Shown: in pieces, positions 1 to 64,000 of the stretch
How the letters are laid out: every line of letters starts with the position of its first letter
Position numbering within the stretch: position 1 is the first letter of the stretch
From: an uncultured Gammaproteobacteria bacterium
GTDB lineage: Bacteria; Pseudomonadota; Gammaproteobacteria; Pseudomonadales; Pseudohongiellaceae
DNA: 64,000 nt
Direction of reading: 5' to 3'
Assembly: GCA_913048385.1 (NCBI GenBank)
Contig: CAJWVZ010000003.1
Coordinates: 1-64,000 of the forward strand
Translations under genes and position numbers: made by a program
The notes under the pieces: generated by a model
Seen by the model: only the letters and a program-made list of their open reading frames with translations
The model's database searches: none
What the model was told of the DNA's origin: nothing

Positions 1-1
1 C

Positions 2-187
2 TGGGCGGAAACTCAGGCTTGGGGTGGGCTTGTGTACAGGTTTGAGGCAAGAGACTCTGGTGAACGGTGTAGGTTACGTACGCGCTATGCTGGTGGCACG
101 ACCATTACGGGTTATGTGGACGAGGTAGAAGACTCATGTTCAGTTAATGGCCCTGTCTACGCGATCAAAATTCGCGGCACGTTCTAA
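2..187 (+). CDS. C-terminal end of an outer-membrane beta-barrel (TonB-receptor-like), cut by window start
   Basis: The reading frame is open from the first bases and stops at TAA 185-187, leaving 61 residues. The last residue is Phe, as in outer-membrane barrel proteins recognised by the BAM complex. The tail matches the end of the receptor encoded at 2696-4900: both carry a Cys-Arg pair, a TTI-x-G strand, a D-S-C-S motif and a final (T/G)TF about 40 residues later. This is direct sequence similarity between two places in the window. I infer a paralogous plug/barrel receptor. Its substrate cannot be told, because the plug and most of the barrel lie outside the window. Confidence 0.6.
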   Translation, partial: WAETQAWGGLVYRFEARDSGERCRLRTRYAGGTTITGYVDEVEDSCSVNGPVYAIKIRGTF

Positions 188-605
188 ACCATACAGTCAA
201 CTAATGTCCAAATGCGAAGTTAAAATAGCTGCTGTGGGATGGGCTATAAGTGCTTTGCTAGCCGTTGATACAGTAAATAAAGAAGAACGAAAAGAACAGG
301 AGAGCGCGAAGCTAAGGGAGTTTCTTCAATCGCCTTTTTGGATGGTTTTTTATGATTTAGGTTGTACCGTGTGCAGCCGGTAAGTGTGTAAGCTATTGAA
401 AAGAAATAGGAACGTAGAGGTAATAAAAGCGCGCAATATAGAAATGGGTTACCCATCAGTTACACGAGCACTATTAAGTGTGATTAAATTATGTATATTT
501 ATATGTCTTTAAGTTGGGTTACTATTTAGTGAGAATGACGTCCGCTTACAATTATTTTGAACCACCGAGTACTAACGATTCATTTTTAACTAAAGTAATA
601 AATCT
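188..605. other. Intergenic stretch, no supported gene
   Basis: About 420 bases between the receptor tail and the thioesterase gene. It is AT-rich. Short frames exist on both strands (for example one starting at 147 that overlaps the receptor tail), but none has a convincing ribosome site, domain or signal peptide. No clear hairpin terminator was found. Confidence 0.5.
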
Positions 606-1070
606 ATGAAGAATATATTCCCAACCGAAGGTGCATCTGTAATCGTTTCTGATGACATGTGTGATATGAATGGGCATATGAATGTAAGATTCTACCAAAC
701 CATTCCTATGGATTATGATGGCAATTTCTATAGTAGCCTTGTTGGTGAAGATTATATTGCCACGGGTTTTTCATTTTTTACAGCTGAACAAAATATTAGA
801 TATCTGAAGGAATGTTTAAAAGGTGAGAAATTAACACCTAGGTTCAGAATGCTGAATGCAAATAAAAAGTTGTACCACTTCGTATGCGCAATTTGTAAAG
901 AATCGAACGAAGTGGCAGCTCTGGTTGAAACTGTTGAAATCCATATAGATATGTCTGCAAGAAAGTCTGCAGAAATGTCAGATAAAATTTTTGAGACTTT
1001 GGTTAGGATGCAAGAGGAGCATCAATCATCTGATGATTATCCTTTTGAAAAAAAGTTAAAAATTAAATAA
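606..1070 (+). CDS. Hotdog-fold acyl-CoA thioesterase-like protein
   Basis: 154 residues, a normal single-hotdog length. The motif D-x-N-G-H-M-N at about residues 20-26 followed by an aromatic-rich helix (RFYQ) is the signature of 4-hydroxybenzoyl-CoA-type thioesterases, where the Asp takes part in thioester hydrolysis. The fold then continues with strands around FSFFTAEQNIRYL and LYHFVCAICK. It is probably cytoplasmic and hydrolyses a short acyl- or aroyl-CoA, but the substrate is not visible. The gene stands alone, between a receptor tail and a convergent decarboxylase gene, and its AT-rich composition differs from the genes downstream. Related thioesterase domains are also fused to carnitine dehydrogenases, so a carnitine-type substrate is an alternative. 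Confidence 0.7.
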   Translation: MKNIFPTEGASVIVSDDMCDMNGHMNVRFYQTIPMDYDGNFYSSLVGEDYIATGFSFFTAEQNIRYLKECLKGEKLTPRFRMLNANKKLYHFVCAICKESNEVAALVETVEIHIDMSARKSAEMSDKIFETLVRMQEEHQSSDDYPFEKKLKIK

Positions 1071-1264
1071 ATTATTTTGGTTTAAATAATGGCTTTAAGA
1101 TAGTTTGTCTGACTCTGGAAGCTCATAAAAAATCAAAAAAAATTGAACATAAATCATTTGGTTTGCTATCCATAAAGTAACTACAAACTGCTTTCAATAG
1201 TGCTATAAATCAATTACTAAAAAGTTTGTATTTCTTAGATAGGAACAGTCTGTCGACGATGCGA

Positions 1265-2659
1265 TTATTTTCCGCAAACGGAACGTCTTGCCTGCACAAA
1301 CGCACGAACAGAACGACTCACATCTTCGTCGGTGGTAACCCAGGAGCAAACGCTAATACGAATTACTTTTTTGCCCATCCATACAGAACCACCCACCCAG
1401 CATTCTCCCGACTGCTGAATCGCTTCAATGATAGACTGGCTGATCTCGTCATCCTCACTGGGGGAAATAATGACCTGATTAAATACCACCTCGTTAAGTA
1501 CCTCGAAATCCGCTGTCGCAAGTTCATCGGCAAACTGAACCGCTCGCTCATGCAAGCCACAGACTAGCTCATCGACACCATCACTGCCGAGATATTTAAG
1601 CGCGGCCCATAGCTCAACAGCGCGGGCACGACGGGACATTTCAGGAGTGTAGAGCATGCCATCACGGCTTTCACTAAAGTTTAAATAGGCGCCAGACGCC
1701 TGCAATGCCATCACTAGAGCGTCTTTATCGCAGCACATTATTATGCCGCTGTCGTAGGGCGTATTGAGTGTTTTATGACCGTCTACCGACCATGAATGAG
1801 CTTTTTCCAAGCCCTCAGTTAGATGACTGAGTTGCTTCGTGCCGCCAGCCCATAAACCAAAAGCGCCATCAATATGCACCCAGGCATTGGCGTCATTAGC
1901 TTTGTCACAGATTTCATGCATTGGATCGAAGGCACCAGAATTTACATTGCCCGCCTGCAATAAAATAATACATCTATTGTCGATTACCGGCATGGCGCTC
2001 GGCACAATGCGACCCTGGTCATCGCACTCTACCCACTCAATATTATCGATGCCAAAGCCGAGTAGGGCGATGGCTTTAATCACTGCGCCGTGGGTATGGT
2101 GACCGGCAATAATTCGGATAGGCGGCGCACCATTATGGCCGCGCTTGTTGAAGTCCCAGCCTTGGTTCTTGAAGATGCGGTAACGTGCCGCGGCAAGGCC
2201 ACAGAGGATTGCCGATGAGGTTCCGCTAACAAAACCAGCCACCGTATTGTCTGGCAGGTGAAATAACTGGCGCAGCCACTGTTCGCAGATATCCTCTAGT
2301 TTTGCGGTGATTGGCGACATGGCGTGCAGAGCCGTGTTCTGATCCCAAAAATCGGTTAGCCATTTGGTCGCCAGAGTCACGGGCAGAATGCCGCCATTTA
2401 CAAAACCAAAGTAGCGGCCTCCAGTTTGAGCAACTGAAGCTGGAGAACCGTAGCTATGCAGCTGTTTGAGTATTGATTCAGCATCAGCTGAGTTAGCAGG
2501 CAGGGGCTCATCGAACTTAGCAAGATCTGCGAGTGCCTGAGCAGAGGGAAAAACATTGCGCTCTAAAGCGTTATCTGAGTATTCAAACGCATGACTCTGA
2601 GCCTGATTAAAGAGCGTTTTGAGTTGCTGTTCACGATGCATTTTTTCGCGCAATGTCAT
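1265..2659 (-). CDS. PLP-dependent group II decarboxylase (aromatic-amino-acid/glutamate decarboxylase family)
   Basis: 464 residues, the usual family length. The pyridoxal lysine is Lys296 in SVDGHKTLNTPYDSG, the H-K motif typical of group II decarboxylases. Upstream are the cofactor-binding stretch VSGTSSAIL (about 144-152), a stacking His in GHHTHGAV, and the Asp in VHIDGAFG. The enzyme should decarboxylate an L-amino acid in the cytoplasm to give an amine and CO2; whether the substrate is aromatic, acidic or something else cannot be read. It starts 36 bases after the stop of the receptor gene on the same strand, so the two are probably co-transcribed. That links amino-acid or derivative uptake with decarboxylation by inference only. 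Confidence 0.85.
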   Translation of the reverse strand: MTLREKMHREQQLKTLFNQAQSHAFEYSDNALERNVFPSAQALADLAKFDEPLPANSADAESILKQLHSYGSPASVAQTGGRYFGFVNGGILPVTLATKWLTDFWDQNTALHAMSPITAKLEDICEQWLRQLFHLPDNTVAGFVSGTSSAILCGLAAARYRIFKNQGWDFNKRGHNGAPPIRIIAGHHTHGAVIKAIALLGFGIDNIEWVECDDQGRIVPSAMPVIDNRCIILLQAGNVNSGAFDPMHEICDKANDANAWVHIDGAFGLWAGGTKQLSHLTEGLEKAHSWSVDGHKTLNTPYDSGIIMCCDKDALVMALQASGAYLNFSESRDGMLYTPEMSRRARAVELWAALKYLGSDGVDELVCGLHERAVQFADELATADFEVLNEVVFNQVIISPSEDDEISQSIIEAIQQSGECWVGGSVWMGKKVIRISVCSWVTTDEDVSRSVRAFVQARRSVCGK

Positions 2660-2695
2660 AACTGGCTATCCAAATAATTGGTATGGCTATTTTCG

Positions 2696-4900
2696 TTAAA
2701 AGGTGGTCTGAATGCTTAAAACGAGTCGCCGGTAGCGACTGCTGCACGAATCCTGTATCAGCTTGATATTTCCCTCGATCGTCGTGCCTTCATAGCGCTC
2801 CCGGTAACGGCACTTAGAGGCCCCAAGCGTATTGTCTGACTCTAGGCGAAATACCCAGTCATCAAACCAGATCTTTTGCACAAACAGATCCAGCGAGCGG
2901 CGGCGATCATCGCGAGTGCGGGTAACAATATCTATGTCGTAGTAGCCGCCCCAGAAGGAATGATTGTAGTCAATGCCATAACTCAAGTTCGTTGAGGTGA
3001 TATCCTGACGAAAACCGATATTACCAAATCCGCGGCCACCGGTGCGGACCTTCGCGTTAACAAACGGATTGAGGATCTCTGAGTCAAACAGTCCCACTCG
3101 GCCTGAAAAAATAGCATTGGGCAGGTTGAATTTATTTAAGCGGATGCTGGCCCGAGCGAACCAACCTATTTGCGTTGCAGGTCCTACATTTCCTGTCGCC
3201 GATTGGGGTTGGTCTGGGTCAACGGTAGCAATAATCTTTCCAATTTTATTGTCTATATCGGAGTAGAACAAACTGGTTGCTAAAACCCCGGCGTCGTTGG
3301 GCAGTCTGTATTCGAGTTCACCGTTATAGGACCAGCTAGTTTCCGGCGCCAGCTCCGGGTTACCGGCAAATCCGTCAATGTCTCGATCGTCGTCGTTGGC
3401 AGTGGCTGCAAAGGCAGAAAAACTCAGCTGGGAAACGTTGCGAGTTATTGTGCCGCGGAAGCGGAAGTTGTCGGCGAAGTTATAGCGATAGTCTAGGGAA
3501 GGACGCCAGAACTGGAAGTCTCTTGTCTTGCTGATCTCCCCCGTTTGCAGAATCTCCGAGGTCTCATAAACGATACTTGTTTCGAGAGAGCTCTTATTAT
3601 TGATGGTCCAGTTATGAAACGCAAAGCCTTCGTAGCGCTCCTCTTCGACTTGCGTCCCTGCGTTGGAAATGGAAGGTATCAAAGATAAGCCGCCATATTG
3701 CGCTGAGGCTGATGTCGTTCCGAATGGGCTAGCGATGAACAGTGAGGAACGCAATTCATTGAGCGCTCTCTCAAAACCTACTCGAAGTGACTGACCCGTT
3801 GAAACGGAAAAATTGTAGTTAGTCTGGACAATGAACTCTTTGGTCTCGCGCTGCGAGTCTATGTACAAGTTTTTGCCCAACGGATCGCTGGCCGGATCGG
3901 CTAGGAACCTCTCACGTACTGAATTTCGAATTTCATCGTTGGCGACAAAGAGGACTGCAAGTCTAGACCCGTTAGCGAAGCTGTATTCATAGTCGCCGCC
4001 GAGTTCCCAGTTGCTCTCTTCATTGTCTATCTGCTCTTGTTGAATGCTCTCGACCGTAACATCATCAACGAAATCTACAAAATCACGGCGCACTGATCGG
4101 GGGAAATCACCCCTGCTATACAATGCATTTAATTGCATGCGATGGGCCCCGAAACCATAACTCATATTAGTGCTGATGCTTTGTTTATCCTGGTCGCGAA
4201 TGTTTTCTTCAAACAAGGTGCCTAACAATTCCCCTTCCGGTGTGATTCGAACTTCGCGATTGTCACGATTCTCATAGTTAGGTCGGGCCTCCAGATTCAG
4301 TAGTCCCTGGAAATTTCCAATCTGCGTTGACCAACCCACACTGCCGCCGACCTCATAAGTGTCGTCGTGGTTCAATCGCTGCAACAGCTCCGCCTGAGTG
4401 CTTGAACGGGAGGGCACTTCAATCAAAATGATGTTAATCACCTCGCCGGCGCCGCGCACGTTCAGTTCACCAGAGGTGTCTCGAATGATTTCAATGCGCT
4501 CCACTTCCGCTGCAGTGATACGGCCGAGTTGATCACGTGCAGAGTTATCCTTACCCGCAATGCGCTGGCCATCAATTAGAAGGTTACCACCAGTGCCTAG
4601 ACCGCGGCCACCGCCACCTCTGTTACGGCCAGAAATATCAATTCCTGGAATGCGATCGAGCATATCATTGGCGGTAATAGGATTGTATTGATTAAAAAAC
4701 TCGGCCTCGTAGACCACGGTAGAGTTGGCTGAACCGGGATTCACGGCGCGATCTTGGCCGGTTGAAGGAATATTATTCGATGCTGCTTCGCTCGACAGAT
4801 TTTCCAATACGGAAAGACTCTCCACGGTCTGCTGAGCAACAACTGCTGAAGTGAAGGAAAAGCAGATGATTGAGAGAATGTTTGGTAAGGAAGTTTTCAT
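2696..4900 (-). CDS. TonB-dependent receptor plug-domain outer-membrane protein
   Basis: 734 residues with an N-terminal signal peptide (about 1-22, cut near VVA-QQ). A plug-type domain follows: PITANDMLDRIPGIDISG, a glycine-rich loop, LLIDGQRIAGK and VERIEIIRDTSGELNVRGAG are the classic receptor plug strands. The rest is barrel-like alternating sequence ending in Phe. It lies in the outer membrane and probably imports, with TonB energy, a ligand that cannot be identified. The last 40 residues share a two-Cys pattern with the protein cut off at the left edge of the window. The decarboxylase gene follows at 36 bases on the same strand. It carries no copy of the 16-bp operator found elsewhere in the window. 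Confidence 0.85.
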   Translation of the reverse strand: MKTSLPNILSIICFSFTSAVVAQQTVESLSVLENLSSEAASNNIPSTGQDRAVNPGSANSTVVYEAEFFNQYNPITANDMLDRIPGIDISGRNRGGGGRGLGTGGNLLIDGQRIAGKDNSARDQLGRITAAEVERIEIIRDTSGELNVRGAGEVINIILIEVPSRSSTQAELLQRLNHDDTYEVGGSVGWSTQIGNFQGLLNLEARPNYENRDNREVRITPEGELLGTLFEENIRDQDKQSISTNMSYGFGAHRMQLNALYSRGDFPRSVRRDFVDFVDDVTVESIQQEQIDNEESNWELGGDYEYSFANGSRLAVLFVANDEIRNSVRERFLADPASDPLGKNLYIDSQRETKEFIVQTNYNFSVSTGQSLRVGFERALNELRSSLFIASPFGTTSASAQYGGLSLIPSISNAGTQVEEERYEGFAFHNWTINNKSSLETSIVYETSEILQTGEISKTRDFQFWRPSLDYRYNFADNFRFRGTITRNVSQLSFSAFAATANDDDRDIDGFAGNPELAPETSWSYNGELEYRLPNDAGVLATSLFYSDIDNKIGKIIATVDPDQPQSATGNVGPATQIGWFARASIRLNKFNLPNAIFSGRVGLFDSEILNPFVNAKVRTGGRGFGNIGFRQDITSTNLSYGIDYNHSFWGGYYDIDIVTRTRDDRRRSLDLFVQKIWFDDWVFRLESDNTLGASKCRYRERYEGTTIEGNIKLIQDSCSSRYRRLVLSIQTTF

Positions 4901-5049
4901 ATTTGTTGGTGTGCCATGATCTGAGCAAAACGACGAGCACTTTACCAGATTTTGGTTTAAAAAGTTGGCGAATTTGTAATGCGGAATATTGGCCTTACCA
5001 GGTTCAGTTTAAGTGGGACTATTGAGTGGGAATCTATTTAAAACGGTTG

Positions 5050-5988
5050 TTATTCTATAGGTTTTGAACCAAAGTGAGATTGGGCTACTACAAAATGTTC
5101 GAGTTTAAATATCTCATTTTCAGGAAGGGCTCTTCCAACGGGGGCAAAGTAATGAGAGTTAAGGTTCTCCAAAGTCACGTTTTCTTTTACTGAATAACCA
5201 TTTTGTGAAAGTAAGCTTTCTATTTCCTCAGCACTGTAAAATGATATCCAAGGCTCGCCGGCTTTTGCTGATAAGTTTGTTATTAATTTAGCTCGTTTTG
5301 CAGCTTTCGGGTAACCCTTTCCAAAGCAAGCCTCAGGGTTTTTCTCAAGAGATTCGTCAACATAAGATATAAAAAAAGTTGAGCTGGCTGCTTGCGTAAG
5401 CGAAGCTATTTCCTGAATCGTTGAGCTGATAGCCTCCTTAGTGATGTATTGAGAGACGCCCTCGAGCGTGAAGATTGTAGATTTTCTTCTATTAAACCCT
5501 GCATCCACAAGTTGCTTAGTTAAAGACTGATGAGTGAAATCAACTGTTACGTAAGTGACGTTTGTTGAATTGAGGAGTTCTTTAGGAAGTTTAGAGCGCT
5601 TTCTGTTCTGGACTTCTGGCTGATCTACCTCAAAAATTCTAAGTGAAGAGGGCAGGTTGAGTCGATGAGCTCGCAAATCATATCCTGCTCCTAAGATGAC
5701 GTACTGCTCTGCCCCGTCGGTTGAACTTGTTTTAATTAATTCGTCAATGAAGCGCGTGCGTGAAATTATATGTTCGTGGAAACCAGGTGCAATCTTTTGA
5801 GCTAACCAGACATTGAGTTTATGGCCCATTAGCTTGACAAAGCTAGCACCGATTACAAACCTTTCCGCGTGAGTATCGATTATGACGCGTTTATCGGGCT
5901 CGGCTAGAGTCTCTATCAAACGTTGTTTGGCTACACCCTGAGCTGTACCATCTTTTAAAAAAATCGAGTTGCTCAAAGCCATCTCCAA
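5050..5988 (-). CDS. SAM-dependent methyltransferase, leucine carboxyl methyltransferase (TIGR00027-like) family
   Basis: 312 residues. The SAM-binding motif is YVILGAGYDLRAHRL, followed by the acidic FEVDQPEVQNRKRS stretch and TLEGVSQYIT, the three hallmarks of the LCM/PPM1-like bacterial family. It is a cytoplasmic methyltransferase; bacterial members often methylate carboxyl or hydroxyl groups of small molecules, and this substrate is unknown. The frame opens with TTG at 5988; an ATG two codons in (5982) is equally possible, with a purine run AGAAGAAAG in front. It follows the saccharopine-dehydrogenase-like gene by 21 bases on the same strand, so tetR, that gene and this one are probably one transcript. 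Confidence 0.8.
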   Translation of the reverse strand: MEMALSNSIFLKDGTAQGVAKQRLIETLAEPDKRVIIDTHAERFVIGASFVKLMGHKLNVWLAQKIAPGFHEHIISRTRFIDELIKTSSTDGAEQYVILGAGYDLRAHRLNLPSSLRIFEVDQPEVQNRKRSKLPKELLNSTNVTYVTVDFTHQSLTKQLVDAGFNRRKSTIFTLEGVSQYITKEAISSTIQEIASLTQAASSTFFISYVDESLEKNPEACFGKGYPKAAKRAKLITNLSAKAGEPWISFYSAEEIESLLSQNGYSVKENVTLENLNSHYFAPVGRALPENEIFKLEHFVVAQSHFGSKPIE

Positions 5989-6009
5989 TTCTTTCTTCTA
6001 TCGCAATGA

Positions 6010-7236
6010 TTAACTTGCCGGTGGCGATACAGTGTCGAAACGCATAAAGTTTCCACCGTGAGCCAGCGATAAGCGTGACACCAGTGCATGTCCTAATCCT
6101 GTGGAGGGGGTAAGCAAGCCGGCTCGATGAGAAGACTCGCTGTGATCATCGAGGGCTAGGCAGAGGCCGAGCTCGGCTAGCATTTTGGAAGTTGCGCCGT
6201 AGCCTGGGTCACCTTTCCCAGAAATTCGAGAGCGAGCAACTTTCATGTCGGCTTGGGCGGTCACCTCGATCTCAAAACTTCCATCGCGGAGCAACCACGA
6301 GGGCGGACCCTCCCCAGAGCTTGGTTTGAATTTGATAGGCTCGCCCAGAAAATAACCAAACCCACGACTCGCCCACATTCCTATCATGCGTAACCACATC
6401 CCAGCAGCTGCACACTCACTATAAGTTGTGTGATGATGTTCGTCGCGCAGCGTGAGGCTTCGTCGAACGATTCTGGCATTGATGGGCCCCATGAAAAATT
6501 TCGAAACGGCACCATAGGTCGAATCAAAAGACCACTTAAATTCCTGGTCCATGCCATCGGCAGTCCCCGGCGTTTCGGTCTCTACGCCGATGGTTCCCAG
6601 TGAAAGGAGATAGGGGTCGGCATCCATCGCATCGGTGTAGCTACCGGACTTTTTTGCCCGCGCGGTCGCCCTTCCGGAGTTTAAGGTACCGCCTGAAAAT
6701 GAACCTGTGTAGCGAGTATAAACACCGCGAACGTTAACTTTTTCACTACGCCCAATAGTCAGGGCCTCCACAGCTAGAAAGGCGCCGAGGTCGGACGGTA
6801 TTGAGTCAACCCCACCGCCTAAAATCACTTTTGCCCCAGACGCGTGAGCGAGGTCATGAAAGGTCCCAATCATCTTAGATTGCCAGAACCCTTCACCGGC
6901 AAGGTCAGAGTAGTGAATACCCTCTCGGGCACACGCACCTAAAAGAGCGGCTCCATTATTTACAGAATAGGGGCCTGCACAATTGAGAACCACCTTTGTA
7001 CGCAAAACCATCGAGGTCACTGCGTCGGTATCTTCGAGGTCAACGCAGAGCGTCTCCGGTCCTTCGCCGAGCCTGGCAGATAGCTCGTCCAGCTTGCTTT
7101 GAGAGCGGCCCGCAATAGCCCAAGGCCGGCCGCGGAGCTCTGGGTGGGTGTCGAGGTACTTGGCAACCAACTGGCCTGTAAACCCAGTCGCGCCATAGAC
7201 GATTAATACTAAAGGTTCTGTCAACATAACTTTCAC
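6010..7236 (-). CDS. Saccharopine dehydrogenase-like / trans-acting enoyl-reductase family oxidoreductase
   Basis: 408 residues. The N-terminus holds an NAD(P)-binding Rossmann stretch VLIVYGATGFTGQLVAKYL, followed by RSQSKLDEL and the long mixed domain of this family (VLNCAGPYSVNN, GVDSIPSDLGAF, SFSGGTLNS). Members reduce or oxidise lipid, polyketide or amino-acid-like substrates. In this family the GGVDSIPSD block is well conserved, while the substrate varies. The GTG start at 7236 overlaps the TGA stop of the tetR gene by four bases, so the two are translationally coupled; an ATG at 7227 is an alternative start. It is probably controlled by that TetR protein. Confidence 0.8.
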   Translation of the reverse strand: MKVMLTEPLVLIVYGATGFTGQLVAKYLDTHPELRGRPWAIAGRSQSKLDELSARLGEGPETLCVDLEDTDAVTSMVLRTKVVLNCAGPYSVNNGAALLGACAREGIHYSDLAGEGFWQSKMIGTFHDLAHASGAKVILGGGVDSIPSDLGAFLAVEALTIGRSEKVNVRGVYTRYTGSFSGGTLNSGRATARAKKSGSYTDAMDADPYLLSLGTIGVETETPGTADGMDQEFKWSFDSTYGAVSKFFMGPINARIVRRSLTLRDEHHHTTYSECAAAGMWLRMIGMWASRGFGYFLGEPIKFKPSSGEGPPSWLLRDGSFEIEVTAQADMKVARSRISGKGDPGYGATSKMLAELGLCLALDDHSESSHRAGLLTPSTGLGHALVSRLSLAHGGNFMRFDTVSPPAS

Positions 7237-7802
7237 CGAAAAGTTGTCATTTTGAGATATTCTTCTAGATTGTTTTCAATCCATTCGAGTTCTTTGGTCT
7301 TTATCGTTTGCAATCTCGCTCGCCTTAAAATTCCGATCAGGCCGTGGATAGATGCCCAAATATTTATCGCTTTTATCATTAATTCTTTTTCAGATGCATC
7401 GGGGATAAATATCTGCACTCCCTTTACAATTCCACTGAAGGAAAAATCTGAGATAGCCTCTAATTCTGGATAGTGAGATATATTTATATTGTTGTTTTCA
7501 AACATTAGATCGTAAATGTAGGGATGTTCCAAGCCAAACTTGATTGTATGTGCGCCATAGGCAGAAAACTTGTCTTCAATATTTGGGTCTTCAATTCCCT
7601 CAGATAACAATTGAAAACCCCTCAACATCAACGCGGCTTTGAGATCATCTTTATTTTTGAAGTGTCTGTAGAACGCGGTTGTTGAAACACCCGCTTTTTC
7701 TGCGACCAAGCGCATGTTAATGCTTCTCCAGGACCCTTCCTTGCAAATCTCCCATGCGATTTCGATAAGTCGTTCTTTTAAATTCTCTTTGTGATAGGCC
7801 AT
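7233..7802 (-). CDS. TetR/AcrR-family transcriptional regulator
   Basis: 189 residues. The N-terminal helix-turn-helix is clear: KERLIEIAWEICKEG, then MRLVAEKAGVSTTAFYRHFKNKDDL, the standard TetR recognition helix region at about residues 26-50. The remaining helices form the ligand-binding and dimer domain, without a recognisable ligand signature. The gene overlaps the saccharopine-dehydrogenase-like gene by four bases. A perfect 6-3-6 palindrome lies just upstream of its start (7815-7829), which suggests autorepression and control of the downstream enzyme and methyltransferase. The divergent DUF2141 gene could also be under its control. Confidence 0.88.
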   Translation of the reverse strand: MAYHKENLKERLIEIAWEICKEGSWRSINMRLVAEKAGVSTTAFYRHFKNKDDLKAALMLRGFQLLSEGIEDPNIEDKFSAYGAHTIKFGLEHPYIYDLMFENNNINISHYPELEAISDFSFSGIVKGVQIFIPDASEKELMIKAINIWASIHGLIGILRRARLQTIKTKELEWIENNLEEYLKMTTFR

Positions 7803-7814
7803 ATAAAAATCAAT

Positions 7815-7829
7815 GTTTACTTTGTAAAC
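7815..7829. promoter_or_regulatory. Probable TetR operator
   Basis: GTTTACTTTGTAAAC is a perfect inverted repeat (6-bp arms, 3-bp centre) 13 bases upstream of the tetR start codon. The position and symmetry fit an autoregulatory TetR site. It lies in the 205-bp gap between tetR and the divergent DUF2141 gene. Confidence 0.6.
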
Positions 7830-8007
7830 TTTACCATGTTAATGTTGTATACATCGTATCACGTGGAGTCGCATTCTGCTCAGAAGAGAGACTAGTGATG
7901 GCAGCAGGGCAAATTAGCGAGATAGTTTTGAACGAAGCGACTTTCGGGTTGACCCTCATCATGTTTTCTTCAGTTACCGTAAATAACACACAAAAGAAGG
8001 CGTTGCA

Positions 8008-8433
8008 GTGAAATATTTTTATCTCATCCTATTGGTTTTATGTTCGTTTACATTACGAGCAGCGACCTTGGAAGTTGAAATCACTGGAGTCACTAAAGAA
8101 GGCGTTCTTCATTTGGCAATTTATAGCTCGAAGGAAGCTTTTGAGTCAGATAGGGGTGACAGGCCTGGCCCGCAGCCTGGGATTATAGCTGGGTCTATAA
8201 AAAATATTGACACAGAAACCTATAAAGAAACGTTTGATATTCCTGTTGGGACATATGCGGTTGGATATTATATTGATGCTAACGAGAATGAGAAACTTGA
8301 TACCAATTTTTTGGGTATTCCAAAAGAAGAGTACGGCTTCTCTAACAATGTCCGAGGAAAATTTGGCCCTCCCAGCTTTGAGTCGGCGTCATTCATTTTG
8401 GGTGCATACCGTAAACTGCTGCTGGAAATATGA
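8008..8433 (+). CDS. DUF2141-domain exported protein
   Basis: 141 residues with a short signal peptide (about 1-18, MKYFYLILLVLCSFTLRA). The mature part matches DUF2141: an opening beta-strand LEVEITGVTKEGVLHLAIY, a D-x-N-x-N-x-K-L-D loop (DANENEKLD) and the closing GFSNNVRGKFGPPSFESA. That family is periplasmic or secreted and of unknown function; the Asp/Asn loop may bind a metal. The start is GTG at 8008, chosen because AAGG lies eight bases upstream. It overlaps the next membrane-protein gene by four bases (ATGA). Confidence 0.8.
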   Translation: MKYFYLILLVLCSFTLRAATLEVEITGVTKEGVLHLAIYSSKEAFESDRGDRPGPQPGIIAGSIKNIDTETYKETFDIPVGTYAVGYYIDANENEKLDTNFLGIPKEEYGFSNNVRGKFGPPSFESASFILGAYRKLLLEI

Positions 8434-8840
8434 CTATGGTAGTAATTTATATCCACGCTTTTTTTGCATTAATTGCAGTTCCTCTTGGTTTATATATTTT
8501 CTTCAAAAGGAAAGGAACAAGGCACCACAAATTTATGGGACGTGTTTGGGTTGCTTTTTTGTCGATCGTTTCTGTTACAGCGTTATTTATTACTTCACCA
8601 ATGACTGACGCAGTGCTCAACCCTCGGTTTTATTCTTGGATACACCTTCTAATCCCTTTCACAGTTGGTAACTTGATTTATTCGATTTGGAGCATCCGAA
8701 AATTCAAGAAAACCAAGTTGGAAAAGCATAAAAATGCACATATTCGTTCAATGATAGGAGTGTATGTTGGGGCGCTTCTGGTCGCTGGCGGATTTACTTT
8801 AGCGCCTGGTAGACTATTTCATGAGATGTTATTTCTCTGA
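8430..8840 (+). CDS. DUF2306-like four-helix membrane protein
   Basis: 136 residues with four hydrophobic segments. It has the features of DUF2306: an N-terminal helix ending in a basic loop (FFKRKGTRHHKFMGRVW), a central ALFITSP turn, and HIRSMIGVYVGALLVAGGF near the end. It is an inner-membrane protein; the conserved His residues have led to the idea of heme or metal binding in related families, but the function is not established. The ATG overlaps the stop of the DUF2141 gene, so the two form a small operon. Confidence 0.75.
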   Translation: MTMVVIYIHAFFALIAVPLGLYIFFKRKGTRHHKFMGRVWVAFLSIVSVTALFITSPMTDAVLNPRFYSWIHLLIPFTVGNLIYSIWSIRKFKKTKLEKHKNAHIRSMIGVYVGALLVAGGFTLAPGRLFHEMLFL

Positions 8841-9074
8841 AAATTAAAAAAAATATTAAAGCGACCGCGATACTCGTTGTTTAAATACTTGAGTTAGTGG
8901 ATCATGTATCCAGAACAGGTTGGCGTGCATGTTAGGATAAGAACCGTGTGACGTCTCAGCGGTATTGATTCCTGTGCGCTAAATTCTTTAAACGATACGA
9001 ACCCTTTGCTTCACCATTAATAGAATTGGGCGTAGGGAATGATTACGGTGCTTTTGGCAAATGAGGGATGAGTG

Positions 9075-10901
9075 ATGAACAAATTTAAGTCGATTTTTGG
9101 CTGGCTCAATAGTTTTTTAGGAAAAGCTAGAGCATTGATCTTAAATATTGCCACAGCATTGTTTTTGATTTTTTTTGTAGTCTTGTTTCTCAGCAGTTTG
9201 ACTTCGTTCGCGCCCGAGACAGATCCAAGCGGCAGGGTACTGGTTCTGAACCCGCAGGGCACCGTTGTGGACCAGGAAGTGTTCGGAGGTAATTTCTTAG
9301 CCAATATAAGTGGCGATGGATCGACTAACCAAATCCAAACGAGGGACCTTGTTCAGCTGATTCAGGCTGTTTCACAAGATGACGACATTCCAGCTGTGTT
9401 GATTGATTTTTCCAGAGCTGGGTTTACTGGGCCGACAACAGCGATAAATATTGCGAGAGAACTGAAAGCTTTGCGAGAATCAGGGAAAGAAATTATTGCG
9501 TTTAATGACCGCCTGACAACAAATTCTTACTTAATGGCTTCTCAAGCCTCAGAGATATGGCTGCATCCGGTGGGCGCTGTGAGCATTGGCGGCCTTGGCG
9601 GAATGAGACCTTATCAAAAAGAGCTCTTCGAAAACCTAAAAATCAACTACCACAATTATTCCGATGGAGACTTCAAATCCGCTGTTGAAGGCAATACAAG
9701 GTCTGATATGTCTGACAATGACAGGTTTCAGCGAGAGGCGTATCTCTTTCCTATTTGGGAGGAAATGAAGGCCATTATGTCAGAGGGACGAGGAATCGCC
9801 TCTGAGGAGATTCAGCTTTTTGCAGATAATTTCATTGGCATATTTGATGATTCAGCAGTAAGTAACATCGCTTTCGCGATTTCTAAAAAGATGATTGACG
9901 GCACCAAATCTTTTCCTGAATTTCGACGATACATGATTGAAAAATTTGGTAAGGACGAAGAGGCTGGGATAGCTGCGTTTAAGTCTATCTCTTATCAAGA
10001 GTATGCCCTTCGCTTGGATGATGATTCAATGTCGAGTAACAATGAAGTAGCTGTAATAACTGTGGAGGGAGCCATCATGGAGGGTGGCATTTCTCAGGGC
10101 GTTGCCGGCGCGGATGGAATTGTAAAACAGATAAGGTCAGCCCACGAAAATGAGGGCACCAGAGCAATTGTCTTGCGTGTCAACAGTGGGGGCGGGTCAG
10201 TTATCGCCAGTGAAATGATGCGTGACGAATTGATTGAAGCCAAAAGAAAAGGAATCGATGTCGTGGTCTCCATGGGTGATGTTGCTGCATCTGGTGGGGT
10301 ATATATCTCAACACCTGCGGATTATATATTTGCTGAACCAACATCTATTACTGGCTCTATCGGTGTCGCAGTTGCTCTTCCCACATTTGAGAATGTGATG
10401 GAGTATATCGGAGTAAATTTTGATGGAGTAGTAACCTCTCGTTATGGTGGTTGGGACCTCACTCAGTCGATTGATGAAGACTTAGATAAGATTATCGAGA
10501 GCTCCGTTGCAGGTGTCTACGATAGATTTATTCAATTTGTGGCTGACTCAAGATCTCAATCTTATGAGGATATAAGGGCCATTGCAGGCGGCAGAGTTTG
10601 GATTGGAACAGCTGCAAAAGAATTGGGTTTGGTGGATGAGATTGGTGATATTAATGAAGCTATTGCTCATGCTGCAGAGCTGTCGGAATTGGCAGAGTAT
10701 GAAGTCGTTTACTATGGTCAAGAAATTTCCTTTGAAGAGAAATTGGTCAGTGAGTTACTTAAAAATGCTGGTGTCTCGATTCACACACCTGAGATTTTTT
10801 CGGCTGTTGATGGCATGCTAAAGTTCTACGAATCTTTAATTGATATATCAAATCCTGAAGTGCTGTTAACTTGTGCAAACTGCGCTTTGGAGCTCAATTG
10901 A
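9075..10901 (+). CDS. sppA: Signal peptide peptidase SppA, long (67K) type
   Basis: 608 residues, the length of E. coli SppA. One N-terminal membrane anchor (about residues 20-43) is followed by two ClpP-like repeats. The serine nucleophile is Ser406 in GDVAASGGVYIS, and the general-base lysine is Lys201 in GDFKSAVEGNTRSDM, matching E. coli Ser409 and Lys209. It degrades signal peptides left in the inner membrane after export, with the active site on the periplasmic side. A GTG directly before the ATG could also be read as start; the ATG at 9075 is the usual choice. It is monocistronic. The many exported proteins in this window fit a need for it but do not prove a link. Confidence 0.95.
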   Translation: MNKFKSIFGWLNSFLGKARALILNIATALFLIFFVVLFLSSLTSFAPETDPSGRVLVLNPQGTVVDQEVFGGNFLANISGDGSTNQIQTRDLVQLIQAVSQDDDIPAVLIDFSRAGFTGPTTAINIARELKALRESGKEIIAFNDRLTTNSYLMASQASEIWLHPVGAVSIGGLGGMRPYQKELFENLKINYHNYSDGDFKSAVEGNTRSDMSDNDRFQREAYLFPIWEEMKAIMSEGRGIASEEIQLFADNFIGIFDDSAVSNIAFAISKKMIDGTKSFPEFRRYMIEKFGKDEEAGIAAFKSISYQEYALRLDDDSMSSNNEVAVITVEGAIMEGGISQGVAGADGIVKQIRSAHENEGTRAIVLRVNSGGGSVIASEMMRDELIEAKRKGIDVVVSMGDVAASGGVYISTPADYIFAEPTSITGSIGVAVALPTFENVMEYIGVNFDGVVTSRYGGWDLTQSIDEDLDKIIESSVAGVYDRFIQFVADSRSQSYEDIRAIAGGRVWIGTAAKELGLVDEIGDINEAIAHAAELSELAEYEVVYYGQEISFEEKLVSELLKNAGVSIHTPEIFSAVDGMLKFYESLIDISNPEVLLTCANCALELN

Positions 10902-11028
10902 GCAAACAAAATGTTTTGTTCTTTGAAGAGCATGGAAACGGATTAAGCAATCTTTAGTGGCAAGACTTTCTGCTAAGAAAATTTTGTCTTTGGAAGACGT
11001 TGCTTTAAATACCGGTAATTGGAGATGC

Positions 11029-11862
11029 TTAAGCCGCTAAACGTGCCGCATGCCAGCGTATATGTTCGGGCATAAAGCTGGAGATAAAATAGTACGAGTG
11101 GTCATAACCGGGCTGCATTCGCAGAGTGAGATTGATATGAGCATCAGCACATGCTTTAGCTAAAAGTTGCGGCCGAAGTCCGTCATTTAGAAAAGCGTCG
11201 GCATCGCCTTGATCAACCAATAACGAATCGATCCGAGCGCCGTCTTCAATAAGACAGACGCTATCCCATTCGCGCCAACTCGATTCATCACTTCCTAAAT
11301 ATTCGCGAAATGCTCGTTGTGACCACGCCGCGGTTGAAGGTTGTGTGATGGGAGCAAAAGCCGAACAGCTTTTAAATACTCCAGGGTTTCGTAGGGCTAA
11401 TACCATTGCGCCGTGTCCCCCCATTGAATGACCAAAAATACCTTGTCGGTTAGGCGCTAGAGGATACGCTGCAAAAAGTAATTCCGGGAGCTCTTTCATG
11501 ACGTAGCTATACATTTGGTAATTCTGTACGTAAGGAGGCGTTGTTGCGTCGATGTAAAACCCGGCTCCTTGGCCAAATTGCCAGTCATCGGGAGTGGAGT
11601 CTGGAATCGTGTTGCCTCTTGGGCTCGTGTCAGGACAAACTATAGCAACTCCCAGCTCAGATGCTATCCGTCGATATTCGCCTTTTTCCATGACATTGGC
11701 GTGACTGCAGGTAAGGCCTGAAAGATACCAAACAACTGGAAAGGGTCCTTCACCAGGAGGTAAAAATAATGCAAAAGTCATTTTGCATCTCGTCGTGCTC
11801 GATGCATGGCGAATGACAAGTTGCCGGCCATCATGACTTTTAACTTCTGAGATAATTTTCAT
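11029..11862 (-). CDS. fghA: S-formylglutathione hydrolase
   Basis: 277 residues, typical for the esterase-D family. The nucleophile is Ser146 in GHSMGGHGAMVLAL, with the oxyanion region LSGLTCSHANVMEK (including the conserved T-C-x-x-N) and the His of PGYDHSYYF near the C-terminus. It hydrolyses S-formylglutathione to formate and glutathione, the second step of glutathione-dependent formaldehyde oxidation, in the cytoplasm. The ATG shares one base with the stop of the dehydrogenase gene (TAATG), so the pair is coupled. It could equally be named frmB. Confidence 0.93.
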   Translation of the reverse strand: MKIISEVKSHDGRQLVIRHASSTTRCKMTFALFLPPGEGPFPVVWYLSGLTCSHANVMEKGEYRRIASELGVAIVCPDTSPRGNTIPDSTPDDWQFGQGAGFYIDATTPPYVQNYQMYSYVMKELPELLFAAYPLAPNRQGIFGHSMGGHGAMVLALRNPGVFKSCSAFAPITQPSTAAWSQRAFREYLGSDESSWREWDSVCLIEDGARIDSLLVDQGDADAFLNDGLRPQLLAKACADAHINLTLRMQPGYDHSYYFISSFMPEHIRWHAARLAA

Positions 11863-12992
11863 TAAAATTCTATAACCGAACGGATACTCTGGCCGCTGTG
11901 CATTAGCTCAAAGGCTAAATTAATGTCGTCTAGTGGTAATTTATGCGTGATCATCGGATCGATTTCAATCTTGCCCTCCATGTACCAATCAACAAACTTG
12001 GGTACGTCGGTGCGGCCCTTCGCGCCACCAAAGGCTGTACCTTTCCAAACGCGGCCAGTAACTAACTGGAAGGGGCGTGTACTGATTTCGGCGCCCATCG
12101 GTGCGACACCAATAATTACTGAAACACCCCATCCTCGATGAGAGCATTCTAGAGCATCACGCATTACATTCACGTTACCGGTTGCATCAAAAGAGTAGTC
12201 AACTCCTCCGAAGGTATCTTTTTCAGTTTTGGTTAAATCGATAATAGCCTGAGTCACTGTGCTGTCGACCTGCGATGGATTGACGAAATGGGTCATTCCA
12301 AATTTGCGCGCCAAATTGGCCTTATCGTCGGCTAAATCTACCCCGATTATGGTGTGCGCACCAGCCATTCTGAGTCCCTGCACGACATTAAGGCCTATTC
12401 CACCCAAACCGAACACTGCGGCGGTTGCCCCAATCTCGACTCCCGCCGTGTTTATGACCGCGCCGATGCCCGTGGTGACGCCGCAGCCGATGTAACAAAT
12501 TTTGTCGAAGGGAGCATCCTTCCGGACTTTCGCAAGAGCCACCTCCGGCATTACTGTGTGTTTGGCAAAAGTTGAGCAGCCCATATAATGAAAAATAGGT
12601 GTGCCATCTAGCATGGAAAACCGAGTAGTGCCGTCGGGCATTAATCCCTGTCCCTGAGTGTTGCGGATAGCGGTGCATAAATTAGTTTTGTTGCTGAGGC
12701 AGGCATAACACTCGCGACATTCTGGTGTGTATAACGGGATAACATGATCGCCAGGTTGCAGTGTAGTGACTCCTTCAGCAACCTCGAGGACAATGCCTGC
12801 GCCTTCATGACCAAGAATTGAGGGGAACAGCCCTTCAGGATCATCCCCAGAACGAGTGAACTCGTCAGTATGGCAAACCCCTGTTGCTTTGATTTCAATA
12901 AGAACCTCGCCGGCTTGCGGCCCTTGGAGATTCACATCCATTACAGTAAGCGGTTCGCCTGGAGCGAGAGCCACGGCCGCGCGGGTTTTCAT
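11862..12992 (-). CDS. frmA: S-(hydroxymethyl)glutathione dehydrogenase / class III alcohol dehydrogenase
   Basis: 376 residues. The catalytic-zinc site is seen in [14 protein letters not shown] and GHEGAGIV, and the structural zinc in C-x2-C-x2-C-x7-C ([15 protein letters not shown]). The NAD-binding [12 protein letters not shown] follows. The enzyme oxidises the spontaneous formaldehyde-glutathione adduct to S-formylglutathione. It is followed directly by its partner hydrolase, and GGACCCC before the ATG at 12992 is a reasonable ribosome site. With purU 300 bases away it makes a formaldehyde-to-formate unit. That fits the demethylase- and oxidase-like genes elsewhere in the window, although these housekeeping genes occur widely. 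Confidence 0.94.
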
Positions 12993-13286
12993 TTTGATGG
13001 GGTCCTTTTATTTTTCGTTGCTATTGGCTAATAGCGCTCCGAGTTCGGCTATTGTTGGAAGAAGCCAGAGCTTGTTCAAGTGTGTCCTGTAGCTTTACAA
13101 AACATTTGTATAATACAGGTAAGTTATCGCTTTTCCTATTCGCTCCAATCCCACGTGGTGAATTTATGTCTTCAGATGAAAAGGATAATGATGGGGCAAC
13201 GAGATCTAATTGACGGCCCGATAAGAAATACGCATGCCAGATTTCAAAAACTGACGAATGACTAAAAAGCAAAAATGCTCTCGTGC

Positions 13287-14165
13287 TTATCCGCCGAGAA
13301 AAACCACAGTTTTGTTGCCGTCGAGGAATACTCGACGTTCTATGTGGTAAGTAACTGCGCGGGCTAGTGCCATTGATTCGTTGTCACGGCCCATTTTCGC
13401 GAGGTCTTTAGGCTTGTTATTGTGATCAACACGAGTCAGCATCTGCTCAATGATTGGTCCCTCGTCCAGGTCTGCAGTCACATAGTGAGCAGTGGCACCA
13501 ATAACCTTGACGCCGCGATCGAAAGCCTGATGGTAAGGTTTTGCGCCTTTAAAACCAGGTAGAAACGAATGGTGAATATTAATACATTTTCCAGACAAAC
13601 GTTCAGTGAGTTGGTTAGAGAGAATCTGCATATATCGCGCTAGGATAACTAGTTCCGTATCGGTTTCGTCAATGATTTCGATTAACCGTTGCTCTTGTGT
13701 TAGCTTGGTTTCTTTTGTGACTGGGAGGTGTATAAAAATTAGGCCTTCTCGCTCTACTATTGCTTGCAGGTCAGTGTGATTTGAAACCACCGCAGTTACC
13801 TGCATGTTAAATTCACCTTTGTGCAGACGGTAGAGAATATCGGCGAGACAATGGTCATATTTGGAGACCATAATAATTGTTTTTACTGGGACTTTTGGGT
13901 CATGAATCTGCCACTGCATGACAAATTTCTCGGCTACTGAGTCAAATCCTTGTCTAATATCGTCAATTAATGGCGACCCCTCCTGAAGCCGGAAAACCGC
14001 GCGCATGAAAAATTTGTCAGTAGACTCGTCGTCAAATTGCTCTAGCGCGCAGATGTAACATTTTCGATCGGCTAAATATCCTGTAACGGCAGCGACCACG
14101 CCGCTTCCAGCACGGCAGGTTCCAGTAAAAATATAGTTGTTAGTCTCGTTAGTCATACTTAGCAT
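13287..14165 (-). CDS. purU: Formyltetrahydrofolate deformylase
   Basis: 292 residues with the normal two-domain layout: an ACT-like regulatory domain (about 1-95) and a formyltransferase fold (about 100-290). Catalytic-site motifs are NIHHSFLPGFKGAKPYHQAF and TAHYVTADLDEGPIIEQ, giving the Asn, His and Asp triad. It hydrolyses 10-formyl-THF to THF and formate. AAGGAG lies eight bases before the ATG at 14165. The gene begins 13 bases after the MFS gene on the same strand, so the two are likely co-transcribed. In pseudomonads purU sits near sarcosine oxidase genes, which suits the DAO and demethylase-like genes in this window. Confidence 0.93.
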   Translation of the reverse strand: MLSMTNETNNYIFTGTCRAGSGVVAAVTGYLADRKCYICALEQFDDESTDKFFMRAVFRLQEGSPLIDDIRQGFDSVAEKFVMQWQIHDPKVPVKTIIMVSKYDHCLADILYRLHKGEFNMQVTAVVSNHTDLQAIVEREGLIFIHLPVTKETKLTQEQRLIEIIDETDTELVILARYMQILSNQLTERLSGKCINIHHSFLPGFKGAKPYHQAFDRGVKVIGATAHYVTADLDEGPIIEQMLTRVDHNNKPKDLAKMGRDNESMALARAVTYHIERRVFLDGNKTVVFLGG

Positions 14166-14178
14166 TTAGGTAGCTCCT

Positions 14179-15387
14179 TCAAACTTGAGTTGCAGTCGGC
14201 GGGTCAATGGATTGTGCGTTACTCTCACTAATCAGGTAGATTAAGATGAGGAGTCCAAAGACAAAAAAAAGTGCTCCGGATAAATAGAGGGCGTTTTGTA
14301 AGCTATAAACATCTGCGACATAACCGAGCATAGGTGATGTTGAGGCAAAGAAAATTCGAATGACAAAGCTGCGAATGGACATTACCGTTGCCCTCATCTC
14401 GGAGGGGGTGTGTCTGTTCATGTAGTCTCGTAGCAATGGTGTTGCCACCCCTCGAGTCATGTAAAACAGTATTAATATTGATAAACCCCAAAGGTTGTTG
14501 AGATAGGCTATTGTGAAATAACCGCTGACAATAAACAGAAGGATTAAGCTAAACAAGATTCTGGTGTTAATTTTCCTTTCTATCTCGTGAGCATAAAAAG
14601 ATGTTATCGCGACAGCAAGATTTAATCCGGCGCCGATTATTCCAAAATAAACTATGCCTATGTTGAGGGTCTTGAGATAGGGCTGAGCAAACCAGGCCAT
14701 CGTCAATGTTGCGACGCCGACAATTGCTGAGTAGAAAATATATGCCCTTAAGATACTCTTCTCCACCAATGCGTAGCGAATAATTCGTTTAATATTTTTC
14801 CAAGGCTTAATTGCTCCATCTTCTAGACGGGTTATTTTTGGCTCAACCAAGAGAAGGGCAATGATGAAACCGACGAGTGCTATACCAACCTGGTAATAGA
14901 ACGGCGTTCGTAAGCTGATTTGTGCCAAAAACCCCCCAATGACGAAGGCTGTTGCTTCAGCGAAGTTGCCCATTGAAATTGTCCGCCCCTCGAGTTTGAT
15001 AAAGTCTTCACTACGATTTAACTCAGCTAAGGAGTCATACATTATTGCGGTATCCGACCCGGAGACAAAGCTCTGCCCAATCCCCAAACAGAGAGAGGCT
15101 AGGAGAAAGCCATCAAATCCAAAAGAGAGTGTGTATGTTAATATCCCTAGAAAGCTGAAGAATGTGCCGACCACCATCGAGTTTTTTCTCCCGAAGACGT
15201 CGGCAATGTAACCTGAAGGAATTTCAATTAAAACAATCGTAACCGAATAGATGGATTGGATCACAAACAGGTCTCTGATGGTCAATCCATTAGCTTCATA
15301 AAATAACCAAATAATTGGCATGAAGAGCATCATCCATTTTGATGCCTTGATAGCATATAGTTTCCATATATTTGAGCTGAGGGTCAT
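14179..15387 (-). CDS. MFS transporter
   Basis: 402 residues with about twelve hydrophobic helices. The loop between helices 2 and 3, GYIADVFGRKNSMVVG, is the major-facilitator motif A (G-x-x-A-D-x-x-G-R-K). The family is a proton- or substrate-driven carrier in the inner membrane; direction and substrate are not visible. It shares a transcript with purU by spacing (13 bases), so a metabolite linked to folate or C1 metabolism is a weak guess. The 447-base gap upstream carries the convergent copper/heme gene's terminator hairpin. Confidence 0.85.
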   Translation of the reverse strand: MTLSSNIWKLYAIKASKWMMLFMPIIWLFYEANGLTIRDLFVIQSIYSVTIVLIEIPSGYIADVFGRKNSMVVGTFFSFLGILTYTLSFGFDGFLLASLCLGIGQSFVSGSDTAIMYDSLAELNRSEDFIKLEGRTISMGNFAEATAFVIGGFLAQISLRTPFYYQVGIALVGFIIALLLVEPKITRLEDGAIKPWKNIKRIIRYALVEKSILRAYIFYSAIVGVATLTMAWFAQPYLKTLNIGIVYFGIIGAGLNLAVAITSFYAHEIERKINTRILFSLILLFIVSGYFTIAYLNNLWGLSILILFYMTRGVATPLLRDYMNRHTPSEMRATVMSIRSFVIRIFFASTSPMLGYVADVYSLQNALYLSGALFFVFGLLILIYLISESNAQSIDPPTATQV

Positions 15388-15834
15388 GATGAGAGAAAAG
15401 GAATGCTTTTTGTAAAGAAATGGCGGGTGACGAAACCTGTCTCAAATGTCAGGCTCGAAAAATTTTCGGGCCGGATGGGGGCGCCATGCTGTACTTCGGC
15501 TAAGCGGTACAAAAAACAAAGTGGCATTATGCGCAACTCTACTACGAATGGTTCAGTGACAAATCAAAAGTACAAATGACTCAACACGTTGGCTATCTGA
15601 GTCGCCTTGATATTTAATTGTTTTTAGATACATAGGACGTTAAATAATTCACTGGTCGCTAAATGCTACTCTTATTATAGAGAACATTTGCTCTAAGTGC
15701 TCGTACCAGACTACTCGATTAAATATCTCTTCCCCATGCAGGTGGGGAGGACGCAGAATTGTAAGAAAGGCCGGGTGGGGGAGCCCACCCGGCCTTTCTT
15801 ACAAGTCATAACAAATTGCGTTTTTGGGATAAGT
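15388..15834. other. Intergenic stretch with one strong hairpin
   Basis: About 450 bases between the MFS start and the end of the copper/heme gene. Apart from the 21-bp-arm hairpin at 15759-15804, no gene, operator copy or other structure could be supported. Confidence 0.6.
15759..15804 (-). terminator. Intrinsic terminator, perfect 21-bp stem
   Basis: Two 21-base arms (15759-15779 and 15784-15804) are perfectly complementary around a 4-base loop. Read on the minus strand, the core GGCCGGGTGGG/CCCACCCGGCC runs into CCTTTCTTACAATTCT. It sits 31 bases past the stop of the copper/heme gene, so it should end that transcript. The perfect length is unusual for a terminator, and the symmetric A/T-rich ends could make it act in both directions. 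Confidence 0.75.
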
Positions 15835-17181
15835 CTAATTATTGTTTGCAAGTGACCGTTGTTCGTTTTGTTTTCGCTCTTCTAACATTTTTTCAAAGCC
15901 CTCATCATCTAGGTGGGTTACTGCAATCCATGCATGATTCATTTCATCTGCTGTCCTGCTTCCCCAAACAACAAACTGATCGGGGTCGGTCACGTTAGGA
16001 TTGTCTGACGTGTTGTCATACCACTGTTTTAAAACAAGGATGGCTCCTGTGGGGATTAAAGGAGCGACATCTGGGTTGTAAATATGACTGTGGTGCCAAG
16101 TAGCACTCCATTTAGATACTTGACTAATGGGCTCTATTTGACCGGTTTCTGGATAGAATACTTCCAATGAGGCTGCGTTCATTCGCAAATGGCCGTGCGG
16201 TTGGAAGCTGTCGATTCGAACTGGGTGGTCAAATGATTGGAAGCCCTCAGCCATCGTATAGCCATTCGGCGGGATGAGAAGATCTCCTTCCCGACCAATC
16301 TGGTATTGTTTCAAATCTTGTTTGTACTTAGCTTGCTCCTCATACCCCTCAGGATGAAACCAAAGTCCGACTTCTACAACGTTATCTTTGATCATTTCTC
16401 CTTGAGCTGTTGCACCGAGCCCGCCGGGGAACATGTGGATGCTCCAGCGGACTTGCGATCCTGCGGGAACCGTTCGACAAACGCCCTCGGGGACGATTTC
16501 CCCCCATTTACCCATAGCGTATTCGGTGAGTTGGCCGTAGGTCGCAAATTCTCCATCTTCGGTTGGCGCATAGATGTCTGAATTCGCATGGTGAACAACG
16601 GCTTGTGCCTCGCCGCGCGGTTTTACTTGCACGGCTTTGATGCAGCGATCTGCGGTAAGCCCCATGTCTACGAAATGCTTGCTCCATAAATCTCCGCCGT
16701 TAGCCGGTATATCCATGGGCTCTGATGCCACGATCATATCGGGCTGACCGTATTCGCTTGAAAAACTCCACGCGTTTGGATCTGGAAGTGAGGGTATTTC
16801 AACCACAAGATCGGCGTCGCCTAGGGGCGACCCTTGATTAACCCAGGCGACGATCGTATCAATATCTTCTTGTTTTAGACGCCAGTCGCCCTCGAGGTCT
16901 TGAATGCCAACGCCGTGGTCGTAGGCGTAAGGAGGCATTTCGCGATTGGCGACTTTCAGTTGAATCAAGGGTGCCCATGGGCGGACTTGATCGTAATTGC
17001 TCAATTGCATAGGACCGATCCCACCCTTTCTGTGACAAACGACACAGTTTTCGTTGAGGATTTTACCGACATTGCCGTTGTATGTGGGGTTATCAGCGTG
17101 GCTAGTTTGTGCCAAGGCTTTGCCCTGAAGTCCGAATATAGCGAACGCTGTAAAGCTCAGTAGGCCTCTGGCAACTTGCAT
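15835..17181 (-). CDS. Exported c-type cytochrome / copper type II monooxygenase-like protein (copy 1)
   Basis: 448 residues. A signal peptide (about 1-25, cut after ALA) is followed by a small heme c domain with CVVCH at 46-50 and the distal-Met candidate REMPPY. The large C-terminal part resembles the copper type II ascorbate-dependent monooxygenase (PHM-like) fold: VVHH (His197, 198), SIHMF (His249), QPHGHLR (His329, 331), WHHSH (363-366) and DEMNHAW (Met414) are the candidate two-copper ligands. I infer a periplasmic oxidase or hydroxylase whose copper sites receive electrons from its own heme; the substrate is unknown. A close homologue lies at 61914-63257. AAGGAGGACACC precedes the ATG, and an operator copy (17203-17218) lies 21 bases upstream of it. 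Confidence 0.72.
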   Translation of the reverse strand: MQVARGLLSFTAFAIFGLQGKALAQTSHADNPTYNGNVGKILNENCVVCHRKGGIGPMQLSNYDQVRPWAPLIQLKVANREMPPYAYDHGVGIQDLEGDWRLKQEDIDTIVAWVNQGSPLGDADLVVEIPSLPDPNAWSFSSEYGQPDMIVASEPMDIPANGGDLWSKHFVDMGLTADRCIKAVQVKPRGEAQAVVHHANSDIYAPTEDGEFATYGQLTEYAMGKWGEIVPEGVCRTVPAGSQVRWSIHMFPGGLGATAQGEMIKDNVVEVGLWFHPEGYEEQAKYKQDLKQYQIGREGDLLIPPNGYTMAEGFQSFDHPVRIDSFQPHGHLRMNAASLEVFYPETGQIEPISQVSKWSATWHHSHIYNPDVAPLIPTGAILVLKQWYDNTSDNPNVTDPDQFVVWGSRTADEMNHAWIAVTHLDDEGFEKMLEERKQNEQRSLANNN

Positions 17182-17202
17182 GGTGTCCTCCTTTGAATTA
17201 TT

Positions 17203-17218
17203 TTATTCAAGTGTATAA
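17203..17218. promoter_or_regulatory. GntR-type operator, site A
   Basis: TTATTCAAGTGTATAA, 21 bases upstream of the copper/heme gene start (minus strand). It matches the consensus at 15 of 16 positions. Bound protein here would cover the promoter or the start of the transcript. Confidence 0.8.
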
Positions 17219-17407
17219 ATTATCGTTTTTGCATGACGAACACAAGGCCTTGTATTACTTATTCTTCGAATCGGGAAAAATTTTCGGCTGAGCGTTACTC
17301 GAAGCTGACAAGCTTTGAAATGTTTGCAAGGAAAAATATCTTCTCGATCCCAGCATGAGCGTATACAGACGCCTTATCGCCTTCAGTCAAGGTTACTTAA
17401 AGCACTG

Positions 17408-18358
17408 CTACGGAGAAACCGTAACCCTCTGGTAAACGTTGGTCCAACAACATTGATTGGTGTTAGAGCTGTCTGGTGCAGAGAAATTATCGACCTTCGC
17501 ATGGATGATATAGTCTCCGGGTTCGGAGAAGCTGGCATAGACGCGGGCAAGGCCTTGGCCGCCGGAGACAGAAACGGTATTCGGGCCTTTTTTGCCAGCA
17601 CTTAATGTGCAACCTTGACACAAAACCGACGGCTCTTTTGGTTTCTCTTCAGCCTTAGTGAGGTCGATATTTTCAGGATGCCGAGTGAATGTTACGGCAC
17701 CTTCGCCCTGAAACTTATTAAATGTTACACCCAAGGGCAGCGCTTCGGAAAATTGCAGATCATTGGGTTCGCGCTCCGATGTGTCTTTCACCCTGACTGT
17801 TAGTAGCACACCGGCCCCAACGGTCACGGAATTGGGGTAGTCGCGGACCGATGATAGCAATCCCGGTGAGATATCGGTGCTTTCGCCAAAGCCCGCAAGA
17901 GGCTGCATTGATCCCTGAGGGCGTGGAAGAATGAAATCGAGTTCGTAGCCAGCTCGTCCTATTCGGCCGGGAACCCTGAGTATTTCGCTGTCGCCAGATT
18001 GTATGTTCCACCAAACCTCAGTCTCCGCTTTATCTTCAGGAATTGTGACACTAAAAACTCCTGTGTGCCGACCTGCAGGGAAGTGCGTGGGTTGAATGCC
18101 ATCATACCCAAGCGGGTCTATGAAGTTGGCGTCCCCAAGTGGAATATCAACTGCTTCTTTGTTTCTATTGAGATAGCCAAATGAGAAGCTTTTTGAGCCA
18201 TCGGGGTTTGCAATCCATCCCTCCATTAGCGGGACGATTGCGAGTCCTGTGGCTGGTAATAGATTGAGAAACCTAGGCTGTTGCGCGTGACTCGTTGTGC
18301 TGATGAACGAGAGGAGTATAAGGCCCTGCAGGAACAGTGATTTCATGGGGTATCGCAT
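17408..18358 (-). CDS. Exported beta-sandwich partner protein of the copper/heme oxidase (copy 1)
   Basis: 316 residues from the ATG at 18358, chosen because GGAGAG lies seven bases upstream and a clean signal peptide follows (MKSLFLQGLILLSFISTTSHAQ). An in-frame ATG at 18436 would place the coding region next to the operator and lacks this ribosome site. The mature protein has FGYLNRNKEAVDIPLG, a GIQPTHFPAGRHTGVFSV block and an immunoglobulin-like end (FSEPGDYIIHAKVDN, then QCCWTN). I do not know a named family. A homologue beginning at 63250 shares the FGxxNRN, VDIPLG and QPTHFP motifs and again neighbours a copper/heme gene, so the two proteins probably work together in the periplasm. Confidence 0.65.
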   Translation of the reverse strand: MRYPMKSLFLQGLILLSFISTTSHAQQPRFLNLLPATGLAIVPLMEGWIANPDGSKSFSFGYLNRNKEAVDIPLGDANFIDPLGYDGIQPTHFPAGRHTGVFSVTIPEDKAETEVWWNIQSGDSEILRVPGRIGRAGYELDFILPRPQGSMQPLAGFGESTDISPGLLSSVRDYPNSVTVGAGVLLTVRVKDTSEREPNDLQFSEALPLGVTFNKFQGEGAVTFTRHPENIDLTKAEEKPKEPSVLCQGCTLSAGKKGPNTVSVSGGQGLARVYASFSEPGDYIIHAKVDNFSAPDSSNTNQCCWTNVYQRVTVSP

Positions 18359-18442
18359 CGTTTTGCTCTCCAATTTTTGTCGAGTCCGCCTAGCCAAACA
18401 ATGTAGGGGTTTGTACCGAAAGGTCGAGACATTCAAATAAAT

Positions 18443-18458
18443 TTATTCAATTGTATAA
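18443..18458. promoter_or_regulatory. GntR-type operator, site B
   Basis: TTATTCAATTGTATAA, the exact consensus, 84 bases upstream of the beta-sandwich gene start (minus strand). The rest of the 380-base gap up to the gntR stop shows nothing else convincing. Confidence 0.85.
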
Positions 18459-18737
18459 AATAACGGCAATCTCATTAAAAAACAAGGCTTATATGCGATA
18501 GCGAGTATGTGCTGGTGATAAGATTTTTGGAAGCAAATCATCTTTTGTTAAATTATGACATTCAATGGTTTGTCTTTTAAGAGGGTCTTTATTGGCACCA
18601 GCGAAGAAATATTTTTCGTGAGAGATTACATTGAATCGATATTGTTCGGTGTAGGTGGCAATCTAAAGTCGCTTCTTAGTATTCGGTTGTGGGGGTGGGT
18701 TTTAAAAAAATATTTTCTGGGCTTTCTGGGGCTTTGG

Positions 18738-19430
18738 TCAAGCAAGTGATAGCCGAGATTTTCGAGCCTCCGAATAGTGTTTGGCCACCGCCTTCTCTGC
18801 CAAATCAGGGTCTCTTGATTCAATGGCTGTGATAATCTCGGAGTGCTCTTGAATCGCATCGTCGATACGAGCGGGGTTATCAAATGGTCTCCCTTTCAAT
18901 TGACCGATTCTTGTCCGCAATAGTTTTAGCGTCTGGGACAGGTAATTGTTATTACATGCGTCGTAGATAACCACATGAAATTGGTTGTCAATTTTGGCAA
19001 GCAGTTCTGGCTCGTTTCGTGCTGACTTAAAAAGAGATAGATTGGTTTTGAGCATTTCTATCTCTAAATCTGAGATATGTAGGGCGGTCGCGCGAACAGC
19101 TGTAATTTCCAGTTCATCACGAACATGGTAAAAATCTTCGGACTCTTCGGCTGTTAGCTGAGTGACGCAGACTGATCCACCCGGCAATTGTTCGAGCAAC
19201 CCTTCAGTCACTAACTGGCGTATCGATTCACGAATAGGCGTGCGACTCATGCCTAATTCTTTGGCGAGTGCAGCGAAGTCAATTTCTTGGCCAGGGTTTA
19301 TTTTCCCTGTCTGGATAGCGTCGCGGAAATAGGCTAACGCTCTATCAGTTAACGGCATGTTAACTTGCGCCGACGAATGCTTTGTTTTCAAAGATGCTTT
19401 CATGGGGACGGAGTGTAAAGAATCTTTCAT
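18738..19430 (-). CDS. GntR-family regulator, FadR/FCD subfamily (1)
   Basis: 230 residues. The winged helix lies at about 27-90 (FAALAKELGMSRTPIRESIRQLVTEGLLEQ is the GntR signature). An all-helical FCD domain follows (about 95-222) with the metal-site histidines in NQFHVVIY, QEHSEII and AKHYSEA. FCD regulators bind small organic acids and usually repress their operator. An exact copy of the 16-bp operator (site C) lies upstream, which suggests autorepression and control of the other 12 sites. The start is uncertain: the ATGs at 19430, 19403 and 19358 all lack a good ribosome site, and an intrinsic terminator sits just upstream. Confidence 0.9.
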   Translation of the reverse strand: MKDSLHSVPMKASLKTKHSSAQVNMPLTDRALAYFRDAIQTGKINPGQEIDFAALAKELGMSRTPIRESIRQLVTEGLLEQLPGGSVCVTQLTAEESEDFYHVRDELEITAVRATALHISDLEIEMLKTNLSLFKSARNEPELLAKIDNQFHVVIYDACNNNYLSQTLKLLRTRIGQLKGRPFDNPARIDDAIQEHSEIITAIESRDPDLAEKAVAKHYSEARKSRLSLA

Positions 19431-19456
19431 CTCAGGGGAAGGACCCCGCCACGGAT

Positions 19457-19490
19457 AAAAAAAAGCCCAACAGCCAAAGGCGTTGGGCTA
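19457..19490 (-). terminator. Intrinsic terminator between operator C and gntR
   Basis: On the minus strand AGCCCAACGCCTTTGGC and its partner arm form a hairpin (AGCCCAAC/GTTGGGCT, then GCC/GGC around AAA with one bulged base). It is followed by eight T residues (19464-19457). The stem plus T-run is a textbook Rho-independent terminator. It ends any transcript from the site C promoter 27 bases before the gntR frame opens. Confidence 0.85.
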
Positions 19491-19591
19491 AGGAGACACA
19501 TAACAAGAGTCAGTACATACGTAAAGGAGAGAGAACATATGCGAGAACTCTGTATCTTGATATACATAAACGTCAGAAACATTTGTGTATT
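19457..19591 (-). ncRNA. Candidate operator-controlled small RNA or gntR leader, about 135 nt
   Basis: On the minus strand a promoter-like TTGACA (19625-19620) and TATAAA (19604-19599) are separated by 15 bases, with operator C laid over the spacer and -10. Transcription from about 19591 would meet the intrinsic terminator at 19457-19490. The predicted RNA contains a CU-rich stretch, CTCTCTCCTTTACG (from 19536 down to 19521), complementary to AAAGGAG ribosome sites such as those of the genes starting at 17181 and 22350. It could be a small RNA, or an attenuator leader for gntR: a 16-codon frame MFSLLYVCTDSCYVSP stops right at the hairpin. A rival reading is a plus-strand 41-codon frame at 19539-19664 behind AAAGGAG. 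Confidence 0.35.
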
Positions 19592-19599
19592 CGTGTACT

Positions 19600-19615
19600 T
19601 TATACAATTGAATAA
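19600..19615. promoter_or_regulatory. GntR-type operator, site C
   Basis: TTATACAATTGAATAA, the exact consensus read on the minus strand. TTGACA lies 15 bases before TATAAA in the direction of gntR, so the operator occludes the -10 and most of the spacer. Confidence 0.85.
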
Positions 19616-19756
19616 AATATGTCAAGAGATGGTGCGTGCTTATTATTTGTTTTGCGCTATGTAAGTTTTCTGACAACAATTTCTGGAATCTTCGTCGTTG
19701 AAAACCTTATGTCGTTGTTCTTCGATATTCTCTGGTAACAGGACCTCTCTAAAATC

Positions 19757-21055
19757 TCATTTAAGTGCTTGGTATACCAGCGTGCTAAATTTCGCTCGAA
19801 TGTCAGATTGACTTGGTCGAACCTGAGACATAAACACGGCAATCAAATTTTCACTTGGATCAATCCAATAGGAGGTCAGATATGCGCCGCTCCAAGAGAA
19901 GGTGCCAATTGAACCAAGCTCACCCACTTGAGCGGGATCAACAACAACCTCAAAACTCAAACCGAAGTCAGGTACTTGATCGCCGTTTGAGTCTATACGA
20001 GCACTGCGCATAAGTTCTACCGATTTGCGGCTCAGGATTCTAGAGCCATCCAAGTCTCCCTCGTTAAGCAACATCTGGATGAAACGAGAGTAATCATAGG
20101 CGGTCGAAGATAAGCCGGCACCCCCCGAATAATAAGTCTTGCCGTTTCCAATCGGATAACGAGGGTTGTCGAGGATAATATTAGATTCGTTACCGCGCGA
20201 GACAATTAATTCTGAATCTTTTGTCTCTGCATAGAGCGTGACAAGTCGATTAGCCTTGTTTTCAGGTAAATAGAAATAGGTGTCGTGCATTTGCAATGGA
20301 ATAAAAATTTCTTCGTCAAAAAATTGATCTAATGAACTGCCGCTGACAACCTCGATGAGATATCCGAGTAAGTCTAGGCTCAGGCCGTAGGTGTAGTCTG
20401 ATCCAGGCTCAAAAAGTAATGGTTGCTCAGCTAATAATTTCATTTGAGTCGCCAACGTCGTTTCTCTGCTGGTCATTCCATCAATTATTCCAGCCATGAC
20501 ATAAGAACTCTGAACGCTGTTTGATGCGAACGGATAGCTGAGGCCAGAGGAATGCGTAAAAAGGTCAATAATTTTGATCGGTGTCGTGGCGGCGACTACG
20601 GCGGATGCATCACCATTTGAATTTACCTCAGAGACCATCATCATATCGGCATACTCGGGAACGTACTTTGATATGGGGTCGTTCAGCTGAAAAAGCCCAC
20701 GCTCATATAAGATCATCGCACCTGCAGCCGTCACAGCTTTTGTCATTGAAGCTATGCGGAATATACTGTCTTTTTGCATAGGGGTTGAGGCTGCAATATC
20801 TGAAAAGCCAAAGCTCTTGTGGTACGCTAATTTGCCATCGCGAGCAATCAGCGCCACTGCGCCCGGTATCTTCCCATTCGCGATTTCTGCATTGATTGCC
20901 TCATCGATTCTGTTCAGGCGCTCTGTGAGAAAGCCTGTGGAGTCAAGTGGAGCAGATTCTGGTGATTGAGCTCGCGCAGTGTTGCCGGCAGAGAGTAATA
21001 AGGCTAATAGGAAAATAGCTGTTTTTATTCTTTGTTTTGCGGATAAAGTTCGCAT
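19757..21055 (-). CDS. Exported serine hydrolase, class C beta-lactamase/esterase (EstB-like) family
   Basis: 432 residues with a signal peptide (about 1-29, ending NTARA-QS). The catalytic S-x-x-K is SMTK in FRIASMTKAVTAAG, and the Tyr motif is YTYGLSLDLLGYLIEV (Y-x-x-S/L type). Family members are periplasmic esterases, peptidases or beta-lactamase-like enzymes, and substrate preference cannot be told. A degenerate copy of the regulon operator (about 12 of 16 positions, near 21068-21083) lies before the start but is too weak to count. It sits between gntR and the NHL-repeat gene on the same strand. Confidence 0.85.
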   Translation of the reverse strand: MRTLSAKQRIKTAIFLLALLLSAGNTARAQSPESAPLDSTGFLTERLNRIDEAINAEIANGKIPGAVALIARDGKLAYHKSFGFSDIAASTPMQKDSIFRIASMTKAVTAAGAMILYERGLFQLNDPISKYVPEYADMMMVSEVNSNGDASAVVAATTPIKIIDLFTHSSGLSYPFASNSVQSSYVMAGIIDGMTSRETTLATQMKLLAEQPLLFEPGSDYTYGLSLDLLGYLIEVVSGSSLDQFFDEEIFIPLQMHDTYFYLPENKANRLVTLYAETKDSELIVSRGNESNIILDNPRYPIGNGKTYYSGGAGLSSTAYDYSRFIQMLLNEGDLDGSRILSRKSVELMRSARIDSNGDQVPDFGLSFEVVVDPAQVGELGSIGTFSWSGAYLTSYWIDPSENLIAVFMSQVRPSQSDIRAKFSTLVYQALK

Positions 21056-21153
21056 GCTTTTGCCTCATTTACATTTGAAAATAGTGTCCCTGCCTACAAC
21101 TGGGCGAAAAGAAGACAACGTCTCACGGCAGTATTTTCAGAATTGACTAATTG

Positions 21154-22350
21154 TTAGGGGATTAATAACGGAACGAAACGGGTCATACCTTTAAAAACGC
21201 CGACGTCCCCGGCGTATATGTTGCCGTCTTTGTCAGCGGTGACGCCTTCTCCCATCGCACCAACGCCACCCATACCCGATGGCCGAACAGTGGAAACATG
21301 TTCCGGTATAAAATACAGAACTTCACCATTGCGAGCGTTGCCAACACGCAATCCCTTCCTCCATCCGCCTGGGTTGTAGTTTTCATCAGACTCCGAATCG
21401 ATGGCGTAGAGCATATCATTGCTTGGGTCTATGTGGATTCCTGAGATTCGGCTGAATTGGTACCAAGTATCAAGCCACTCACCATCTTGCGTGAAAATCT
21501 GAATACGGTTGTTGCCACGATCTGCAACGAAGAGACGACCCTTGGAATCCATTGCGAGGCCGTGGGGAGAGCGGAACTGGCCATCATCCCAGCCATATTC
21601 CCCGAAATGACCGATGTAAGTCCCATCGGGCGCCCACATAGTTATTCGACTCTTAGTCTCTGCGTTGGGTTCTTCTTGGAACTGAGCCCCGTGCGTTTCC
21701 GCGATGTATATACGGCCACTAGGTGCGATCAGAACGTCATTGGGCTCGGTAAGGTGTGTAGGTGGGTCACCTAGTTCTCCCGGTGTGCCGATCGTCATAA
21801 GAAGTTCGCCTTCGGGACTAAATTTTAAAATTGCACTACCCAACTGGGCCGCGATCGGGTTCTGTTTGATTTCATCTGCTCGGGCAGTGCGGGCATCTGC
21901 GATCCAAACGTTGCCTTCATGGTCCACGTCAATGCCGTGCGGCCACAGAATTTGGCCGGCACCGAATTGTTTTACAACACGTCCGTTCGGGTCGAGTTTT
22001 ACGATTGGGTTTATGTTGGGAGCGGTGGCACACTGATTGTTGCCGCAACGATCTCCAGCCCAAACATGGACTCCGTCAACGTCGATATCAACTGCACTGA
22101 CCGAGCCCCATCGACGTCCGTCTGGTAAGGAGCCAAAATTGCGCTGTGTGAGATAAGGGTTTGGTAAGTTGTTGATCGGTCGCTGACCCGAGTGCGCTGC
22201 AGGTTTTCCAGTCTCCGCCATCGACCCCTCAGTCTGAGCCATTGGATTTGATTGTGCCATGATGCCTGAAGACACCACGAGAGCTGTAAATCCGAACAAA
22301 TTATTTCTTGTGATATTCTTTAGCCAAATAATAAAGTCACCCATTGTCAT
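21154..22350 (-). CDS. Exported NHL-repeat beta-propeller, peptidyl-alpha-hydroxyglycine lyase (PAL)-like
   Basis: 398 residues. AAAGGAGGAAAC precedes the ATG at 22350, and an N-terminal hydrophobic segment (about 18-34) serves as signal peptide. The mature chain has NHL repeats, clearest in SPHGLAMDSKGRLFVADRGNNRIQIF (21-residue blocks with D-x-G-N-R) and WPHGIDVDHEGNVWIADA. Bacterial proteins of this type are often annotated as alpha-amidating lyase. The lyase follows a PHM-type copper hydroxylase in peptide amidation, and PHM-like genes lie on both sides here. Activity is an inference; a plain scaffolding propeller is equally possible. The divergent gene and operator D lie upstream. Confidence 0.65.
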   Translation of the reverse strand: MTMGDFIIWLKNITRNNLFGFTALVVSSGIMAQSNPMAQTEGSMAETGKPAAHSGQRPINNLPNPYLTQRNFGSLPDGRRWGSVSAVDIDVDGVHVWAGDRCGNNQCATAPNINPIVKLDPNGRVVKQFGAGQILWPHGIDVDHEGNVWIADARTARADEIKQNPIAAQLGSAILKFSPEGELLMTIGTPGELGDPPTHLTEPNDVLIAPSGRIYIAETHGAQFQEEPNAETKSRITMWAPDGTYIGHFGEYGWDDGQFRSPHGLAMDSKGRLFVADRGNNRIQIFTQDGEWLDTWYQFSRISGIHIDPSNDMLYAIDSESDENYNPGGWRKGLRVGNARNGEVLYFIPEHVSTVRPSGMGGVGAMGEGVTADKDGNIYAGDVGVFKGMTRFVPLLIP

Positions 22351-22493
22351 AATGTTTCCTCCTTTAAAATCTAAAAAATATTTTTTATGATTTTATTGCT
22401 TGTAAAAATAGTTGGCACTAGTAACCGGATTTATTTGACCAAAGGTCTGTAATCTTTACTATCCTATTACAACCGTATATATTAGTCTAAAAT

Positions 22494-22509
22494 TTATACA
22501 ATTGAATAA
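22494..22509. promoter_or_regulatory. GntR-type operator, site D
   Basis: TTATACAATTGAATAA, the exact consensus in reverse orientation. It lies between the divergent NHL-repeat gene and the DGxPD gene, 71 bases before the ATG at 22581, and may control both. Confidence 0.85.
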
Positions 22510-22580
22510 AATTTGGCCTCCGCTGAAGATTGAATCCACGCATTAGCCTTCAGAGCGGTTGCCGGATAAGAGACAACGCC

Positions 22581-23603
22581 ATGAAAATGTTTATGAACTC
22601 GAAGTCACTATGTATTATTTGTCTGCATACGCTCATCACGGTTGGAACCGCTTGTGCTCAGTCTTCTTATCAGGCTCCGCTAACTATCGATGGCCATCCT
22701 GACATCCAGGGGGTTTGGGCAAACAATACAGTGACCCCAGTGCAACGTCCTGATGTGTTTGAGGGTCGGGAATTTCTTACTGCTGAAGAAATGCAAATTA
22801 TTTCGACGAGAGCTAATGAAATTACTGCCGATACCGATGACGCGCTGTTCGGTGAATCAGTGATTACATCAGCATTGACGGGCAACGTTAAATCTAATGA
22901 TCCATCAACGGGTAATTATGATCAGTTTTGGTTGGCAGATCGAAGTATACATAATCGGACTTCCCAGATCATTGACCCTCCTAATGGCAAATACCCTGCG
23001 CTTACCGAGGAAGGCATAGCTCGGCGAGAACGGATGGGACAGTTGAGGAATAATTCGGCCGCAGCAGGTGAACGCTTTGAGACGTTAGATTCATACGAAA
23101 CTTTAAGTCAGGATGACCGGTGTATTACTAACGGTGCACCTTACTTAGATTCTGGCTACAACAGTTATTGGCAGATAGTGCAGTCGAAGGATTACGTTGT
23201 AATCGTTCAAGAGATGATTCACGACGCTCGTATCATTCCGATTAAGAGTATGCCAATTCTTTCCGATGAGATCGAACTGCTCCATGGTGATTCTCGCGGG
23301 TACTGGGACGGCGACACCCTTGTAGTAGAAACGCGTAATTTCTCAAACAGGAGCGAGCTTAGTCACAATCGAGCTGAGTTGAACGTTGAGCGTTTCACCC
23401 GCATCGGAGAGACGGAATTGCGCTACCAAATTACTTCGAATGACCCGGGTACCTATTCGGCAACTTATACGCGAGAAATTATTTTCGATTATTCTGATGG
23501 TGACATATATGAATTTGCCTGCCACGAGGGAAATTATGCGTTACCAAACATGTTACGAGGTGCGCGTGAGGAAGAGCGTCGAGCAAGAGCGAGTTTCAAT
23601 TAG
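22581..23603 (+). CDS. Exported DGxPD-GxW family protein of unknown function (1)
   Basis: 340 residues from the ATG at 22581, chosen because it gives a compact signal peptide (KSLCIICLHTLITVGTACAQ). A longer in-frame start at 22530 would be only 20 bases from the operator. Motifs are TIDGHPDIQGVWANNTVTP after the cleavage site, IVQEMIHDARIIPI, the block GDSRGYWDGDTLVVETRNFS and ERFTRIGETELRYQITSNDP. The protein at 30519 has the same order of motifs (DGNPDFGGIW, GHSRGYFEGDSLVIDVTD, ERYTHIG). I know this as a conserved secreted family without assigned function. It is first in a probable three-gene operon with a PHM-like protein and a flavin enzyme, under operator D. Confidence 0.65.
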   Translation: MKMFMNSKSLCIICLHTLITVGTACAQSSYQAPLTIDGHPDIQGVWANNTVTPVQRPDVFEGREFLTAEEMQIISTRANEITADTDDALFGESVITSALTGNVKSNDPSTGNYDQFWLADRSIHNRTSQIIDPPNGKYPALTEEGIARRERMGQLRNNSAAAGERFETLDSYETLSQDDRCITNGAPYLDSGYNSYWQIVQSKDYVVIVQEMIHDARIIPIKSMPILSDEIELLHGDSRGYWDGDTLVVETRNFSNRSELSHNRAELNVERFTRIGETELRYQITSNDPGTYSATYTREIIFDYSDGDIYEFACHEGNYALPNMLRGAREEERRARASFN

Positions 23604-23647
23604 TGCTTGCTCTTGTCTGATCAGATGGTGAGAGGTGCGAACTCATT

Positions 23648-24874
23648 TTGTTAGACTCTAAGGCCCGCAATTTTTTATTTATCTACCTGTTTCTTTCGTG
23701 GAGTTGCTTAGGTTTTTCTGACACCCGGATAACGGCAGGTCCGCATATTGGGTATACTTATGACGACGCCTTGGTGGGGGAAAAGCAGGGTAGTTCGCCC
23801 GGTGATCCCTCTTCGAAACGGGGCTGGGAATTAGGTAGTCCCGACCTTATCGTGAAACTGGCGACACCATATTCCATTCCAAAGGGCGACTCTGACGTCT
23901 TTCGTAATTTCGTGATTCCAAATGTCACTGCGTCAGATCGTTATGTTCGCGGGCTTGAGTTCAAGCTTGATGATTACAGACTTGTTCACCATGCTGAGTT
24001 TCGGGTTGATGAGACTGAGGTTTCGTTGCAACGCGATGATGCGGATCCAGTGACCGGCTACGCTGGGATGAGTAATGTTACTGCACAGTATCCTGACGGA
24101 CATTTTATAAATTGGGTGCCAGGAAAGCGGGCATCTTATTTACCTAATGATCTTGCTTGGCGGCTTCCAGCGGGCGCAGATCTCGTGGTTCAGCTGCACA
24201 TGATGCCGACTGACTCTGAGGGAATGGTCGATCCGGAAATTGCGCTCTACTTCGCTGATAACCCCCCTGAACTGAGACCTCGGATGCTTTGGTTGGGCTC
24301 GCGTTGGCTGCCAATTAGTGCTGGAGAAACGCGGTTCTCGGTTCGTGATAGTTTTAAATTACCTATCGACGTTGAGGTGCTGAGCGTTCTTCCGCATTGT
24401 CATTTCATATGCAAGACGGTTGAAGCGTGGGCTATTCAGCCGGATGGCAGCCAAATGTGGCTTGCGAGAGTTGAGGAATGGGATTTTTACAGTCAGCAGG
24501 AAACGCGTTTCATACAACCGCTCAGACTGCCGCGCGGCACAAATATATTGGTGGAGTTTGGTTATGATAATTCCATAGAGAACGAACGTAATCCAAATTT
24601 TCCCCCTGTAGACATTAAATTTGGCCCTCTTTCTTCCAACGAAATGGCAGACTTTTGGATTCAAGTCTTGACTCAGAATGAAGATGCGGGCGAGAGAATT
24701 AGTCAATCCTCCGCGATCCACTTGCAAAAAAGAATAATTGAACATCAGGAGCGGCAAGTTGAACTTATGCCTGATGTCAATGGCTACATCGAGTTGGCGC
24801 GCAGCCACAGGATCCTCAATGAGCTTAATAGGACTGCGAGGTTGGAAAGTAGTGCTAGTCAAGAATCCCGTTGA
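23648..24874 (+). CDS. Exported copper type II (PHM-like) monooxygenase-like protein without heme
   Basis: 408 residues; the start is TTG at 23648 with GAGAGGTG upstream, giving a signal peptide that ends near GFSDT. No CxxCH is present. The PHM-like copper ligands can be traced: LVHHAEFR (His pair), VVQLHMMP, LPHCHFICKTVEAW (H-x-H) and SSNEMADFWIQV (Met). Relatives usually read PHAHYLGK at the third site; here a Cys lies between the two His and the Gly is Ile-Cys. It is expected in the periplasm as a copper hydroxylase or electron-transfer partner with an unknown substrate. The gene lies 44 bases after the DGxPD gene and 36 before the flavin enzyme. Confidence 0.7.
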   Translation: MLDSKARNFLFIYLFLSWSCLGFSDTRITAGPHIGYTYDDALVGEKQGSSPGDPSSKRGWELGSPDLIVKLATPYSIPKGDSDVFRNFVIPNVTASDRYVRGLEFKLDDYRLVHHAEFRVDETEVSLQRDDADPVTGYAGMSNVTAQYPDGHFINWVPGKRASYLPNDLAWRLPAGADLVVQLHMMPTDSEGMVDPEIALYFADNPPELRPRMLWLGSRWLPISAGETRFSVRDSFKLPIDVEVLSVLPHCHFICKTVEAWAIQPDGSQMWLARVEEWDFYSQQETRFIQPLRLPRGTNILVEFGYDNSIENERNPNFPPVDIKFGPLSSNEMADFWIQVLTQNEDAGERISQSSAIHLQKRIIEHQERQVELMPDVNGYIELARSHRILNELNRTARLESSASQESR

Positions 24875-24910
24875 AGCTGTAAATTTTTAAAAAATTTTGT
24901 AGGAAAACAT

Positions 24911-26950
24911 ATGATGGCAGATGTCCTTTTTGAATCATTTAAAATCAAAGAAACTACGTTTAAAAATCGTATTTTTTCTGCGGCACATGAACCTGCCTTC
25001 ACCGAAGAGGGGATGACGGCAAGACGATACATCGCATATCACGAGGAAAAGGCTAGGGGAGGGATGGCGATGTCCATGATCGGAGCCTCGACAGTCGTCA
25101 GCCGTGACTCCCCCGCAACATTCGGAAATGTGGATGCCTCAACCGACCGAATTATAGAATGGTGGGGTAAGCTCGCTGCGACTATGTCTGTTTATGACTG
25201 TAAGGTAATTACTCAGCTCACTCATCTCGGCCGACGAACGAGTTGGGCAGACCCAGATTGGTTACCCCTCATGTCGGCATCATGTGTTCGTGAACAGGCG
25301 CACAAGCAATATCCTAAAGCGGTAGAGATTGAGGATATTAATCGAATTAAAGCTGAGTATGTTGCGGCAGCTATTCGTGCCGAACAGGCAGGACTTGATG
25401 GGATTGAGTTAATGGCGTACGTGCAGTTTGCCGGCTCGTTTCTGATATCAGATCAGAATTTTCGCAACGATCAGTATGGTGGTCAGAGCATCGAAAACCG
25501 GATGCGTTTTAGCTTAGAAGTCCTCGAAGAAATCCGCGCGGCCGTTAGTAATGATTTTATCGTTGGGATTCGGACAACCGGCGGTGATCCTGACGGAATG
25601 AGTGAGGAAGAAGCGCTCGACATCAATTTACGTTACGCCGATAGTGAGATGACTGACTATCTCAATATCGTTTACGGCTCAGTGATGGGAAGTGAGGTAG
25701 GCGTTAGTAGGTCGGTTCCACCAATGGGTACTCCTGCCTCTCCGCACACAGAAAAGCTTAAAAATATTCGCAGCCAAATAAGTGTGCCAGTGATTCATTC
25801 ATGTCGGATAATGGATCTCAGTTCAGCAAGGAACGCGCTCGAGATTGGGGCGATGGACATGGTGGGAATGACCCGTGCACACATGGCCGACCCTCATATA
25901 CTCACTAAATTTTCGGCTGGTGAGGAACATAGAATTCGGCCTTGCGTCGGAGCCGGACACTGCATCGATCAGATTTACCATTCGGGCGCTGCCTACTGTA
26001 TTCATAATCCGTCGACCGGGCGTGAGCAGACAATCCCTCAGCTTGTTGAAAAAAGTGTTGGCGCTCCAAAGAGTATAGTCGTCATCGGCGCTGGTCCTGC
26101 TGGGATGGAGGCTGCTCGGGTTTCAAGGCTGCGAGGACATGATGTGAGGATTTTTGAAGCCAGCTCAGCTGCGGGTGGTCAGCTGTTACTTGCGTCTCGA
26201 GCACCACGCAGAGGCGACCTGATTGGTATCGTTGATTGGCTCAAAGGTGAGCTTGAGCATAGCGGTGTGCCGATCGAGTATGACCGTTATATTGAGGCTG
26301 ATGATTTAGCGGGTATAGGAGCTGACATTATTGTAGTGGCAACGGGAGGTCTGCCAAATACAGAGTTTTTTGAGTCCGGTCACGAGTTGTGTATCTCAAG
26401 CTGGGATGTTTTGAGTGGACAAGCCAAGCTTGATGGTGACGTTTTGCTTTACGATGAGAACGGCGCCGAAGCGGGCGTAGGAACTGCAGAGTTCTTGATA
26501 GACCAAGGAAAAAAAATTCATATGGTGACGCCCGATAGACTCATAGGCACTCATATTGGACCCACAAATTATCCGCCAGCGATGGAAAAGTTTTACAACG
26601 CTCAAATGGAAATGACGACAGATCATAGATTAGTCTCATTGCGGCGCGAGGATAGAAAGGTAGTCGCCCGGTTATGGTGTGATCTCAGTGGTTCTGCTTT
26701 GGAAAAAATTGTTGATCATGTGGTGGTTGAAAATGGAACCCTGCCAGCCGACGGTGTTTATTTTGGCTTAAAAAAAGATTCCGTTAATTCAGGTGTGACA
26801 GATATCAACGCGCTGGCGGATCTTGAGATTCAATCCGTTACTCTCAATACAAAAGGGAGGTATCAGCTCTTCCGAATCGGTGACGCTGTCGCCAGTCGCA
26901 GTGTGCATGCGGCTATGTTTGAGGCTAGGCGATTGTGCATGATGTTTTAG
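24911..26950 (+). CDS. FMN/Fe-S/FAD oxidoreductase, N-methylproline demethylase (StcD)/dienoyl-CoA reductase type
   Basis: 679 residues. An OYE-type TIM barrel (about 1-340; FKNRIFSAAHEP, YHEEKARGG, THLGRR, NDQYGGQSIENRMRF) is followed by an iron-sulfur segment with Cys345, Cys351 and Cys363 and a FAD/NAD Rossmann domain from about 391 (VVIGAGPAGMEAARV). The N-terminal pattern resembles N-methylproline (stachydrine) demethylases, which release formaldehyde. The usual first-cluster spacing C-x2-C-x3-C lacks its second Cys, and the pocket motif typically HGH is YVQF here. I infer reductive or oxidative attack on a small N-methylated or enone substrate in the cytoplasm. It is last in the operator D operon. 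Confidence 0.75.
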   Translation: MMADVLFESFKIKETTFKNRIFSAAHEPAFTEEGMTARRYIAYHEEKARGGMAMSMIGASTVVSRDSPATFGNVDASTDRIIEWWGKLAATMSVYDCKVITQLTHLGRRTSWADPDWLPLMSASCVREQAHKQYPKAVEIEDINRIKAEYVAAAIRAEQAGLDGIELMAYVQFAGSFLISDQNFRNDQYGGQSIENRMRFSLEVLEEIRAAVSNDFIVGIRTTGGDPDGMSEEEALDINLRYADSEMTDYLNIVYGSVMGSEVGVSRSVPPMGTPASPHTEKLKNIRSQISVPVIHSCRIMDLSSARNALEIGAMDMVGMTRAHMADPHILTKFSAGEEHRIRPCVGAGHCIDQIYHSGAAYCIHNPSTGREQTIPQLVEKSVGAPKSIVVIGAGPAGMEAARVSRLRGHDVRIFEASSAAGGQLLLASRAPRRGDLIGIVDWLKGELEHSGVPIEYDRYIEADDLAGIGADIIVVATGGLPNTEFFESGHELCISSWDVLSGQAKLDGDVLLYDENGAEAGVGTAEFLIDQGKKIHMVTPDRLIGTHIGPTNYPPAMEKFYNAQMEMTTDHRLVSLRREDRKVVARLWCDLSGSALEKIVDHVVVENGTLPADGVYFGLKKDSVNSGVTDINALADLEIQSVTLNTKGRYQLFRIGDAVASRSVHAAMFEARRLCMMF

Positions 26951-27191
26951 TTAGTTCCACTGTCTCTCGGCTGTGATCTTATAAGCAATAAATTAGGCTA
27001 TGGTTCTCGCTAATCGTAAACGCAAAGCTTGCTGAAAAGAGACTTATGTTTTGTCCGCTCTGCAAATGATTTGGTGCTTGCTCTTGTTTTTTTCGTTCTG
27101 AGTAAGAGGCTTATTTCAGAACCGTGTTAATTAGACGCTAAGAAATGTTAAGAGTTCTGGTTTAAAGCTTACGGTCCTGTTTTGAAATAGA

Positions 27192-28808
27192 TCAAGTTAG
27201 TTTTGGTCCTGCTGCTACTAAGGCTATACCTTCACTATTGTCGGTGAATTTTTCGAAGTTCTTTATGAATAAGTTGGCCAAATCGAGGGCTTTTGTCTTC
27301 CATATAACCTCGTTTTCATAAGTATTTCGCGGATCTAGTAGATTACTTTCAACTGAGTTGACAGCGACTGGCACAGCCAGGTTAAAGTAAGGAAGAATGA
27401 AAGTCTCAGCGTTGTCTATCGATCCATTGAGGATTGCTCTAATAATGGCGCGAGTGGCCGAGATTGATATTCGTTCTCCTGTCCCGTTCCAACCGGTATT
27501 GACTAGGTAGGCTGAAGAGCCTGCAGCTTCCATTCTTTTACTCAATTCCTGCGCGTACCTCGTTGGATGTAATGAAAGGAATGCTGCTCCAAAACAGCTA
27601 GAAAAGGTAGGCGTTGGCTCAGTAACCCCGCGTTCAGTGCCGGCCAGTTTTGCTGTAAAGCCTGATAAAAAGTGATATTTAGTTTGCTCCGGAGTGAGTT
27701 TCGATACTGCAGGAAGTACGCCAAAGGCGTCAGCCGTAAGGAATATTACTTGTTTAGCGTGACCCCCTTTCGAGACAGGCTTGATGATATTCTGGATATG
27801 ATAAATCGGATAGGACACTCTTGTATTTTCTGTCTTGGATGAGTCGTCGTAATCAATGATCCCAGCCTCATTTATCATTACATTTTCTAGCAATGCGTCG
27901 CGACGGATTGCCCTAAAAATATCTGGCTCATTTTTTTTGCTCAACTTAATGGTTTTAGCGTAGCACCCCCCCTCAAAATTGAAGACTCCATCGTCATCCC
28001 AGCCGTGCTCGTCATCGCCTATTAATTGACGCTCGGGATCAGTGGAGAGTGTAGTCTTGCCAGTTCCAGAAAGGCCAAAAAAAATTGCGGTGTTTCCATC
28101 TTTTCCAATATTGGCTGAGCAATGCATTGATGCTATGCCTTTAAGCGGTAAAAAGTAATTCATCATCGAAAACATACCCTTCTTCATTTCGCCGCCGTAC
28201 CAGGTTCCGCCAATCAATTGAATCTTCTCTGTAAGGTTAAACGCGACAAAGTTTTCTGAGTTCAAGCCCTGTTTTTGCCAATCTAAGTTTGAGCATTTTG
28301 CGCCATTCATCACGACAAAATCGGGTTCAAAATCTTCAAGTTGTTCGGTGGTGGGTCGAATGAACATATTTTTTACGAAGTGTGCTTGCCAAGCGACCTC
28401 CATAATGAAACGCACCTTTAGATGACTATTGTCGTTCGCGCCGCAGATTGAATCCACCACGTAAAGTGGTTTTCCACTGAGTTGATCGGTCACCTTTAAT
28501 TTGAGGGTCGCCCAAATTGATTGATCGATGGGCTTATTATCGTTTTTGCCTTGGTTCGACCACCAAACAGTATTTCGGGTGACGTCATCCATCACTAAAT
28601 ATTTGTCTTTCGGAGATCGTCCGGTAAAAATTCCTGTATCTACGGCAATTGCGCCCGCTTCTGTGATTTGTCCTTTCTCATAGCCCTCTAGCTCGGCGTC
28701 CGTCTCTTGTTCGAAGAGAAATTCATAGGATGGGTTGTAGAAAACCTCGCTAATATCTGTAATGCCATATCGGGTCAGGTCAGGACTGGCGTGCTGAGAT
28801 TTTTTCAT
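27192..28808 (-). CDS. pckA: Phosphoenolpyruvate carboxykinase (ATP)
   Basis: 538 residues, standard for the ATP-dependent bacterial enzyme. Motifs are [10 protein letters not shown], the kinase-1a loop [12 protein letters not shown], the metal/kinase-2 region [21 protein letters not shown] and RVSYPIYHI. It converts oxaloacetate plus ATP to phosphoenolpyruvate, the entry to gluconeogenesis. That suits growth on small organic acids or amino compounds. It is monocistronic, with no operator copy before its start, so its control is likely general (carbon source) rather than by the GntR regulon. Confidence 0.97.
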
Positions 28809-29014
28809 GATTTTAACCTTTAAAATTCACTCACCTATTGGCGTCAAAGAACTCTAGGTGAATAATTATATCTGAGGATGTTATTTGCTTTTGTCCATGG
28901 AAGAGGTGAGTCTTCGGTTTTAATTTTGTCATTTCAGGGCTGTTGTATTTTTAAAGAGCTTTCGAGATTCAGCGTATCTGCATATTGAATTTGGGCTGTA
29001 AGGAAATGCTGTAT

Positions 29015-30292
29015 TCAATCAATTTCGTTTAGCCGCATTTTCATTTCTCTGAAAAACATAAATAAAAACGCTGTGGCTAAAACGCTGAAGGCCATGACAA
29101 ATAACAAGTAGTAATTCCAACTGGACTCAGCCAGTTTTCCCGCGACAACATTAAAAATAGCTGAAGAAATGTAACCGAATACGTCGACTAATGTGAGTGT
29201 AAAGCCGATGTGATACCCTCCTAACCCAGTAATGTATACGTTAACTGGTAAATACCAAGCCGGAGCGAAGGTGAAGCCAAACATAAAAATCAAAACGAAG
29301 CTCATTATTTGTGTTGAAGCGTCGCTAAGCCCAAAAGATTTTATAGACCATAATAATCCAACGAACAAAGTGCTCAAGCTGAGGCAAAAGATTAATAATA
29401 TTCTGAGGTTTTTGAATTTTAGGTGGTCATAAAGGAAGCCAAAGATCACTACAGAAAATAGAGCACCTAAAGGGAAAAAAGCGGAGGCCTTCGCTGCATC
29501 TGCAGCGCTTAATCCGGTCGCTTGGTTTAAGTATAAGGGGGCGTATCCCACAAAATCATATAAGACAAACAGCATCATCATCATTAGTGTTATGTAAACA
29601 AAGCATCTGTCCTTTCTTAGAGTTGCCAACCACGTAAAAATACTTTTTAGTGTTTCGGAGAGTTTTTTGTGAACAAGCTTTTCCCTTTGGTCTTTGAGTC
29701 CTACTTCAGTCGGTGATGGCTTTATTAGATATAAAAGGATAAATGAAGCCAGAAAGTAAAAAGATCCTGCTATGACAAAAGAAGAACGCCAGCTAAATGC
29801 AGCGACGAGAGTGCCTAAAAGTACCGCTGCTAATGCTGTATGAATCCGGGAGCTTGTAGATACAATTCCCCACGCTTTCCCGTGGTGCTGCTTTGGAAAC
29901 CATTGATTTATTAGAAGCCCAACAGAAGGCCAACCTATGGTTTGTGATAGGCGCATGATAAAGTGGATAAGACTAAAAAAGAAAACCGATGAAGGAAGCG
30001 AGAACGTCATTGTCGATAATGCGACTGTCGACACGCAAGCAAATAGAGCCAGTCTTCCTCCAATTAAATCAGCAATAATTCCCGAAAATAGCTTACCAAC
30101 GATTGAACCTACAGCCCCCCAGGCTAATATTTCGCCGAGTTGTGATGTAGTCAGCATGATGTCTGGGTCTTCAGACATAGCCGGGCTGAGAGCACCTATC
30201 GTGTTTCGACAAAGCATTGTCCCGCCATACGCCAAGAACATTAATGCGAGGATCTTCCACTGCTGATGGTTTATTTTGTCACCTTTTGTCAT
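29015..30292 (-). CDS. MFS transporter, organophosphate:phosphate antiporter-like subfamily
   Basis: 425 residues with about twelve transmembrane helices. The first half contains the motif-A-like GKLFSGIIADLIGGRLAL and CRNTIGALSPAM in helix 1. SQTIGWPSVGLLINQWFPKQHHGKAWGIVSTSSRIHTAL has the W-F-P-x2-x-R/H-G pattern of OPA and related anion carriers such as GlpT and NarK-like groups. It is an inner-membrane carrier for an organic anion, identity unknown. It has no operator copy upstream and stands apart from pckA by about 200 bases. Confidence 0.82.
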   Translation of the reverse strand: MTKGDKINHQQWKILALMFLAYGGTMLCRNTIGALSPAMSEDPDIMLTTSQLGEILAWGAVGSIVGKLFSGIIADLIGGRLALFACVSTVALSTMTFSLPSSVFFFSLIHFIMRLSQTIGWPSVGLLINQWFPKQHHGKAWGIVSTSSRIHTALAAVLLGTLVAAFSWRSSFVIAGSFYFLASFILLYLIKPSPTEVGLKDQREKLVHKKLSETLKSIFTWLATLRKDRCFVYITLMMMMLFVLYDFVGYAPLYLNQATGLSAADAAKASAFFPLGALFSVVIFGFLYDHLKFKNLRILLIFCLSLSTLFVGLLWSIKSFGLSDASTQIMSFVLIFMFGFTFAPAWYLPVNVYITGLGGYHIGFTLTLVDVFGYISSAIFNVVAGKLAESSWNYYLLFVMAFSVLATAFLFMFFREMKMRLNEID

Positions 30293-30436
30293 CGAGCAGC
30301 CTTTGGTAGATGTCAGTGATTAGAATTGGATGGCTTCGGTAAGGCAAATGTGGGGTTGTCCGAGGCAATTTAGCTTTCTCTCTCAATTCAATCTTTATAA
30401 TTTAGCAATAGTAAGGCAAGAAAAGGCTTGGTCTTT

Positions 30437-30475
30437 AAGCCGCATCTTAATTCTCGCCTGCGGAATTAGCGGCTT
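30437..30475. terminator. Possible hairpin downstream of the DGxPD gene
   Basis: AAGCCGC pairs with GCGGCTT and, inside it, TAATTC with GAATTA, around a 9-base loop. It begins 44 bases beyond the stop of the 30519-31337 gene. No T-run follows on the minus strand, so termination is uncertain. Confidence 0.35.
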
Positions 30476-30518
30476 GCTTCTTGCTCTTTTCGAATGAAAC
30501 ATTCAACAAGGGAGGCAA

Positions 30519-31337
30519 CTAAGGTGTCTCCGCCTCTTTGGTAAGGTGTCCATACATCAATTCTTCTGCAAACTCTACGCATCTGAATTCAAGCAATTGC
30601 ATATTCGCATCGAGTCGTCGATACAGTGGCAATCGAATAGTCCAGGGCCTGGTGTAGACATTTGGGTCCGCCAGGGTTGCTTCGTAAATCAGAGCATTAG
30701 GACCGATGTGTGTGTAGCGCTCTGTAACGCGCAGCGCGTCAGTATGGTGGTTACCCGCATGGTCGAGCCATGAATCCGGTACCTGGTCTGTTACATCGAT
30801 GACGAGAGAGTCTCCCTCAAAATAACCCCGACTATGCCCCATCCAGCTGAAAATTGGCGCTTCGAAATTAGGACGATTCATATAAACAACCCGATTTGCA
30901 TTGGCAAATTCGTAAGCCATCACAATATGCTCGGATGACTGAATAATTTGAAAGGGGAATGGCAAGTAGTTTGCGCGAGGAACCCCGGGCATAAAACACT
31001 TAACGAGCGGATCTAAGGTTAGCCAATTATCTTTGTTTTTTTGTTGCTGCTCGCGAGCTGATCCTGTGTAAGGTATCGTCTCTCCGTCAACAACTCCCAA
31101 TCCGGCTGGAATAGAACCGACGGCACCAAGGATCGGCAGTGGTGGAAAATCTGCAGCATGGGGTTCGAGATTGTAATGCGCGGTACCTAAAGCCTGCCAA
31201 ATACCACCAAAGTCCGGGTTGCCATCAGTCGTGCGGGGAACCGATGGTTTGTCCGCGCCTTGCGCGCTGAATGAGCCAGCAAGAAAAATAAGCAAGAGCG
31301 GAATTATTATGCATCTGGGGGTTGAGAAATTGTTCAT
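30519..31337 (-). CDS. Exported DGxPD-GxW family protein of unknown function (2)
   Basis: 272 residues from the ATG at 31337, preferred because GGAAG lies five bases upstream and the signal peptide follows at once (IIIPLLLIFLAGSFSAQGAD). In-frame ATGs at 31349 and 31376 are alternatives. The mature protein begins PRTTDGNPDFGGIWQALG and has MAYEFANANRVVYM, GHSRGYFEGDSLVIDVTD and ERYTHIGPNALIYEATLADP, the same motif series as the protein at 22581 but shorter in the N-terminal half. It is periplasmic or secreted and its function is not known. It is monocistronic, next to the DAO oxidase gene on the same strand, without an operator copy of its own. Confidence 0.65.
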   Translation of the reverse strand: MNNFSTPRCIIIPLLLIFLAGSFSAQGADKPSVPRTTDGNPDFGGIWQALGTAHYNLEPHAADFPPLPILGAVGSIPAGLGVVDGETIPYTGSAREQQQKNKDNWLTLDPLVKCFMPGVPRANYLPFPFQIIQSSEHIVMAYEFANANRVVYMNRPNFEAPIFSWMGHSRGYFEGDSLVIDVTDQVPDSWLDHAGNHHTDALRVTERYTHIGPNALIYEATLADPNVYTRPWTIRLPLYRRLDANMQLLEFRCVEFAEELMYGHLTKEAETP

Positions 31338-31440
31338 TGTGGCTTCCATGATTGTTATTTTTGTTTGTCGATCCAAAACCGACCTTTGTTAACCATATTT
31401 GTCAGTTGCATGGTAAAGTTTCTAGAGAATGAATATTCGT

Positions 31441-32751
31441 TTATTTATTACGATCAGCTATGGCGTCTTGTATACCATAAATACTAATCATGGCTGCAGC
31501 TCCCAGCGGGGAAAACGGGTGAAAAGGCACCTTTCGAATCTTTTTTTCCACCGGTAATATCAAATCCTCTTTTTCAGAATCTCCGTGGCAGAAACTGAGT
31601 TCTCGCCCAAGTAAAGTAGACAATGCAATGCCGCGACCATTGTATCCTTGAGCTGCCCATACTCCGTCGGCTAGGCGTATTATTCTTGGGAACTGATCGA
31701 CACTTATTGCGATCCATCCGCTCCAACTCTCACCCCATTTGATGGACCCAATGGCTGGATATACATCTTTGAGGCGTTGACGAGCGACTTTTAAATCCGC
31801 TTTGCCCTTGGCGCCCATGGTAGGTCCGCCGACCCCAAGATGTAATTGCCCGCTGGGAAGTTTTCTAATGCCGGACCAGAGTTGCCGTGTATCAGTAATA
31901 AAGTGATTTTGAGGAAGGATGTTTTTTAACTGGGCGGGATCAACAGCGGCTGTTGTTGCTCCGAAGCCTCTAACTGGTATAAAGCCTTTTTCAAGCCCCG
32001 GCCAAACGCCTTTTGTGTAAGCATTCGTGCAAAAGTAAACATTCTCGCACTCAACGCTGCCTTGCGGTGTGGTGACGCGCCAGCTTCCGGTTTGGGTTTG
32101 TTGTACATCGACAGCGGGAGTATTGATGTATTGTTTGGCCCCTAGTCGGTGAGCGTTTTCGAATAAGCCTCGAGCATAACTGTAGGGACTTACTGATAAC
32201 GCTCGTCTATCAATGAGGCCGCCACGGTAGTAATCACTGCCAATGACTTCGCTAAATTCACTAGCGCCGAGATATTGGACGTCTGCACCTCGTGCTTGCC
32301 AGTATTCGGCTCGTTTTTGAAGCTTTTTATAAAATGGCTTCGAGTGGGCACCAAAAGCCCATCCGCCCCCAGGAAACGCCGCGTCAATATCGTAACGATC
32401 TAGCAGTTCTGAAACGAGGGCGGGACCGTGGGCAAGAGCATCAATGAGACGAGTACCGCGTCGTTTTCCGTAGTGGCGAATGATAGCCTCTTCGCTGTTT
32501 TTATGGCAGGGAACAACTGAACCGAATGCTCGGCCAGACCCCCCCCAACCAGGTACCTTGGCTTCAAGTTGAACTACCGATCTTCCTGCTTCAGAAAGGT
32601 GTAGGGCTAGGGTATTGCCTGTAATTCCTGAACCAATTACCACTGCATCAGAGTGCGTGTGGCTCGTTAAACTTTCCCTCTCGAGCTTGCTCGCATCCGA
32701 AGGTCGATAGCATGCTGGGATACTATAAGGCTCATAAGGAAGATGTGACAT
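31441..32751 (-). CDS. FAD-dependent DAO-family oxidoreductase (PuuB/sarcosine-oxidase-like)
   Basis: 436 residues. The N-terminal FAD site is AVVIGSGITGNTLALHLSEAG with the acidic end LEAK, and GWGGSGRAFGSVVP follows, as in gamma-glutamylputrescine oxidase-like proteins. The C-terminal GVWAAQGYNGRGIALSTLLG is the second flavin motif. The family oxidises primary or secondary amines (sarcosine, glycine, glutamylputrescine) with release of H2O2 and either aldehyde or ammonia. The substrate is not deducible; an N-methyl amino acid would release formaldehyde for the FrmA route. Two operator copies lie 54-87 bases upstream of the ATG, so it is likely repressed by the GntR proteins. Confidence 0.83.
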   Translation of the reverse strand: MSHLPYEPYSIPACYRPSDASKLERESLTSHTHSDAVVIGSGITGNTLALHLSEAGRSVVQLEAKVPGWGGSGRAFGSVVPCHKNSEEAIIRHYGKRRGTRLIDALAHGPALVSELLDRYDIDAAFPGGGWAFGAHSKPFYKKLQKRAEYWQARGADVQYLGASEFSEVIGSDYYRGGLIDRRALSVSPYSYARGLFENAHRLGAKQYINTPAVDVQQTQTGSWRVTTPQGSVECENVYFCTNAYTKGVWPGLEKGFIPVRGFGATTAAVDPAQLKNILPQNHFITDTRQLWSGIRKLPSGQLHLGVGGPTMGAKGKADLKVARQRLKDVYPAIGSIKWGESWSGWIAISVDQFPRIIRLADGVWAAQGYNGRGIALSTLLGRELSFCHGDSEKEDLILPVEKKIRKVPFHPFSPLGAAAMISIYGIQDAIADRNK

Positions 32752-32804
32752 GTAATTTGCCTGATTTGGATTGTTAATAAAGAATCTATTTAAAGTGTAT
32801 TAAT

Positions 32805-32820
32805 TTATTCAAATGTATAA
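32805..32820. promoter_or_regulatory. GntR-type operator, site E
   Basis: TTATTCAAATGTATAA. It is paired with site F 18 bp away centre to centre, in the 352-base gap between the DAO gene and divergent gntR 2. The remainder of that gap shows nothing clear. Confidence 0.8.
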
Positions 32821-32822
32821 AA

Positions 32823-32838
32823 TTATTCATATGTATAA
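32823..32838. promoter_or_regulatory. GntR-type operator, site F
   Basis: TTATTCATATGTATAA, a tandem partner of site E in the same orientation, separated by two bases. The close pair suggests cooperative binding over the DAO promoter and possibly effects on gntR 2 about 265 bases away. Confidence 0.8.
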
Positions 32839-33103
32839 AATACCTTTAAGCAAGCTGAAGTTCAAGCTAAAATCGAAAAGCTGCTCGGTAATAAAAAGGC
32901 AATGTAGAAGTCGTTGCGCAATAATTCAGTTTGGGCTGGCATTGTTTCCTGCTTGCCCGCGTTTCTTTCAATATGAAAGTGTCGAACGACACGACATTAA
33001 GGATCAATTTGCTAGTTTCAGTGAGGCGTATGCGTCCGCTTGTTTCAACTACATTTAGCTGTATTATATTATCTTAATTACGTTTGAGGGGTAATTTTTT
33101 AGT

Positions 33104-33793
33104 ATGACGTCGACTAATTCGAGGCCGATCAGGCGTTCAATGACTGATGCGGTGAGAGACCATATTCGTGACGGGATCGCTGAGGGGCGATACCTCCCCG
33201 GCGAGCGCCTGCGGGAGGGAGCGATAGCAGATGTACTCAAGGTCAGTCGAACGCCAATCAGGGAAGCCATGAGGATACTTGAATCTGAAGGTTTGATTGT
33301 TATGCAGCCTTGGAAAGGAATTACAGTGGCAACCCTGACCCGCAAGCAGGTTTCGGATTTCTATTCATATAGAGAAACGATAGAGGGGCTTGCTGCTGAG
33401 ATGGCAGCACGCGTTGTTACTGATCAAGATATTGAACGCTTGGACAATATTCTTGTGCAGTTGGAAAACAAGCCTGAGCAGACTGGCAGCGAATTGGGTA
33501 AGGCCAATGAAAGCTTCCATCAAATGATATTTGATATCTCAGGAAGTACGTTCCTCAAGCAATCCCTCGCTGTGATTAATACAGCAAAAATACTAATCTG
33601 GAAGCCTGTGCACCGATCTCATGAGCGTTGGGATTCGGCGCAACAAGAGCATCGAAAGCTGTTCAATGCATTATGGGCACGTGATCCGATAGCTGCACAG
33701 AAAGCTGCGAAGGAGCATGTGCGCAGAGCTGCGATGACTCGAATAACTGCGATTGTAAGCGATGAGCTCGGACTAGAAGACCTCGAAAGTTAA
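33104..33793 (+). CDS. GntR-family regulator, FadR/FCD subfamily (2)
   Basis: 229 residues. The winged helix lies at about 10-75 (AIADVLKVSRTPIREAMRILESEGLIVMQPWKGI) and the FCD ligand domain at about 85-215 with histidines in NESFHQMIF, QEHRKLF and KEHVRRA. It is similar in layout to the regulator at 18738, and both are candidates for the 13 operators. It is divergent from the DAO gene, with operators E and F between them, and convergent with the aldehyde dehydrogenase gene (15-base gap). FCD proteins usually release DNA on binding a pathway intermediate. Confidence 0.9.
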   Translation: MTSTNSRPIRRSMTDAVRDHIRDGIAEGRYLPGERLREGAIADVLKVSRTPIREAMRILESEGLIVMQPWKGITVATLTRKQVSDFYSYRETIEGLAAEMAARVVTDQDIERLDNILVQLENKPEQTGSELGKANESFHQMIFDISGSTFLKQSLAVINTAKILIWKPVHRSHERWDSAQQEHRKLFNALWARDPIAAQKAAKEHVRRAAMTRITAIVSDELGLEDLES

Positions 33794-33808
33794 GTCAATT
33801 GTGTTGAA

Positions 33809-35251
33809 TCAATCAGCCCACAAGATTGCTTTTGTCTGCATATAAATTCTGATGCCTTGTGTTCCTTTCTCGCGCCCTAAGCCACTTTCTTTGTAGCCTC
33901 CAAAAGGTGTCGAGATTGATTGTTGTTTGTAAGTATTAATCCATACCGTGCCTGCTTGTAATTTACGAGCGATTCGCCGAGCACGTTTTATATTGTTAGT
34001 CCAAATCCCCGACGCTAATCCATAAGCGCTATCGTTAGCTTGATCAAGCAAATCCTCCTCATCGTCAAACGGCAGGACAGTCACCACAGGTCCGAAGACC
34101 TCCTCCTGGCAGATGCTTGATTGGTTGCTCACATTGCTAATCACTGTAGCGGGATAGTATGCGCCCGATGCAAATTCTGCTGTTTGTGGAATCTCCCCGC
34201 CGCATAATAGCTCTGCACCTTGTTCGCGAGCTTGCACTACAAGGCTATGCACTAAGTCGCGGTGCTGAAAATTTGCTAACGGGCCTAATTCAGTCGCAGG
34301 CGCCTCTGGAGGGCCCATTACTAAACTTTCGGCATGCTCAACGAGCGCAGTTACGAATGACTCAAAAATGGATCTTTGGATCAACACTCTTGAACCGGCG
34401 ACGCAGGACTGACCCGAACCCGAAAATATTCCACTTGCGACGCCGCTCACAGCATCCTTAAAATCGGCATCTGCAAAAACGATGTTTGGTGACTTCCCGC
34501 CCAGTTCTAAGACTACCGGTTTAAGTAAAGCCCCCGCACTAGCAGCAATACGTTTCCCAGCTATGGGACCGCCGGTGAAGCTAATCATACCAATAGCAGG
34601 ATGCTCAACGATTAGACGTCCTATATCTGAAGCACCAGTAATGACTGACAAAACACCCCGGGGCAAGCCAGCCTTTTCGCTAATGCGAGCGTATTCGAGT
34701 GCGATGAGTGATGTGACCTCGGAGGGTTTTAGGATAACGCAATTGCCAGCGGCAAGGGCGGGTGCGAGTTTATTAGCTTCGAGTAGTGCCGGAGAATTCC
34801 AAGGAGTTATCAAGCCTACGACACCGATCGGTTCGCTCACTGCGATTGATAAATAGTCGCCGCGTGAGGGTGTCACTGTATCCTCTAATGTCTCGCAAAT
34901 GCCAGCGTAATACCTAAAACAATCGGCGGCGCTTGCAATTTGGTTACGGCTTTCACGAATTGTTTTTCCATTATCGCTCGTTTGAATTTGGCTGAGATTG
35001 TCGGCATCTTCATCAATTAATTCGCCGATTTGGTATAGAATTTTGGCGCGCGCGTGCGGTTTTAAATCGCACCAGTCGGCGGAATTCAATGCTTTGATTG
35101 CACCTGTTACGGCAGTATTGATGTCAGCTTCGGAAGCCCCACCAATAGTTGCGATTTCTTCTCCGGTTGCCGGATTTATTGTCGTAAAAGGTTTTCCTGT
35201 GCCGGTTGTCCATTGGCCGGCAATAAAAAATTTTAATATTTCGCTCACCAA
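33809..35251 (-). CDS. NAD(P)-dependent aldehyde dehydrogenase
   Basis: 480 residues, the full family length. The catalytic Cys is in GSGQSCVAGSRV, the general-base Glu in LELGGKSPNIVF, and the cofactor-binding SFTGGPIAGKRIA and CQEEVFGPVVTVLPF are present. It oxidises an aldehyde to a carboxylate in the cytoplasm, with the exact substrate unknown (betaine-aldehyde, 4-aminobutyraldehyde and hydroxybenzaldehyde enzymes look alike at this level). The start is TTG 35251 or GTG 35248 behind AAGGAGCACAC. It faces away from the hyu operon; operators G and H lie in the shared upstream region and may control both directions. Confidence 0.9.
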   Translation of the reverse strand: MVSEILKFFIAGQWTTGTGKPFTTINPATGEEIATIGGASEADINTAVTGAIKALNSADWCDLKPHARAKILYQIGELIDEDADNLSQIQTSDNGKTIRESRNQIASAADCFRYYAGICETLEDTVTPSRGDYLSIAVSEPIGVVGLITPWNSPALLEANKLAPALAAGNCVILKPSEVTSLIALEYARISEKAGLPRGVLSVITGASDIGRLIVEHPAIGMISFTGGPIAGKRIAASAGALLKPVVLELGGKSPNIVFADADFKDAVSGVASGIFSGSGQSCVAGSRVLIQRSIFESFVTALVEHAESLVMGPPEAPATELGPLANFQHRDLVHSLVVQAREQGAELLCGGEIPQTAEFASGAYYPATVISNVSNQSSICQEEVFGPVVTVLPFDDEEDLLDQANDSAYGLASGIWTNNIKRARRIARKLQAGTVWINTYKQQSISTPFGGYKESGLGREKGTQGIRIYMQTKAILWAD

Positions 35252-35398
35252 GTGTGCTCCTTGTTGGTAAGTAGTTTATGGTCCAGAGCTGCTCAATTCT
35301 TGAACAGGGCAGAGATCGAAATTACAAATTGATCTTTTTTCAGCGGGAAATTAGTCAAGTAATCAACGGGTTGCAGGATCTGATGCGTGAGGCACAGT

Positions 35399-35414
35399 TT
35401 ATTCAATCGTATAA
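35399..35414. promoter_or_regulatory. GntR-type operator, site G
   Basis: TTATTCAATCGTATAA, 15 of 16 consensus positions. It is 30 bp from site H centre to centre, about three helical turns, in the gap between the aldehyde dehydrogenase and the hyuB gene. Confidence 0.78.
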
Positions 35415-35428
35415 GTTCTTGACTACAA

Positions 35429-35444
35429 TTATGCAAATGTATAA
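35429..35444. promoter_or_regulatory. GntR-type operator, site H, over a promoter
   Basis: TTATGCAAATGTATAA. TTGACT lies 15 bases before TATAAA, so the site covers the spacer and -10 of the probable hyu-operon promoter, 106 bases before the hyuB start. Confidence 0.8.
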
Positions 35445-35550
35445 ATTACCGCCTATGTTTCGTAATTACAAGTATCTTATGTCCCTTCATTCACACGGCG
35501 ACGTGGTATCTCCGCATTAGTTCGATACAGTAGTAAAAGGTAGCAACCAA

Positions 35551-37218
35551 TTGAGTATTCCAGCAAACGATGATTTTGACCCAGTCACTCTAGAGATAAT
35601 GTGGTCTAGATTAATTTCTATCGCAGATGAATCTGCAGCGGCACTGCTTCGCACCGCGTTTTCAACGTTGGTGCGTGAGTCCAATGATTTTTGTACCGTG
35701 TTAATGGATGCGCAGTGTAATTGTCTTGCCGAAAATACAGGAGGCATTCCGTCCTTTGTTGGAATGCTCCCTAGTTCTGTAAGAGATTTTATTGATCGCA
35801 TACCTATCGAAGAATGGAAGCCAGGTGATTGTGTAATTACAAACGACCCGTGGATTGGTTCTGGACATTTACCAGACATCACTATGGCAGCACCTATTTT
35901 TTATAAAGACAAACTAGTCGCTTTCTCCGGATCGATTGCTCACCTTCCCGATATCGGAGGTGCTGGTTGGGGCTCTGATTCCCGAGAGTTAGTGGAAGAA
36001 GGCTTACGTATAATGCCCGTGAAATTTATTCGGGAAAATGTGGAGGACCCTTTTGTAGGCGAGACAATTCGTTCTAACGTTCGTGTTTCAGATCAAGTAA
36101 TCGGTGACATTTACGCTCAGGTTGCGGCGCAACGGGTCTGTGCGAAAGGGGTTCAACAATTTCTCGAAGATACAGGACTTGATGAGCTTACCGCGTTGTC
36201 CGAGGCGTTGCGAAGTCGGGCAGAAAAAGCCATGAGGAATGCGATTGAATCGGTTCCCGATGGCTGTTGGCGAGCTTCGGTAAATGCCGACGGTTTTGAT
36301 AATGAAGAGACCCACATCGAATGCGAACTTACAATTAAAGGCTCGAATCTCCACCTAGACTTTGCGGGGACGTCACCACAGATAGCAAGAGGAATTAATT
36401 CAGTTCTTAAGTACACGTATTCATATGCAACTTATCCAATAAAATGTGCCCTCGATCCTGATAGTCCGCGTAATGAAGGTTCTTTTTTGCCGGTAACAAT
36501 ATCAGCACCCGAAGGTTGCATACTTAATCCAACTTCTCCGGCGCCAACTGCAGCGCGGCATTTAACCGGTCATTTTCTACCCGGAGTGATCTATAGATGT
36601 TTGGCTCAGATTGTGCCTGAAAAAGTAAGTGCGGATTCAGGTAGTTCACCGACACTGCGGACGGTATACGGTGGAGTTGATCTTCAAGGAAATCGGTTTA
36701 ATCAAGTTTTATTTGCTTGCGGCGGATTGGGTGCAAACCACCGAATGGATGGATACGCATGTACGGCTTTCCCTTCAAATACTGGTGTGGGAAGCATCGA
36801 AGCGCTGGAAAGTGCTTCACCTTTGCGTGTGTGGAAAAAAGAATTAGCAATCGATTCTGGTGGCGCGGGTCAATTCAGGGGCGGTTTGGGTCAGGATATT
36901 GAAATTGAAGTGTTGTCCAAATTTCCGGTCAATTTATCAACGCTAGCTGACCGCGGGAAATACCCTCCAATGGGAATTCTTGGCGGTGGTAGTGGGTCTT
37001 TATCGAAGGTTGAACTAAGTGACGGTTCGCATGCACATTTAAAATCTCGAGCTGTTTTAAAGCCAGGTGAGTTGTTGAACTTGCACTTTCCCGGTGGTGG
37101 TGGATTTGGAAAATCTGCCGAGCGCGACCCATCATCTATCCAGAAAGACATTGATAATGGTTATATTTCTGCAGCCGCGGCAGAGAAGGAGTATGGGTAT
37201 AAGGCAACACGTGATTAA
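35551..37218 (+). CDS. hyuB: Hydantoinase B / oxoprolinase-type subunit
   Basis: 555 residues. It has the HyuB opening pattern DPVTLEIMWSRLISIADESAAALLRTAFSTLVRES and the motif ITNDPWIGSGHLPDI, then SIAHLPDIGG and a glycine-rich C-terminus (FPGGGGFGKS). With HyuA it forms ATP-dependent amidohydrolases for hydantoins, N-methylhydantoin or 5-oxoproline, and in other clades carboxylases. The start is TTG with AAAAGG 11 bases upstream. It is the first gene of a five-gene run with gaps of 40, 9, 12 and 5 bases, behind operators G and H. The cyclic amide opened here is not identified. Confidence 0.87.
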   Translation: MSIPANDDFDPVTLEIMWSRLISIADESAAALLRTAFSTLVRESNDFCTVLMDAQCNCLAENTGGIPSFVGMLPSSVRDFIDRIPIEEWKPGDCVITNDPWIGSGHLPDITMAAPIFYKDKLVAFSGSIAHLPDIGGAGWGSDSRELVEEGLRIMPVKFIRENVEDPFVGETIRSNVRVSDQVIGDIYAQVAAQRVCAKGVQQFLEDTGLDELTALSEALRSRAEKAMRNAIESVPDGCWRASVNADGFDNEETHIECELTIKGSNLHLDFAGTSPQIARGINSVLKYTYSYATYPIKCALDPDSPRNEGSFLPVTISAPEGCILNPTSPAPTAARHLTGHFLPGVIYRCLAQIVPEKVSADSGSSPTLRTVYGGVDLQGNRFNQVLFACGGLGANHRMDGYACTAFPSNTGVGSIEALESASPLRVWKKELAIDSGGAGQFRGGLGQDIEIEVLSKFPVNLSTLADRGKYPPMGILGGGSGSLSKVELSDGSHAHLKSRAVLKPGELLNLHFPGGGGFGKSAERDPSSIQKDIDNGYISAAAAEKEYGYKATRD

Positions 37219-37258
37219 AGATCAAAATAATGGAACGAACGAATTAAAAAGGTTTTAA

Positions 37259-39358
37259 ATGCAGAAAAGAATTAGAGTTGGTGTTGATGTAGGCGGTACT
37301 TTCACAGATTTTGTCCTAGTCGACGAACACCGAGACATGATTTTTACCGGCAAACAATTAACGACACCGACCGACCCCGGTAAGGCAATATGTGAGGGAG
37401 TGTCACGTATTGTGAGCGAGGCTGGTATCGTAATGTCACAGCTTGATGGCATTGTTCATGGTACTACGTTAGTAACTAATGCGGTCATCGAACGACTGGG
37501 TGCAAAAGTTGGATTAATAACGACCAGTGGCTTCAGAGATGTATTGGAGGTAGGGCACGAGATGCGCTATGACCTTTACGATCTATTTCTTGAGAAACCA
37601 GAGCCTTTAGTTCCCCGCAATCTTCGTCTCACGGTAAATGAACGTATTGCTTCAACGGGTGAAATCTTAGTCGAACTCGATGAAGCTGGAGTGAACGCGG
37701 CGTGCAATGAGTTGATTTCAGAAGGCGTCGATACCATAGCAGTTTGTTTAATCAATGCATATGTCAATCCGCAACATGAGAAGCGAGTAAGGGAACTTAT
37801 CCTCGCTGACTACCCTGATCTGCCCGTGACGATATCAACAGTGGTTGCGCCAGAAATTCGAGAATATGAGCGAACATGTACGGCTGTTGCGAATGCTTAC
37901 GTCTTGCCTTTAATGCGGCGCTATATCGATGATCTTCAGAGTAAATTAACCGGATTAGGTCTTGAGGGACCATTAAATGTAATGCTCTCAGGTGGTGGCA
38001 TAGCGGCGCTACGGATCGCTCAGGAGGCTCCCATTCAAATGATTGAGTCGGGACCAGCCGCTGGCGCAATTTCAGGTGCTTATTATGGAAGATTAACTGA
38101 CACACAATCTGTCATTGCATTTGATATGGGTGGTACAACTGCAAAAATGTGTCTTATCGAAGACTTTAACCCAGAGCATGCAAATACTTTCGAAGCCGGT
38201 CGAGTACGTCGATTTCGTAAGGGGTCTGGTGTGCCGCTAAAAGTACCGGTTATCGATTTAATTGAGATAGGTGCTGGAGGGGGCTCAATTTCTAGACTTG
38301 ATGCTATGGGGTTATTAAAAGTGGGTCCCGATAGCGCAGCGTCTGAACCCGGGCCAGTTTGTTATGGTTTAGGTGGGGAAAATCCTACGGTAACTGATGC
38401 TGACTTGTTGTTGGGTTACTTATCCCCGGAGTACTTTCTTGGCGGGGAAATGTCACTAGATGTTGGCATGGTTCGCAATGCGATTGAGGCCAAGCTAGCC
38501 ACTCCTTCCGGTATGACTGCGACTGATATTGCGGCCGGGATTCATGCCATTGTTAACAACAATATGGCTGCGGCAACGCGCGCCCACATCGCGGAGAAAG
38601 GTCGAGACCCACGTCGTTACACTTTGGTTGCAACTGGTGGCGCCGGGCCGGTTCATGCTTACGGCGTGGCTAAGCAATTGAAGCTTAATCGGTTTATCTG
38701 CCCCCTCGGAGCCGGTGTGTCCTCGGCTCTTGGATTCCTCATTGCCGCTCCTGCGACTGAGGGAGTTCATAGCTATGTGTCCACTTTAGACCAGCTCAAT
38801 GCAGAGAAAGTACTAAAAATTTACAAGGATATGTCAGCCAGCGCTACCAAGTCTTTGGTGGAAGCTGGGGGCGATGTTAATACGATCACCATTAAGCATC
38901 GAGTTGAAATGCGCTATCGTGGACAGGGTTTTGAGATTTCCGTTGATCTCCCTAATGATCTTGCTGAGGTTGATCTGCCGAAATTACTTGAGGCCGACTT
39001 TGTTAAGCGTTATGCGGAACTATTTGGTCGCAGTATTTCAGATGTCGCTATCGAAACAGTGACATGGAGGATCAGTGCTTCAGGACCAACTCCTAACATT
39101 CAATTGAATTTTGAGGGTCAGCAAATTGATCGGGGTGCCGCGGCGAAGGGCGAGCGTCAAGTTTTTTTTCCAGAGACTGGCTATGCGCCGTGCAAGATAT
39201 ACAACCGGTATGGACTTGCATCGGGGACGATTATTTCTGGGCCAGCGGTTATTGAAGAGCGCGAATCAACGGTTGTTGCAGGGCCGGACACCACGATATC
39301 AGTCGATGATCATTTGAATTTGATTATCGATATTCATTACGACCAAGTTAAGGACTAG
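37259..39358 (+). CDS. hyuA: Hydantoinase A / oxoprolinase-type ATP-binding subunit
   Basis: 699 residues. The N-terminus RIRVGVDVGGTFTDFVLVDE is the first phosphate-binding strand of the hydantoinase A (actin-like) fold, and AFDMGGTTAKMCLIED the second. ESGPAAGAISGAYYG and GAGGGSISRLDAMG also belong to the family. It couples ATP hydrolysis to amide-bond opening together with the preceding B subunit; the fold and pairing are certain, the substrate is not. N-methylhydantoin hydrolysis, giving N-carbamoylsarcosine, would connect with the DAO gene in the same regulon, but 5-oxoproline and other lactams are possible. Confidence 0.88.
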   Translation: MQKRIRVGVDVGGTFTDFVLVDEHRDMIFTGKQLTTPTDPGKAICEGVSRIVSEAGIVMSQLDGIVHGTTLVTNAVIERLGAKVGLITTSGFRDVLEVGHEMRYDLYDLFLEKPEPLVPRNLRLTVNERIASTGEILVELDEAGVNAACNELISEGVDTIAVCLINAYVNPQHEKRVRELILADYPDLPVTISTVVAPEIREYERTCTAVANAYVLPLMRRYIDDLQSKLTGLGLEGPLNVMLSGGGIAALRIAQEAPIQMIESGPAAGAISGAYYGRLTDTQSVIAFDMGGTTAKMCLIEDFNPEHANTFEAGRVRRFRKGSGVPLKVPVIDLIEIGAGGGSISRLDAMGLLKVGPDSAASEPGPVCYGLGGENPTVTDADLLLGYLSPEYFLGGEMSLDVGMVRNAIEAKLATPSGMTATDIAAGIHAIVNNNMAAATRAHIAEKGRDPRRYTLVATGGAGPVHAYGVAKQLKLNRFICPLGAGVSSALGFLIAAPATEGVHSYVSTLDQLNAEKVLKIYKDMSASATKSLVEAGGDVNTITIKHRVEMRYRGQGFEISVDLPNDLAEVDLPKLLEADFVKRYAELFGRSISDVAIETVTWRISASGPTPNIQLNFEGQQIDRGAAAKGERQVFFPETGYAPCKIYNRYGLASGTIISGPAVIEERESTVVAGPDTTISVDDHLNLIIDIHYDQVKD

Positions 39359-39367
39359 GAATAAACC

Positions 39368-40981
39368 ATGAGTAATACTGTAGAAGTTTTGGCGGATGCT
39401 TTTCGTGATGTGGGTACGCCTTTTGTCGTCGGCCACCCAGGCGGAGATACTGTGCATTTGATGGACGCGGCGCGCGAACGGGATATGCGTTATATCTTAA
39501 TGAAGCAAGAAGTTGCGGGAGCCATGCTCGCGGCGACCTGGGGCGAGATTACCGGGAGCCCGGGCCTTTGTACTTCAACCCGTGGGCCGGGAGCAACGAA
39601 TATGGTCAATGGGGTTGCTTATGCTTGGCTGGATCGTGCGCCACTGATAGCGCTTACCGATCAATACCCAACAGACATATACGAGACAAGACTGCGTCAA
39701 ACGATTGACCATCAGAAAATATTTGCTCCAATCACTAAATGGAATACTACCTTGCAGGCTAACACTGCGAGTTTACAAATTCGCCATGCCCTCCAAGTTG
39801 CTACATCGGGGACGCCGGGCCCCGTGCATATTGATATTCCTTCACCAGAAATCACGAAACAAGCGAATCCTTTGGTCGGTGAGCCAAAATTATTACTACC
39901 GGAGCGTGTATCGATCGAACCGGATAGAAAGGCATTAGATAAACCACTGAACATGATATCGAAGGCACGTAAGCCGATCATATTGGTTGGTCTTGGCGTT
40001 TATTGGGACAAGGCTTCGGCTGAGTTGGTTGGATTGGCCGAAAAGTTGGGCGCGCCAATTCTAACTACTTCTAAGTGTAAGGGCGCGATTCCTGAAGATC
40101 ACGAATTGAGTGCAGGCTGCATAATTGGTGGCACCATTGAGCGCGAGTTGGTTAACCAGTCGGATTTAATCATTACCATCGGACTCGATATAGTTGAGCT
40201 TCAGCCTAAACCCTGGCCTTACACGCTGCCAGTTTTATCAATTACGAATGTTCCCTCGCTGGATTGTTTAATCCCTTTTGATATGGAAATGGTCGGTGAC
40301 ATCAAACTAATAGTTCAAGGCTTAACTGATTATTGTGAAGCAGGCCAGGGCTGGGGACTAAAAGCGGCGAGTGATTTTCGGGTAGCCGTTTCTAACGCTT
40401 TGAATACTCCCTGTAAGGGTCTGTCGCCTCAGGCGGCAATGGAGGCTGCCTGTGATGTGTTGCCACGAGATACCGTGGCTACCTGTGATGCGGGCGCTAG
40501 TCGATTGCTGGTTGTACAAAAGTGGAAATCGCATGGTGAGCGCAACTTCCTTACCTCAAATGGATTGGGCTCTATGGGTTATGCAATACCAGGAGCTCTA
40601 GCTGCGCGTTTGGCCAGGCCGAAAAACCCAGTTGTCGCATTCGCTGGCGATGGTGGGTTTTTGATGGCCGTAGCGGAACTTCAAACCGCAGTTAAAGAAA
40701 ATCTACCAATCATTGTTGTTGTTTTCGATGATCAAGAAATTGCGTTAATTCGGATTAAGCAGGCGCTTAAGGGTAAGTCAAAGTATGGCGTTGGTATCGG
40801 CGGTATGGACTGGGTTTCCCTTGCACAAGGTTTTGGTGCCGATGGTGTAGTCGTAGATACCGCACACAAGCTCGGTGATGCACTAACAGCTGCTCTTAAA
40901 ACAGGGAAGACAACTTTAATCGCTGCCCGAATAGATGGTTCCGGTTATATCGATCAATTCAACGCACTTCGTGAGGTGTAG
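39368..40981 (+). CDS. Thiamine-diphosphate enzyme, acetolactate-synthase-like
   Basis: 537 residues with the three ThDP-enzyme domains. The cofactor-activating Glu is in MKQEVAGAMLAA (about residue 47). STRGPGATNMVNGVAYAWLDRAPLIALTDQ is the Pyr-domain core, and VAFAGDGGFLMAVAELQTAV is the Mg-ThDP motif; after it, where NN usually stands, there is DDQ. The family decarboxylates or joins 2-oxo acids. True acetolactate synthases have a partner small subunit, which is absent, so a specialised carboligase or decarboxylase is more likely. It is part of the hyu operon, so its 2-oxo substrate may derive from the opened ring. Confidence 0.83.
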   Translation: MSNTVEVLADAFRDVGTPFVVGHPGGDTVHLMDAARERDMRYILMKQEVAGAMLAATWGEITGSPGLCTSTRGPGATNMVNGVAYAWLDRAPLIALTDQYPTDIYETRLRQTIDHQKIFAPITKWNTTLQANTASLQIRHALQVATSGTPGPVHIDIPSPEITKQANPLVGEPKLLLPERVSIEPDRKALDKPLNMISKARKPIILVGLGVYWDKASAELVGLAEKLGAPILTTSKCKGAIPEDHELSAGCIIGGTIERELVNQSDLIITIGLDIVELQPKPWPYTLPVLSITNVPSLDCLIPFDMEMVGDIKLIVQGLTDYCEAGQGWGLKAASDFRVAVSNALNTPCKGLSPQAAMEAACDVLPRDTVATCDAGASRLLVVQKWKSHGERNFLTSNGLGSMGYAIPGALAARLARPKNPVVAFAGDGGFLMAVAELQTAVKENLPIIVVVFDDQEIALIRIKQALKGKSKYGVGIGGMDWVSLAQGFGADGVVVDTAHKLGDALTAALKTGKTTLIAARIDGSGYIDQFNALREV

Positions 40982-40993
40982 GGAGTAATAATT

Positions 40994-41794
40994 ATGCGTA
41001 TGAAAGGTAAAAATATTTTGATAACAGGAGCATCCCGTTCAATTGGGCGAGCCTGTGCAGAACGTTTTGCGGAAGAGGGTGGGAATATTGCGATTTTGGA
41101 TATGCTCGAAGAAGCGGGGCAAAAATCCGCCGTTGAGATTGCAGAGCAATTTGGTGTCAAAGCTGTATTCTACCAATGTAATGTTGGTCTTAAGTTAGAG
41201 GTAGATAAGACCATTGATAAGGTAGTTGAGGACTTCGGTAATATCGACGTATTAGTTTCGAACGCAGGCATTCAGCGGCGCGGTGATTTTCTTGATGTTA
41301 CCGAAGAAGTGTTTGACGAAGTTATCCAAACTAATCTGAAATCAATGTATCTGGTAGGACAAAAAGTTGCCAAGCACATGGTTGCAGCAGGGACGGGTGG
41401 GGCTATAGTTAACATGTCTTCAACCAGCGTTCGGATGACGATGCCCGGTATCTCGCCCTATGCGACTTCGAAAGGCGGTGTATCGACGCTGACAAATGCA
41501 ATGGCTCTATCCCTCGCACAATATGGCATTCGCGTAAACGCCGTTGGCCCTGGGACAATCTTGACTGATTTAAGTCGTGAAGGTCTATTCAGTGATGCGG
41601 AAGCGCGTCGAAAAGTACTGACTCGCATACCTATGCGCCGTTTGGGCGAGGGCAGGGACGTTGCGGGACCAGTTCTGTTCCTGGCCAGTGAGGATTCGGC
41701 ATATATAACTGGTGAAACAATTTACGTTGATGGGGGTCGCTCAGGATTGAATTACAACGTCGAGATCCCCGATGAAATTCTTGAAAAGGCCTAA
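40994..41794 (+). CDS. Short-chain dehydrogenase/reductase
   Basis: 266 residues. The NAD(P) motif is ILITGASRSIGRACA (T-G-x3-x-G-x-G type with Ser in place of the middle Gly), followed by VLVSNAGIQRRGDF (N-A-G), catalytic Ser in NMSSTSVRM and the Y-x3-K pair YATSKGG. The C-terminal SEDSAYITGETIYVDGG is classic. It oxidises or reduces a hydroxyl/ketone group in the pathway served by the hyu operon. Twelve bases separate it from the ThDP enzyme gene, and five from the aminotransferase gene. Confidence 0.88.
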   Translation: MRMKGKNILITGASRSIGRACAERFAEEGGNIAILDMLEEAGQKSAVEIAEQFGVKAVFYQCNVGLKLEVDKTIDKVVEDFGNIDVLVSNAGIQRRGDFLDVTEEVFDEVIQTNLKSMYLVGQKVAKHMVAAGTGGAIVNMSSTSVRMTMPGISPYATSKGGVSTLTNAMALSLAQYGIRVNAVGPGTILTDLSREGLFSDAEARRKVLTRIPMRRLGEGRDVAGPVLFLASEDSAYITGETIYVDGGRSGLNYNVEIPDEILEKA

Positions 41795-41799
41795 ATCCG

Positions 41800-42720
41800 A
41801 TGAGTACAGATAAATTTAAAGATCTAATTGTTTACTTTAATGGTGAGTACGTGCCTTGGGATCAGGCTAACGTGCACGTGTTCTCGCCAGCTGTGAAATA
41901 TGGGGCGTCGGTGTTTGAGGGCATTCGCGGTTATTGGAATGAAGAAAAAGGAAAACTATTTTTATTTCGACTCGACGATCATATGGCGCGAATCGAGTTT
42001 TCGCAGAGGGTAATGCGTTTTGGTGAAATCGCTCCTGCGGGCCCGTTGTGTGATGCGACCGTGGAACTGATGCGCCGTAACAATTTTAGAGCCTCAGTCC
42101 ACATTCGTCCGACGGTTTATCTTGACGAGTACGGGGAGTCATCTGCTCGTGGCCCGATTGGGCAATTTATTACCGCAATTCCTCGTGGGACCCCGAAGAA
42201 AGTTGAGAACGGCGTGCGCGCACAGGTGTCATCATGGGAACGAATATCAGACCGCTGCATGCCGGCCCGAGCTAAGGCGAACGCCAACTATAACAATTCT
42301 CGGTATGCTGGTATTCAGGCGAGTATCGACGGTTATGACGCAGCCATTATGCTTAATAGCAGAGGGAAAATATCTGAAGGTCAAGGTATGTGCATCTTTA
42401 TGATTAGAAATGGTGTTGCTATTACACCCTCTGTCACCAGCGATATTCTGGAAAGTATTACGCGTGACACTGTGATCATTTTGCTCCGAGATATGGGTGT
42501 CGAAGTTAGGGAGCGGGATATGGATCGCAGTGAGCTTTACGACGCTTCCGAAGCTTTTTTCTGTGGAACCGGTTGGGAGGTTACTCCGCTTAATAATGTT
42601 GACGGCTCGCCTATTGGAACGGGTGCGCCTGGTGACTTGACAAGAGAGTTACAGACCAGATATTTCGATTTGGTTAATGGGGTTACACAGGATACACATG
42701 GTTGGTTGACAGAAGTTTAA
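41800..42720 (+). CDS. Class IV aminotransferase, branched-chain (IlvE)-like
   Basis: 306 residues, the usual IlvE length. The N-terminal VHVFSPAVKYGASVFEGIRGY, the PLP-lysine region RAKANANYNNSRYAG and the later GRISEGQG-like SRGKISEGQGMCIF match branched-chain and D-amino-acid aminotransferases (fold type IV). It transfers an amino group between a 2-oxo acid and an amino acid. As the last gene of the hyu operon with a ThDP enzyme and an SDR, it probably acts on a pathway oxo acid and not in ordinary valine/leucine biosynthesis. D-amino acid aminotransferase activity is an alternative. No clear terminator follows. Confidence 0.83.
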   Translation: MSTDKFKDLIVYFNGEYVPWDQANVHVFSPAVKYGASVFEGIRGYWNEEKGKLFLFRLDDHMARIEFSQRVMRFGEIAPAGPLCDATVELMRRNNFRASVHIRPTVYLDEYGESSARGPIGQFITAIPRGTPKKVENGVRAQVSSWERISDRCMPARAKANANYNNSRYAGIQASIDGYDAAIMLNSRGKISEGQGMCIFMIRNGVAITPSVTSDILESITRDTVIILLRDMGVEVRERDMDRSELYDASEAFFCGTGWEVTPLNNVDGSPIGTGAPGDLTRELQTRYFDLVNGVTQDTHGWLTEV

Positions 42721-43025
42721 TATACTTTTGGTTACTCCTTTATAAGATAACCCTATTGACGCCGCCTTCGACCAAACAATAGAGCAGGCCATAAGTTCTG
42801 CGTATTTGTGCATGACGAAGAATATTTTTTTCGTTGCTCAAATCCTCACTGTAAATTTGTCGTGTTCAATAGTGGTTACACAAAAATTAAAGTATTACTG
42901 ACAGTTTTCTGAAATTGCTGTTGTGAAGAGTATGTAGTTAAATTCCTAGCTTCTATGTTTTTTATCTTGCTTTCCTTCAGGTTGTTGATGGAGAGTAAAT
43001 CAAAAGTCAGAATCTTGGAGCGTCG
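42721..43025. other. Intergenic stretch, nothing recognised
   Basis: 305 bases between the end of the hyu operon and the AraC gene. No operator copy, clear hairpin terminator or supported small frame was found. The AraC promoter must lie here. Confidence 0.5.
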
Positions 43026-44129
43026 ATGTCAACTTTGCACATAGTTTTTCTGAGTCTTGCAATTTCACAGATGCTAGTGCTTGCCAGCTACATTTTTATG
43101 TATCACTGGCGATCAGTATTGGGGCTTTTAGCAGGAGGGCTAATACTGACATTAATTTCAGGGTTGCTCGGTGAAGGGCTTAATTCTGTAGTTAATTCAC
43201 AGAGCTCTCCTCGGTTAATTTACCTTACCATGACACTTAATCGCGTTGGCAACATTTCCATGTTTCTTATTTGGATGCTGTCGCTGAAATTATTCGACGA
43301 TAACTTTGAAATTCCTAAAGTTAGGGTTGGTATTTGGGTATTGATTGTTACATCATTAATAATGCGCTCTATTGGTAGTTACTACGCTCACTATTTAATT
43401 GAGTTGAGTTTTTTTCCTAATCTTGTCACCTGGGTTTATTCGCAGTTAGTCTTGTTGGGTTTTTCACTGGCGGCGATCTATACTGCAATGGAGGGATGGA
43501 GGCGCGATCTTGTCATTGAGCGTCGCTTTGAGCGTGTAATTTTTGTTGTTTGCGTCGCGATTCTTTTGTTATTGATGGGGGGCAACCGGAGTATCTGGGT
43601 GCTTTCTGTTGTTGCCGAAGGTTCTAATTTCCCGGGTATGCCCGTGCCCATAATTTCTTATTCTATTTATGCTTATTGTGTTACGGTCGCTCTATTCCTC
43701 TGGGCGTTTCGCGTTGTGAATTTATCTTTTATTCGAACTCCAATCGGACCAAACTCGCACAAAGTAAATCATGAGCAAGTCGCTCGCGAGAGAGAACTGA
43801 GTGATCAGATTAAGAAAGTTATCGACGATGAAAAGCTCTATCGTAATTCGAAGCTGACTGTTCGCATGTTGGCTGAAAATTTGAACAGTCAAGAGTACCT
43901 AGTGCGACGAGCAATAAATAATCATATGGGGTACCGAAACTTTAGTGAGTTCCTGAACCATTATCGGATTGACGAGACGATTGAATTATTGGTAGGTACC
44001 AACGAACCAATTACAAACATAGGTTTCGATGTGGGCTATACATCTCTTTCCTCGTTTTATAAGGCATTTAAAATTTTGAATAACACAACACCGAAAGAAT
44101 ACCGCGCCCATCACAAACCTAAGATTTAA
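43026..44129 (+). CDS. Membrane-anchored AraC-family transcriptional regulator
   Basis: 367 residues. The first 230 hold about seven hydrophobic helices (for example LHIVFLSLAISQMLVLASYI, GIWVLIVTSLIM, FVVCVAILLLLMG), and the end (about 268-363) is a two-helix-turn-helix AraC/XylS domain: LTVRMLAENLNSQEYLVRRAIN and ITNIGFDVGYTSLSSFYKAFKI followed by TPKEYRAHH. This layout places a DNA-binding domain on an inner-membrane sensor. It directly precedes, by 203 bases, the run of exported protein genes from 44333 to 53117, and is the likely activator of that run, which has no copy of the GntR-type operator. Confidence 0.85.
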   Translation: MSTLHIVFLSLAISQMLVLASYIFMYHWRSVLGLLAGGLILTLISGLLGEGLNSVVNSQSSPRLIYLTMTLNRVGNISMFLIWMLSLKLFDDNFEIPKVRVGIWVLIVTSLIMRSIGSYYAHYLIELSFFPNLVTWVYSQLVLLGFSLAAIYTAMEGWRRDLVIERRFERVIFVVCVAILLLLMGGNRSIWVLSVVAEGSNFPGMPVPIISYSIYAYCVTVALFLWAFRVVNLSFIRTPIGPNSHKVNHEQVARERELSDQIKKVIDDEKLYRNSKLTVRMLAENLNSQEYLVRRAINNHMGYRNFSEFLNHYRIDETIELLVGTNEPITNIGFDVGYTSLSSFYKAFKILNNTTPKEYRAHHKPKI

Positions 44130-44332
44130 TGTATTGAGTGCTATTGCGCTGGTCCCGAGGTATTTATTCCGCCGCATGCAGTCCTAAAGGTTAATTTTTC
44201 TCGTTCGGATTTCGAAATTGAGAGGTTTTGGATAACCTTTAGCCGTAGATTAACATCATACGAGAGGTTCAGGCAGCGCTGGCAGGTGCGAGAAAAAGAA
44301 CCCCGGATTTCATAATTTAGAGGAGTGCTTCT

Positions 44333-46561
44333 ATGTTCAGTCGTAGTGCAGCTAGTTGCTATCTGTCAATCCAAAGCATATTTGGATTTTTGGTTTTCTC
44401 GGTAGTAGCTTTGCAATCGTCGCAGATGTTCGCCCAACATAGCCCCAATGTCGGATTGATTTCTGGGATTGTGATCAGCGGTGATGGCGAAGAGGCTGGA
44501 GTGTGGGTCATAGCTGAAACAGATGATTTGCCGACGCACTTCACGAAAATTGTGGTTACCGATGACCAAGGCCGTTTCGTTTTGCCTGAGTTGCCTGACG
44601 CTCTGTTCAAAGTATGGGTGCGCGGATATGGCCTTCTTGATTCCGACCCGGTTCAGTTGAGGACTGGATCTGAGGATGTCAAACTACGAACGTTCACTGC
44701 GCAAGATCCTCTGCTTGCGGCTGAGGTCTATCCAGCGAACTATTGGTACTCTTTAATGCAAGTCCCTTCAGAGACTGAGTTTCCTGGCACTGGGCGTGGG
44801 GGGAATGGCATTAGTGAAGCAATGTATAGTCAGGACAAATGGCTTGACCTAACCAAGCAAGGTTGTCAGTTGTGCCATCAGCTGGGCAACAAGGCGACGC
44901 GGACGCTGGATCACCTGAGTCATCTTGACTTTGCTTCAAGTGTACAGGCCTGGCAATACAGAACTGCGATGGGTATTCGCGGCTCCTTCATGACGCGTTA
45001 CGCAAATCGCTTCGGCCCGAGGGGCATGGAGATGTATGCAGACTGGACAGATCGAATTGCGGCTGGAGAGATTCCTCCTGAACCACCACGACCGAAGGGC
45101 GTCGAGCGTAACGTTGTAATAACCCAATGGGATTGGGGCAACGAGTCGTCTTATATCCATGATGAGATTACAACGGATAAGCGGAACGCCAACTTAAATG
45201 CTGGAGGAAAGGTTTATGGTGTTGATGGTGGGCATGGCGCTCTCTTGGAACTGGATCCCGACACTCATGAATGGCGAGAGATAGTAATCGCCGTTAAGGA
45301 TAATCCTGATAATCCCGCAGCTACAAGGTTTGCGCAACAATTTGCCGTGCCTTCAGCTTACTACGGGAGCGAGGCATTATGGCAACGCCCAGCTGACCCC
45401 CACAACCCTATGTTCGATGAATTGGGTCGAGTTTGGATGACGACCAAGGTGCAGGGAAATAAGCTGCCTGAGTGGTGTGAGCCCGAGTCGGGGAACAAAT
45501 TTGCTCAATATCACCGATCTCGCGGCAGCGAGCGCCAGGCTTCTCACTACGATCCTGCCACCGGCGAGTTTGGTCTGATTTCTACCTGTTTCGGGACCCA
45601 TCACCTTCAGTTCGGTTGGGGTAAAAATCGCATGCTGTATTTTAGCGGTGGAGGCGATGTAATTGGTTTTATCAACACGCGTGTCTGGGATCAAACACAG
45701 GACGAGCAGTTATCTCAGGGTTGGTGCCCAATGGTCGTTGATAGCAATGGTGATGGCCGCATTAGTAAGCCTTGGAATCAACCCGTTGGTCCTCTGAGGA
45801 GTCAGAATGAAGGTGGTGGTGGTGGTCTTCTTACAGATGTTGATTTCGAATTGGACACTCGTATGAGCCCGGGTAGTTACGGCATTATCGCAGACATTCG
45901 AGAAGAGGGCGTTGCCTGGGGTGTGGGCACTGAATTTCCGGGCCGCATATACCGTCTCGACATCGGTAATAACCCTCCCGAGACTTGCATCACCGAGGTG
46001 TATGAATTGCCTGTGGTAGAGGGTAAGCCAATGGGTTTTGGCCCCCGGGGCATTGATATGGACAGTAACGGAGTTGTCTGGTCTGCTCTCTCTGGGAGTA
46101 GCCATATCGCTAGTTTTGATCGATCTAAATGTGACGTATTGAGCGGACCCGCTGTGATTGATTCTCAGCACTGTCAGCAAGGTTGGACGCTTTACGAGAT
46201 ATCCGGTCCAAATATGAAGGGTACGGATCGTAAGGCTGATTTTCATTATTATAACTGGGTGGACACTTTCAATACGCTCGGCTTAGGCAAGAATGTGCCT
46301 ATCGCGAATGGCTCGGGTTCAGATTCCCTTATCGCTCTTGTGCCTGCAACTGAAGAAATTGTACATATGCGTGTTCCTTATCCCTTGGGATTTTATTCGC
46401 GCGGATTAGATGGACGTATTGACGACCCTGACGCGGGCTGGAAAGGTCGCGGTGTTTGGGCTAATTACGGTACCAATTTTAATTGGCACACAGAGGGTGG
46501 CAAAGGCACAACCAGCAAGATGGTCAAGTTTCAGATGCGACCGAATCCGTTGGCAAAATAA
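44333..46561 (+). CDS. Exported carboxypeptidase-regulatory-like / heme c / streptogramin-lyase-like propeller protein (1)
   Basis: 742 residues. The signal peptide ends near QMFAQHS. A carboxypeptidase-regulatory-like beta-sandwich follows (about 42-120; ISGIVISGDGEEAGVWVIA and DDQGRFVLPELPD), then a heme c site CQLCH at 178-182. A long propeller-like part with repeats such as GVDGGHGALLELDPDTHEW and GFGPRGIDMDSNGVVWSALSG resembles Vgb/streptogramin lyase. A shorter relative lies at 56803-58557, with the same domain order. It is expected in the periplasm; heme suggests electron transfer or redox chemistry, and lyase activity is not shown. It is first in the run controlled by the AraC gene, with GAGGAG upstream. 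Confidence 0.68.
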   Translation: MFSRSAASCYLSIQSIFGFLVFSVVALQSSQMFAQHSPNVGLISGIVISGDGEEAGVWVIAETDDLPTHFTKIVVTDDQGRFVLPELPDALFKVWVRGYGLLDSDPVQLRTGSEDVKLRTFTAQDPLLAAEVYPANYWYSLMQVPSETEFPGTGRGGNGISEAMYSQDKWLDLTKQGCQLCHQLGNKATRTLDHLSHLDFASSVQAWQYRTAMGIRGSFMTRYANRFGPRGMEMYADWTDRIAAGEIPPEPPRPKGVERNVVITQWDWGNESSYIHDEITTDKRNANLNAGGKVYGVDGGHGALLELDPDTHEWREIVIAVKDNPDNPAATRFAQQFAVPSAYYGSEALWQRPADPHNPMFDELGRVWMTTKVQGNKLPEWCEPESGNKFAQYHRSRGSERQASHYDPATGEFGLISTCFGTHHLQFGWGKNRMLYFSGGGDVIGFINTRVWDQTQDEQLSQGWCPMVVDSNGDGRISKPWNQPVGPLRSQNEGGGGGLLTDVDFELDTRMSPGSYGIIADIREEGVAWGVGTEFPGRIYRLDIGNNPPETCITEVYELPVVEGKPMGFGPRGIDMDSNGVVWSALSGSSHIASFDRSKCDVLSGPAVIDSQHCQQGWTLYEISGPNMKGTDRKADFHYYNWVDTFNTLGLGKNVPIANGSGSDSLIALVPATEEIVHMRVPYPLGFYSRGLDGRIDDPDAGWKGRGVWANYGTNFNWHTEGGKGTTSKMVKFQMRPNPLAK

Positions 46562-46606
46562 AGTCGGAGAATGTATTGACCGTAAATTTATAAAGCGAGG
46601 CTCGCC

Positions 46607-47686
46607 ATGACGGACACGGAGAACAACAACAAAAAAACTAATCGGAGCCGGCGTGCTTTTTTGAATTCGATTGCCACACTGACAGCGGGGAGCGGTATTG
46701 GCCTGCCGGCTGCATTGGCGGTTCAGAAGTCCCCGCCCATGCAGGTTGATGCCATTAATCACATGACGCTTGCGGTGTCTGACCCTGCGGCATCAGTTAC
46801 CTGGTATCAGAGATTATTTGGGCTTCCTATCGTTGCGCGCCAGGGTCCCACAGTAGTTCTGCGAGTGGGCGCCGGACCACAGTTTATTGCCATTGGTGGT
46901 GATGCCAGTGATAACCCAAGAATTACTCACTATTGCTTGGGGGTGAAAAATTTTAACTACGACAACGCTTTGCGAATCCTAGCGGAAAATGGCATTAATG
47001 AAGCAAACACTCCCGCTGCAATGCATTCGAGACTGAGAGTTCGCGGCCAGCAATTGGGGGGCGCAATCAATGGTACGCCCGAACTCTATTTTGGTGACCC
47101 AGACGGTATTGTCGTGCAATTGCAGGACGCAAGTTACTGCGGAGGCGCTGGTTCTAAGGGTGAAACTTGCTCGTCGATTGAGGAATCTGATGTAACGAAG
47201 GGTCTTTTATCAATCCAAGAGTTCAATCACTTTACCTTGTTTGTCTCAGATCAGGTGCGTTCTATCCAGCTTTATCAGAGCCTTTTCAATTTGCCCATTG
47301 ACACCTATCAGGGTGCCTTGCCAGTGTTAAGGGTTGGCAGCGGGAAACAATTCTTAGCCTTGTCCAACCAGCCCACCCGAGAAAGTCAGATACATCACGC
47401 CTCGCTTGCTGTCGAAGACTTTGATGTTGATCGAATATTTTCTGTACTTGAAAACTATGGTTTAACCATTCTGGGAGAAGCAAGCGGTGCTAATGAGCCG
47501 TTGCAGGCTTACGTCACAATGCGCGGTCCCAACAGAGGTGGAGCAATCGGGGGCACCCCCGAATTATATTTTACGGATCCGGATGGAATTCTTTTGCAGC
47601 TGCAGGACCTGTCTTACTGCGGAGGAAATGGGGTTTTAGGAAATGAGTGTGGGACTGCGGAAGCCCCCACTGGGAGAAATAGATAA
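46607..47686 (+). CDS. Tat-exported tandem VOC (glyoxalase/extradiol-dioxygenase fold) protein
   Basis: 359 residues. The N-terminus NRSRRAFLNSIATLTAGSG has a twin-arginine signal (R15-R16), unusual for VOC proteins. Two homologous halves follow (about 48-180 and 205-340): each has INHMTLAVSD or FNHFTLFVSD (His52, His208), a THY/HHA strand (His108, His264) and G-T-P-E-L-Y-F-x-D-P-D-G (Glu159, Glu319). These are the metal-binding positions of type I extradiol dioxygenases and glyoxalases. I infer a folded metalloenzyme exported to the periplasm, perhaps a ring-cleaving dioxygenase. The gene follows the heme/propeller gene by 45 bases and precedes the DUF1592 gene by 25. Confidence 0.78.
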   Translation: MTDTENNNKKTNRSRRAFLNSIATLTAGSGIGLPAALAVQKSPPMQVDAINHMTLAVSDPAASVTWYQRLFGLPIVARQGPTVVLRVGAGPQFIAIGGDASDNPRITHYCLGVKNFNYDNALRILAENGINEANTPAAMHSRLRVRGQQLGGAINGTPELYFGDPDGIVVQLQDASYCGGAGSKGETCSSIEESDVTKGLLSIQEFNHFTLFVSDQVRSIQLYQSLFNLPIDTYQGALPVLRVGSGKQFLALSNQPTRESQIHHASLAVEDFDVDRIFSVLENYGLTILGEASGANEPLQAYVTMRGPNRGGAIGGTPELYFTDPDGILLQLQDLSYCGGNGVLGNECGTAEAPTGRNR

Positions 47687-47711
47687 TTTCAATAATGAAT
47701 AGGAGCACTAA

Positions 47712-50168
47712 ATGAGAAGAGCTTTACTACTGCAACTCTGTTCGACATTTCCGTGTCTTGTGCTTGCGGCAGACTTGGCGGGTCAAAACATTCCGGAACA
47801 CAACCGTGCATTGCTCGATCAATACTGCGTTATTTGTCATAACCAAGCAGTAGTCAACTCGGTAGCAACGATCAACGAAGGTCTTCAAACCACTCAATTG
47901 CGTAACCTCGGTCTGACTTTGGATACTGAGGACGTGTCAGATTTGGCGGCAAACCCAGAGGTTTGGGAGAAGGTTATCAAAAAGCTTCGAGTTGGTGTGA
48001 TGCCTCCGCCAAACTATCCTCGACCAGATAAAGTTCAATATGATGGTTTTCGCGCGTGGCTAGAGGATGAGCTTGACCGTATCGCGTCTAGTAACGTTGA
48101 CCCTGGGCGCACTCAAGCTTTTCATCGACTTAACCAAGCTGAATACAGAAACTCTATTCGTGATCTGCTTGGTCTCGACTTAAACGTCTCAGATTTAATT
48201 CCGTCCGACTCTCCAGATCGTTATGGTTTTGATAATAATGCCGAAGTGCTGGCCCTTTCTCCGCTAAGCATAGAGCGCTATGTAAACGCTGCACACAAGG
48301 TCGCAGAAGTCGCCGTTGGCGCATCACCGAGTGGTTCTTCGATAAAGACTTACAAAATCCCGCTGAACCTTATTCAAGAGGGTCGGTTGAGCGAAGATTT
48401 ACCCTTCGGGTCGCGCGGTGGAGCTGCAATAGAGCATCTATTTCCTGTCGATGGTGAATACCGCATTACCGTAAAACTTCAGACCAATTATGTTGATTTT
48501 GTCCGAGGCTACGACCAGGCTCATGAGATGGAGTTTAGTCTTGATGGTGAGTATGTTCGGACATTCTCATTCGGTGGCGATGCTCCGGGGACCCCTGCTC
48601 CGTTTAGTTATGCAGGGAACATCCGCGGTAGTGACGACTGGGAAGAATTTATGATGGCCTTTGCTGACAATGGGTTCGAATTGGTGCTGCCGGTGCAGGC
48701 GGGGCCACGAGTTGTCGGGGCTACGTTTCCTCGGGAAGCTTGGGAAGCTGAAGGTGTTCAGCAACCAAGACTTTTCGGATACCAGTTGGCTGTAACAGAG
48801 TTGCCAGACTCTAATCCCAGCGTTGGCAGCATCCAAATTGAAGGTCCATTATCAGTAACGGGCTCTGGCGATACTCCTAGCCGAAAAAAAATCTTCAGCT
48901 GTCGTCCAAAGACGGCGGATCAAGAGACTTCGTGTGCGCGTCAAATATTGAGTTCCCTGGCGCGGCGAGCTTACCGTCGGTCGGTAGCTGAGAGCGACCT
49001 CGAGGATTTGATGAGTTTCTACAGCCAAGGCTACGTTGAAGGTGGGTTTGACACTGGTATTCAGTTCGCCTTGGAGCGGCTGTTAGTCTCTCCAGATTTT
49101 TTGTTTCGCATCGAGCAAGACCCGATCGATGCAAAATCAAGGTCGCCTTATTTTATTAGCGAGACAGAGCTCGCAACGCGCCTCTCTTTTTTCCTTTGGA
49201 GTAGTTTGCCCGATGAGGAATTGTTGGATTTAGCAGAGCGCGGAGCCTTAAGGAGCCCAGGGGTTCTTGAGGCCCAAGTAAACAGAATGATGCTTGACTC
49301 TCGTTTCTCAGGCTTTATTGAGAACTTTGTCGGTCAGTGGTTGTATCTTCGTAACATCGAGGATATCTATCCTGATCCCGCTAGTTTTCCTGAGTTTGAT
49401 GAAAATCTGCGTTCAGCGTTTCAGGAAGAAACAAAGTTATTTCTTAATGATCAAATTCGATCCGATCGCAGTGTAAAAGAATTGTTGAGTGCGGACTACT
49501 CATATGTCAATCAGCGTCTTGCCGAGCATTATGGGATTCAAGGAATCTATGGCAATCGGTTTAGAAAGGTAGCGCTGCAGGGAGCTGAGCGAGGAGGTCT
49601 TCTTGGTCACGGTAGTCTGATGATGGTGACCTCTTATCCCAATCGCACTTCTCCAGTGTTACGCGGCAAGTTTATCCTTGAAAACTTTCTGGGAGGTCCC
49701 CCGCCCGAGCCGCCGCCAAACGTCCCCGCACTCGAAACAAGCAGCGACGGCAAAAAACTTACGATGCGTGAGGCCATGGCCATGCATAGGGAAAACCCCG
49801 CATGTCGGGTCTGTCATGCGGCTATGGATCCAATTGGTTTTTCGCTTGAGAATTATGATGCCCTAGGTAAATGGCGCACGCAATTTGCCGGCCAGGCTAT
49901 TGATGCTTCCGGATTATTGCCCGATGGGAATACTTTTGATGGGCCACAGGGTTTGCGTAGCTTAATGCTCTCCCGCCCAGATGATTTTGTGGGAACTATT
50001 ACAGAAAAGTTAATGCGGTTTGCCCTTGGTCGTAGTCTTGAATATTTTGATATGCCTGAGATACGCGCCATTGTCCGAGCAGCCAAGAAAGAGGATTATC
50101 GATGGTCTCAAGTAATTCTCGGGGTGGTCCGGAGTACGCCGTTTCAAATGAGGAGAACTGAACTATGA
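47712..50168 (+). CDS. Exported DUF1587/1592/1588/1585 planctomycete-type cytochrome c protein
   Basis: 818 residues. A signal peptide (about 1-19) is followed by a heme c motif CVICH at 39-43. The planctomycete-type domains come in order: DUF1587 (HRLNQAEYRNSIRDLLGLD, about 137), DUF1595 (LARRAYRRSVAESDL, about 418), DUF1592 (FISETELATRLSFFLWSSLP, about 480), DUF1588 (GHGSLMMVTSYPNRTSPV, then a second heme motif CRVCH at 698-702) and DUF1585 (EKLMRFALGRSLEYFD near the end). Such proteins are periplasmic dihemes of unproved function, almost always paired with DUF1552 proteins as here. The stop overlaps the next start by four bases (ATGA). Confidence 0.9.
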   Translation: MRRALLLQLCSTFPCLVLAADLAGQNIPEHNRALLDQYCVICHNQAVVNSVATINEGLQTTQLRNLGLTLDTEDVSDLAANPEVWEKVIKKLRVGVMPPPNYPRPDKVQYDGFRAWLEDELDRIASSNVDPGRTQAFHRLNQAEYRNSIRDLLGLDLNVSDLIPSDSPDRYGFDNNAEVLALSPLSIERYVNAAHKVAEVAVGASPSGSSIKTYKIPLNLIQEGRLSEDLPFGSRGGAAIEHLFPVDGEYRITVKLQTNYVDFVRGYDQAHEMEFSLDGEYVRTFSFGGDAPGTPAPFSYAGNIRGSDDWEEFMMAFADNGFELVLPVQAGPRVVGATFPREAWEAEGVQQPRLFGYQLAVTELPDSNPSVGSIQIEGPLSVTGSGDTPSRKKIFSCRPKTADQETSCARQILSSLARRAYRRSVAESDLEDLMSFYSQGYVEGGFDTGIQFALERLLVSPDFLFRIEQDPIDAKSRSPYFISETELATRLSFFLWSSLPDEELLDLAERGALRSPGVLEAQVNRMMLDSRFSGFIENFVGQWLYLRNIEDIYPDPASFPEFDENLRSAFQEETKLFLNDQIRSDRSVKELLSADYSYVNQRLAEHYGIQGIYGNRFRKVALQGAERGGLLGHGSLMMVTSYPNRTSPVLRGKFILENFLGGPPPEPPPNVPALETSSDGKKLTMREAMAMHRENPACRVCHAAMDPIGFSLENYDALGKWRTQFAGQAIDASGLLPDGNTFDGPQGLRSLMLSRPDDFVGTITEKLMRFALGRSLEYFDMPEIRAIVRAAKKEDYRWSQVILGVVRSTPFQMRRTEL

Positions 50169-51499
50169 TTATTTTTAAAAAGACGCTCCCGAGGCGTACG
50201 CTTTTGCGTGGCATAGGAGCAAGTTTAGCGTTACCGCTTCTCGACAGCATGGTTCCAGCGCTGTCATCTGCTTCGGCTAAAACTGCACAACCTGCTAAAA
50301 GAATGGGTGTTGTTTACGTACCTAACGGAATGGCTATGAAGTCATGGACCCCCGCTACGGAAGGTTCGGGTTTCGAGATTACGCGTATTTTGAGACCGAT
50401 GGCGGCTTATCAGGATCGGATGCTGGTATTAACAGGACTTAATGGCTCTAGCAGCAATGCCGGAGTGCATGCGAGTGCATCCACTCGGTTTTTGACTGGG
50501 ACTATTCCAGCTCGCAGTGAGTCGGATTTGCAGGCGGCCGTGTCGGTTGATCAGCTCGTAGCTCGAGAACTGGGTAAGCAAACGCAGTTGGGATCTTTAG
50601 AGCTGGCTCTTGATCAAAGTGATGTGTTCGGTTCTTGTGACATTGGTTTTAGTTGTCAATATACTAGCACCATTGCGTGGAGAGACGCTCATACACCGCT
50701 GCCCATGGAGACGAATCCGCGTGTTGTTTTTGAACGATTGTTTGGAGACACCGGCACTACCGATCCCGCGGTCCGTCTAAAAAGAATTCGCAAAGATCAA
50801 AGTCTTCTAGATTCGGTGTCAGATCGTGTCTCTGAGTTAAATCGTAAGGTTGATGCGGGTGATCGCGCTAAACTAGATCAATATTTGGATGCAGTCCGAG
50901 ATGTCGAGAGACGAATTCAACTGGCTGAGGCGCAAAGTGATCGTGAGTTACCGTTGTTAGAACAACCGGCTGGTGTTCCGCAGACTTATGAAGAACATGC
51001 CAAGCTTATGTTTGATATGCAGGTCCTCGCTTACCAAACTGATCTTACTCGAGTTATAACTTTTATGATGGGCCGAGAGCTGAGCGGTCGCACCTATGCA
51101 GAGATAGGGGTGCCTGACTCTCACCATCCGACTTCTCATCATCGGGATGATCCAACACTGTATGAGAAGGTCACTAAGATTAACGAATTTCATACGAGCT
51201 TGTTTGCTTATTATCTTGATAAGCTTGACGCTACTCCGGATGGCAATGGGTCTTTGCTTGATAATCTTTTAATGCTTTATGGCGCAGGCATGTCGGACAG
51301 TAACCGGCACGACAACACCGGGCTGCCTCTGGTGCTTCTTGGAGGGGGTTCTGGATCGGTTAAGGGAGGGCGGCATCTTCGGTATAAAGAGGGCACGCCA
51401 ATTAGTAATCTCCATTTGACTATGCTCGATAAGATGGGTCTTCCGCTTGAAAATTTGGTCAATAGCACAGGTCCGCTTAACCTGTTAGGTGAGGTCTAG
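50165..51499 (+). CDS. DUF1552-family exported protein
   Basis: 444 residues. The N-terminus RRTLLRGIGASLALPLLDSM is a twin-arginine-like signal. The mature protein has the DUF1552 features: VYVPNGMAMKSWTP, LTGLNGSSSNAGVHASASTRFLTG, and GVPDSHHPTSHHRDDPTL with its His cluster, then LLMLYGAGMSDSNRHDN near the end. The family belongs to the alkaline-phosphatase/sulfatase-like DUF1501 group by fold, but its reaction is unknown. It is translationally coupled to the DUF1592 cytochrome, and the two probably form one periplasmic complex. Confidence 0.88.
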   Translation: MIIFKKTLPRRTLLRGIGASLALPLLDSMVPALSSASAKTAQPAKRMGVVYVPNGMAMKSWTPATEGSGFEITRILRPMAAYQDRMLVLTGLNGSSSNAGVHASASTRFLTGTIPARSESDLQAAVSVDQLVARELGKQTQLGSLELALDQSDVFGSCDIGFSCQYTSTIAWRDAHTPLPMETNPRVVFERLFGDTGTTDPAVRLKRIRKDQSLLDSVSDRVSELNRKVDAGDRAKLDQYLDAVRDVERRIQLAEAQSDRELPLLEQPAGVPQTYEEHAKLMFDMQVLAYQTDLTRVITFMMGRELSGRTYAEIGVPDSHHPTSHHRDDPTLYEKVTKINEFHTSLFAYYLDKLDATPDGNGSLLDNLLMLYGAGMSDSNRHDNTGLPLVLLGGGSGSVKGGRHLRYKEGTPISNLHLTMLDKMGLPLENLVNSTGPLNLLGEV

Positions 51500-51500
51500 A

Positions 51501-53117
51501 ATGTGGCTTGCCTTCAGAGCGTTTATCGATTGGAAAATTTTTAATTTCTTTTGGATGCTACTATTTCCTGTCGTTTTAACTTTTGTTGCTTCACCAGATG
51601 ATGTTGCAGCTGAGCCTCAGACTATTGCACTTATCGAGACGGTGAGGGGAAAAGACGCAGAAGCCACTAGGCGGCTCCTGGACTCGGGCATTGACCCTGA
51701 CGCGCGTCAGGCCGACGGTGCGACTGCCTTGCATTGGGCGGTCTATCAGGAGGATGTCGATATCGTAGAGGCGCTTGTTCAGGTCAACGCTGACGTCAAC
51801 ATCGTAAATCGATTGGGTGCCTCTCCCCTTTACCTCGCGGCGAAGACAGGAAATACCGAGTTAATCGGGATTCTATTAAGCGCCGATGCTGATCCTAACG
51901 TCAAATTGCCAAGTGGCGAAACGCCTCTGATGTCGGCAGCAAGTTCTGGAAGTGTCGATGGTGTGAGCAATTTGATCGCCGCTGGTGCCGATGTTAATGC
52001 CCGAGAAAATTCTCGAGAGCAAACTGCGCTGATGTGGGCTGCTGCGCAGAATCACGTTGATGTTGTGAAAGTGTTGATCAAAGCAGGTGCTAACTTAGAG
52101 GCAAAGTCGAAAGTACGGTCCCGGCTTATGTATTCTGAGAGTTCTAATGGAGCCGCATTTGATCGAGGTGTCATGGAGGAACTCGGCGGTTATTCTGCAT
52201 TACTCTTTGCCGCGGCCCGAGGTAATGTCGAAATTGGGAAGTTGTTAATAGGTTCAGGTGTGGACCTAGATGGTGTTGCTGGTAATGGAGCGAGCGCGCT
52301 AGTCGTGGCCACTCATAGTGGCCACTCAGATTTCGCACTTTCCCTGCTCGAGGCCGGTGCTGATCCGAATGCCATTGGAGCCGGCTACAATGCTTTTCAC
52401 GCAGCCGTTTTACGCGGTGATGTGGAAACGGTTGAAGCACTCCTTGAGAGGGGAGGTGATCCAAACGCTAGGCTCAAGCGCGCCACTCCAGTGCAGAGAG
52501 GGAGCGAAGATTGGGCCCTAAAGAGCCCGCTAATAAGCGCCACGCCGTACTGGCTTGCTGCATTCTATCGGGAAGCAGAAATTATGAACGTCCTTCAGAG
52601 AGGGGGAGCAGACACTCAGCTCATTACAGGCGAAACCTATAGGGAGAAAGGTAGGACTCGAGCAGATCGCTTGAACCCGCCCACGCCACAGTCAGTGGGC
52701 GGGTATGTCAATGCGGTTCAGGCAGCGGTTCTTGGTGACAGCACGCGGAGTCGCTTTTACACTCAGGAGAACCCGGATCCTATCGGTGAAGAATACTTAG
52801 CTCTCCAATCAGTCATTGTGGCGGCGAATCATGGCGTCAACCTCAATCATTCCGACTTTAACCAGTCAACAGCCCTGCACTATGCGGCGGCGCGAAATTT
52901 ACCCACTATAGTGCGAGAATTAGTTGAGCGGGGGGCGAACATTAATGTGGTAAACAATAAAGGCCAAACACCCTTAGATTTGGCTTTGGCGGTTGAGAGT
53001 AGTGACGATTTTTTTAATTTTGATGCGAGGCCAAAACCGGGGCCGAAGCCGAGTGAAGTGCTGTTAGAGTTCGGGGCGTTTCTTTCTGATGCTAGGTCGT
53101 CCGTTGGGGTGCCTTGA
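51501..53117 (+). CDS. Exported ankyrin-repeat protein
   Basis: 538 residues from the ATG at 51501, two bases after the DUF1552 stop and behind AGGTGAGG; a GTG at 51489 is an alternative. A hydrophobic export segment (about 12-35) is followed by at least seven ankyrin repeats, for example DGATALHWAVYQEDVDIVEALVQ, LGASPLYLAAKTGNTELIGIL and QSTALHYAAARNLPTIVRELV. It has no enzymatic motif. Being placed with DUF1592/DUF1552, it probably acts as a periplasmic binding scaffold or assembly partner. It is the last gene of the AraC-headed run. The 270-base gap that follows holds no operator copy. Confidence 0.85.
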   Translation: MWLAFRAFIDWKIFNFFWMLLFPVVLTFVASPDDVAAEPQTIALIETVRGKDAEATRRLLDSGIDPDARQADGATALHWAVYQEDVDIVEALVQVNADVNIVNRLGASPLYLAAKTGNTELIGILLSADADPNVKLPSGETPLMSAASSGSVDGVSNLIAAGADVNARENSREQTALMWAAAQNHVDVVKVLIKAGANLEAKSKVRSRLMYSESSNGAAFDRGVMEELGGYSALLFAAARGNVEIGKLLIGSGVDLDGVAGNGASALVVATHSGHSDFALSLLEAGADPNAIGAGYNAFHAAVLRGDVETVEALLERGGDPNARLKRATPVQRGSEDWALKSPLISATPYWLAAFYREAEIMNVLQRGGADTQLITGETYREKGRTRADRLNPPTPQSVGGYVNAVQAAVLGDSTRSRFYTQENPDPIGEEYLALQSVIVAANHGVNLNHSDFNQSTALHYAAARNLPTIVRELVERGANINVVNNKGQTPLDLALAVESSDDFFNFDARPKPGPKPSEVLLEFGAFLSDARSSVGVP

Positions 53118-53387
53118 GAGACAGTCCGCCTCGATCTTGTTGCTATATGAGCACGATTCCTTATTGTTATTCGCTCTGTAACGCTTGACTCTATGGGCCA
53201 GAGTTTTGTTATGAGGTTTCCGCACTAAATTCCGTTCCCGATAAGTCCTTCGGATGGAGGTTGGAAATTTTTGGTCAGTGCTGGGTTGAATTTGACCTTG
53301 GTGTAATCAGTTTCAGTTTACAAGAGCTGACTCTTGGAGGGGTTACGAATTTACAATACGAAATAGGTATCTGCGAGGATAAAAAAA

Positions 53388-55424
53388 GTGGAAGTTAGTT
53401 CAATAAGAGGTGGAGCTAAAGGAATGATTGGGATGCAAAGACTTGGTGGTGCAGGATTTTTTAGAACGTTCAGTTTTTTTTTCGTGTGCATATTTTTTGT
53501 GCTATTTTTTTCTTATCCATTAATTGTTTTTGCACAAAGTGGGAGTAACGACGGTGAGTGGCCTAGCTATGCTGCCGATACGGGCTCAACTAAGTATACG
53601 GCTCTCGATCAAATCAATGCTGACAATTTTGCTGATCTTGAAATTGCGTGGCGTTGGTCCTCAGTCGATGCCGATCTGGACTTCGAGGGATTGCTGGACT
53701 CCGATGCGGACATAAATTTTGGTCGATTACAGGCGACCCCACTAATGATCGATGGTGTGATCTATATGCTCACTGCTTTGAATCAAGTCGCCGCATTGGA
53801 CGCTGTCAGTGGGGAAATGTTATGGGTTCACGACCCAAAAGTGTATCTGTCTGGGACCCCAATAAGCCCCTTAGGTTTTCATCATAGGGGTGTTGCGTGG
53901 TGGAGTGACGGGGAAGAGTCTCGAATAATACTTGCAACAAACGATGGGTATATTATCTCCTTGGTGGCTGAAACCGGTGAAGTCGACACTGCTTTTGGGG
54001 GAGGTCGTGTCGATATGACAGACGGCATTCCGAGAGCTGACAGAGATTCTCTTGATTACACTGGAGCGCAACCCGTTGGTTCGGTGTCACCTCCGATAGT
54101 GGTTGGAGAAATATTGGTAGTTCAACAAATTACCTCAAATCGACCCCATTATAAGGAAAGGCCTCCGACCTGGATTCGAGGATACAATGTGCGCACTGGA
54201 GAGTTGGTTTGGACTTTTCATACAATTCCACAACGGGGTGAGTTCGGCGTTGGCACCTGGCAAGAGGAGTCGTGGCGTTACACCGGCAACGGGGGTGTTT
54301 GGACTCAAATGAGTGCAGACCTGGAGCTCGGCTACGTCTACTTGCCTACCGAAGCTGCCACGAATGATTTTTATGGGGGTCATCGCCCTGGCGATAACCT
54401 GTTTACTCAAAGTGTTGTGGCTCTTGACGCGAGCACGGGTAAGCGGGTCTGGCATTTTCAAATGATTCATCATGGTATTTGGGATTACGATACTCCTGCA
54501 GCTCCGAACTTGATAGATATCAATGTTGATGGCAGAGAGATAAAGGCCCTTGCCCAAGTTACTAAGCAAGGTTTTACTTATGTATTTGACCGGGCGACAG
54601 GGGTTCCAGTTTGGCCAATTATTGAACGTACAGTCCCTCAGGGATTGATTCCAGGAGAGCGGACGTCGCCAACTCAGCCATTTCCCACGAAGCCGCCCCC
54701 GTTTGTTGTGCAGGGGTTAACAGAGGATGATCTCATCGATTTCACACCAGAATTGCGTGCTGAGGCATTAAAAATTCTGGACGATTATACTTATGGTCCG
54801 CTGTTTACGCCGACGAGTCTGCCAAATAATGAAGGCCATCGCGGAACCATAATGGTTCCGGGCGCGGGTGGTGGTGCAAATTGGGAAGGCGCTGGAGTAG
54901 ATCCTGAAAATAATATTTTATTTGTGCCAGGGACTAATAATGCGTTTATGCCGTTTATGGGGACGTTGCCAGATGATGAGTCAGACCTTCGATACTATCG
55001 CTTGCAGAATCGGGGTGTTTTAGGTCCGCGACGGCTGCCCCTTTTAAAGCCACCGTATTCTACAGTTACCGCTTATGACATGGATCGTGGGGAAATTTTA
55101 TGGCAGGTAGCGAATGGTGAAGGGATGGCTCAAGTCGAGAATAACCCTGCGGTAGCAGGATTAGAGCTGCCTCCGCTCGGAGGTGGTGGCAGACATCCAG
55201 TATTGGTGACATCGACACTCCTTGTGCATGCGCAAAACTCGAATAATGGCATAAAATTAATCGCACGAAATAAATTGACCGGAGACGAAATAGCGGCGAT
55301 TGACCTCCCTGGGAATCCTAACGCGGCACCGATGAGTTTCTCTGTTGATGATGTGCAATATATTGCCGTTGCCGTCAGTAATCAGCCGGCACCAGAGTTA
55401 ATTGTTTATGCGTTGCCGAAATAA
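53388..55424 (+). CDS. PQQ-dependent dehydrogenase, membrane-bound glucose-dehydrogenase-like quinoprotein
   Basis: 678 residues from GTG 53388 (GAGGA eight bases upstream); an ATG at 53424 behind GGAG is equally possible. A single hydrophobic export segment is followed by an eight-bladed PQQ propeller: WPSYAADTGSTKYTALDQI, TPLMIDGVIYMLTALNQVAALDA, WHFQMIHHGIWDYDTPAAPNLID and GGANWEGAGVDPENNILFVP are typical. It oxidises an alcohol or sugar-like group in the periplasm with PQQ as cofactor and passes electrons to the respiratory chain; the substrate is unknown. No PQQ-synthesis genes are in the window. No operator copy precedes it, in contrast to the next three transcripts. Confidence 0.85.
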   Translation: MEVSSIRGGAKGMIGMQRLGGAGFFRTFSFFFVCIFFVLFFSYPLIVFAQSGSNDGEWPSYAADTGSTKYTALDQINADNFADLEIAWRWSSVDADLDFEGLLDSDADINFGRLQATPLMIDGVIYMLTALNQVAALDAVSGEMLWVHDPKVYLSGTPISPLGFHHRGVAWWSDGEESRIILATNDGYIISLVAETGEVDTAFGGGRVDMTDGIPRADRDSLDYTGAQPVGSVSPPIVVGEILVVQQITSNRPHYKERPPTWIRGYNVRTGELVWTFHTIPQRGEFGVGTWQEESWRYTGNGGVWTQMSADLELGYVYLPTEAATNDFYGGHRPGDNLFTQSVVALDASTGKRVWHFQMIHHGIWDYDTPAAPNLIDINVDGREIKALAQVTKQGFTYVFDRATGVPVWPIIERTVPQGLIPGERTSPTQPFPTKPPPFVVQGLTEDDLIDFTPELRAEALKILDDYTYGPLFTPTSLPNNEGHRGTIMVPGAGGGANWEGAGVDPENNILFVPGTNNAFMPFMGTLPDDESDLRYYRLQNRGVLGPRRLPLLKPPYSTVTAYDMDRGEILWQVANGEGMAQVENNPAVAGLELPPLGGGGRHPVLVTSTLLVHAQNSNNGIKLIARNKLTGDEIAAIDLPGNPNAAPMSFSVDDVQYIAVAVSNQPAPELIVYALPK

Positions 55425-55595
55425 TGAATAAATAGTTTTTTTTTGCCTTTACACCATGCCAATTTAGAAGTGGGGTCTCAGTTTGAGCGCAGCTGGTACG
55501 GGTTAATTACGTAATTGCATCTTTGCAAAAGATATCGCTCCTTATATTGTTGAAATTTTAATTTTGAAATAAGACTCGGTCTGCCTTGACGAAAA

Positions 55596-55611
55596 TTATT
55601 CAATTGTATAA
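55596..55611. promoter_or_regulatory. GntR-type operator, site I, over a promoter
   Basis: TTATTCAATTGTATAA, the exact consensus. TTGACG lies 15 bases before TATAAA, so the site covers the spacer and -10 of a promoter reading toward the aldolase gene 253 bases downstream. The rest of the 440-base gap between the PQQ gene and the aldolase contains the folded element at 55679-55765. Confidence 0.85.
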
Positions 55612-55678
55612 ATTTAAGATTAAAGGAAGTCGAACCAGACATTTAATTCAAGGCACGGATGGATAAGTTATTTTTAAA

Positions 55679-55765
55679 TGAGACAGAGTCGGCCTATGCG
55701 GGCCTCGGTTGCCCGCAGCGATGGCTGTTGCCTTGTCGATGAAAGTAAAATTAGGCTCCGTCTCA
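55679..55765 (+). other. Structured leader element upstream of the aldolase gene
   Basis: The ends TGAGACAGAG and CTCCGTCTCA pair with one mismatch over an 87-base span, and inside it GCGGGC and GCCCGC form a second hairpin around seven bases. It lies between the site I promoter and the aldolase start, so it would be transcribed. No known riboswitch was recognised. Confidence 0.35.
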
Positions 55766-55864
55766 CTACACTGGCTTCGTCGCTGACACAATTTTGCTTT
55801 ACTCGCTCATTGAGGTGATCAAATTCATTGACCGTGTTTTGCTGAATTTAACTGAGGTAATACT

Positions 55865-56719
55865 ATGAAAGAAGATACTTATGAGAGATTCTCAGGACGA
55901 GGGATTCTTTGGATGTTGAGTGCATTAATTGTCTTCAGCATACTGCTGCCACCGTTTGCTTCAGCGCAAACTGCATCGAACGGCCGGTTTAACAAAATTA
56001 TTGAACGCTTTGAGCAAGGTCAGGCGGCTCTTGTCGGCGACCATTGGCAGCTCAATGACCTTGAGCATAACCCTTTTCAGGTTGACGAGTTCGAAGCATT
56101 CTTAAATGAAATCGAGGCTGACGATGCCTCGAGGCCACGTCTGACTCCCGTTGTACGAATCCCTTACGAGGCCCATCAGGATTACCACCATTATGTGAAA
56201 CAGATGCTAGATGCTGGCGCTATGGGTATCGTGTTGCCACAGGTGAAGACTGTTGCTGACGTAACGAGGCTTGTGCGGGCGATGCGGTACCCACCGCAAC
56301 GGGGCACCGATAACAACGAACCAAAAGGTCTGCGTGGATGGGGACCGAGCGCGGCCATTCGCGTCTGGAACACAGATAGTAAAACTTATGCGAGTAGAGC
56401 GGATGTGTGGCCTCTCAATCCTGAAGGTGAACTTTTGGCTATAGCGATGGTTGAGACCCGAGAAATTGTGGAAAACATTGACGCGATTTTGCAAGTGCCG
56501 GGTCTTGGCGGTTTGCTTATTGGTCCGGCTGACCTTAGCTTGGCACTTGGCGTTGGAAATCCTGGGCCGAACACCAATGCGCCCGAGGTGTTAGACGCGA
56601 TTGAGAAGGTTGGAATCGCCTGTAAACGTCACAATGCGCTGTGCGGTATCTATATGCGGTCGGATGTTGAGTCGCGAATGGAGGAAGGGTTTATGCTCTT
56701 CCCGTCCATAGCATATTAA
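55865..56719 (+). CDS. Exported HpcH/HpaI-family aldolase-like protein, C-terminus shortened by an in-frame stop
   Basis: 284 residues. A signal peptide ends near ASAQTAS (about residue 35). The rest matches HpcH/HpaI class II aldolases: LEHNPF (His68), VVRIPYEAH (Arg98), VLPQVKT (Gln126), MVETREIVENI (Glu197) and GPADLSLALG (Asp223), the last two being metal ligands. Members split or join hydroxy-oxo acids and are normally cytoplasmic, so export is odd. The TAA at 56717 is followed in the same frame by 17 codons (AGGIAANMVRANFAIKK) and a TGA at 56771. That tail looks like the missing last helix of the fold. Operator I governs the gene. Confidence 0.72.
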   Translation: MKEDTYERFSGRGILWMLSALIVFSILLPPFASAQTASNGRFNKIIERFEQGQAALVGDHWQLNDLEHNPFQVDEFEAFLNEIEADDASRPRLTPVVRIPYEAHQDYHHYVKQMLDAGAMGIVLPQVKTVADVTRLVRAMRYPPQRGTDNNEPKGLRGWGPSAAIRVWNTDSKTYASRADVWPLNPEGELLAIAMVETREIVENIDAILQVPGLGGLLIGPADLSLALGVGNPGPNTNAPEVLDAIEKVGIACKRHNALCGIYMRSDVESRMEEGFMLFPSIAY

Positions 56720-56802
56720 GCGGGTGGTATTGCAGCAAATATGGTTCGCGCAAACTTTGCGATCAAGAAATGAACAAGACACTTAGTATCAGGAGTGGAA
56801 AA

Positions 56803-58557
56803 TTGAACAAAAGAAGATTAAACCAGTTGGCTTTGCAAACGCTTATCGGAGCGCTTACCTTAAACTTCGTGGCATGCAGTCCTGAGCCTCCAACGGAGCA
56901 AGCTTCGCGATCTGATATGGCAGCGCAGCCTGATGTTTCCATGAAGGCATCGTCTGAGCCTTACGCTTTGACAGGTACTGTAAGCTCCTCGGAGGAGGGG
57001 TTAATGGAGGGGGTCGTAGTTAGCGCAAAGAGAAATGGCTCGACGATTACAGTCTCGGTGGTCAGCGATTTAGACGGAAGGTACAGGTTTCCCGAAGATA
57101 GATTAGAACCAGGTATCTACAACATCAGTATACGGGCAGTTGGATATGACCTGGATGACCCGGGGCCTGTGGAGCTGACTGAGAGTCTGGTTCAAGTGGA
57201 TTTGCATTTGACTGAAACGCTCGATTTGTCTCAACAACTTACGAACACAGAGTGGATGATTAGCGCTCCAGGCAGTTTTGCTGAGAAACAATACCTAGAC
57301 GACTGTACTATGTGCCATACCTTGCAAAAGCCCTTAATATCGTCTTTTGACGCAGACGCGATGACATCGGTTGTGCAGCGGATGAGTGCGCACACGCTGA
57401 ACTCTACCGTTGAGCATCCTCATTTCAAGACAGCCACTCCTGAAATGCTTAGTCAGCCTCCATCGGCTGAACAGATAGATAAAGGTAGGTATATCAGCAG
57501 CATAAATTTGAGTGGGGCTGATACATGGGAGTTCCCTTTGCAGACTTTGCCCCGACCAACAGGCAAGGCGACTCAGGTGATATTCACCACATATGAATTG
57601 CCACGTTCAGATGCTGCTCCGCATGATGCTGTGCTGGGGCCTGATGGGTACATTTGGTATAACGATTTTGTAACCCCCTACATGGGTAAGCTTGATCCGA
57701 AGACAGGGGAAACATTTGAGTTTGATATTCCGATTCAAAAGCCGGGGTATGCGGTGGGTAGTCATGCCCTTGATGTGGGTGACGACGGGATGATTTACGC
57801 AGCCGCAATGCATCAGGCGATGGTAGTTAAGATTGATCCCGCGACGAATGAGATGAGGACTATACTTTTTCCACACTGGGACGTTGACGGCGCTACAAAT
57901 GATGCAAGGTTAACGGTGCTCGATCCGGGTGCTCAGTCAGTGGATGGGCACATTTGGGTTAATGGCTACAAAGGTGGCGAGATGGGGGTGGCATATCAGG
58001 TAGATTTTGAAGCAAACGAATGGACGCCCGTTATTCATCCAGCAGGCAGTCCACCTCATAACGCTTACGATGTTATGGCTGACTCAAAGAATAATATGTA
58101 CGGCATAAATATGGATAAAGAGCATGTCTGGAAGACTGACGCTAAAACTTTGAAGACCACTTTCTATAAGATACCGACGCCAGGAGCCGGGGGACGGCGA
58201 GGCAATGTGGATGCCAAAGATCGGCTCTGGTGGGCTCAGTATAGAGGCAATGGGATCGGTATGTTTGACCCGGTAACGGAACAAATAACCGAATGGAAGA
58301 TGCCGACGCCCTGGACGAGCCCTTATGATGCAGAGTTCGATGAGGAATCTTACGTCTGGACGGGAGGAATGAATAATGACCTTGCAATAAGGTTGAATGT
58401 GGAGACCGGAGAATTCACAGAATATCTGCTGCCTTTTGAGACTAATATTCGTAACGTTGATGTGCAAATGTCAGACAACCCACACAAACTCTCGAGTTTT
58501 TGGGTGGGCGGTCAGTTGAATGGCCTCATCACGCACGTTGAGCCCCTGGTGCCGTGA
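56803..58557 (+). CDS. Lipoprotein with carboxypeptidase-regulatory-like, heme c and streptogramin-lyase-like propeller (2)
   Basis: The TTG start at 56803 has AGGAG seven bases upstream, giving 584 residues; an ATG at 56770, overlapping the read-through stop of the aldolase frame, is the alternative. The lipobox LNFVAC (Cys25) marks a lipoprotein. A regulatory-like sandwich follows (TGTVSSSEEGLMEGVVVSAK, about residues 57-140), then heme c CTMCH at about 168-172, and a Vgb-like propeller (GPDGYIWYNDFVTPYMGKLDPKTG and GVAYQVDFEANEWTPV are typical blades). It resembles the protein at 44333. The gene follows the aldolase closely, so operator I should control both. Its role is unknown. Confidence 0.7.
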   Translation: MNKRRLNQLALQTLIGALTLNFVACSPEPPTEQASRSDMAAQPDVSMKASSEPYALTGTVSSSEEGLMEGVVVSAKRNGSTITVSVVSDLDGRYRFPEDRLEPGIYNISIRAVGYDLDDPGPVELTESLVQVDLHLTETLDLSQQLTNTEWMISAPGSFAEKQYLDDCTMCHTLQKPLISSFDADAMTSVVQRMSAHTLNSTVEHPHFKTATPEMLSQPPSAEQIDKGRYISSINLSGADTWEFPLQTLPRPTGKATQVIFTTYELPRSDAAPHDAVLGPDGYIWYNDFVTPYMGKLDPKTGETFEFDIPIQKPGYAVGSHALDVGDDGMIYAAAMHQAMVVKIDPATNEMRTILFPHWDVDGATNDARLTVLDPGAQSVDGHIWVNGYKGGEMGVAYQVDFEANEWTPVIHPAGSPPHNAYDVMADSKNNMYGINMDKEHVWKTDAKTLKTTFYKIPTPGAGGRRGNVDAKDRLWWAQYRGNGIGMFDPVTEQITEWKMPTPWTSPYDAEFDEESYVWTGGMNNDLAIRLNVETGEFTEYLLPFETNIRNVDVQMSDNPHKLSSFWVGGQLNGLITHVEPLVP

Positions 58558-58726
58558 GCGCGATAGCCCGATAGAAGCTGAGAAATAGGGATTTAAAAAA
58601 GCAAAAGTTTCAGTGATTCGTGCTGAAGATGGCAGCAATAGGCAACTCTTGTCTAAATTTGTGTCCGCTCTAGAGTGCTCTGAGTTATTTTCTGAACGTT
58701 CTTCATCAATTCGCGCGTTATTTAAA

Positions 58727-58742
58727 TTATACAAGTGAATAA
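58727..58742. promoter_or_regulatory. GntR-type operator, site J
   Basis: TTATACAAGTGAATAA, in reverse orientation to K and L. It is the first of three sites in the 328-base gap before the TonB receptor gene; centre spacing J-K is 43 bp and K-L 33 bp. Confidence 0.78.
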
Positions 58743-58769
58743 AAAAATCCATTCTTGTCTTGACGAGTA

Positions 58770-58785
58770 TTATTCGATTGTATAA
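58770..58785. promoter_or_regulatory. GntR-type operator, site K, over a promoter
   Basis: TTATTCGATTGTATAA. TTGACG lies 15 bases before TATAAA, the same arrangement as at sites C, H and I, reading toward the TonB receptor gene. Confidence 0.82.
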
Positions 58786-58802
58786 AGTCGTCGGGGAATG
58801 CA

Positions 58803-58818
58803 TTATTCGATTGTATAA
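58803..58818. promoter_or_regulatory. GntR-type operator, site L
   Basis: TTATTCGATTGTATAA, identical to site K and 33 bp downstream of it, 67 bases before the receptor start. A second bound dimer here could form a loop or block elongation. Confidence 0.82.
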
Positions 58819-58885
58819 AAATTAAGAATCGTTCTCATTTGGGCGATCGAAAAATCTTAGGATAAATCACTTCAAGGAAGCTCAC

Positions 58886-61525
58886 ATGTTTAAACAAAAT
58901 AAAATTAATAGGATCTTAGCGCCTGCAATAGCACTGGCGTTATTCGCTCCTGCGGGTTTTGTGCCAATGGCGATGGCGCAGGAAAGCGTAGATCAAATCG
59001 AACAAGTTATTGTTACGGGTTCGAGAGGTCGACCGCGAACCGTAGCGGATTCGCCAGTGCCTATCGATGTTTTCAGTGCTGATGACATTGGCCAGATTTC
59101 ATTAACGGATACTAACGATATCCTGCAAACGTTAGTGCCTTCCTTTAACGTTTCTAAAACAAACTTTTCTGGTGGAGCTTACATTCGTCCGGCGACGTTG
59201 CGTGGCCTGCAGAGCGATAAGACCCTTGTTTTGGTCAACTCGAAGCGTCGTCATCGCTCGGCCTTAGTGGACTTAGATGGTGCAGGTGCTCAAGCCGCAG
59301 ATTTGGCAACTATCCCATCAGTGGCGATTCAGAATATAGAAGTCTTACGAGACGGCGCAGCGGCTCAGTACGGTTCTGATGCCATCGCAGGCGTTATCAA
59401 CTTTATACTGAAAGAGAATCGAGAAGGTGGCGCAATTACCGTAGATATTGGTGAGTATGGTGAGGGTGATGGTCAGTCGGTCAATGTTCAGGGCAATATG
59501 GGATTTGCATTGGGCGATAATGGGTTCTTGAGCATCTCGGGTGAGTATACGGACGTAGAGCGGACTATACGGGCGGAAGAATATTGCCAGTCGTGGTGGT
59601 GTGCGGATCGCAATAACCCAACGTACGCAGCATTTAATGGCAGGAATAATTCATCATCGGCTTACGAACAGACTCCAGTATTTAGAACAGCCTATGAAAG
59701 CGGACATCCAACATACATCGATTCTGGTCGTTATTCGCAACCCTGGGGTCAGCCAGCCTCCGAGTCCTTTCGGTTATTTTTTAACTCAGGGATCGAAGTC
59801 AGCGATAACAGTGAGATTTATGCTTTTGGTAACTGGTCTTCAAGCGATTCGAATGCCAACTTTTTCCATCGTCGCCCAGTGATCGGTCTTTTTAAGGAGT
59901 CGCGTTTGGCCGATGGTTCTACATACAGCCCGCGTGATTTATTCCCTGCAGGTTTCACTCCTCAACTATTCGGCAGCGTTGATGATCAGTCAGTCGTTGC
60001 TGGCTGGAGAGGTGAATGGGCAAATGGCCTGACCTATGACTTTAGTTACCGTACAGGTGAGAGTGAAATAGAGTATAACTTGTTCAATACACTAAACGCC
60101 TCTATGGGTGTGGAGTCTCCTACTAATTTTCATTTAGGTAACTTGGTCAATGAAGAGACGCAGATTCAGGCAGACTTCACCTATGAATATGATTCTGGTG
60201 CCGTGCTCGCGTTTGGGTATAGCTTTGTAGACGAGGAGTACAACATTCTCGGTGGAGAGCCAAGCTCTCACGCGCCGGGAACATACGGAGTTGCAGATCC
60301 TCATGGGTTTTGTGACGGTGATAACGCCACCGCTGCTGGAGCGGCAGTAATTGCAAATGGCTCCACTCTAAATTGCGCGGATAGCTCGGATCCTGTTTAT
60401 TACGTTGGACAAGTCGGTGCCAATGGAATGCCCGGGTTCCCACCTGAGTTTTCAAAAAACTACGGACGGGAGGCTACGTCTCTCTACGCCGATCTTAGCC
60501 AAGATGTGACCGACAACTTGTTCGTGCAGGGTGCTGTGCGTGCTGAAGACTATAATGATTTTGGCTCGGAACTAACGTGGAAACTGGCAGCTATTTTGGA
60601 TGTGACTGACAACCTAGCCATTCGCGGCTCGTTGGGTACCTCCTTGAGGGCGCCAAGCCCAGGACAACAGGGTACCACTAATATATCGGTGCGTTTGCCA
60701 AATGGAGTTCCACAGCTTCGTGGCTTATTCCCGGCTGACTCGGCGGTCGCGAGGTCTATGGGCGCACAGCCACTTAAGCCGGAAACCGCGGATAATATTA
60801 CCCTCGGTTTTACCGCAGACATAGGTGATTTAAGCCTTGCAGTGGATTTTTATAGCATCGCAATCGCAGACCGTGTCTATATTAACGAAGAAGCGAATTC
60901 AGTGTCTTCAGATCCAGGTGCGGGTGCAGCATATGGCAGGTATCAGGCTCTGGTGGCAGCAGGGGTCGCTGATGCGGAACAGTATGGTCAGGTAAATTAT
61001 TTCGCTAACGCTTTTGATACTACCACCGAAGGGGTTGACGTTGTCGCGACAGCACCTCTCGACTGGGGTAGTAATGGTGTCACGAATCTGAGTCTTGCTT
61101 TGAACTACACGAAGAATGACTTTGATAGCCCAGTAAGCCAGGTTAGCAGCCAATTATCAGCTGAGGAGCAGGCCGATTTTAGACACCTTGTCCCTAAATT
61201 GCGGAGCGTGTTTACAGCGCGTCATGAGCTAGACCGCTTAGCTGTAATTGGAAGACTCAGTTACTACGGGGATTATGAAAAAGCTACTACTGGAGGGGTG
61301 TTGTTTCAGGAGTTCGGTGGCGTTCTGTATACTGACCTAGAGATGCAGTATCAACTGAACGATACTGTTCGGCTATCAGGTGGAGCACGGAACTTGTTTG
61401 ATGAATACCCTGATGTGGGGCGAACTGAAACCAGCTATGTTTGTTGCGGAAATCTATATGGATTTCAGAACAACCTGGATTGGCAAGGTCGATATTTCTA
61501 TGCTCGGGCCTCTATGAGTTTCTAG
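58886..61525 (+). CDS. TonB-dependent receptor
   Basis: 879 residues. The signal peptide ends at about 31 (PMAMAQE). A TonB-box-like segment IEQVIVTGSRGRPRTVADSP follows, then the plug (VPIDVFSADDI, RPATLRGLQSDKTLVLVN, IQNIEVLRDGAAAQYGSDAIAGVINFIL) and a long 22-strand-type barrel ending in SMSF. The plug is the common one for carbohydrate or small-organic receptors, but the ligand is unknown. With three operator copies in front, it is the most strongly marked target of the regulon and the likely route of substrate entry. An intrinsic terminator follows the stop. Confidence 0.92.
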   Translation: MFKQNKINRILAPAIALALFAPAGFVPMAMAQESVDQIEQVIVTGSRGRPRTVADSPVPIDVFSADDIGQISLTDTNDILQTLVPSFNVSKTNFSGGAYIRPATLRGLQSDKTLVLVNSKRRHRSALVDLDGAGAQAADLATIPSVAIQNIEVLRDGAAAQYGSDAIAGVINFILKENREGGAITVDIGEYGEGDGQSVNVQGNMGFALGDNGFLSISGEYTDVERTIRAEEYCQSWWCADRNNPTYAAFNGRNNSSSAYEQTPVFRTAYESGHPTYIDSGRYSQPWGQPASESFRLFFNSGIEVSDNSEIYAFGNWSSSDSNANFFHRRPVIGLFKESRLADGSTYSPRDLFPAGFTPQLFGSVDDQSVVAGWRGEWANGLTYDFSYRTGESEIEYNLFNTLNASMGVESPTNFHLGNLVNEETQIQADFTYEYDSGAVLAFGYSFVDEEYNILGGEPSSHAPGTYGVADPHGFCDGDNATAAGAAVIANGSTLNCADSSDPVYYVGQVGANGMPGFPPEFSKNYGREATSLYADLSQDVTDNLFVQGAVRAEDYNDFGSELTWKLAAILDVTDNLAIRGSLGTSLRAPSPGQQGTTNISVRLPNGVPQLRGLFPADSAVARSMGAQPLKPETADNITLGFTADIGDLSLAVDFYSIAIADRVYINEEANSVSSDPGAGAAYGRYQALVAAGVADAEQYGQVNYFANAFDTTTEGVDVVATAPLDWGSNGVTNLSLALNYTKNDFDSPVSQVSSQLSAEEQADFRHLVPKLRSVFTARHELDRLAVIGRLSYYGDYEKATTGGVLFQEFGGVLYTDLEMQYQLNDTVRLSGGARNLFDEYPDVGRTETSYVCCGNLYGFQNNLDWQGRYFYARASMSF

Positions 61526-61557
61526 AATATGGTTTGAAATGTATTAGGATTGAAATT

Positions 61558-61593
61558 AAAAGGGAACCTTCAGTGATGGTTCCCTTTTTTTTT
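61558..61593 (+). terminator. Intrinsic terminator of the TonB receptor gene
   Basis: AAAAGGGAACC pairs perfectly with GGTTCCCTTTT around a 9-base loop and runs into a T-tract, 33 bases after the receptor stop. This is a textbook Rho-independent terminator; with its A-rich start it may also act on the other strand. Confidence 0.9.
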
Positions 61594-61826
61594 CTTCAGC
61601 TTGAGTCTAGCGATGGAACATCTTGGTTGTTGATTAGAAAACATTTTTTGATTTTTAAATAACAGTCGTGAGCAAGGGTTAAACTCAGTAGGATGCTTGT
61701 GTGGCTGCATGAAGGAAATAAACTCGCTCGGGCTTGCGACACCAAGATTTTCCTACCATCGGTCATGCGCTTAAGATGACAAATTAGTAGTGGAATCGCT
61801 TGAAACACAGTGGTCGAAGTAGTATT

Positions 61827-61842
61827 TTATACATATGAATAA
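61827..61842. promoter_or_regulatory. GntR-type operator, site M
   Basis: TTATACATATGAATAA in reverse orientation, 71 bases before the second copper/heme gene start, the same distance as site D has to its gene. The rest of the 388-base gap holds the receptor terminator and nothing else recognised. Confidence 0.82.
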
Positions 61843-61913
61843 AATAAAAATTTAAGAAAAAACTAGATTAGTTTTTTTAGGTATTCTTGATTAAGCAAAG
61901 TGGAGACAAAGCT

Positions 61914-63257
61914 ATGGTAAAAAACCATGCAATTCGCGCCTTAATGATGATCTCGCTTTGGCCGGTAGCCGCAATATCATCTGATGGCGAAATCACCTAT
62001 TCAAATCAAGTGTCACGAATCGTGCAGGAAAACTGTCAGATCTGTCACCAGCCAGGTGGAATCGGACCGATGTCTTTCACGAGTTATGAAGAAGTTAGGC
62101 CTTGGGCCCCACTGATCCGCCTTAAGGTAACAGAACGAGAGATGCCTCCCTATCAGTATGATCACGATATCGGAATTCAAGAGCTGAAAAATGATTGGAG
62201 AATGTCGGATGAGGACATAAATACCATCGTTGCATGGGTTGATGCGGGGTCTCCCGTCGGTAACCCCGAGGAATTGCCGCCAGTAAAGGAATTCCCGGTC
62301 CCCGGCGAGTGGCAGTTTGCAGAAGAGTTAGGCCCTCCTGATCATGTCATCAAGTCTGAAAAATGGGACGTTCCTGCAAGCGGTCAAGATTACTGGTGGG
62401 AGCCAAGGGTGCCAACCGGGATTACCGAAAATCGCTGCATAAAAGCTGTCGAAACCAAACCGTCAGCAGCCGCGAGCGGATCGACACACCATGGGGTCAC
62501 CACGCTCCTGACAAAAGACGAAAATGGTGATTGGGAATGGAATAGCCTCTTATCAGAGTTCGCTATGGGTAAGCTCGGTGAAAAAATCCCAAAAGGAGCT
62601 TGCAGAGTAGCGCCCGCTGATTCCATGGTTGAGTGGAGTATTCATTATTATCCTGATGGCAATGCGGTAGCAGACGATCAGGTGTCGGTTGGTATTTGGT
62701 ACTACGACGAAGATGACGACTTCGACGAAGAGACAGCTTATTTCCAAGATGTAGACAATTACTATCTCAGCAAAAACGGAGAATCCGATGATTACTTGAT
62801 CCCCCCGCATGGGAAGTTGATGACTCAGGGTTTTCACTCTTTTGACCATCCGGTTCGTCTCGATAGCTGGCAGCCTCACATGCACCTGCGTGGCGTAGCT
62901 ATGTCTATGGAGATTTTTTATCCTAAGACAGGTCGTACTGAGTTGGTTAGTAAGGTATCCAATTGGAGTGCTGGCTGGAACCATAGTCATACATACGAGG
63001 AGGGATTTCAACCGCTCGTTCCAGTGGGGGCTATCATAATCTTGACTGGCTGGCATGACAACACAGAGAACAATCCTTGGAACCCTGATCCGGACCAGTG
63101 GGTTACTTCGGGACAGCGCACAGGCGATGAGATGTCTCACGCTTGGATTGCTGTTACTCATCTGGATGAGGAGGGTTATCAGAATCTACAGGCAGAGCGA
63201 GAGGAGCGAGCTGCGAGAGCGCTCGCTACATTAGGCGAGGTAAAATTTGGTGACTAA
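61914..63257 (+). CDS. Exported c-type cytochrome / copper type II monooxygenase-like protein (copy 2)
   Basis: 447 residues from the ATG at 61914, which has GGAG eight bases upstream; an in-frame TTG at 61887 would add nine residues. The signal peptide ends near PVAAISS. Heme c CQICH lies at 41-45, followed by REMPPYQYDHDIGIQEL, nearly the same as in copy 1. Copper-ligand candidates are STHHGV, EWSIHYYP, QPHMHLRG, WNHSHTY and DEMSHAWIAVTHL. It is closely homologous to 15835-17181 over the whole length, but with its partner gene downstream instead of upstream. Operator M lies upstream. Confidence 0.75.
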   Translation: MVKNHAIRALMMISLWPVAAISSDGEITYSNQVSRIVQENCQICHQPGGIGPMSFTSYEEVRPWAPLIRLKVTEREMPPYQYDHDIGIQELKNDWRMSDEDINTIVAWVDAGSPVGNPEELPPVKEFPVPGEWQFAEELGPPDHVIKSEKWDVPASGQDYWWEPRVPTGITENRCIKAVETKPSAAASGSTHHGVTTLLTKDENGDWEWNSLLSEFAMGKLGEKIPKGACRVAPADSMVEWSIHYYPDGNAVADDQVSVGIWYYDEDDDFDEETAYFQDVDNYYLSKNGESDDYLIPPHGKLMTQGFHSFDHPVRLDSWQPHMHLRGVAMSMEIFYPKTGRTELVSKVSNWSAGWNHSHTYEEGFQPLVPVGAIIILTGWHDNTENNPWNPDPDQWVTSGQRTGDEMSHAWIAVTHLDEEGYQNLQAEREERAARALATLGEVKFGD

Positions 63258-64000
63258 TGTTAGGCGCCTCGTATCTAGATCCATAGTTATTTTCTTGATG
63301 ATGTCGTTTACTGTATTTTCATACGCTCAGTTACCAAATCATCTGCGTGAGTATCCTCTGGCTGATAGGAAAGCGAGAGGGGACTTGGTTGCTCCAATAT
63401 TTAACGGATGGACACCGAATGAGGATGGCTCTGTAACCATGCTGTTTGGTTTCGCTAACCGAAATCGGGAAGAAATAGTTGATATTCCCTTGGGGCCAAA
63501 TAACTACATTGAGCCCGCGCAGTTCGATGGGGCGCAACCAACGCACTTCCCAGTTTACAACCGGGGTGGTTTTATTGGGATTAATGAAAGAGGCGCATTC
63601 GCGGTAACAGTGCCGGCTGACATGGCGGGTACTGAGGTTGTGTGGACCATAAAGAATGCCGGGTACGAGTATTCCGTTCCCGGGAGAGCGACTTCGACGA
63701 CCTACGAGATGAGTGATGGAGAGAGAGCCCTCGGCACGCTCGCGCCAGCTATTCGGTTCGAAAGAGACGGACCCGAGTCCACCACGCGTGAAGGAATCAG
63801 GGCAGCTAGAGTTACCACTTCAGTAGGAAATCCTGTGACGTTGTCAGCCTATATACAGGACCGCGGAAACCGAGCAGATTACCCTGAACAGAGCAAATTG
63901 CTTTTCTATCCGCTCACCACGGACTGGGTAATGCATCAAGGTCCAGTTGCTCCTGATTTCGAGCGCTCTTTAGTATTAGACACAGACAGAGAAGCTAAGG
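63250..64000 (+). CDS. Exported beta-sandwich partner protein (copy 2), cut by window end
   Basis: The frame opens with GTG at 63250, overlapping the preceding stop by eight bases, and runs open to the window end (250 codons). The signal peptide RSIVIFLMMSFTVFSYAQ is clear. The mature part has FGFANRNREEIVDIPLG, AQPTHFPVYNRGGFIGI and VPADMAGTEVVWTIKN, matching FGYLNRNKEAVDIPLG, QPTHFPAGRHTGVFSV and EVWWNIQ of the protein at 17408. The order of the pair is reversed compared with copy 1. The C-terminal sandwich lies outside the window. Confidence 0.7.
   Translation, partial: MTNVRRLVSRSIVIFLMMSFTVFSYAQLPNHLREYPLADRKARGDLVAPIFNGWTPNEDGSVTMLFGFANRNREEIVDIPLGPNNYIEPAQFDGAQPTHFPVYNRGGFIGINERGAFAVTVPADMAGTEVVWTIKNAGYEYSVPGRATSTTYEMSDGERALGTLAPAIRFERDGPESTTREGIRAARVTTSVGNPVTLSAYIQDRGNRADYPEQSKLLFYPLTTDWVMHQGPVAPDFERSLVLDTDREAK

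Follow-up and report, generated by a model that had tools for sequence, protein, structure and literature searches.

How is a large catabolic island coordinated in the genome of an uncultured gammaproteobacterium, and which protein reads the short sequence that recurs between its genes? The stretch of DNA analyzed here (the window, 64,000 nucleotides) contains a 16-bp site, TTATTCAATTGTATAA, that marks many gene groups of one 47-kilobase island. An initial annotation had interpreted these repeats as the operators of one GntR/FCD regulon for the uptake and oxidative breakdown of one compound class. The regulon proves to be solid and its assignment to a GntR protein probable.

A pattern scan of the window with up to three mismatches recovered all 13 repeats that the initial annotation had located and no place beyond them, giving 24 strand-matches compared with a mean of 0.93 and a maximum of 4 in dinucleotide shuffles. 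The repeats had been described as lying only between genes with a constant asymmetry, and both descriptions hold: no site overlaps any of the 51 open reading frames of at least 120 amino acids that were checked, and one half-site is TTATTC (TTATGC once, at 35429) while the other is TTATAC. Intergenic DNA makes up 9.9% of positions 15835–63257 (based on 30 genes) and contains 13 out of 13 sites. The nine transcripts originally counted as marked correspond to nine marked regions, but these regions are intergenic and three of them are divergent (NHL/u357, DAO/gntR2, and ALDH/hyuB), so that up to about twelve promoters may be involved. When the scan was extended to the entire genome (2,520,082 bases, 37 contigs), as the initial annotation had proposed, a tolerance of two mismatches yielded 17 strand-matches, all of them at the 13 places already located, and the reversed pattern used as a control gave 0. 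There is no 14th place anywhere in the 2.52-Mb genome at this threshold; the same site stands before several transcription units of the island and nowhere else.

The leftmost site (site 1; 17203–17218, plus strand; TTATTCAAGTGTATAA) lies 22 bases before cytA (15835–17181, minus strand), whose product has a cytochrome c match too weak to pass the Pfam cut-off and an N-terminus that resembles a signal peptide by eye; cytA is also preceded by a site in G013, G028, G029, G080, G460, and in one G065 copy. Site 2 (18443–18458, plus strand), an exact copy of the consensus, precedes u342 (17408–18436, minus strand; no Pfam match), and the apparent distance of 7 bases is probably too short because the start codon of this gene is uncertain (a TTG, followed by a later ATG that resembles the start of a signal peptide). 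The gene for the first regulator and candidate operator-binding repressor, GntR1 (18738–19430, minus strand; Pfam GntR 1.4e-12, FCD 3.5e-26), is preceded by an exact consensus (site 3; 19600–19615, minus strand) that overlaps its predicted promoter, with a TTGACA beginning 10 bases before the site. A further exact consensus (site 4; 22494–22509, minus strand) is located between the divergent genes for an NHL-repeat protein (21154–22350, minus strand; Pfam) and u357, the latter followed by u408 (no Pfam match for u357 and u408) and an OYE-type FMN oxidoreductase (22530–26950, plus strand). Sites 5 (32805–32820, plus strand) and 6 (32823–32838, plus strand) are 18 bases apart between the genes for a DAO-family FAD oxidoreductase (31441–32751, minus strand; Pfam) and the second regulator, GntR2 (33104–33793, plus strand; Pfam GntR 2.6e-17, FCD 2.2e-25), and site 6 is positioned towards DAO in the second of two promoter registers described below. 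The presence of two FCD-type GntR regulators in the set, both with genes marked by sites, is thereby confirmed by Pfam models above the cut-off for both domains.

Sites 7 (35399–35414, plus strand) and 8 (35429–35444, plus strand) lie between the aldehyde dehydrogenase (ALDH) gene (33809–35251, minus strand; Pfam) and the probable operon hyuB-hyuA-TPP enzyme-SDR-ilvE-type aminotransferase (35551–42720, plus strand). Site 7 is 30 bases upstream of site 8, which overlaps the predicted hyuB promoter with a TTGACT beginning 10 bases before it. Site 9 (55596–55611, plus strand; exact consensus) precedes the genes for an HpcH/HpaI-like aldolase and a Vgb-lyase/carboxypeptidase-regulatory-like protein (55865–58557, plus strand; Pfam), and a TTGACG begins 10 bases before the site. 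The TonB-dependent receptor gene (58886–61525, plus strand; Pfam) has three sites upstream: site 10 (58727–58742, minus strand), site 11 in the promoter region (58770–58785, plus strand; again with a TTGACG beginning 10 bases before it), and site 12 (58803–58818, plus strand), 33 bases downstream of site 11. Site 13 (61827–61842, minus strand), like site 6 in the second promoter register, precedes cytB (61887–63257, plus strand), whose product also has a weak match to cytochrome c that does not reach the Pfam cut-off.

A contig search for close relatives returned the MAG MED855 and two distant matches. The genus comprises 84 genomes, and 13 of them contain a match at up to one mismatch compared with two for the reversed pattern. 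Eight genomes carry at least three strand-matches at this threshold (G065 17, G000 10, G460 9, G013 8, G029 7, G028 6, G080 6, and G036 3) and five carry one or two (G449, G464, G445, G458, and G196). The match in G445 lies inside an open reading frame and the match in G458 among apparent respiratory complex genes (by eye). At up to two mismatches, the incomplete genomes G464 (87% complete) and G449 (90%) contain five and four sites, respectively, located at island genes that include the TonB receptor gene.

The window proteins were mapped onto 43 fetched stretches and the upstream regions of their orthologs were scanned at up to three mismatches, counting ortholog matches of at least 60% identity with upstream regions not cut by contig ends. 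Sites were found upstream of DAO (8/8), u342 (7/7), GntR2 (7/7), HyuB (7/7), the TonB receptor (7/7), NHL (6/6), ALDH (6/6), u357 (7/8), GntR1 (12/14), cytA (7/9), HpcH (5/6), and cytB (6 out of 10 regions, which include split matches), and less regularly upstream of u742 (5/8; a gene absent from the window), Vgb (3/11), u285 (2/7), and Glyox (1/6). No site was present upstream of BlaH (0/7), u408 (0/6), OYE (0/2), PEPCK (0/7), MFS (0/7), AraC (0/4), PSD (0/6), DUF1552 (0/7), ANK (0/7), or PQQ (0/6), nor before the internal genes of the hyu operon (HyuA 0/7, TPP 0/7, SDR 0/6, and IlvE 0/6; six to seven upstream regions each), and the reversed pattern never occurred in any upstream region. The scan of related genomes that the initial annotation had suggested thus shows that the orthologous genes of other species in the genus are preceded by the site as well. 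In G065 the island is spread over three contigs with sites on each, and G464 has its u742/PSD and TonB parts on two different long contigs, again with sites on both, indicating that the sites follow the genes and not one stretch of DNA. Confinement to the island, conserved placement at orthologous genes, and persistence through rearrangement strongly support a single local regulon, as originally proposed. Near sites in G065 and G029, but not always directly downstream, are genes for a dicarboxylate symporter and a solute-binding protein and likewise for a sorbosone-dehydrogenase-like cytochrome and a ferredoxin-type reductase, which is in line with uptake and oxidation.

The asymmetry of the site was analyzed in a seven-genome set of 92 sites that does not cover G449, G464, or G460 and excludes the contigs G036:C60, C22, C29, and G065:C10, sites inside ortholog matches, and sites near contig edges. 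Counted from 0, position 4 is T in 83 sites, position 11 is T in 91, and position 15 is A in 91. The symmetric core TTATNCNNNNGNATAA then served as a neutral pattern for 569 kb of fetched contigs, again without these four and without any from G458 or G445, and identified 72 exact intergenic cores and a single exact core inside an open reading frame, itself doubtful (135 aa). The exact intergenic cores consist of 66 T/A, 4 G/A, and 2 symmetric (A/A) forms, such that 70 out of 72 are asymmetric; one mismatch adds 45 cores, among them 33 T/A and 9 A/A. The direction of the gene or promoter was considered as the cause of the asymmetry and rejected: T is found at position 4 in 26 out of 27 sites whose genes all point the opposite way, compared with 57 out of 65 for the rest. 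The operator is oriented, independent of gene direction.

Two fixed positions relative to promoter-like boxes became apparent within the 92 sites. In the first register, 26 sites have a TTG[AC][CA] box on the oriented strand that starts exactly 10 bases ahead of them (compared with at most 4 sites for any other forward offset), and 25 of these 26 have a gene downstream in the direction of the box. With a 17-base spacer the −10 element would begin at site position 13 and the site would cover the spacer and the −10 element. In the second register, a box on the opposite strand begins 27 bases before the site (12 sites), 11 of which have a gene (DAO, cytB, or u342) in the direction of the box; with the same spacer the −10 element would lie at the very edge of the site, which would cover the end of the −10 element and the start region. 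Overall, 38 out of 92 sites fall into one of the two registers of these predicted promoters and 54 into neither by this simple box test. A smaller peak at −22 (5 sites) reflects the neighboring operator of a tandem pair. The overlap of these 38 sites with predicted promoters would be expected for repression.

At hyuB and at the TonB receptor, neighboring sites are spaced by 30–33 bases, and the 30-base pair at hyuB is also present in G013, G028, G029, and G460. The 18-base pair at gntR2 was observed in G000 and G028 only, and a 43-base spacing occurs once in the window. Outside the window, 7 out of 8 TonB-receptor promoters (G013, G029, G080 twice, G449, G464, and G460; six species) contain a third site 169–172 bases upstream of the middle site. 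This distal site has an A at position 4 in all seven cases and belongs to the one-mismatch core set. The remaining promoter, in G065, has a single site and the window a different triple. The paired sites together with the distal site of the relatives suggest cooperative or looped binding.

Which protein binds the operator? Both GntR1 and GntR2 combine a GntR winged helix-turn-helix with an FCD domain and are about 32% identical to each other. All 10 GntR1 and all 6 GntR2 sequences in the alignments share the recognition helix SRTPIRE, which includes the counterpart of Arg45 of Atu1419, the arginine that contacts the operator G, as assigned by motif and not by structure alignment. Residues D148, H152, H196, and H218 of GntR1 and N135, H139, H183, and H205 of GntR2, which correspond to a metal/carboxylate site, are invariant as well. 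The predicted fold of GntR2 matches Atu1419/VanR first by E-value and also PmiR and AlkR, and AlkR has the highest TM-score (0.78) among the 50 matches listed. The weaker AlphaFold model of GntR1 (pLDDT 72, residues 82–91 below 50), on which no conclusion rests, points to PmiR and Atu1419. The fold matches to Atu1419 show 22–26% identity.

According to the available text of PMC7797058, Atu1419 is a tetrameric FCD repressor of the VanR group that controls the hydroxycinnamate regulon of Agrobacterium fabrum, with sites that overlap the −10 element or the spacer and sites 190 bp apart that are looped. The island resembles this system in several respects: an FCD regulator gene lies inside a catabolic cluster together with the operators (Atu1419 represses its own gene), operators lie over the −10 element or spacer (here for part of the sites and with predicted promoters), distant sites can be looped (here a suggestion from the distal copies), and the metal site of one Asn and three His (PMC7797058) is matched by Asn or Asp and three His in GntR2 and GntR1, respectively. 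The operators, in contrast, differ. The Atu1419 operator ATGTATACAT is symmetric, has the form GT-N2-AC, and occurs in three identical copies (PMC7797058), whereas the operator described here is oriented, has the form AC-N4-GT, and occurs in 13 copies over nine regions. It thereby lacks the GT-N2/3-AC core palindrome typical of FCD regulators; its G:C pairs read C-AATT-G, and its right half, TTGTA, qualifies as a proper TKGTM box but points outward. As summarized in the accessible part of a review (Suvorova et al. 2015, PMC4494728), the FadR-subfamily consensus is GTM-N0-1-KAC, its palindromes consist of TKGT/ACMA boxes with GT and AC 3 or 2 bases apart, and BioR and NanR are known exceptions. 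The boxes of the present operator face outward instead, although single and double sites in divergent intergenic regions are shared with FadR-subfamily regulons (PMC4494728).

A literature search for the 16-mers and related strings and one for the gene cluster found no paper. A precedent for a departure from the GT...AC rule within the subfamily comes from BioR, which has a role in biotin genes. Its site TTATMKATAA has the same outer TTAT...ATAA boxes but measures 10 bp with 2 bases between the boxes (PMC4494728), compared with 8 between the boxes here. A second, canonical motif was sought in 112 kb of intergenic DNA from the fetched contigs, a few of which lie outside the island, and was not enriched over mononucleotide shuffles: TNGTNNNACNA occurred 28 times compared with a shuffle mean of 31, and TNGTNNACNA 19 times compared with a mean of 30. 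This leaves two FCD proteins with one noncanonical motif.

The search for GntR1 covered 67 of the 84 genus genomes, and the 17 left aside lack any site at a tolerance of one mismatch. Close orthologs were found in eight, the same eight that contain at least three sites (E ≤ 4.6e-93), and the closest copy in each genome outside G000 is 64–93% identical to GntR1 of the window. A GntR2 ortholog is present in seven of the eight. In G080, which keeps GntR1 copies, GntR2 was not found, but this is not informative because the 3018-base contig ends between DAO and the expected gntR2 start. Neither regulator was found in the incomplete genomes G464 and G449, which hold parts of the island; missing contigs may explain the absence in G464, since its contig C11 begins inside the neighboring symporter gene. 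The AraC protein encoded in the window was rejected as the binder, as close orthologs (74% or more) exist in 5 out of 10 genomes with the operator and none was found in G065 (97% complete), G036, G080, G464, and G449. Based on the co-occurrence, the sites before both gntR genes, and the exclusion of AraC, binding by at least one of GntR1 and GntR2 is likely. The term GntR/FCD regulon used in the initial annotation is supported insofar as GntR1 co-occurs with the sites and both gntR genes are marked, but an operator that departs from the FCD consensus, the lack of enrichment of canonical palindromes, and two incomplete genomes with sites in which neither GntR1 nor GntR2 was found speak against it.

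The favored reading, which we consider probable, is that the 13 sites are the operators of one self-contained catabolic regulon under a cluster-encoded FCD-type GntR repressor, be it GntR1, GntR2, or both. In the mechanism that we infer, one or both proteins would bind the oriented 16-bp site, and the bound repressor would cover part of the predicted promoters, namely the spacer together with the −10 element or else the start region together with the −10 end, and so block RNA polymerase. An effector, probably a small pathway carboxylate, would release the repressor. Paired and distal sites would permit cooperative or looped binding, and both gntR genes, as they carry sites, are probably autoregulated.

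A special case of this reading, in which one FCD protein alone (most likely GntR1) binds and GntR2 reads another site, is a serious possibility with somewhat less than even chances. The two proteins differ in the winged helix region, including the helix before the recognition helix (Asp and Phe/Tyr in GntR1, Arg/Lys and Glu in GntR2), and share only about 32% identity overall, and G080 keeps GntR1 in the apparent absence of GntR2; against this, none of the motifs tested provides a second enriched site, and the G080 contig ends at the gene in question. The main rival is a regulator from a different family (e.g., MarR, LysR, TetR, or IclR) whose gene lies outside the island, with the gntR genes merely members of the regulon. 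The AC-N4-GT palindrome unlike canonical FCD sites, the sites of G464 and G449, and the marking of both gntR genes, as of any target gene, would all agree with such a protein. Nevertheless, the sites are numerous only where GntR1 orthologs occur (8/8 genomes), GntR1 and GntR2 are the sole recognized regulator genes that persist in the island (open reading frames by eye, Pfam for a selection), and AraC is conserved in just half of the operator genomes, which makes the unlinked regulator unlikely.

Rather improbable is an activator or dual regulator in place of a plain repressor: the 54 sites in neither register leave room for it, whereas binding at the 38 sites that fall into one of the registers of a predicted promoter should exclude polymerase, and the closely studied relative Atu1419 is described as a repressor (PMC7797058). 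Slightly more doubtful still is an origin of the asymmetry in a GntR1-GntR2 heterodimer, with GTATAA and GAATAA read by separate subunits, a homodimer on the symmetric distal sites, and a mixed tetramer that loops the receptor promoter. This idea is left open because two co-occurring FCD paralogs face one motif whose orientation is independent of gene direction; a search for heterodimeric GntR pairs in the accessible literature led nowhere. Finally, nonregulatory repeats (a mobile repeat, DnaA-like boxes, or plain −10 elements) can be practically dismissed, since the likeness of TTATTCA to half a DnaA box and of GTATAAA to a −10 element is outweighed by the orthologous placement, the upstream confinement, the 0 matches of the reversed control, the retention through rearrangement, and the ratio of 72 exact cores between genes to 1 in a doubtful open reading frame.

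The gene content of the regulon fits the initial suggestion of one compound class, and our guess for the substrate is a nitrogen-containing compound whose breakdown passes through a 2-oxo acid and an aldehyde. The hyuB-hyuA-TPP-SDR-ilvE block and the ALDH gene recur on Shinella and Antarctobacter plasmids (65–72% identity for the block, 58% for ALDH), where the module adjoins genes for an ornithine cyclodeaminase, an FAD oxidoreductase, and another FCD regulator that is 25–29% identical to GntR1 and GntR2. The Shinella FAD oxidoreductase is barely similar to DAO of the window (a 46-residue match), and the candidate sites on these plasmids contain GTATAC (by eye). Three alphaproteobacterial plasmid records contain a TPP enzyme with 66–69% identity. 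A spread of the island beyond the genus was not borne out by samples of the order, class, and phylum: GntR2 (E ≤ 1e-40) was found in 2 out of 390 genomes of the order, both from this genus and one of them the source genome itself, and the TPP enzyme (E ≤ 1e-160) in 1 out of 369 genomes of the class and 1 out of 398 of the phylum, each time the source genome.

The analysis provides an exact operator for a large and patchily distributed catabolic island of a gammaproteobacterial genus that has MAG MED855 among its relatives. The operator offers a way to find all genes of the island, including those for many proteins without a Pfam match, and eventually the substrate. Should an FCD protein bind it, the family would gain a rare exception to its GT...AC rule and a case of a fixed, oriented operator common to two paralogs; if the heterodimer were true, the pair would represent a two-component FCD repressor with outward-facing half-sites.

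Several diverged paralogs of the cytochrome-like, u342, u357, NHL and PQQ-type families recur within the islands of the relatives, and their order is often conserved (e.g., in the fetched stretches L090 and L099), which suggests block duplication. Members of these recurring families lie in the window at 15835-17181, 17408-18436, 21154-22350, 22530-23603, 53388-55424 and 61887-63257. Tandem duplicates of the gene for GntR1, one of the island's two GntR/FCD regulators, are present in G013, G029, G080 and G460 (L141 3217-4852, L087 14769-16388, L091 12321-13924, L114 and L115). An operator was found upstream of 12 out of 14 GntR1 copies, the exceptions being the copy in G036 and one copy in G080 that is located close to a contig end.

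The genes encoding the DUF1592-type PSD protein, the DUF1552 protein and the ankyrin-repeat protein (window 47712-53117) remain neighbors in the relatives, whose DUF1552 proteins are 89-98% identical to that of the window, exceptionally high for the island. The TPP enzyme of G460 (L145 2617-4225) reads as two overlapping frames, which would be explained by a frameshift or by a mistake in the assembly. A separate gene group at window 1265-7802 (PLP decarboxylase, TonB receptor, LCM methyltransferase, saccharopine-dehydrogenase-like protein and TetR regulator) carries no operator.

The ALDH/hyuB-hyuA-TPP-SDR-ilvE module (window 33809-42720) is found again on alphaproteobacterial plasmids of Shinella and Antarctobacter (L147 and L148) with 58-72% identity. 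An FCD regulator accompanies the module on the plasmids, a different one from those of the window's island. Candidate repeats with GTATAC directly behind a TTGACA box were noted there by eye.

The surroundings of the island differ among five genomes: S49 peptidase and esterase genes flank it in the window genome and G028 (L105), suf-type genes in G013 (L087) and alaS/lysC-type genes in G029 (L091), the latter two named by eye from the sequence. The flanks in G065 (L096), DUF3631 genes and a sub-threshold CHC2 zinc finger, are possibly part of a mobile element. Overall, the island probably moves horizontally as one unit.
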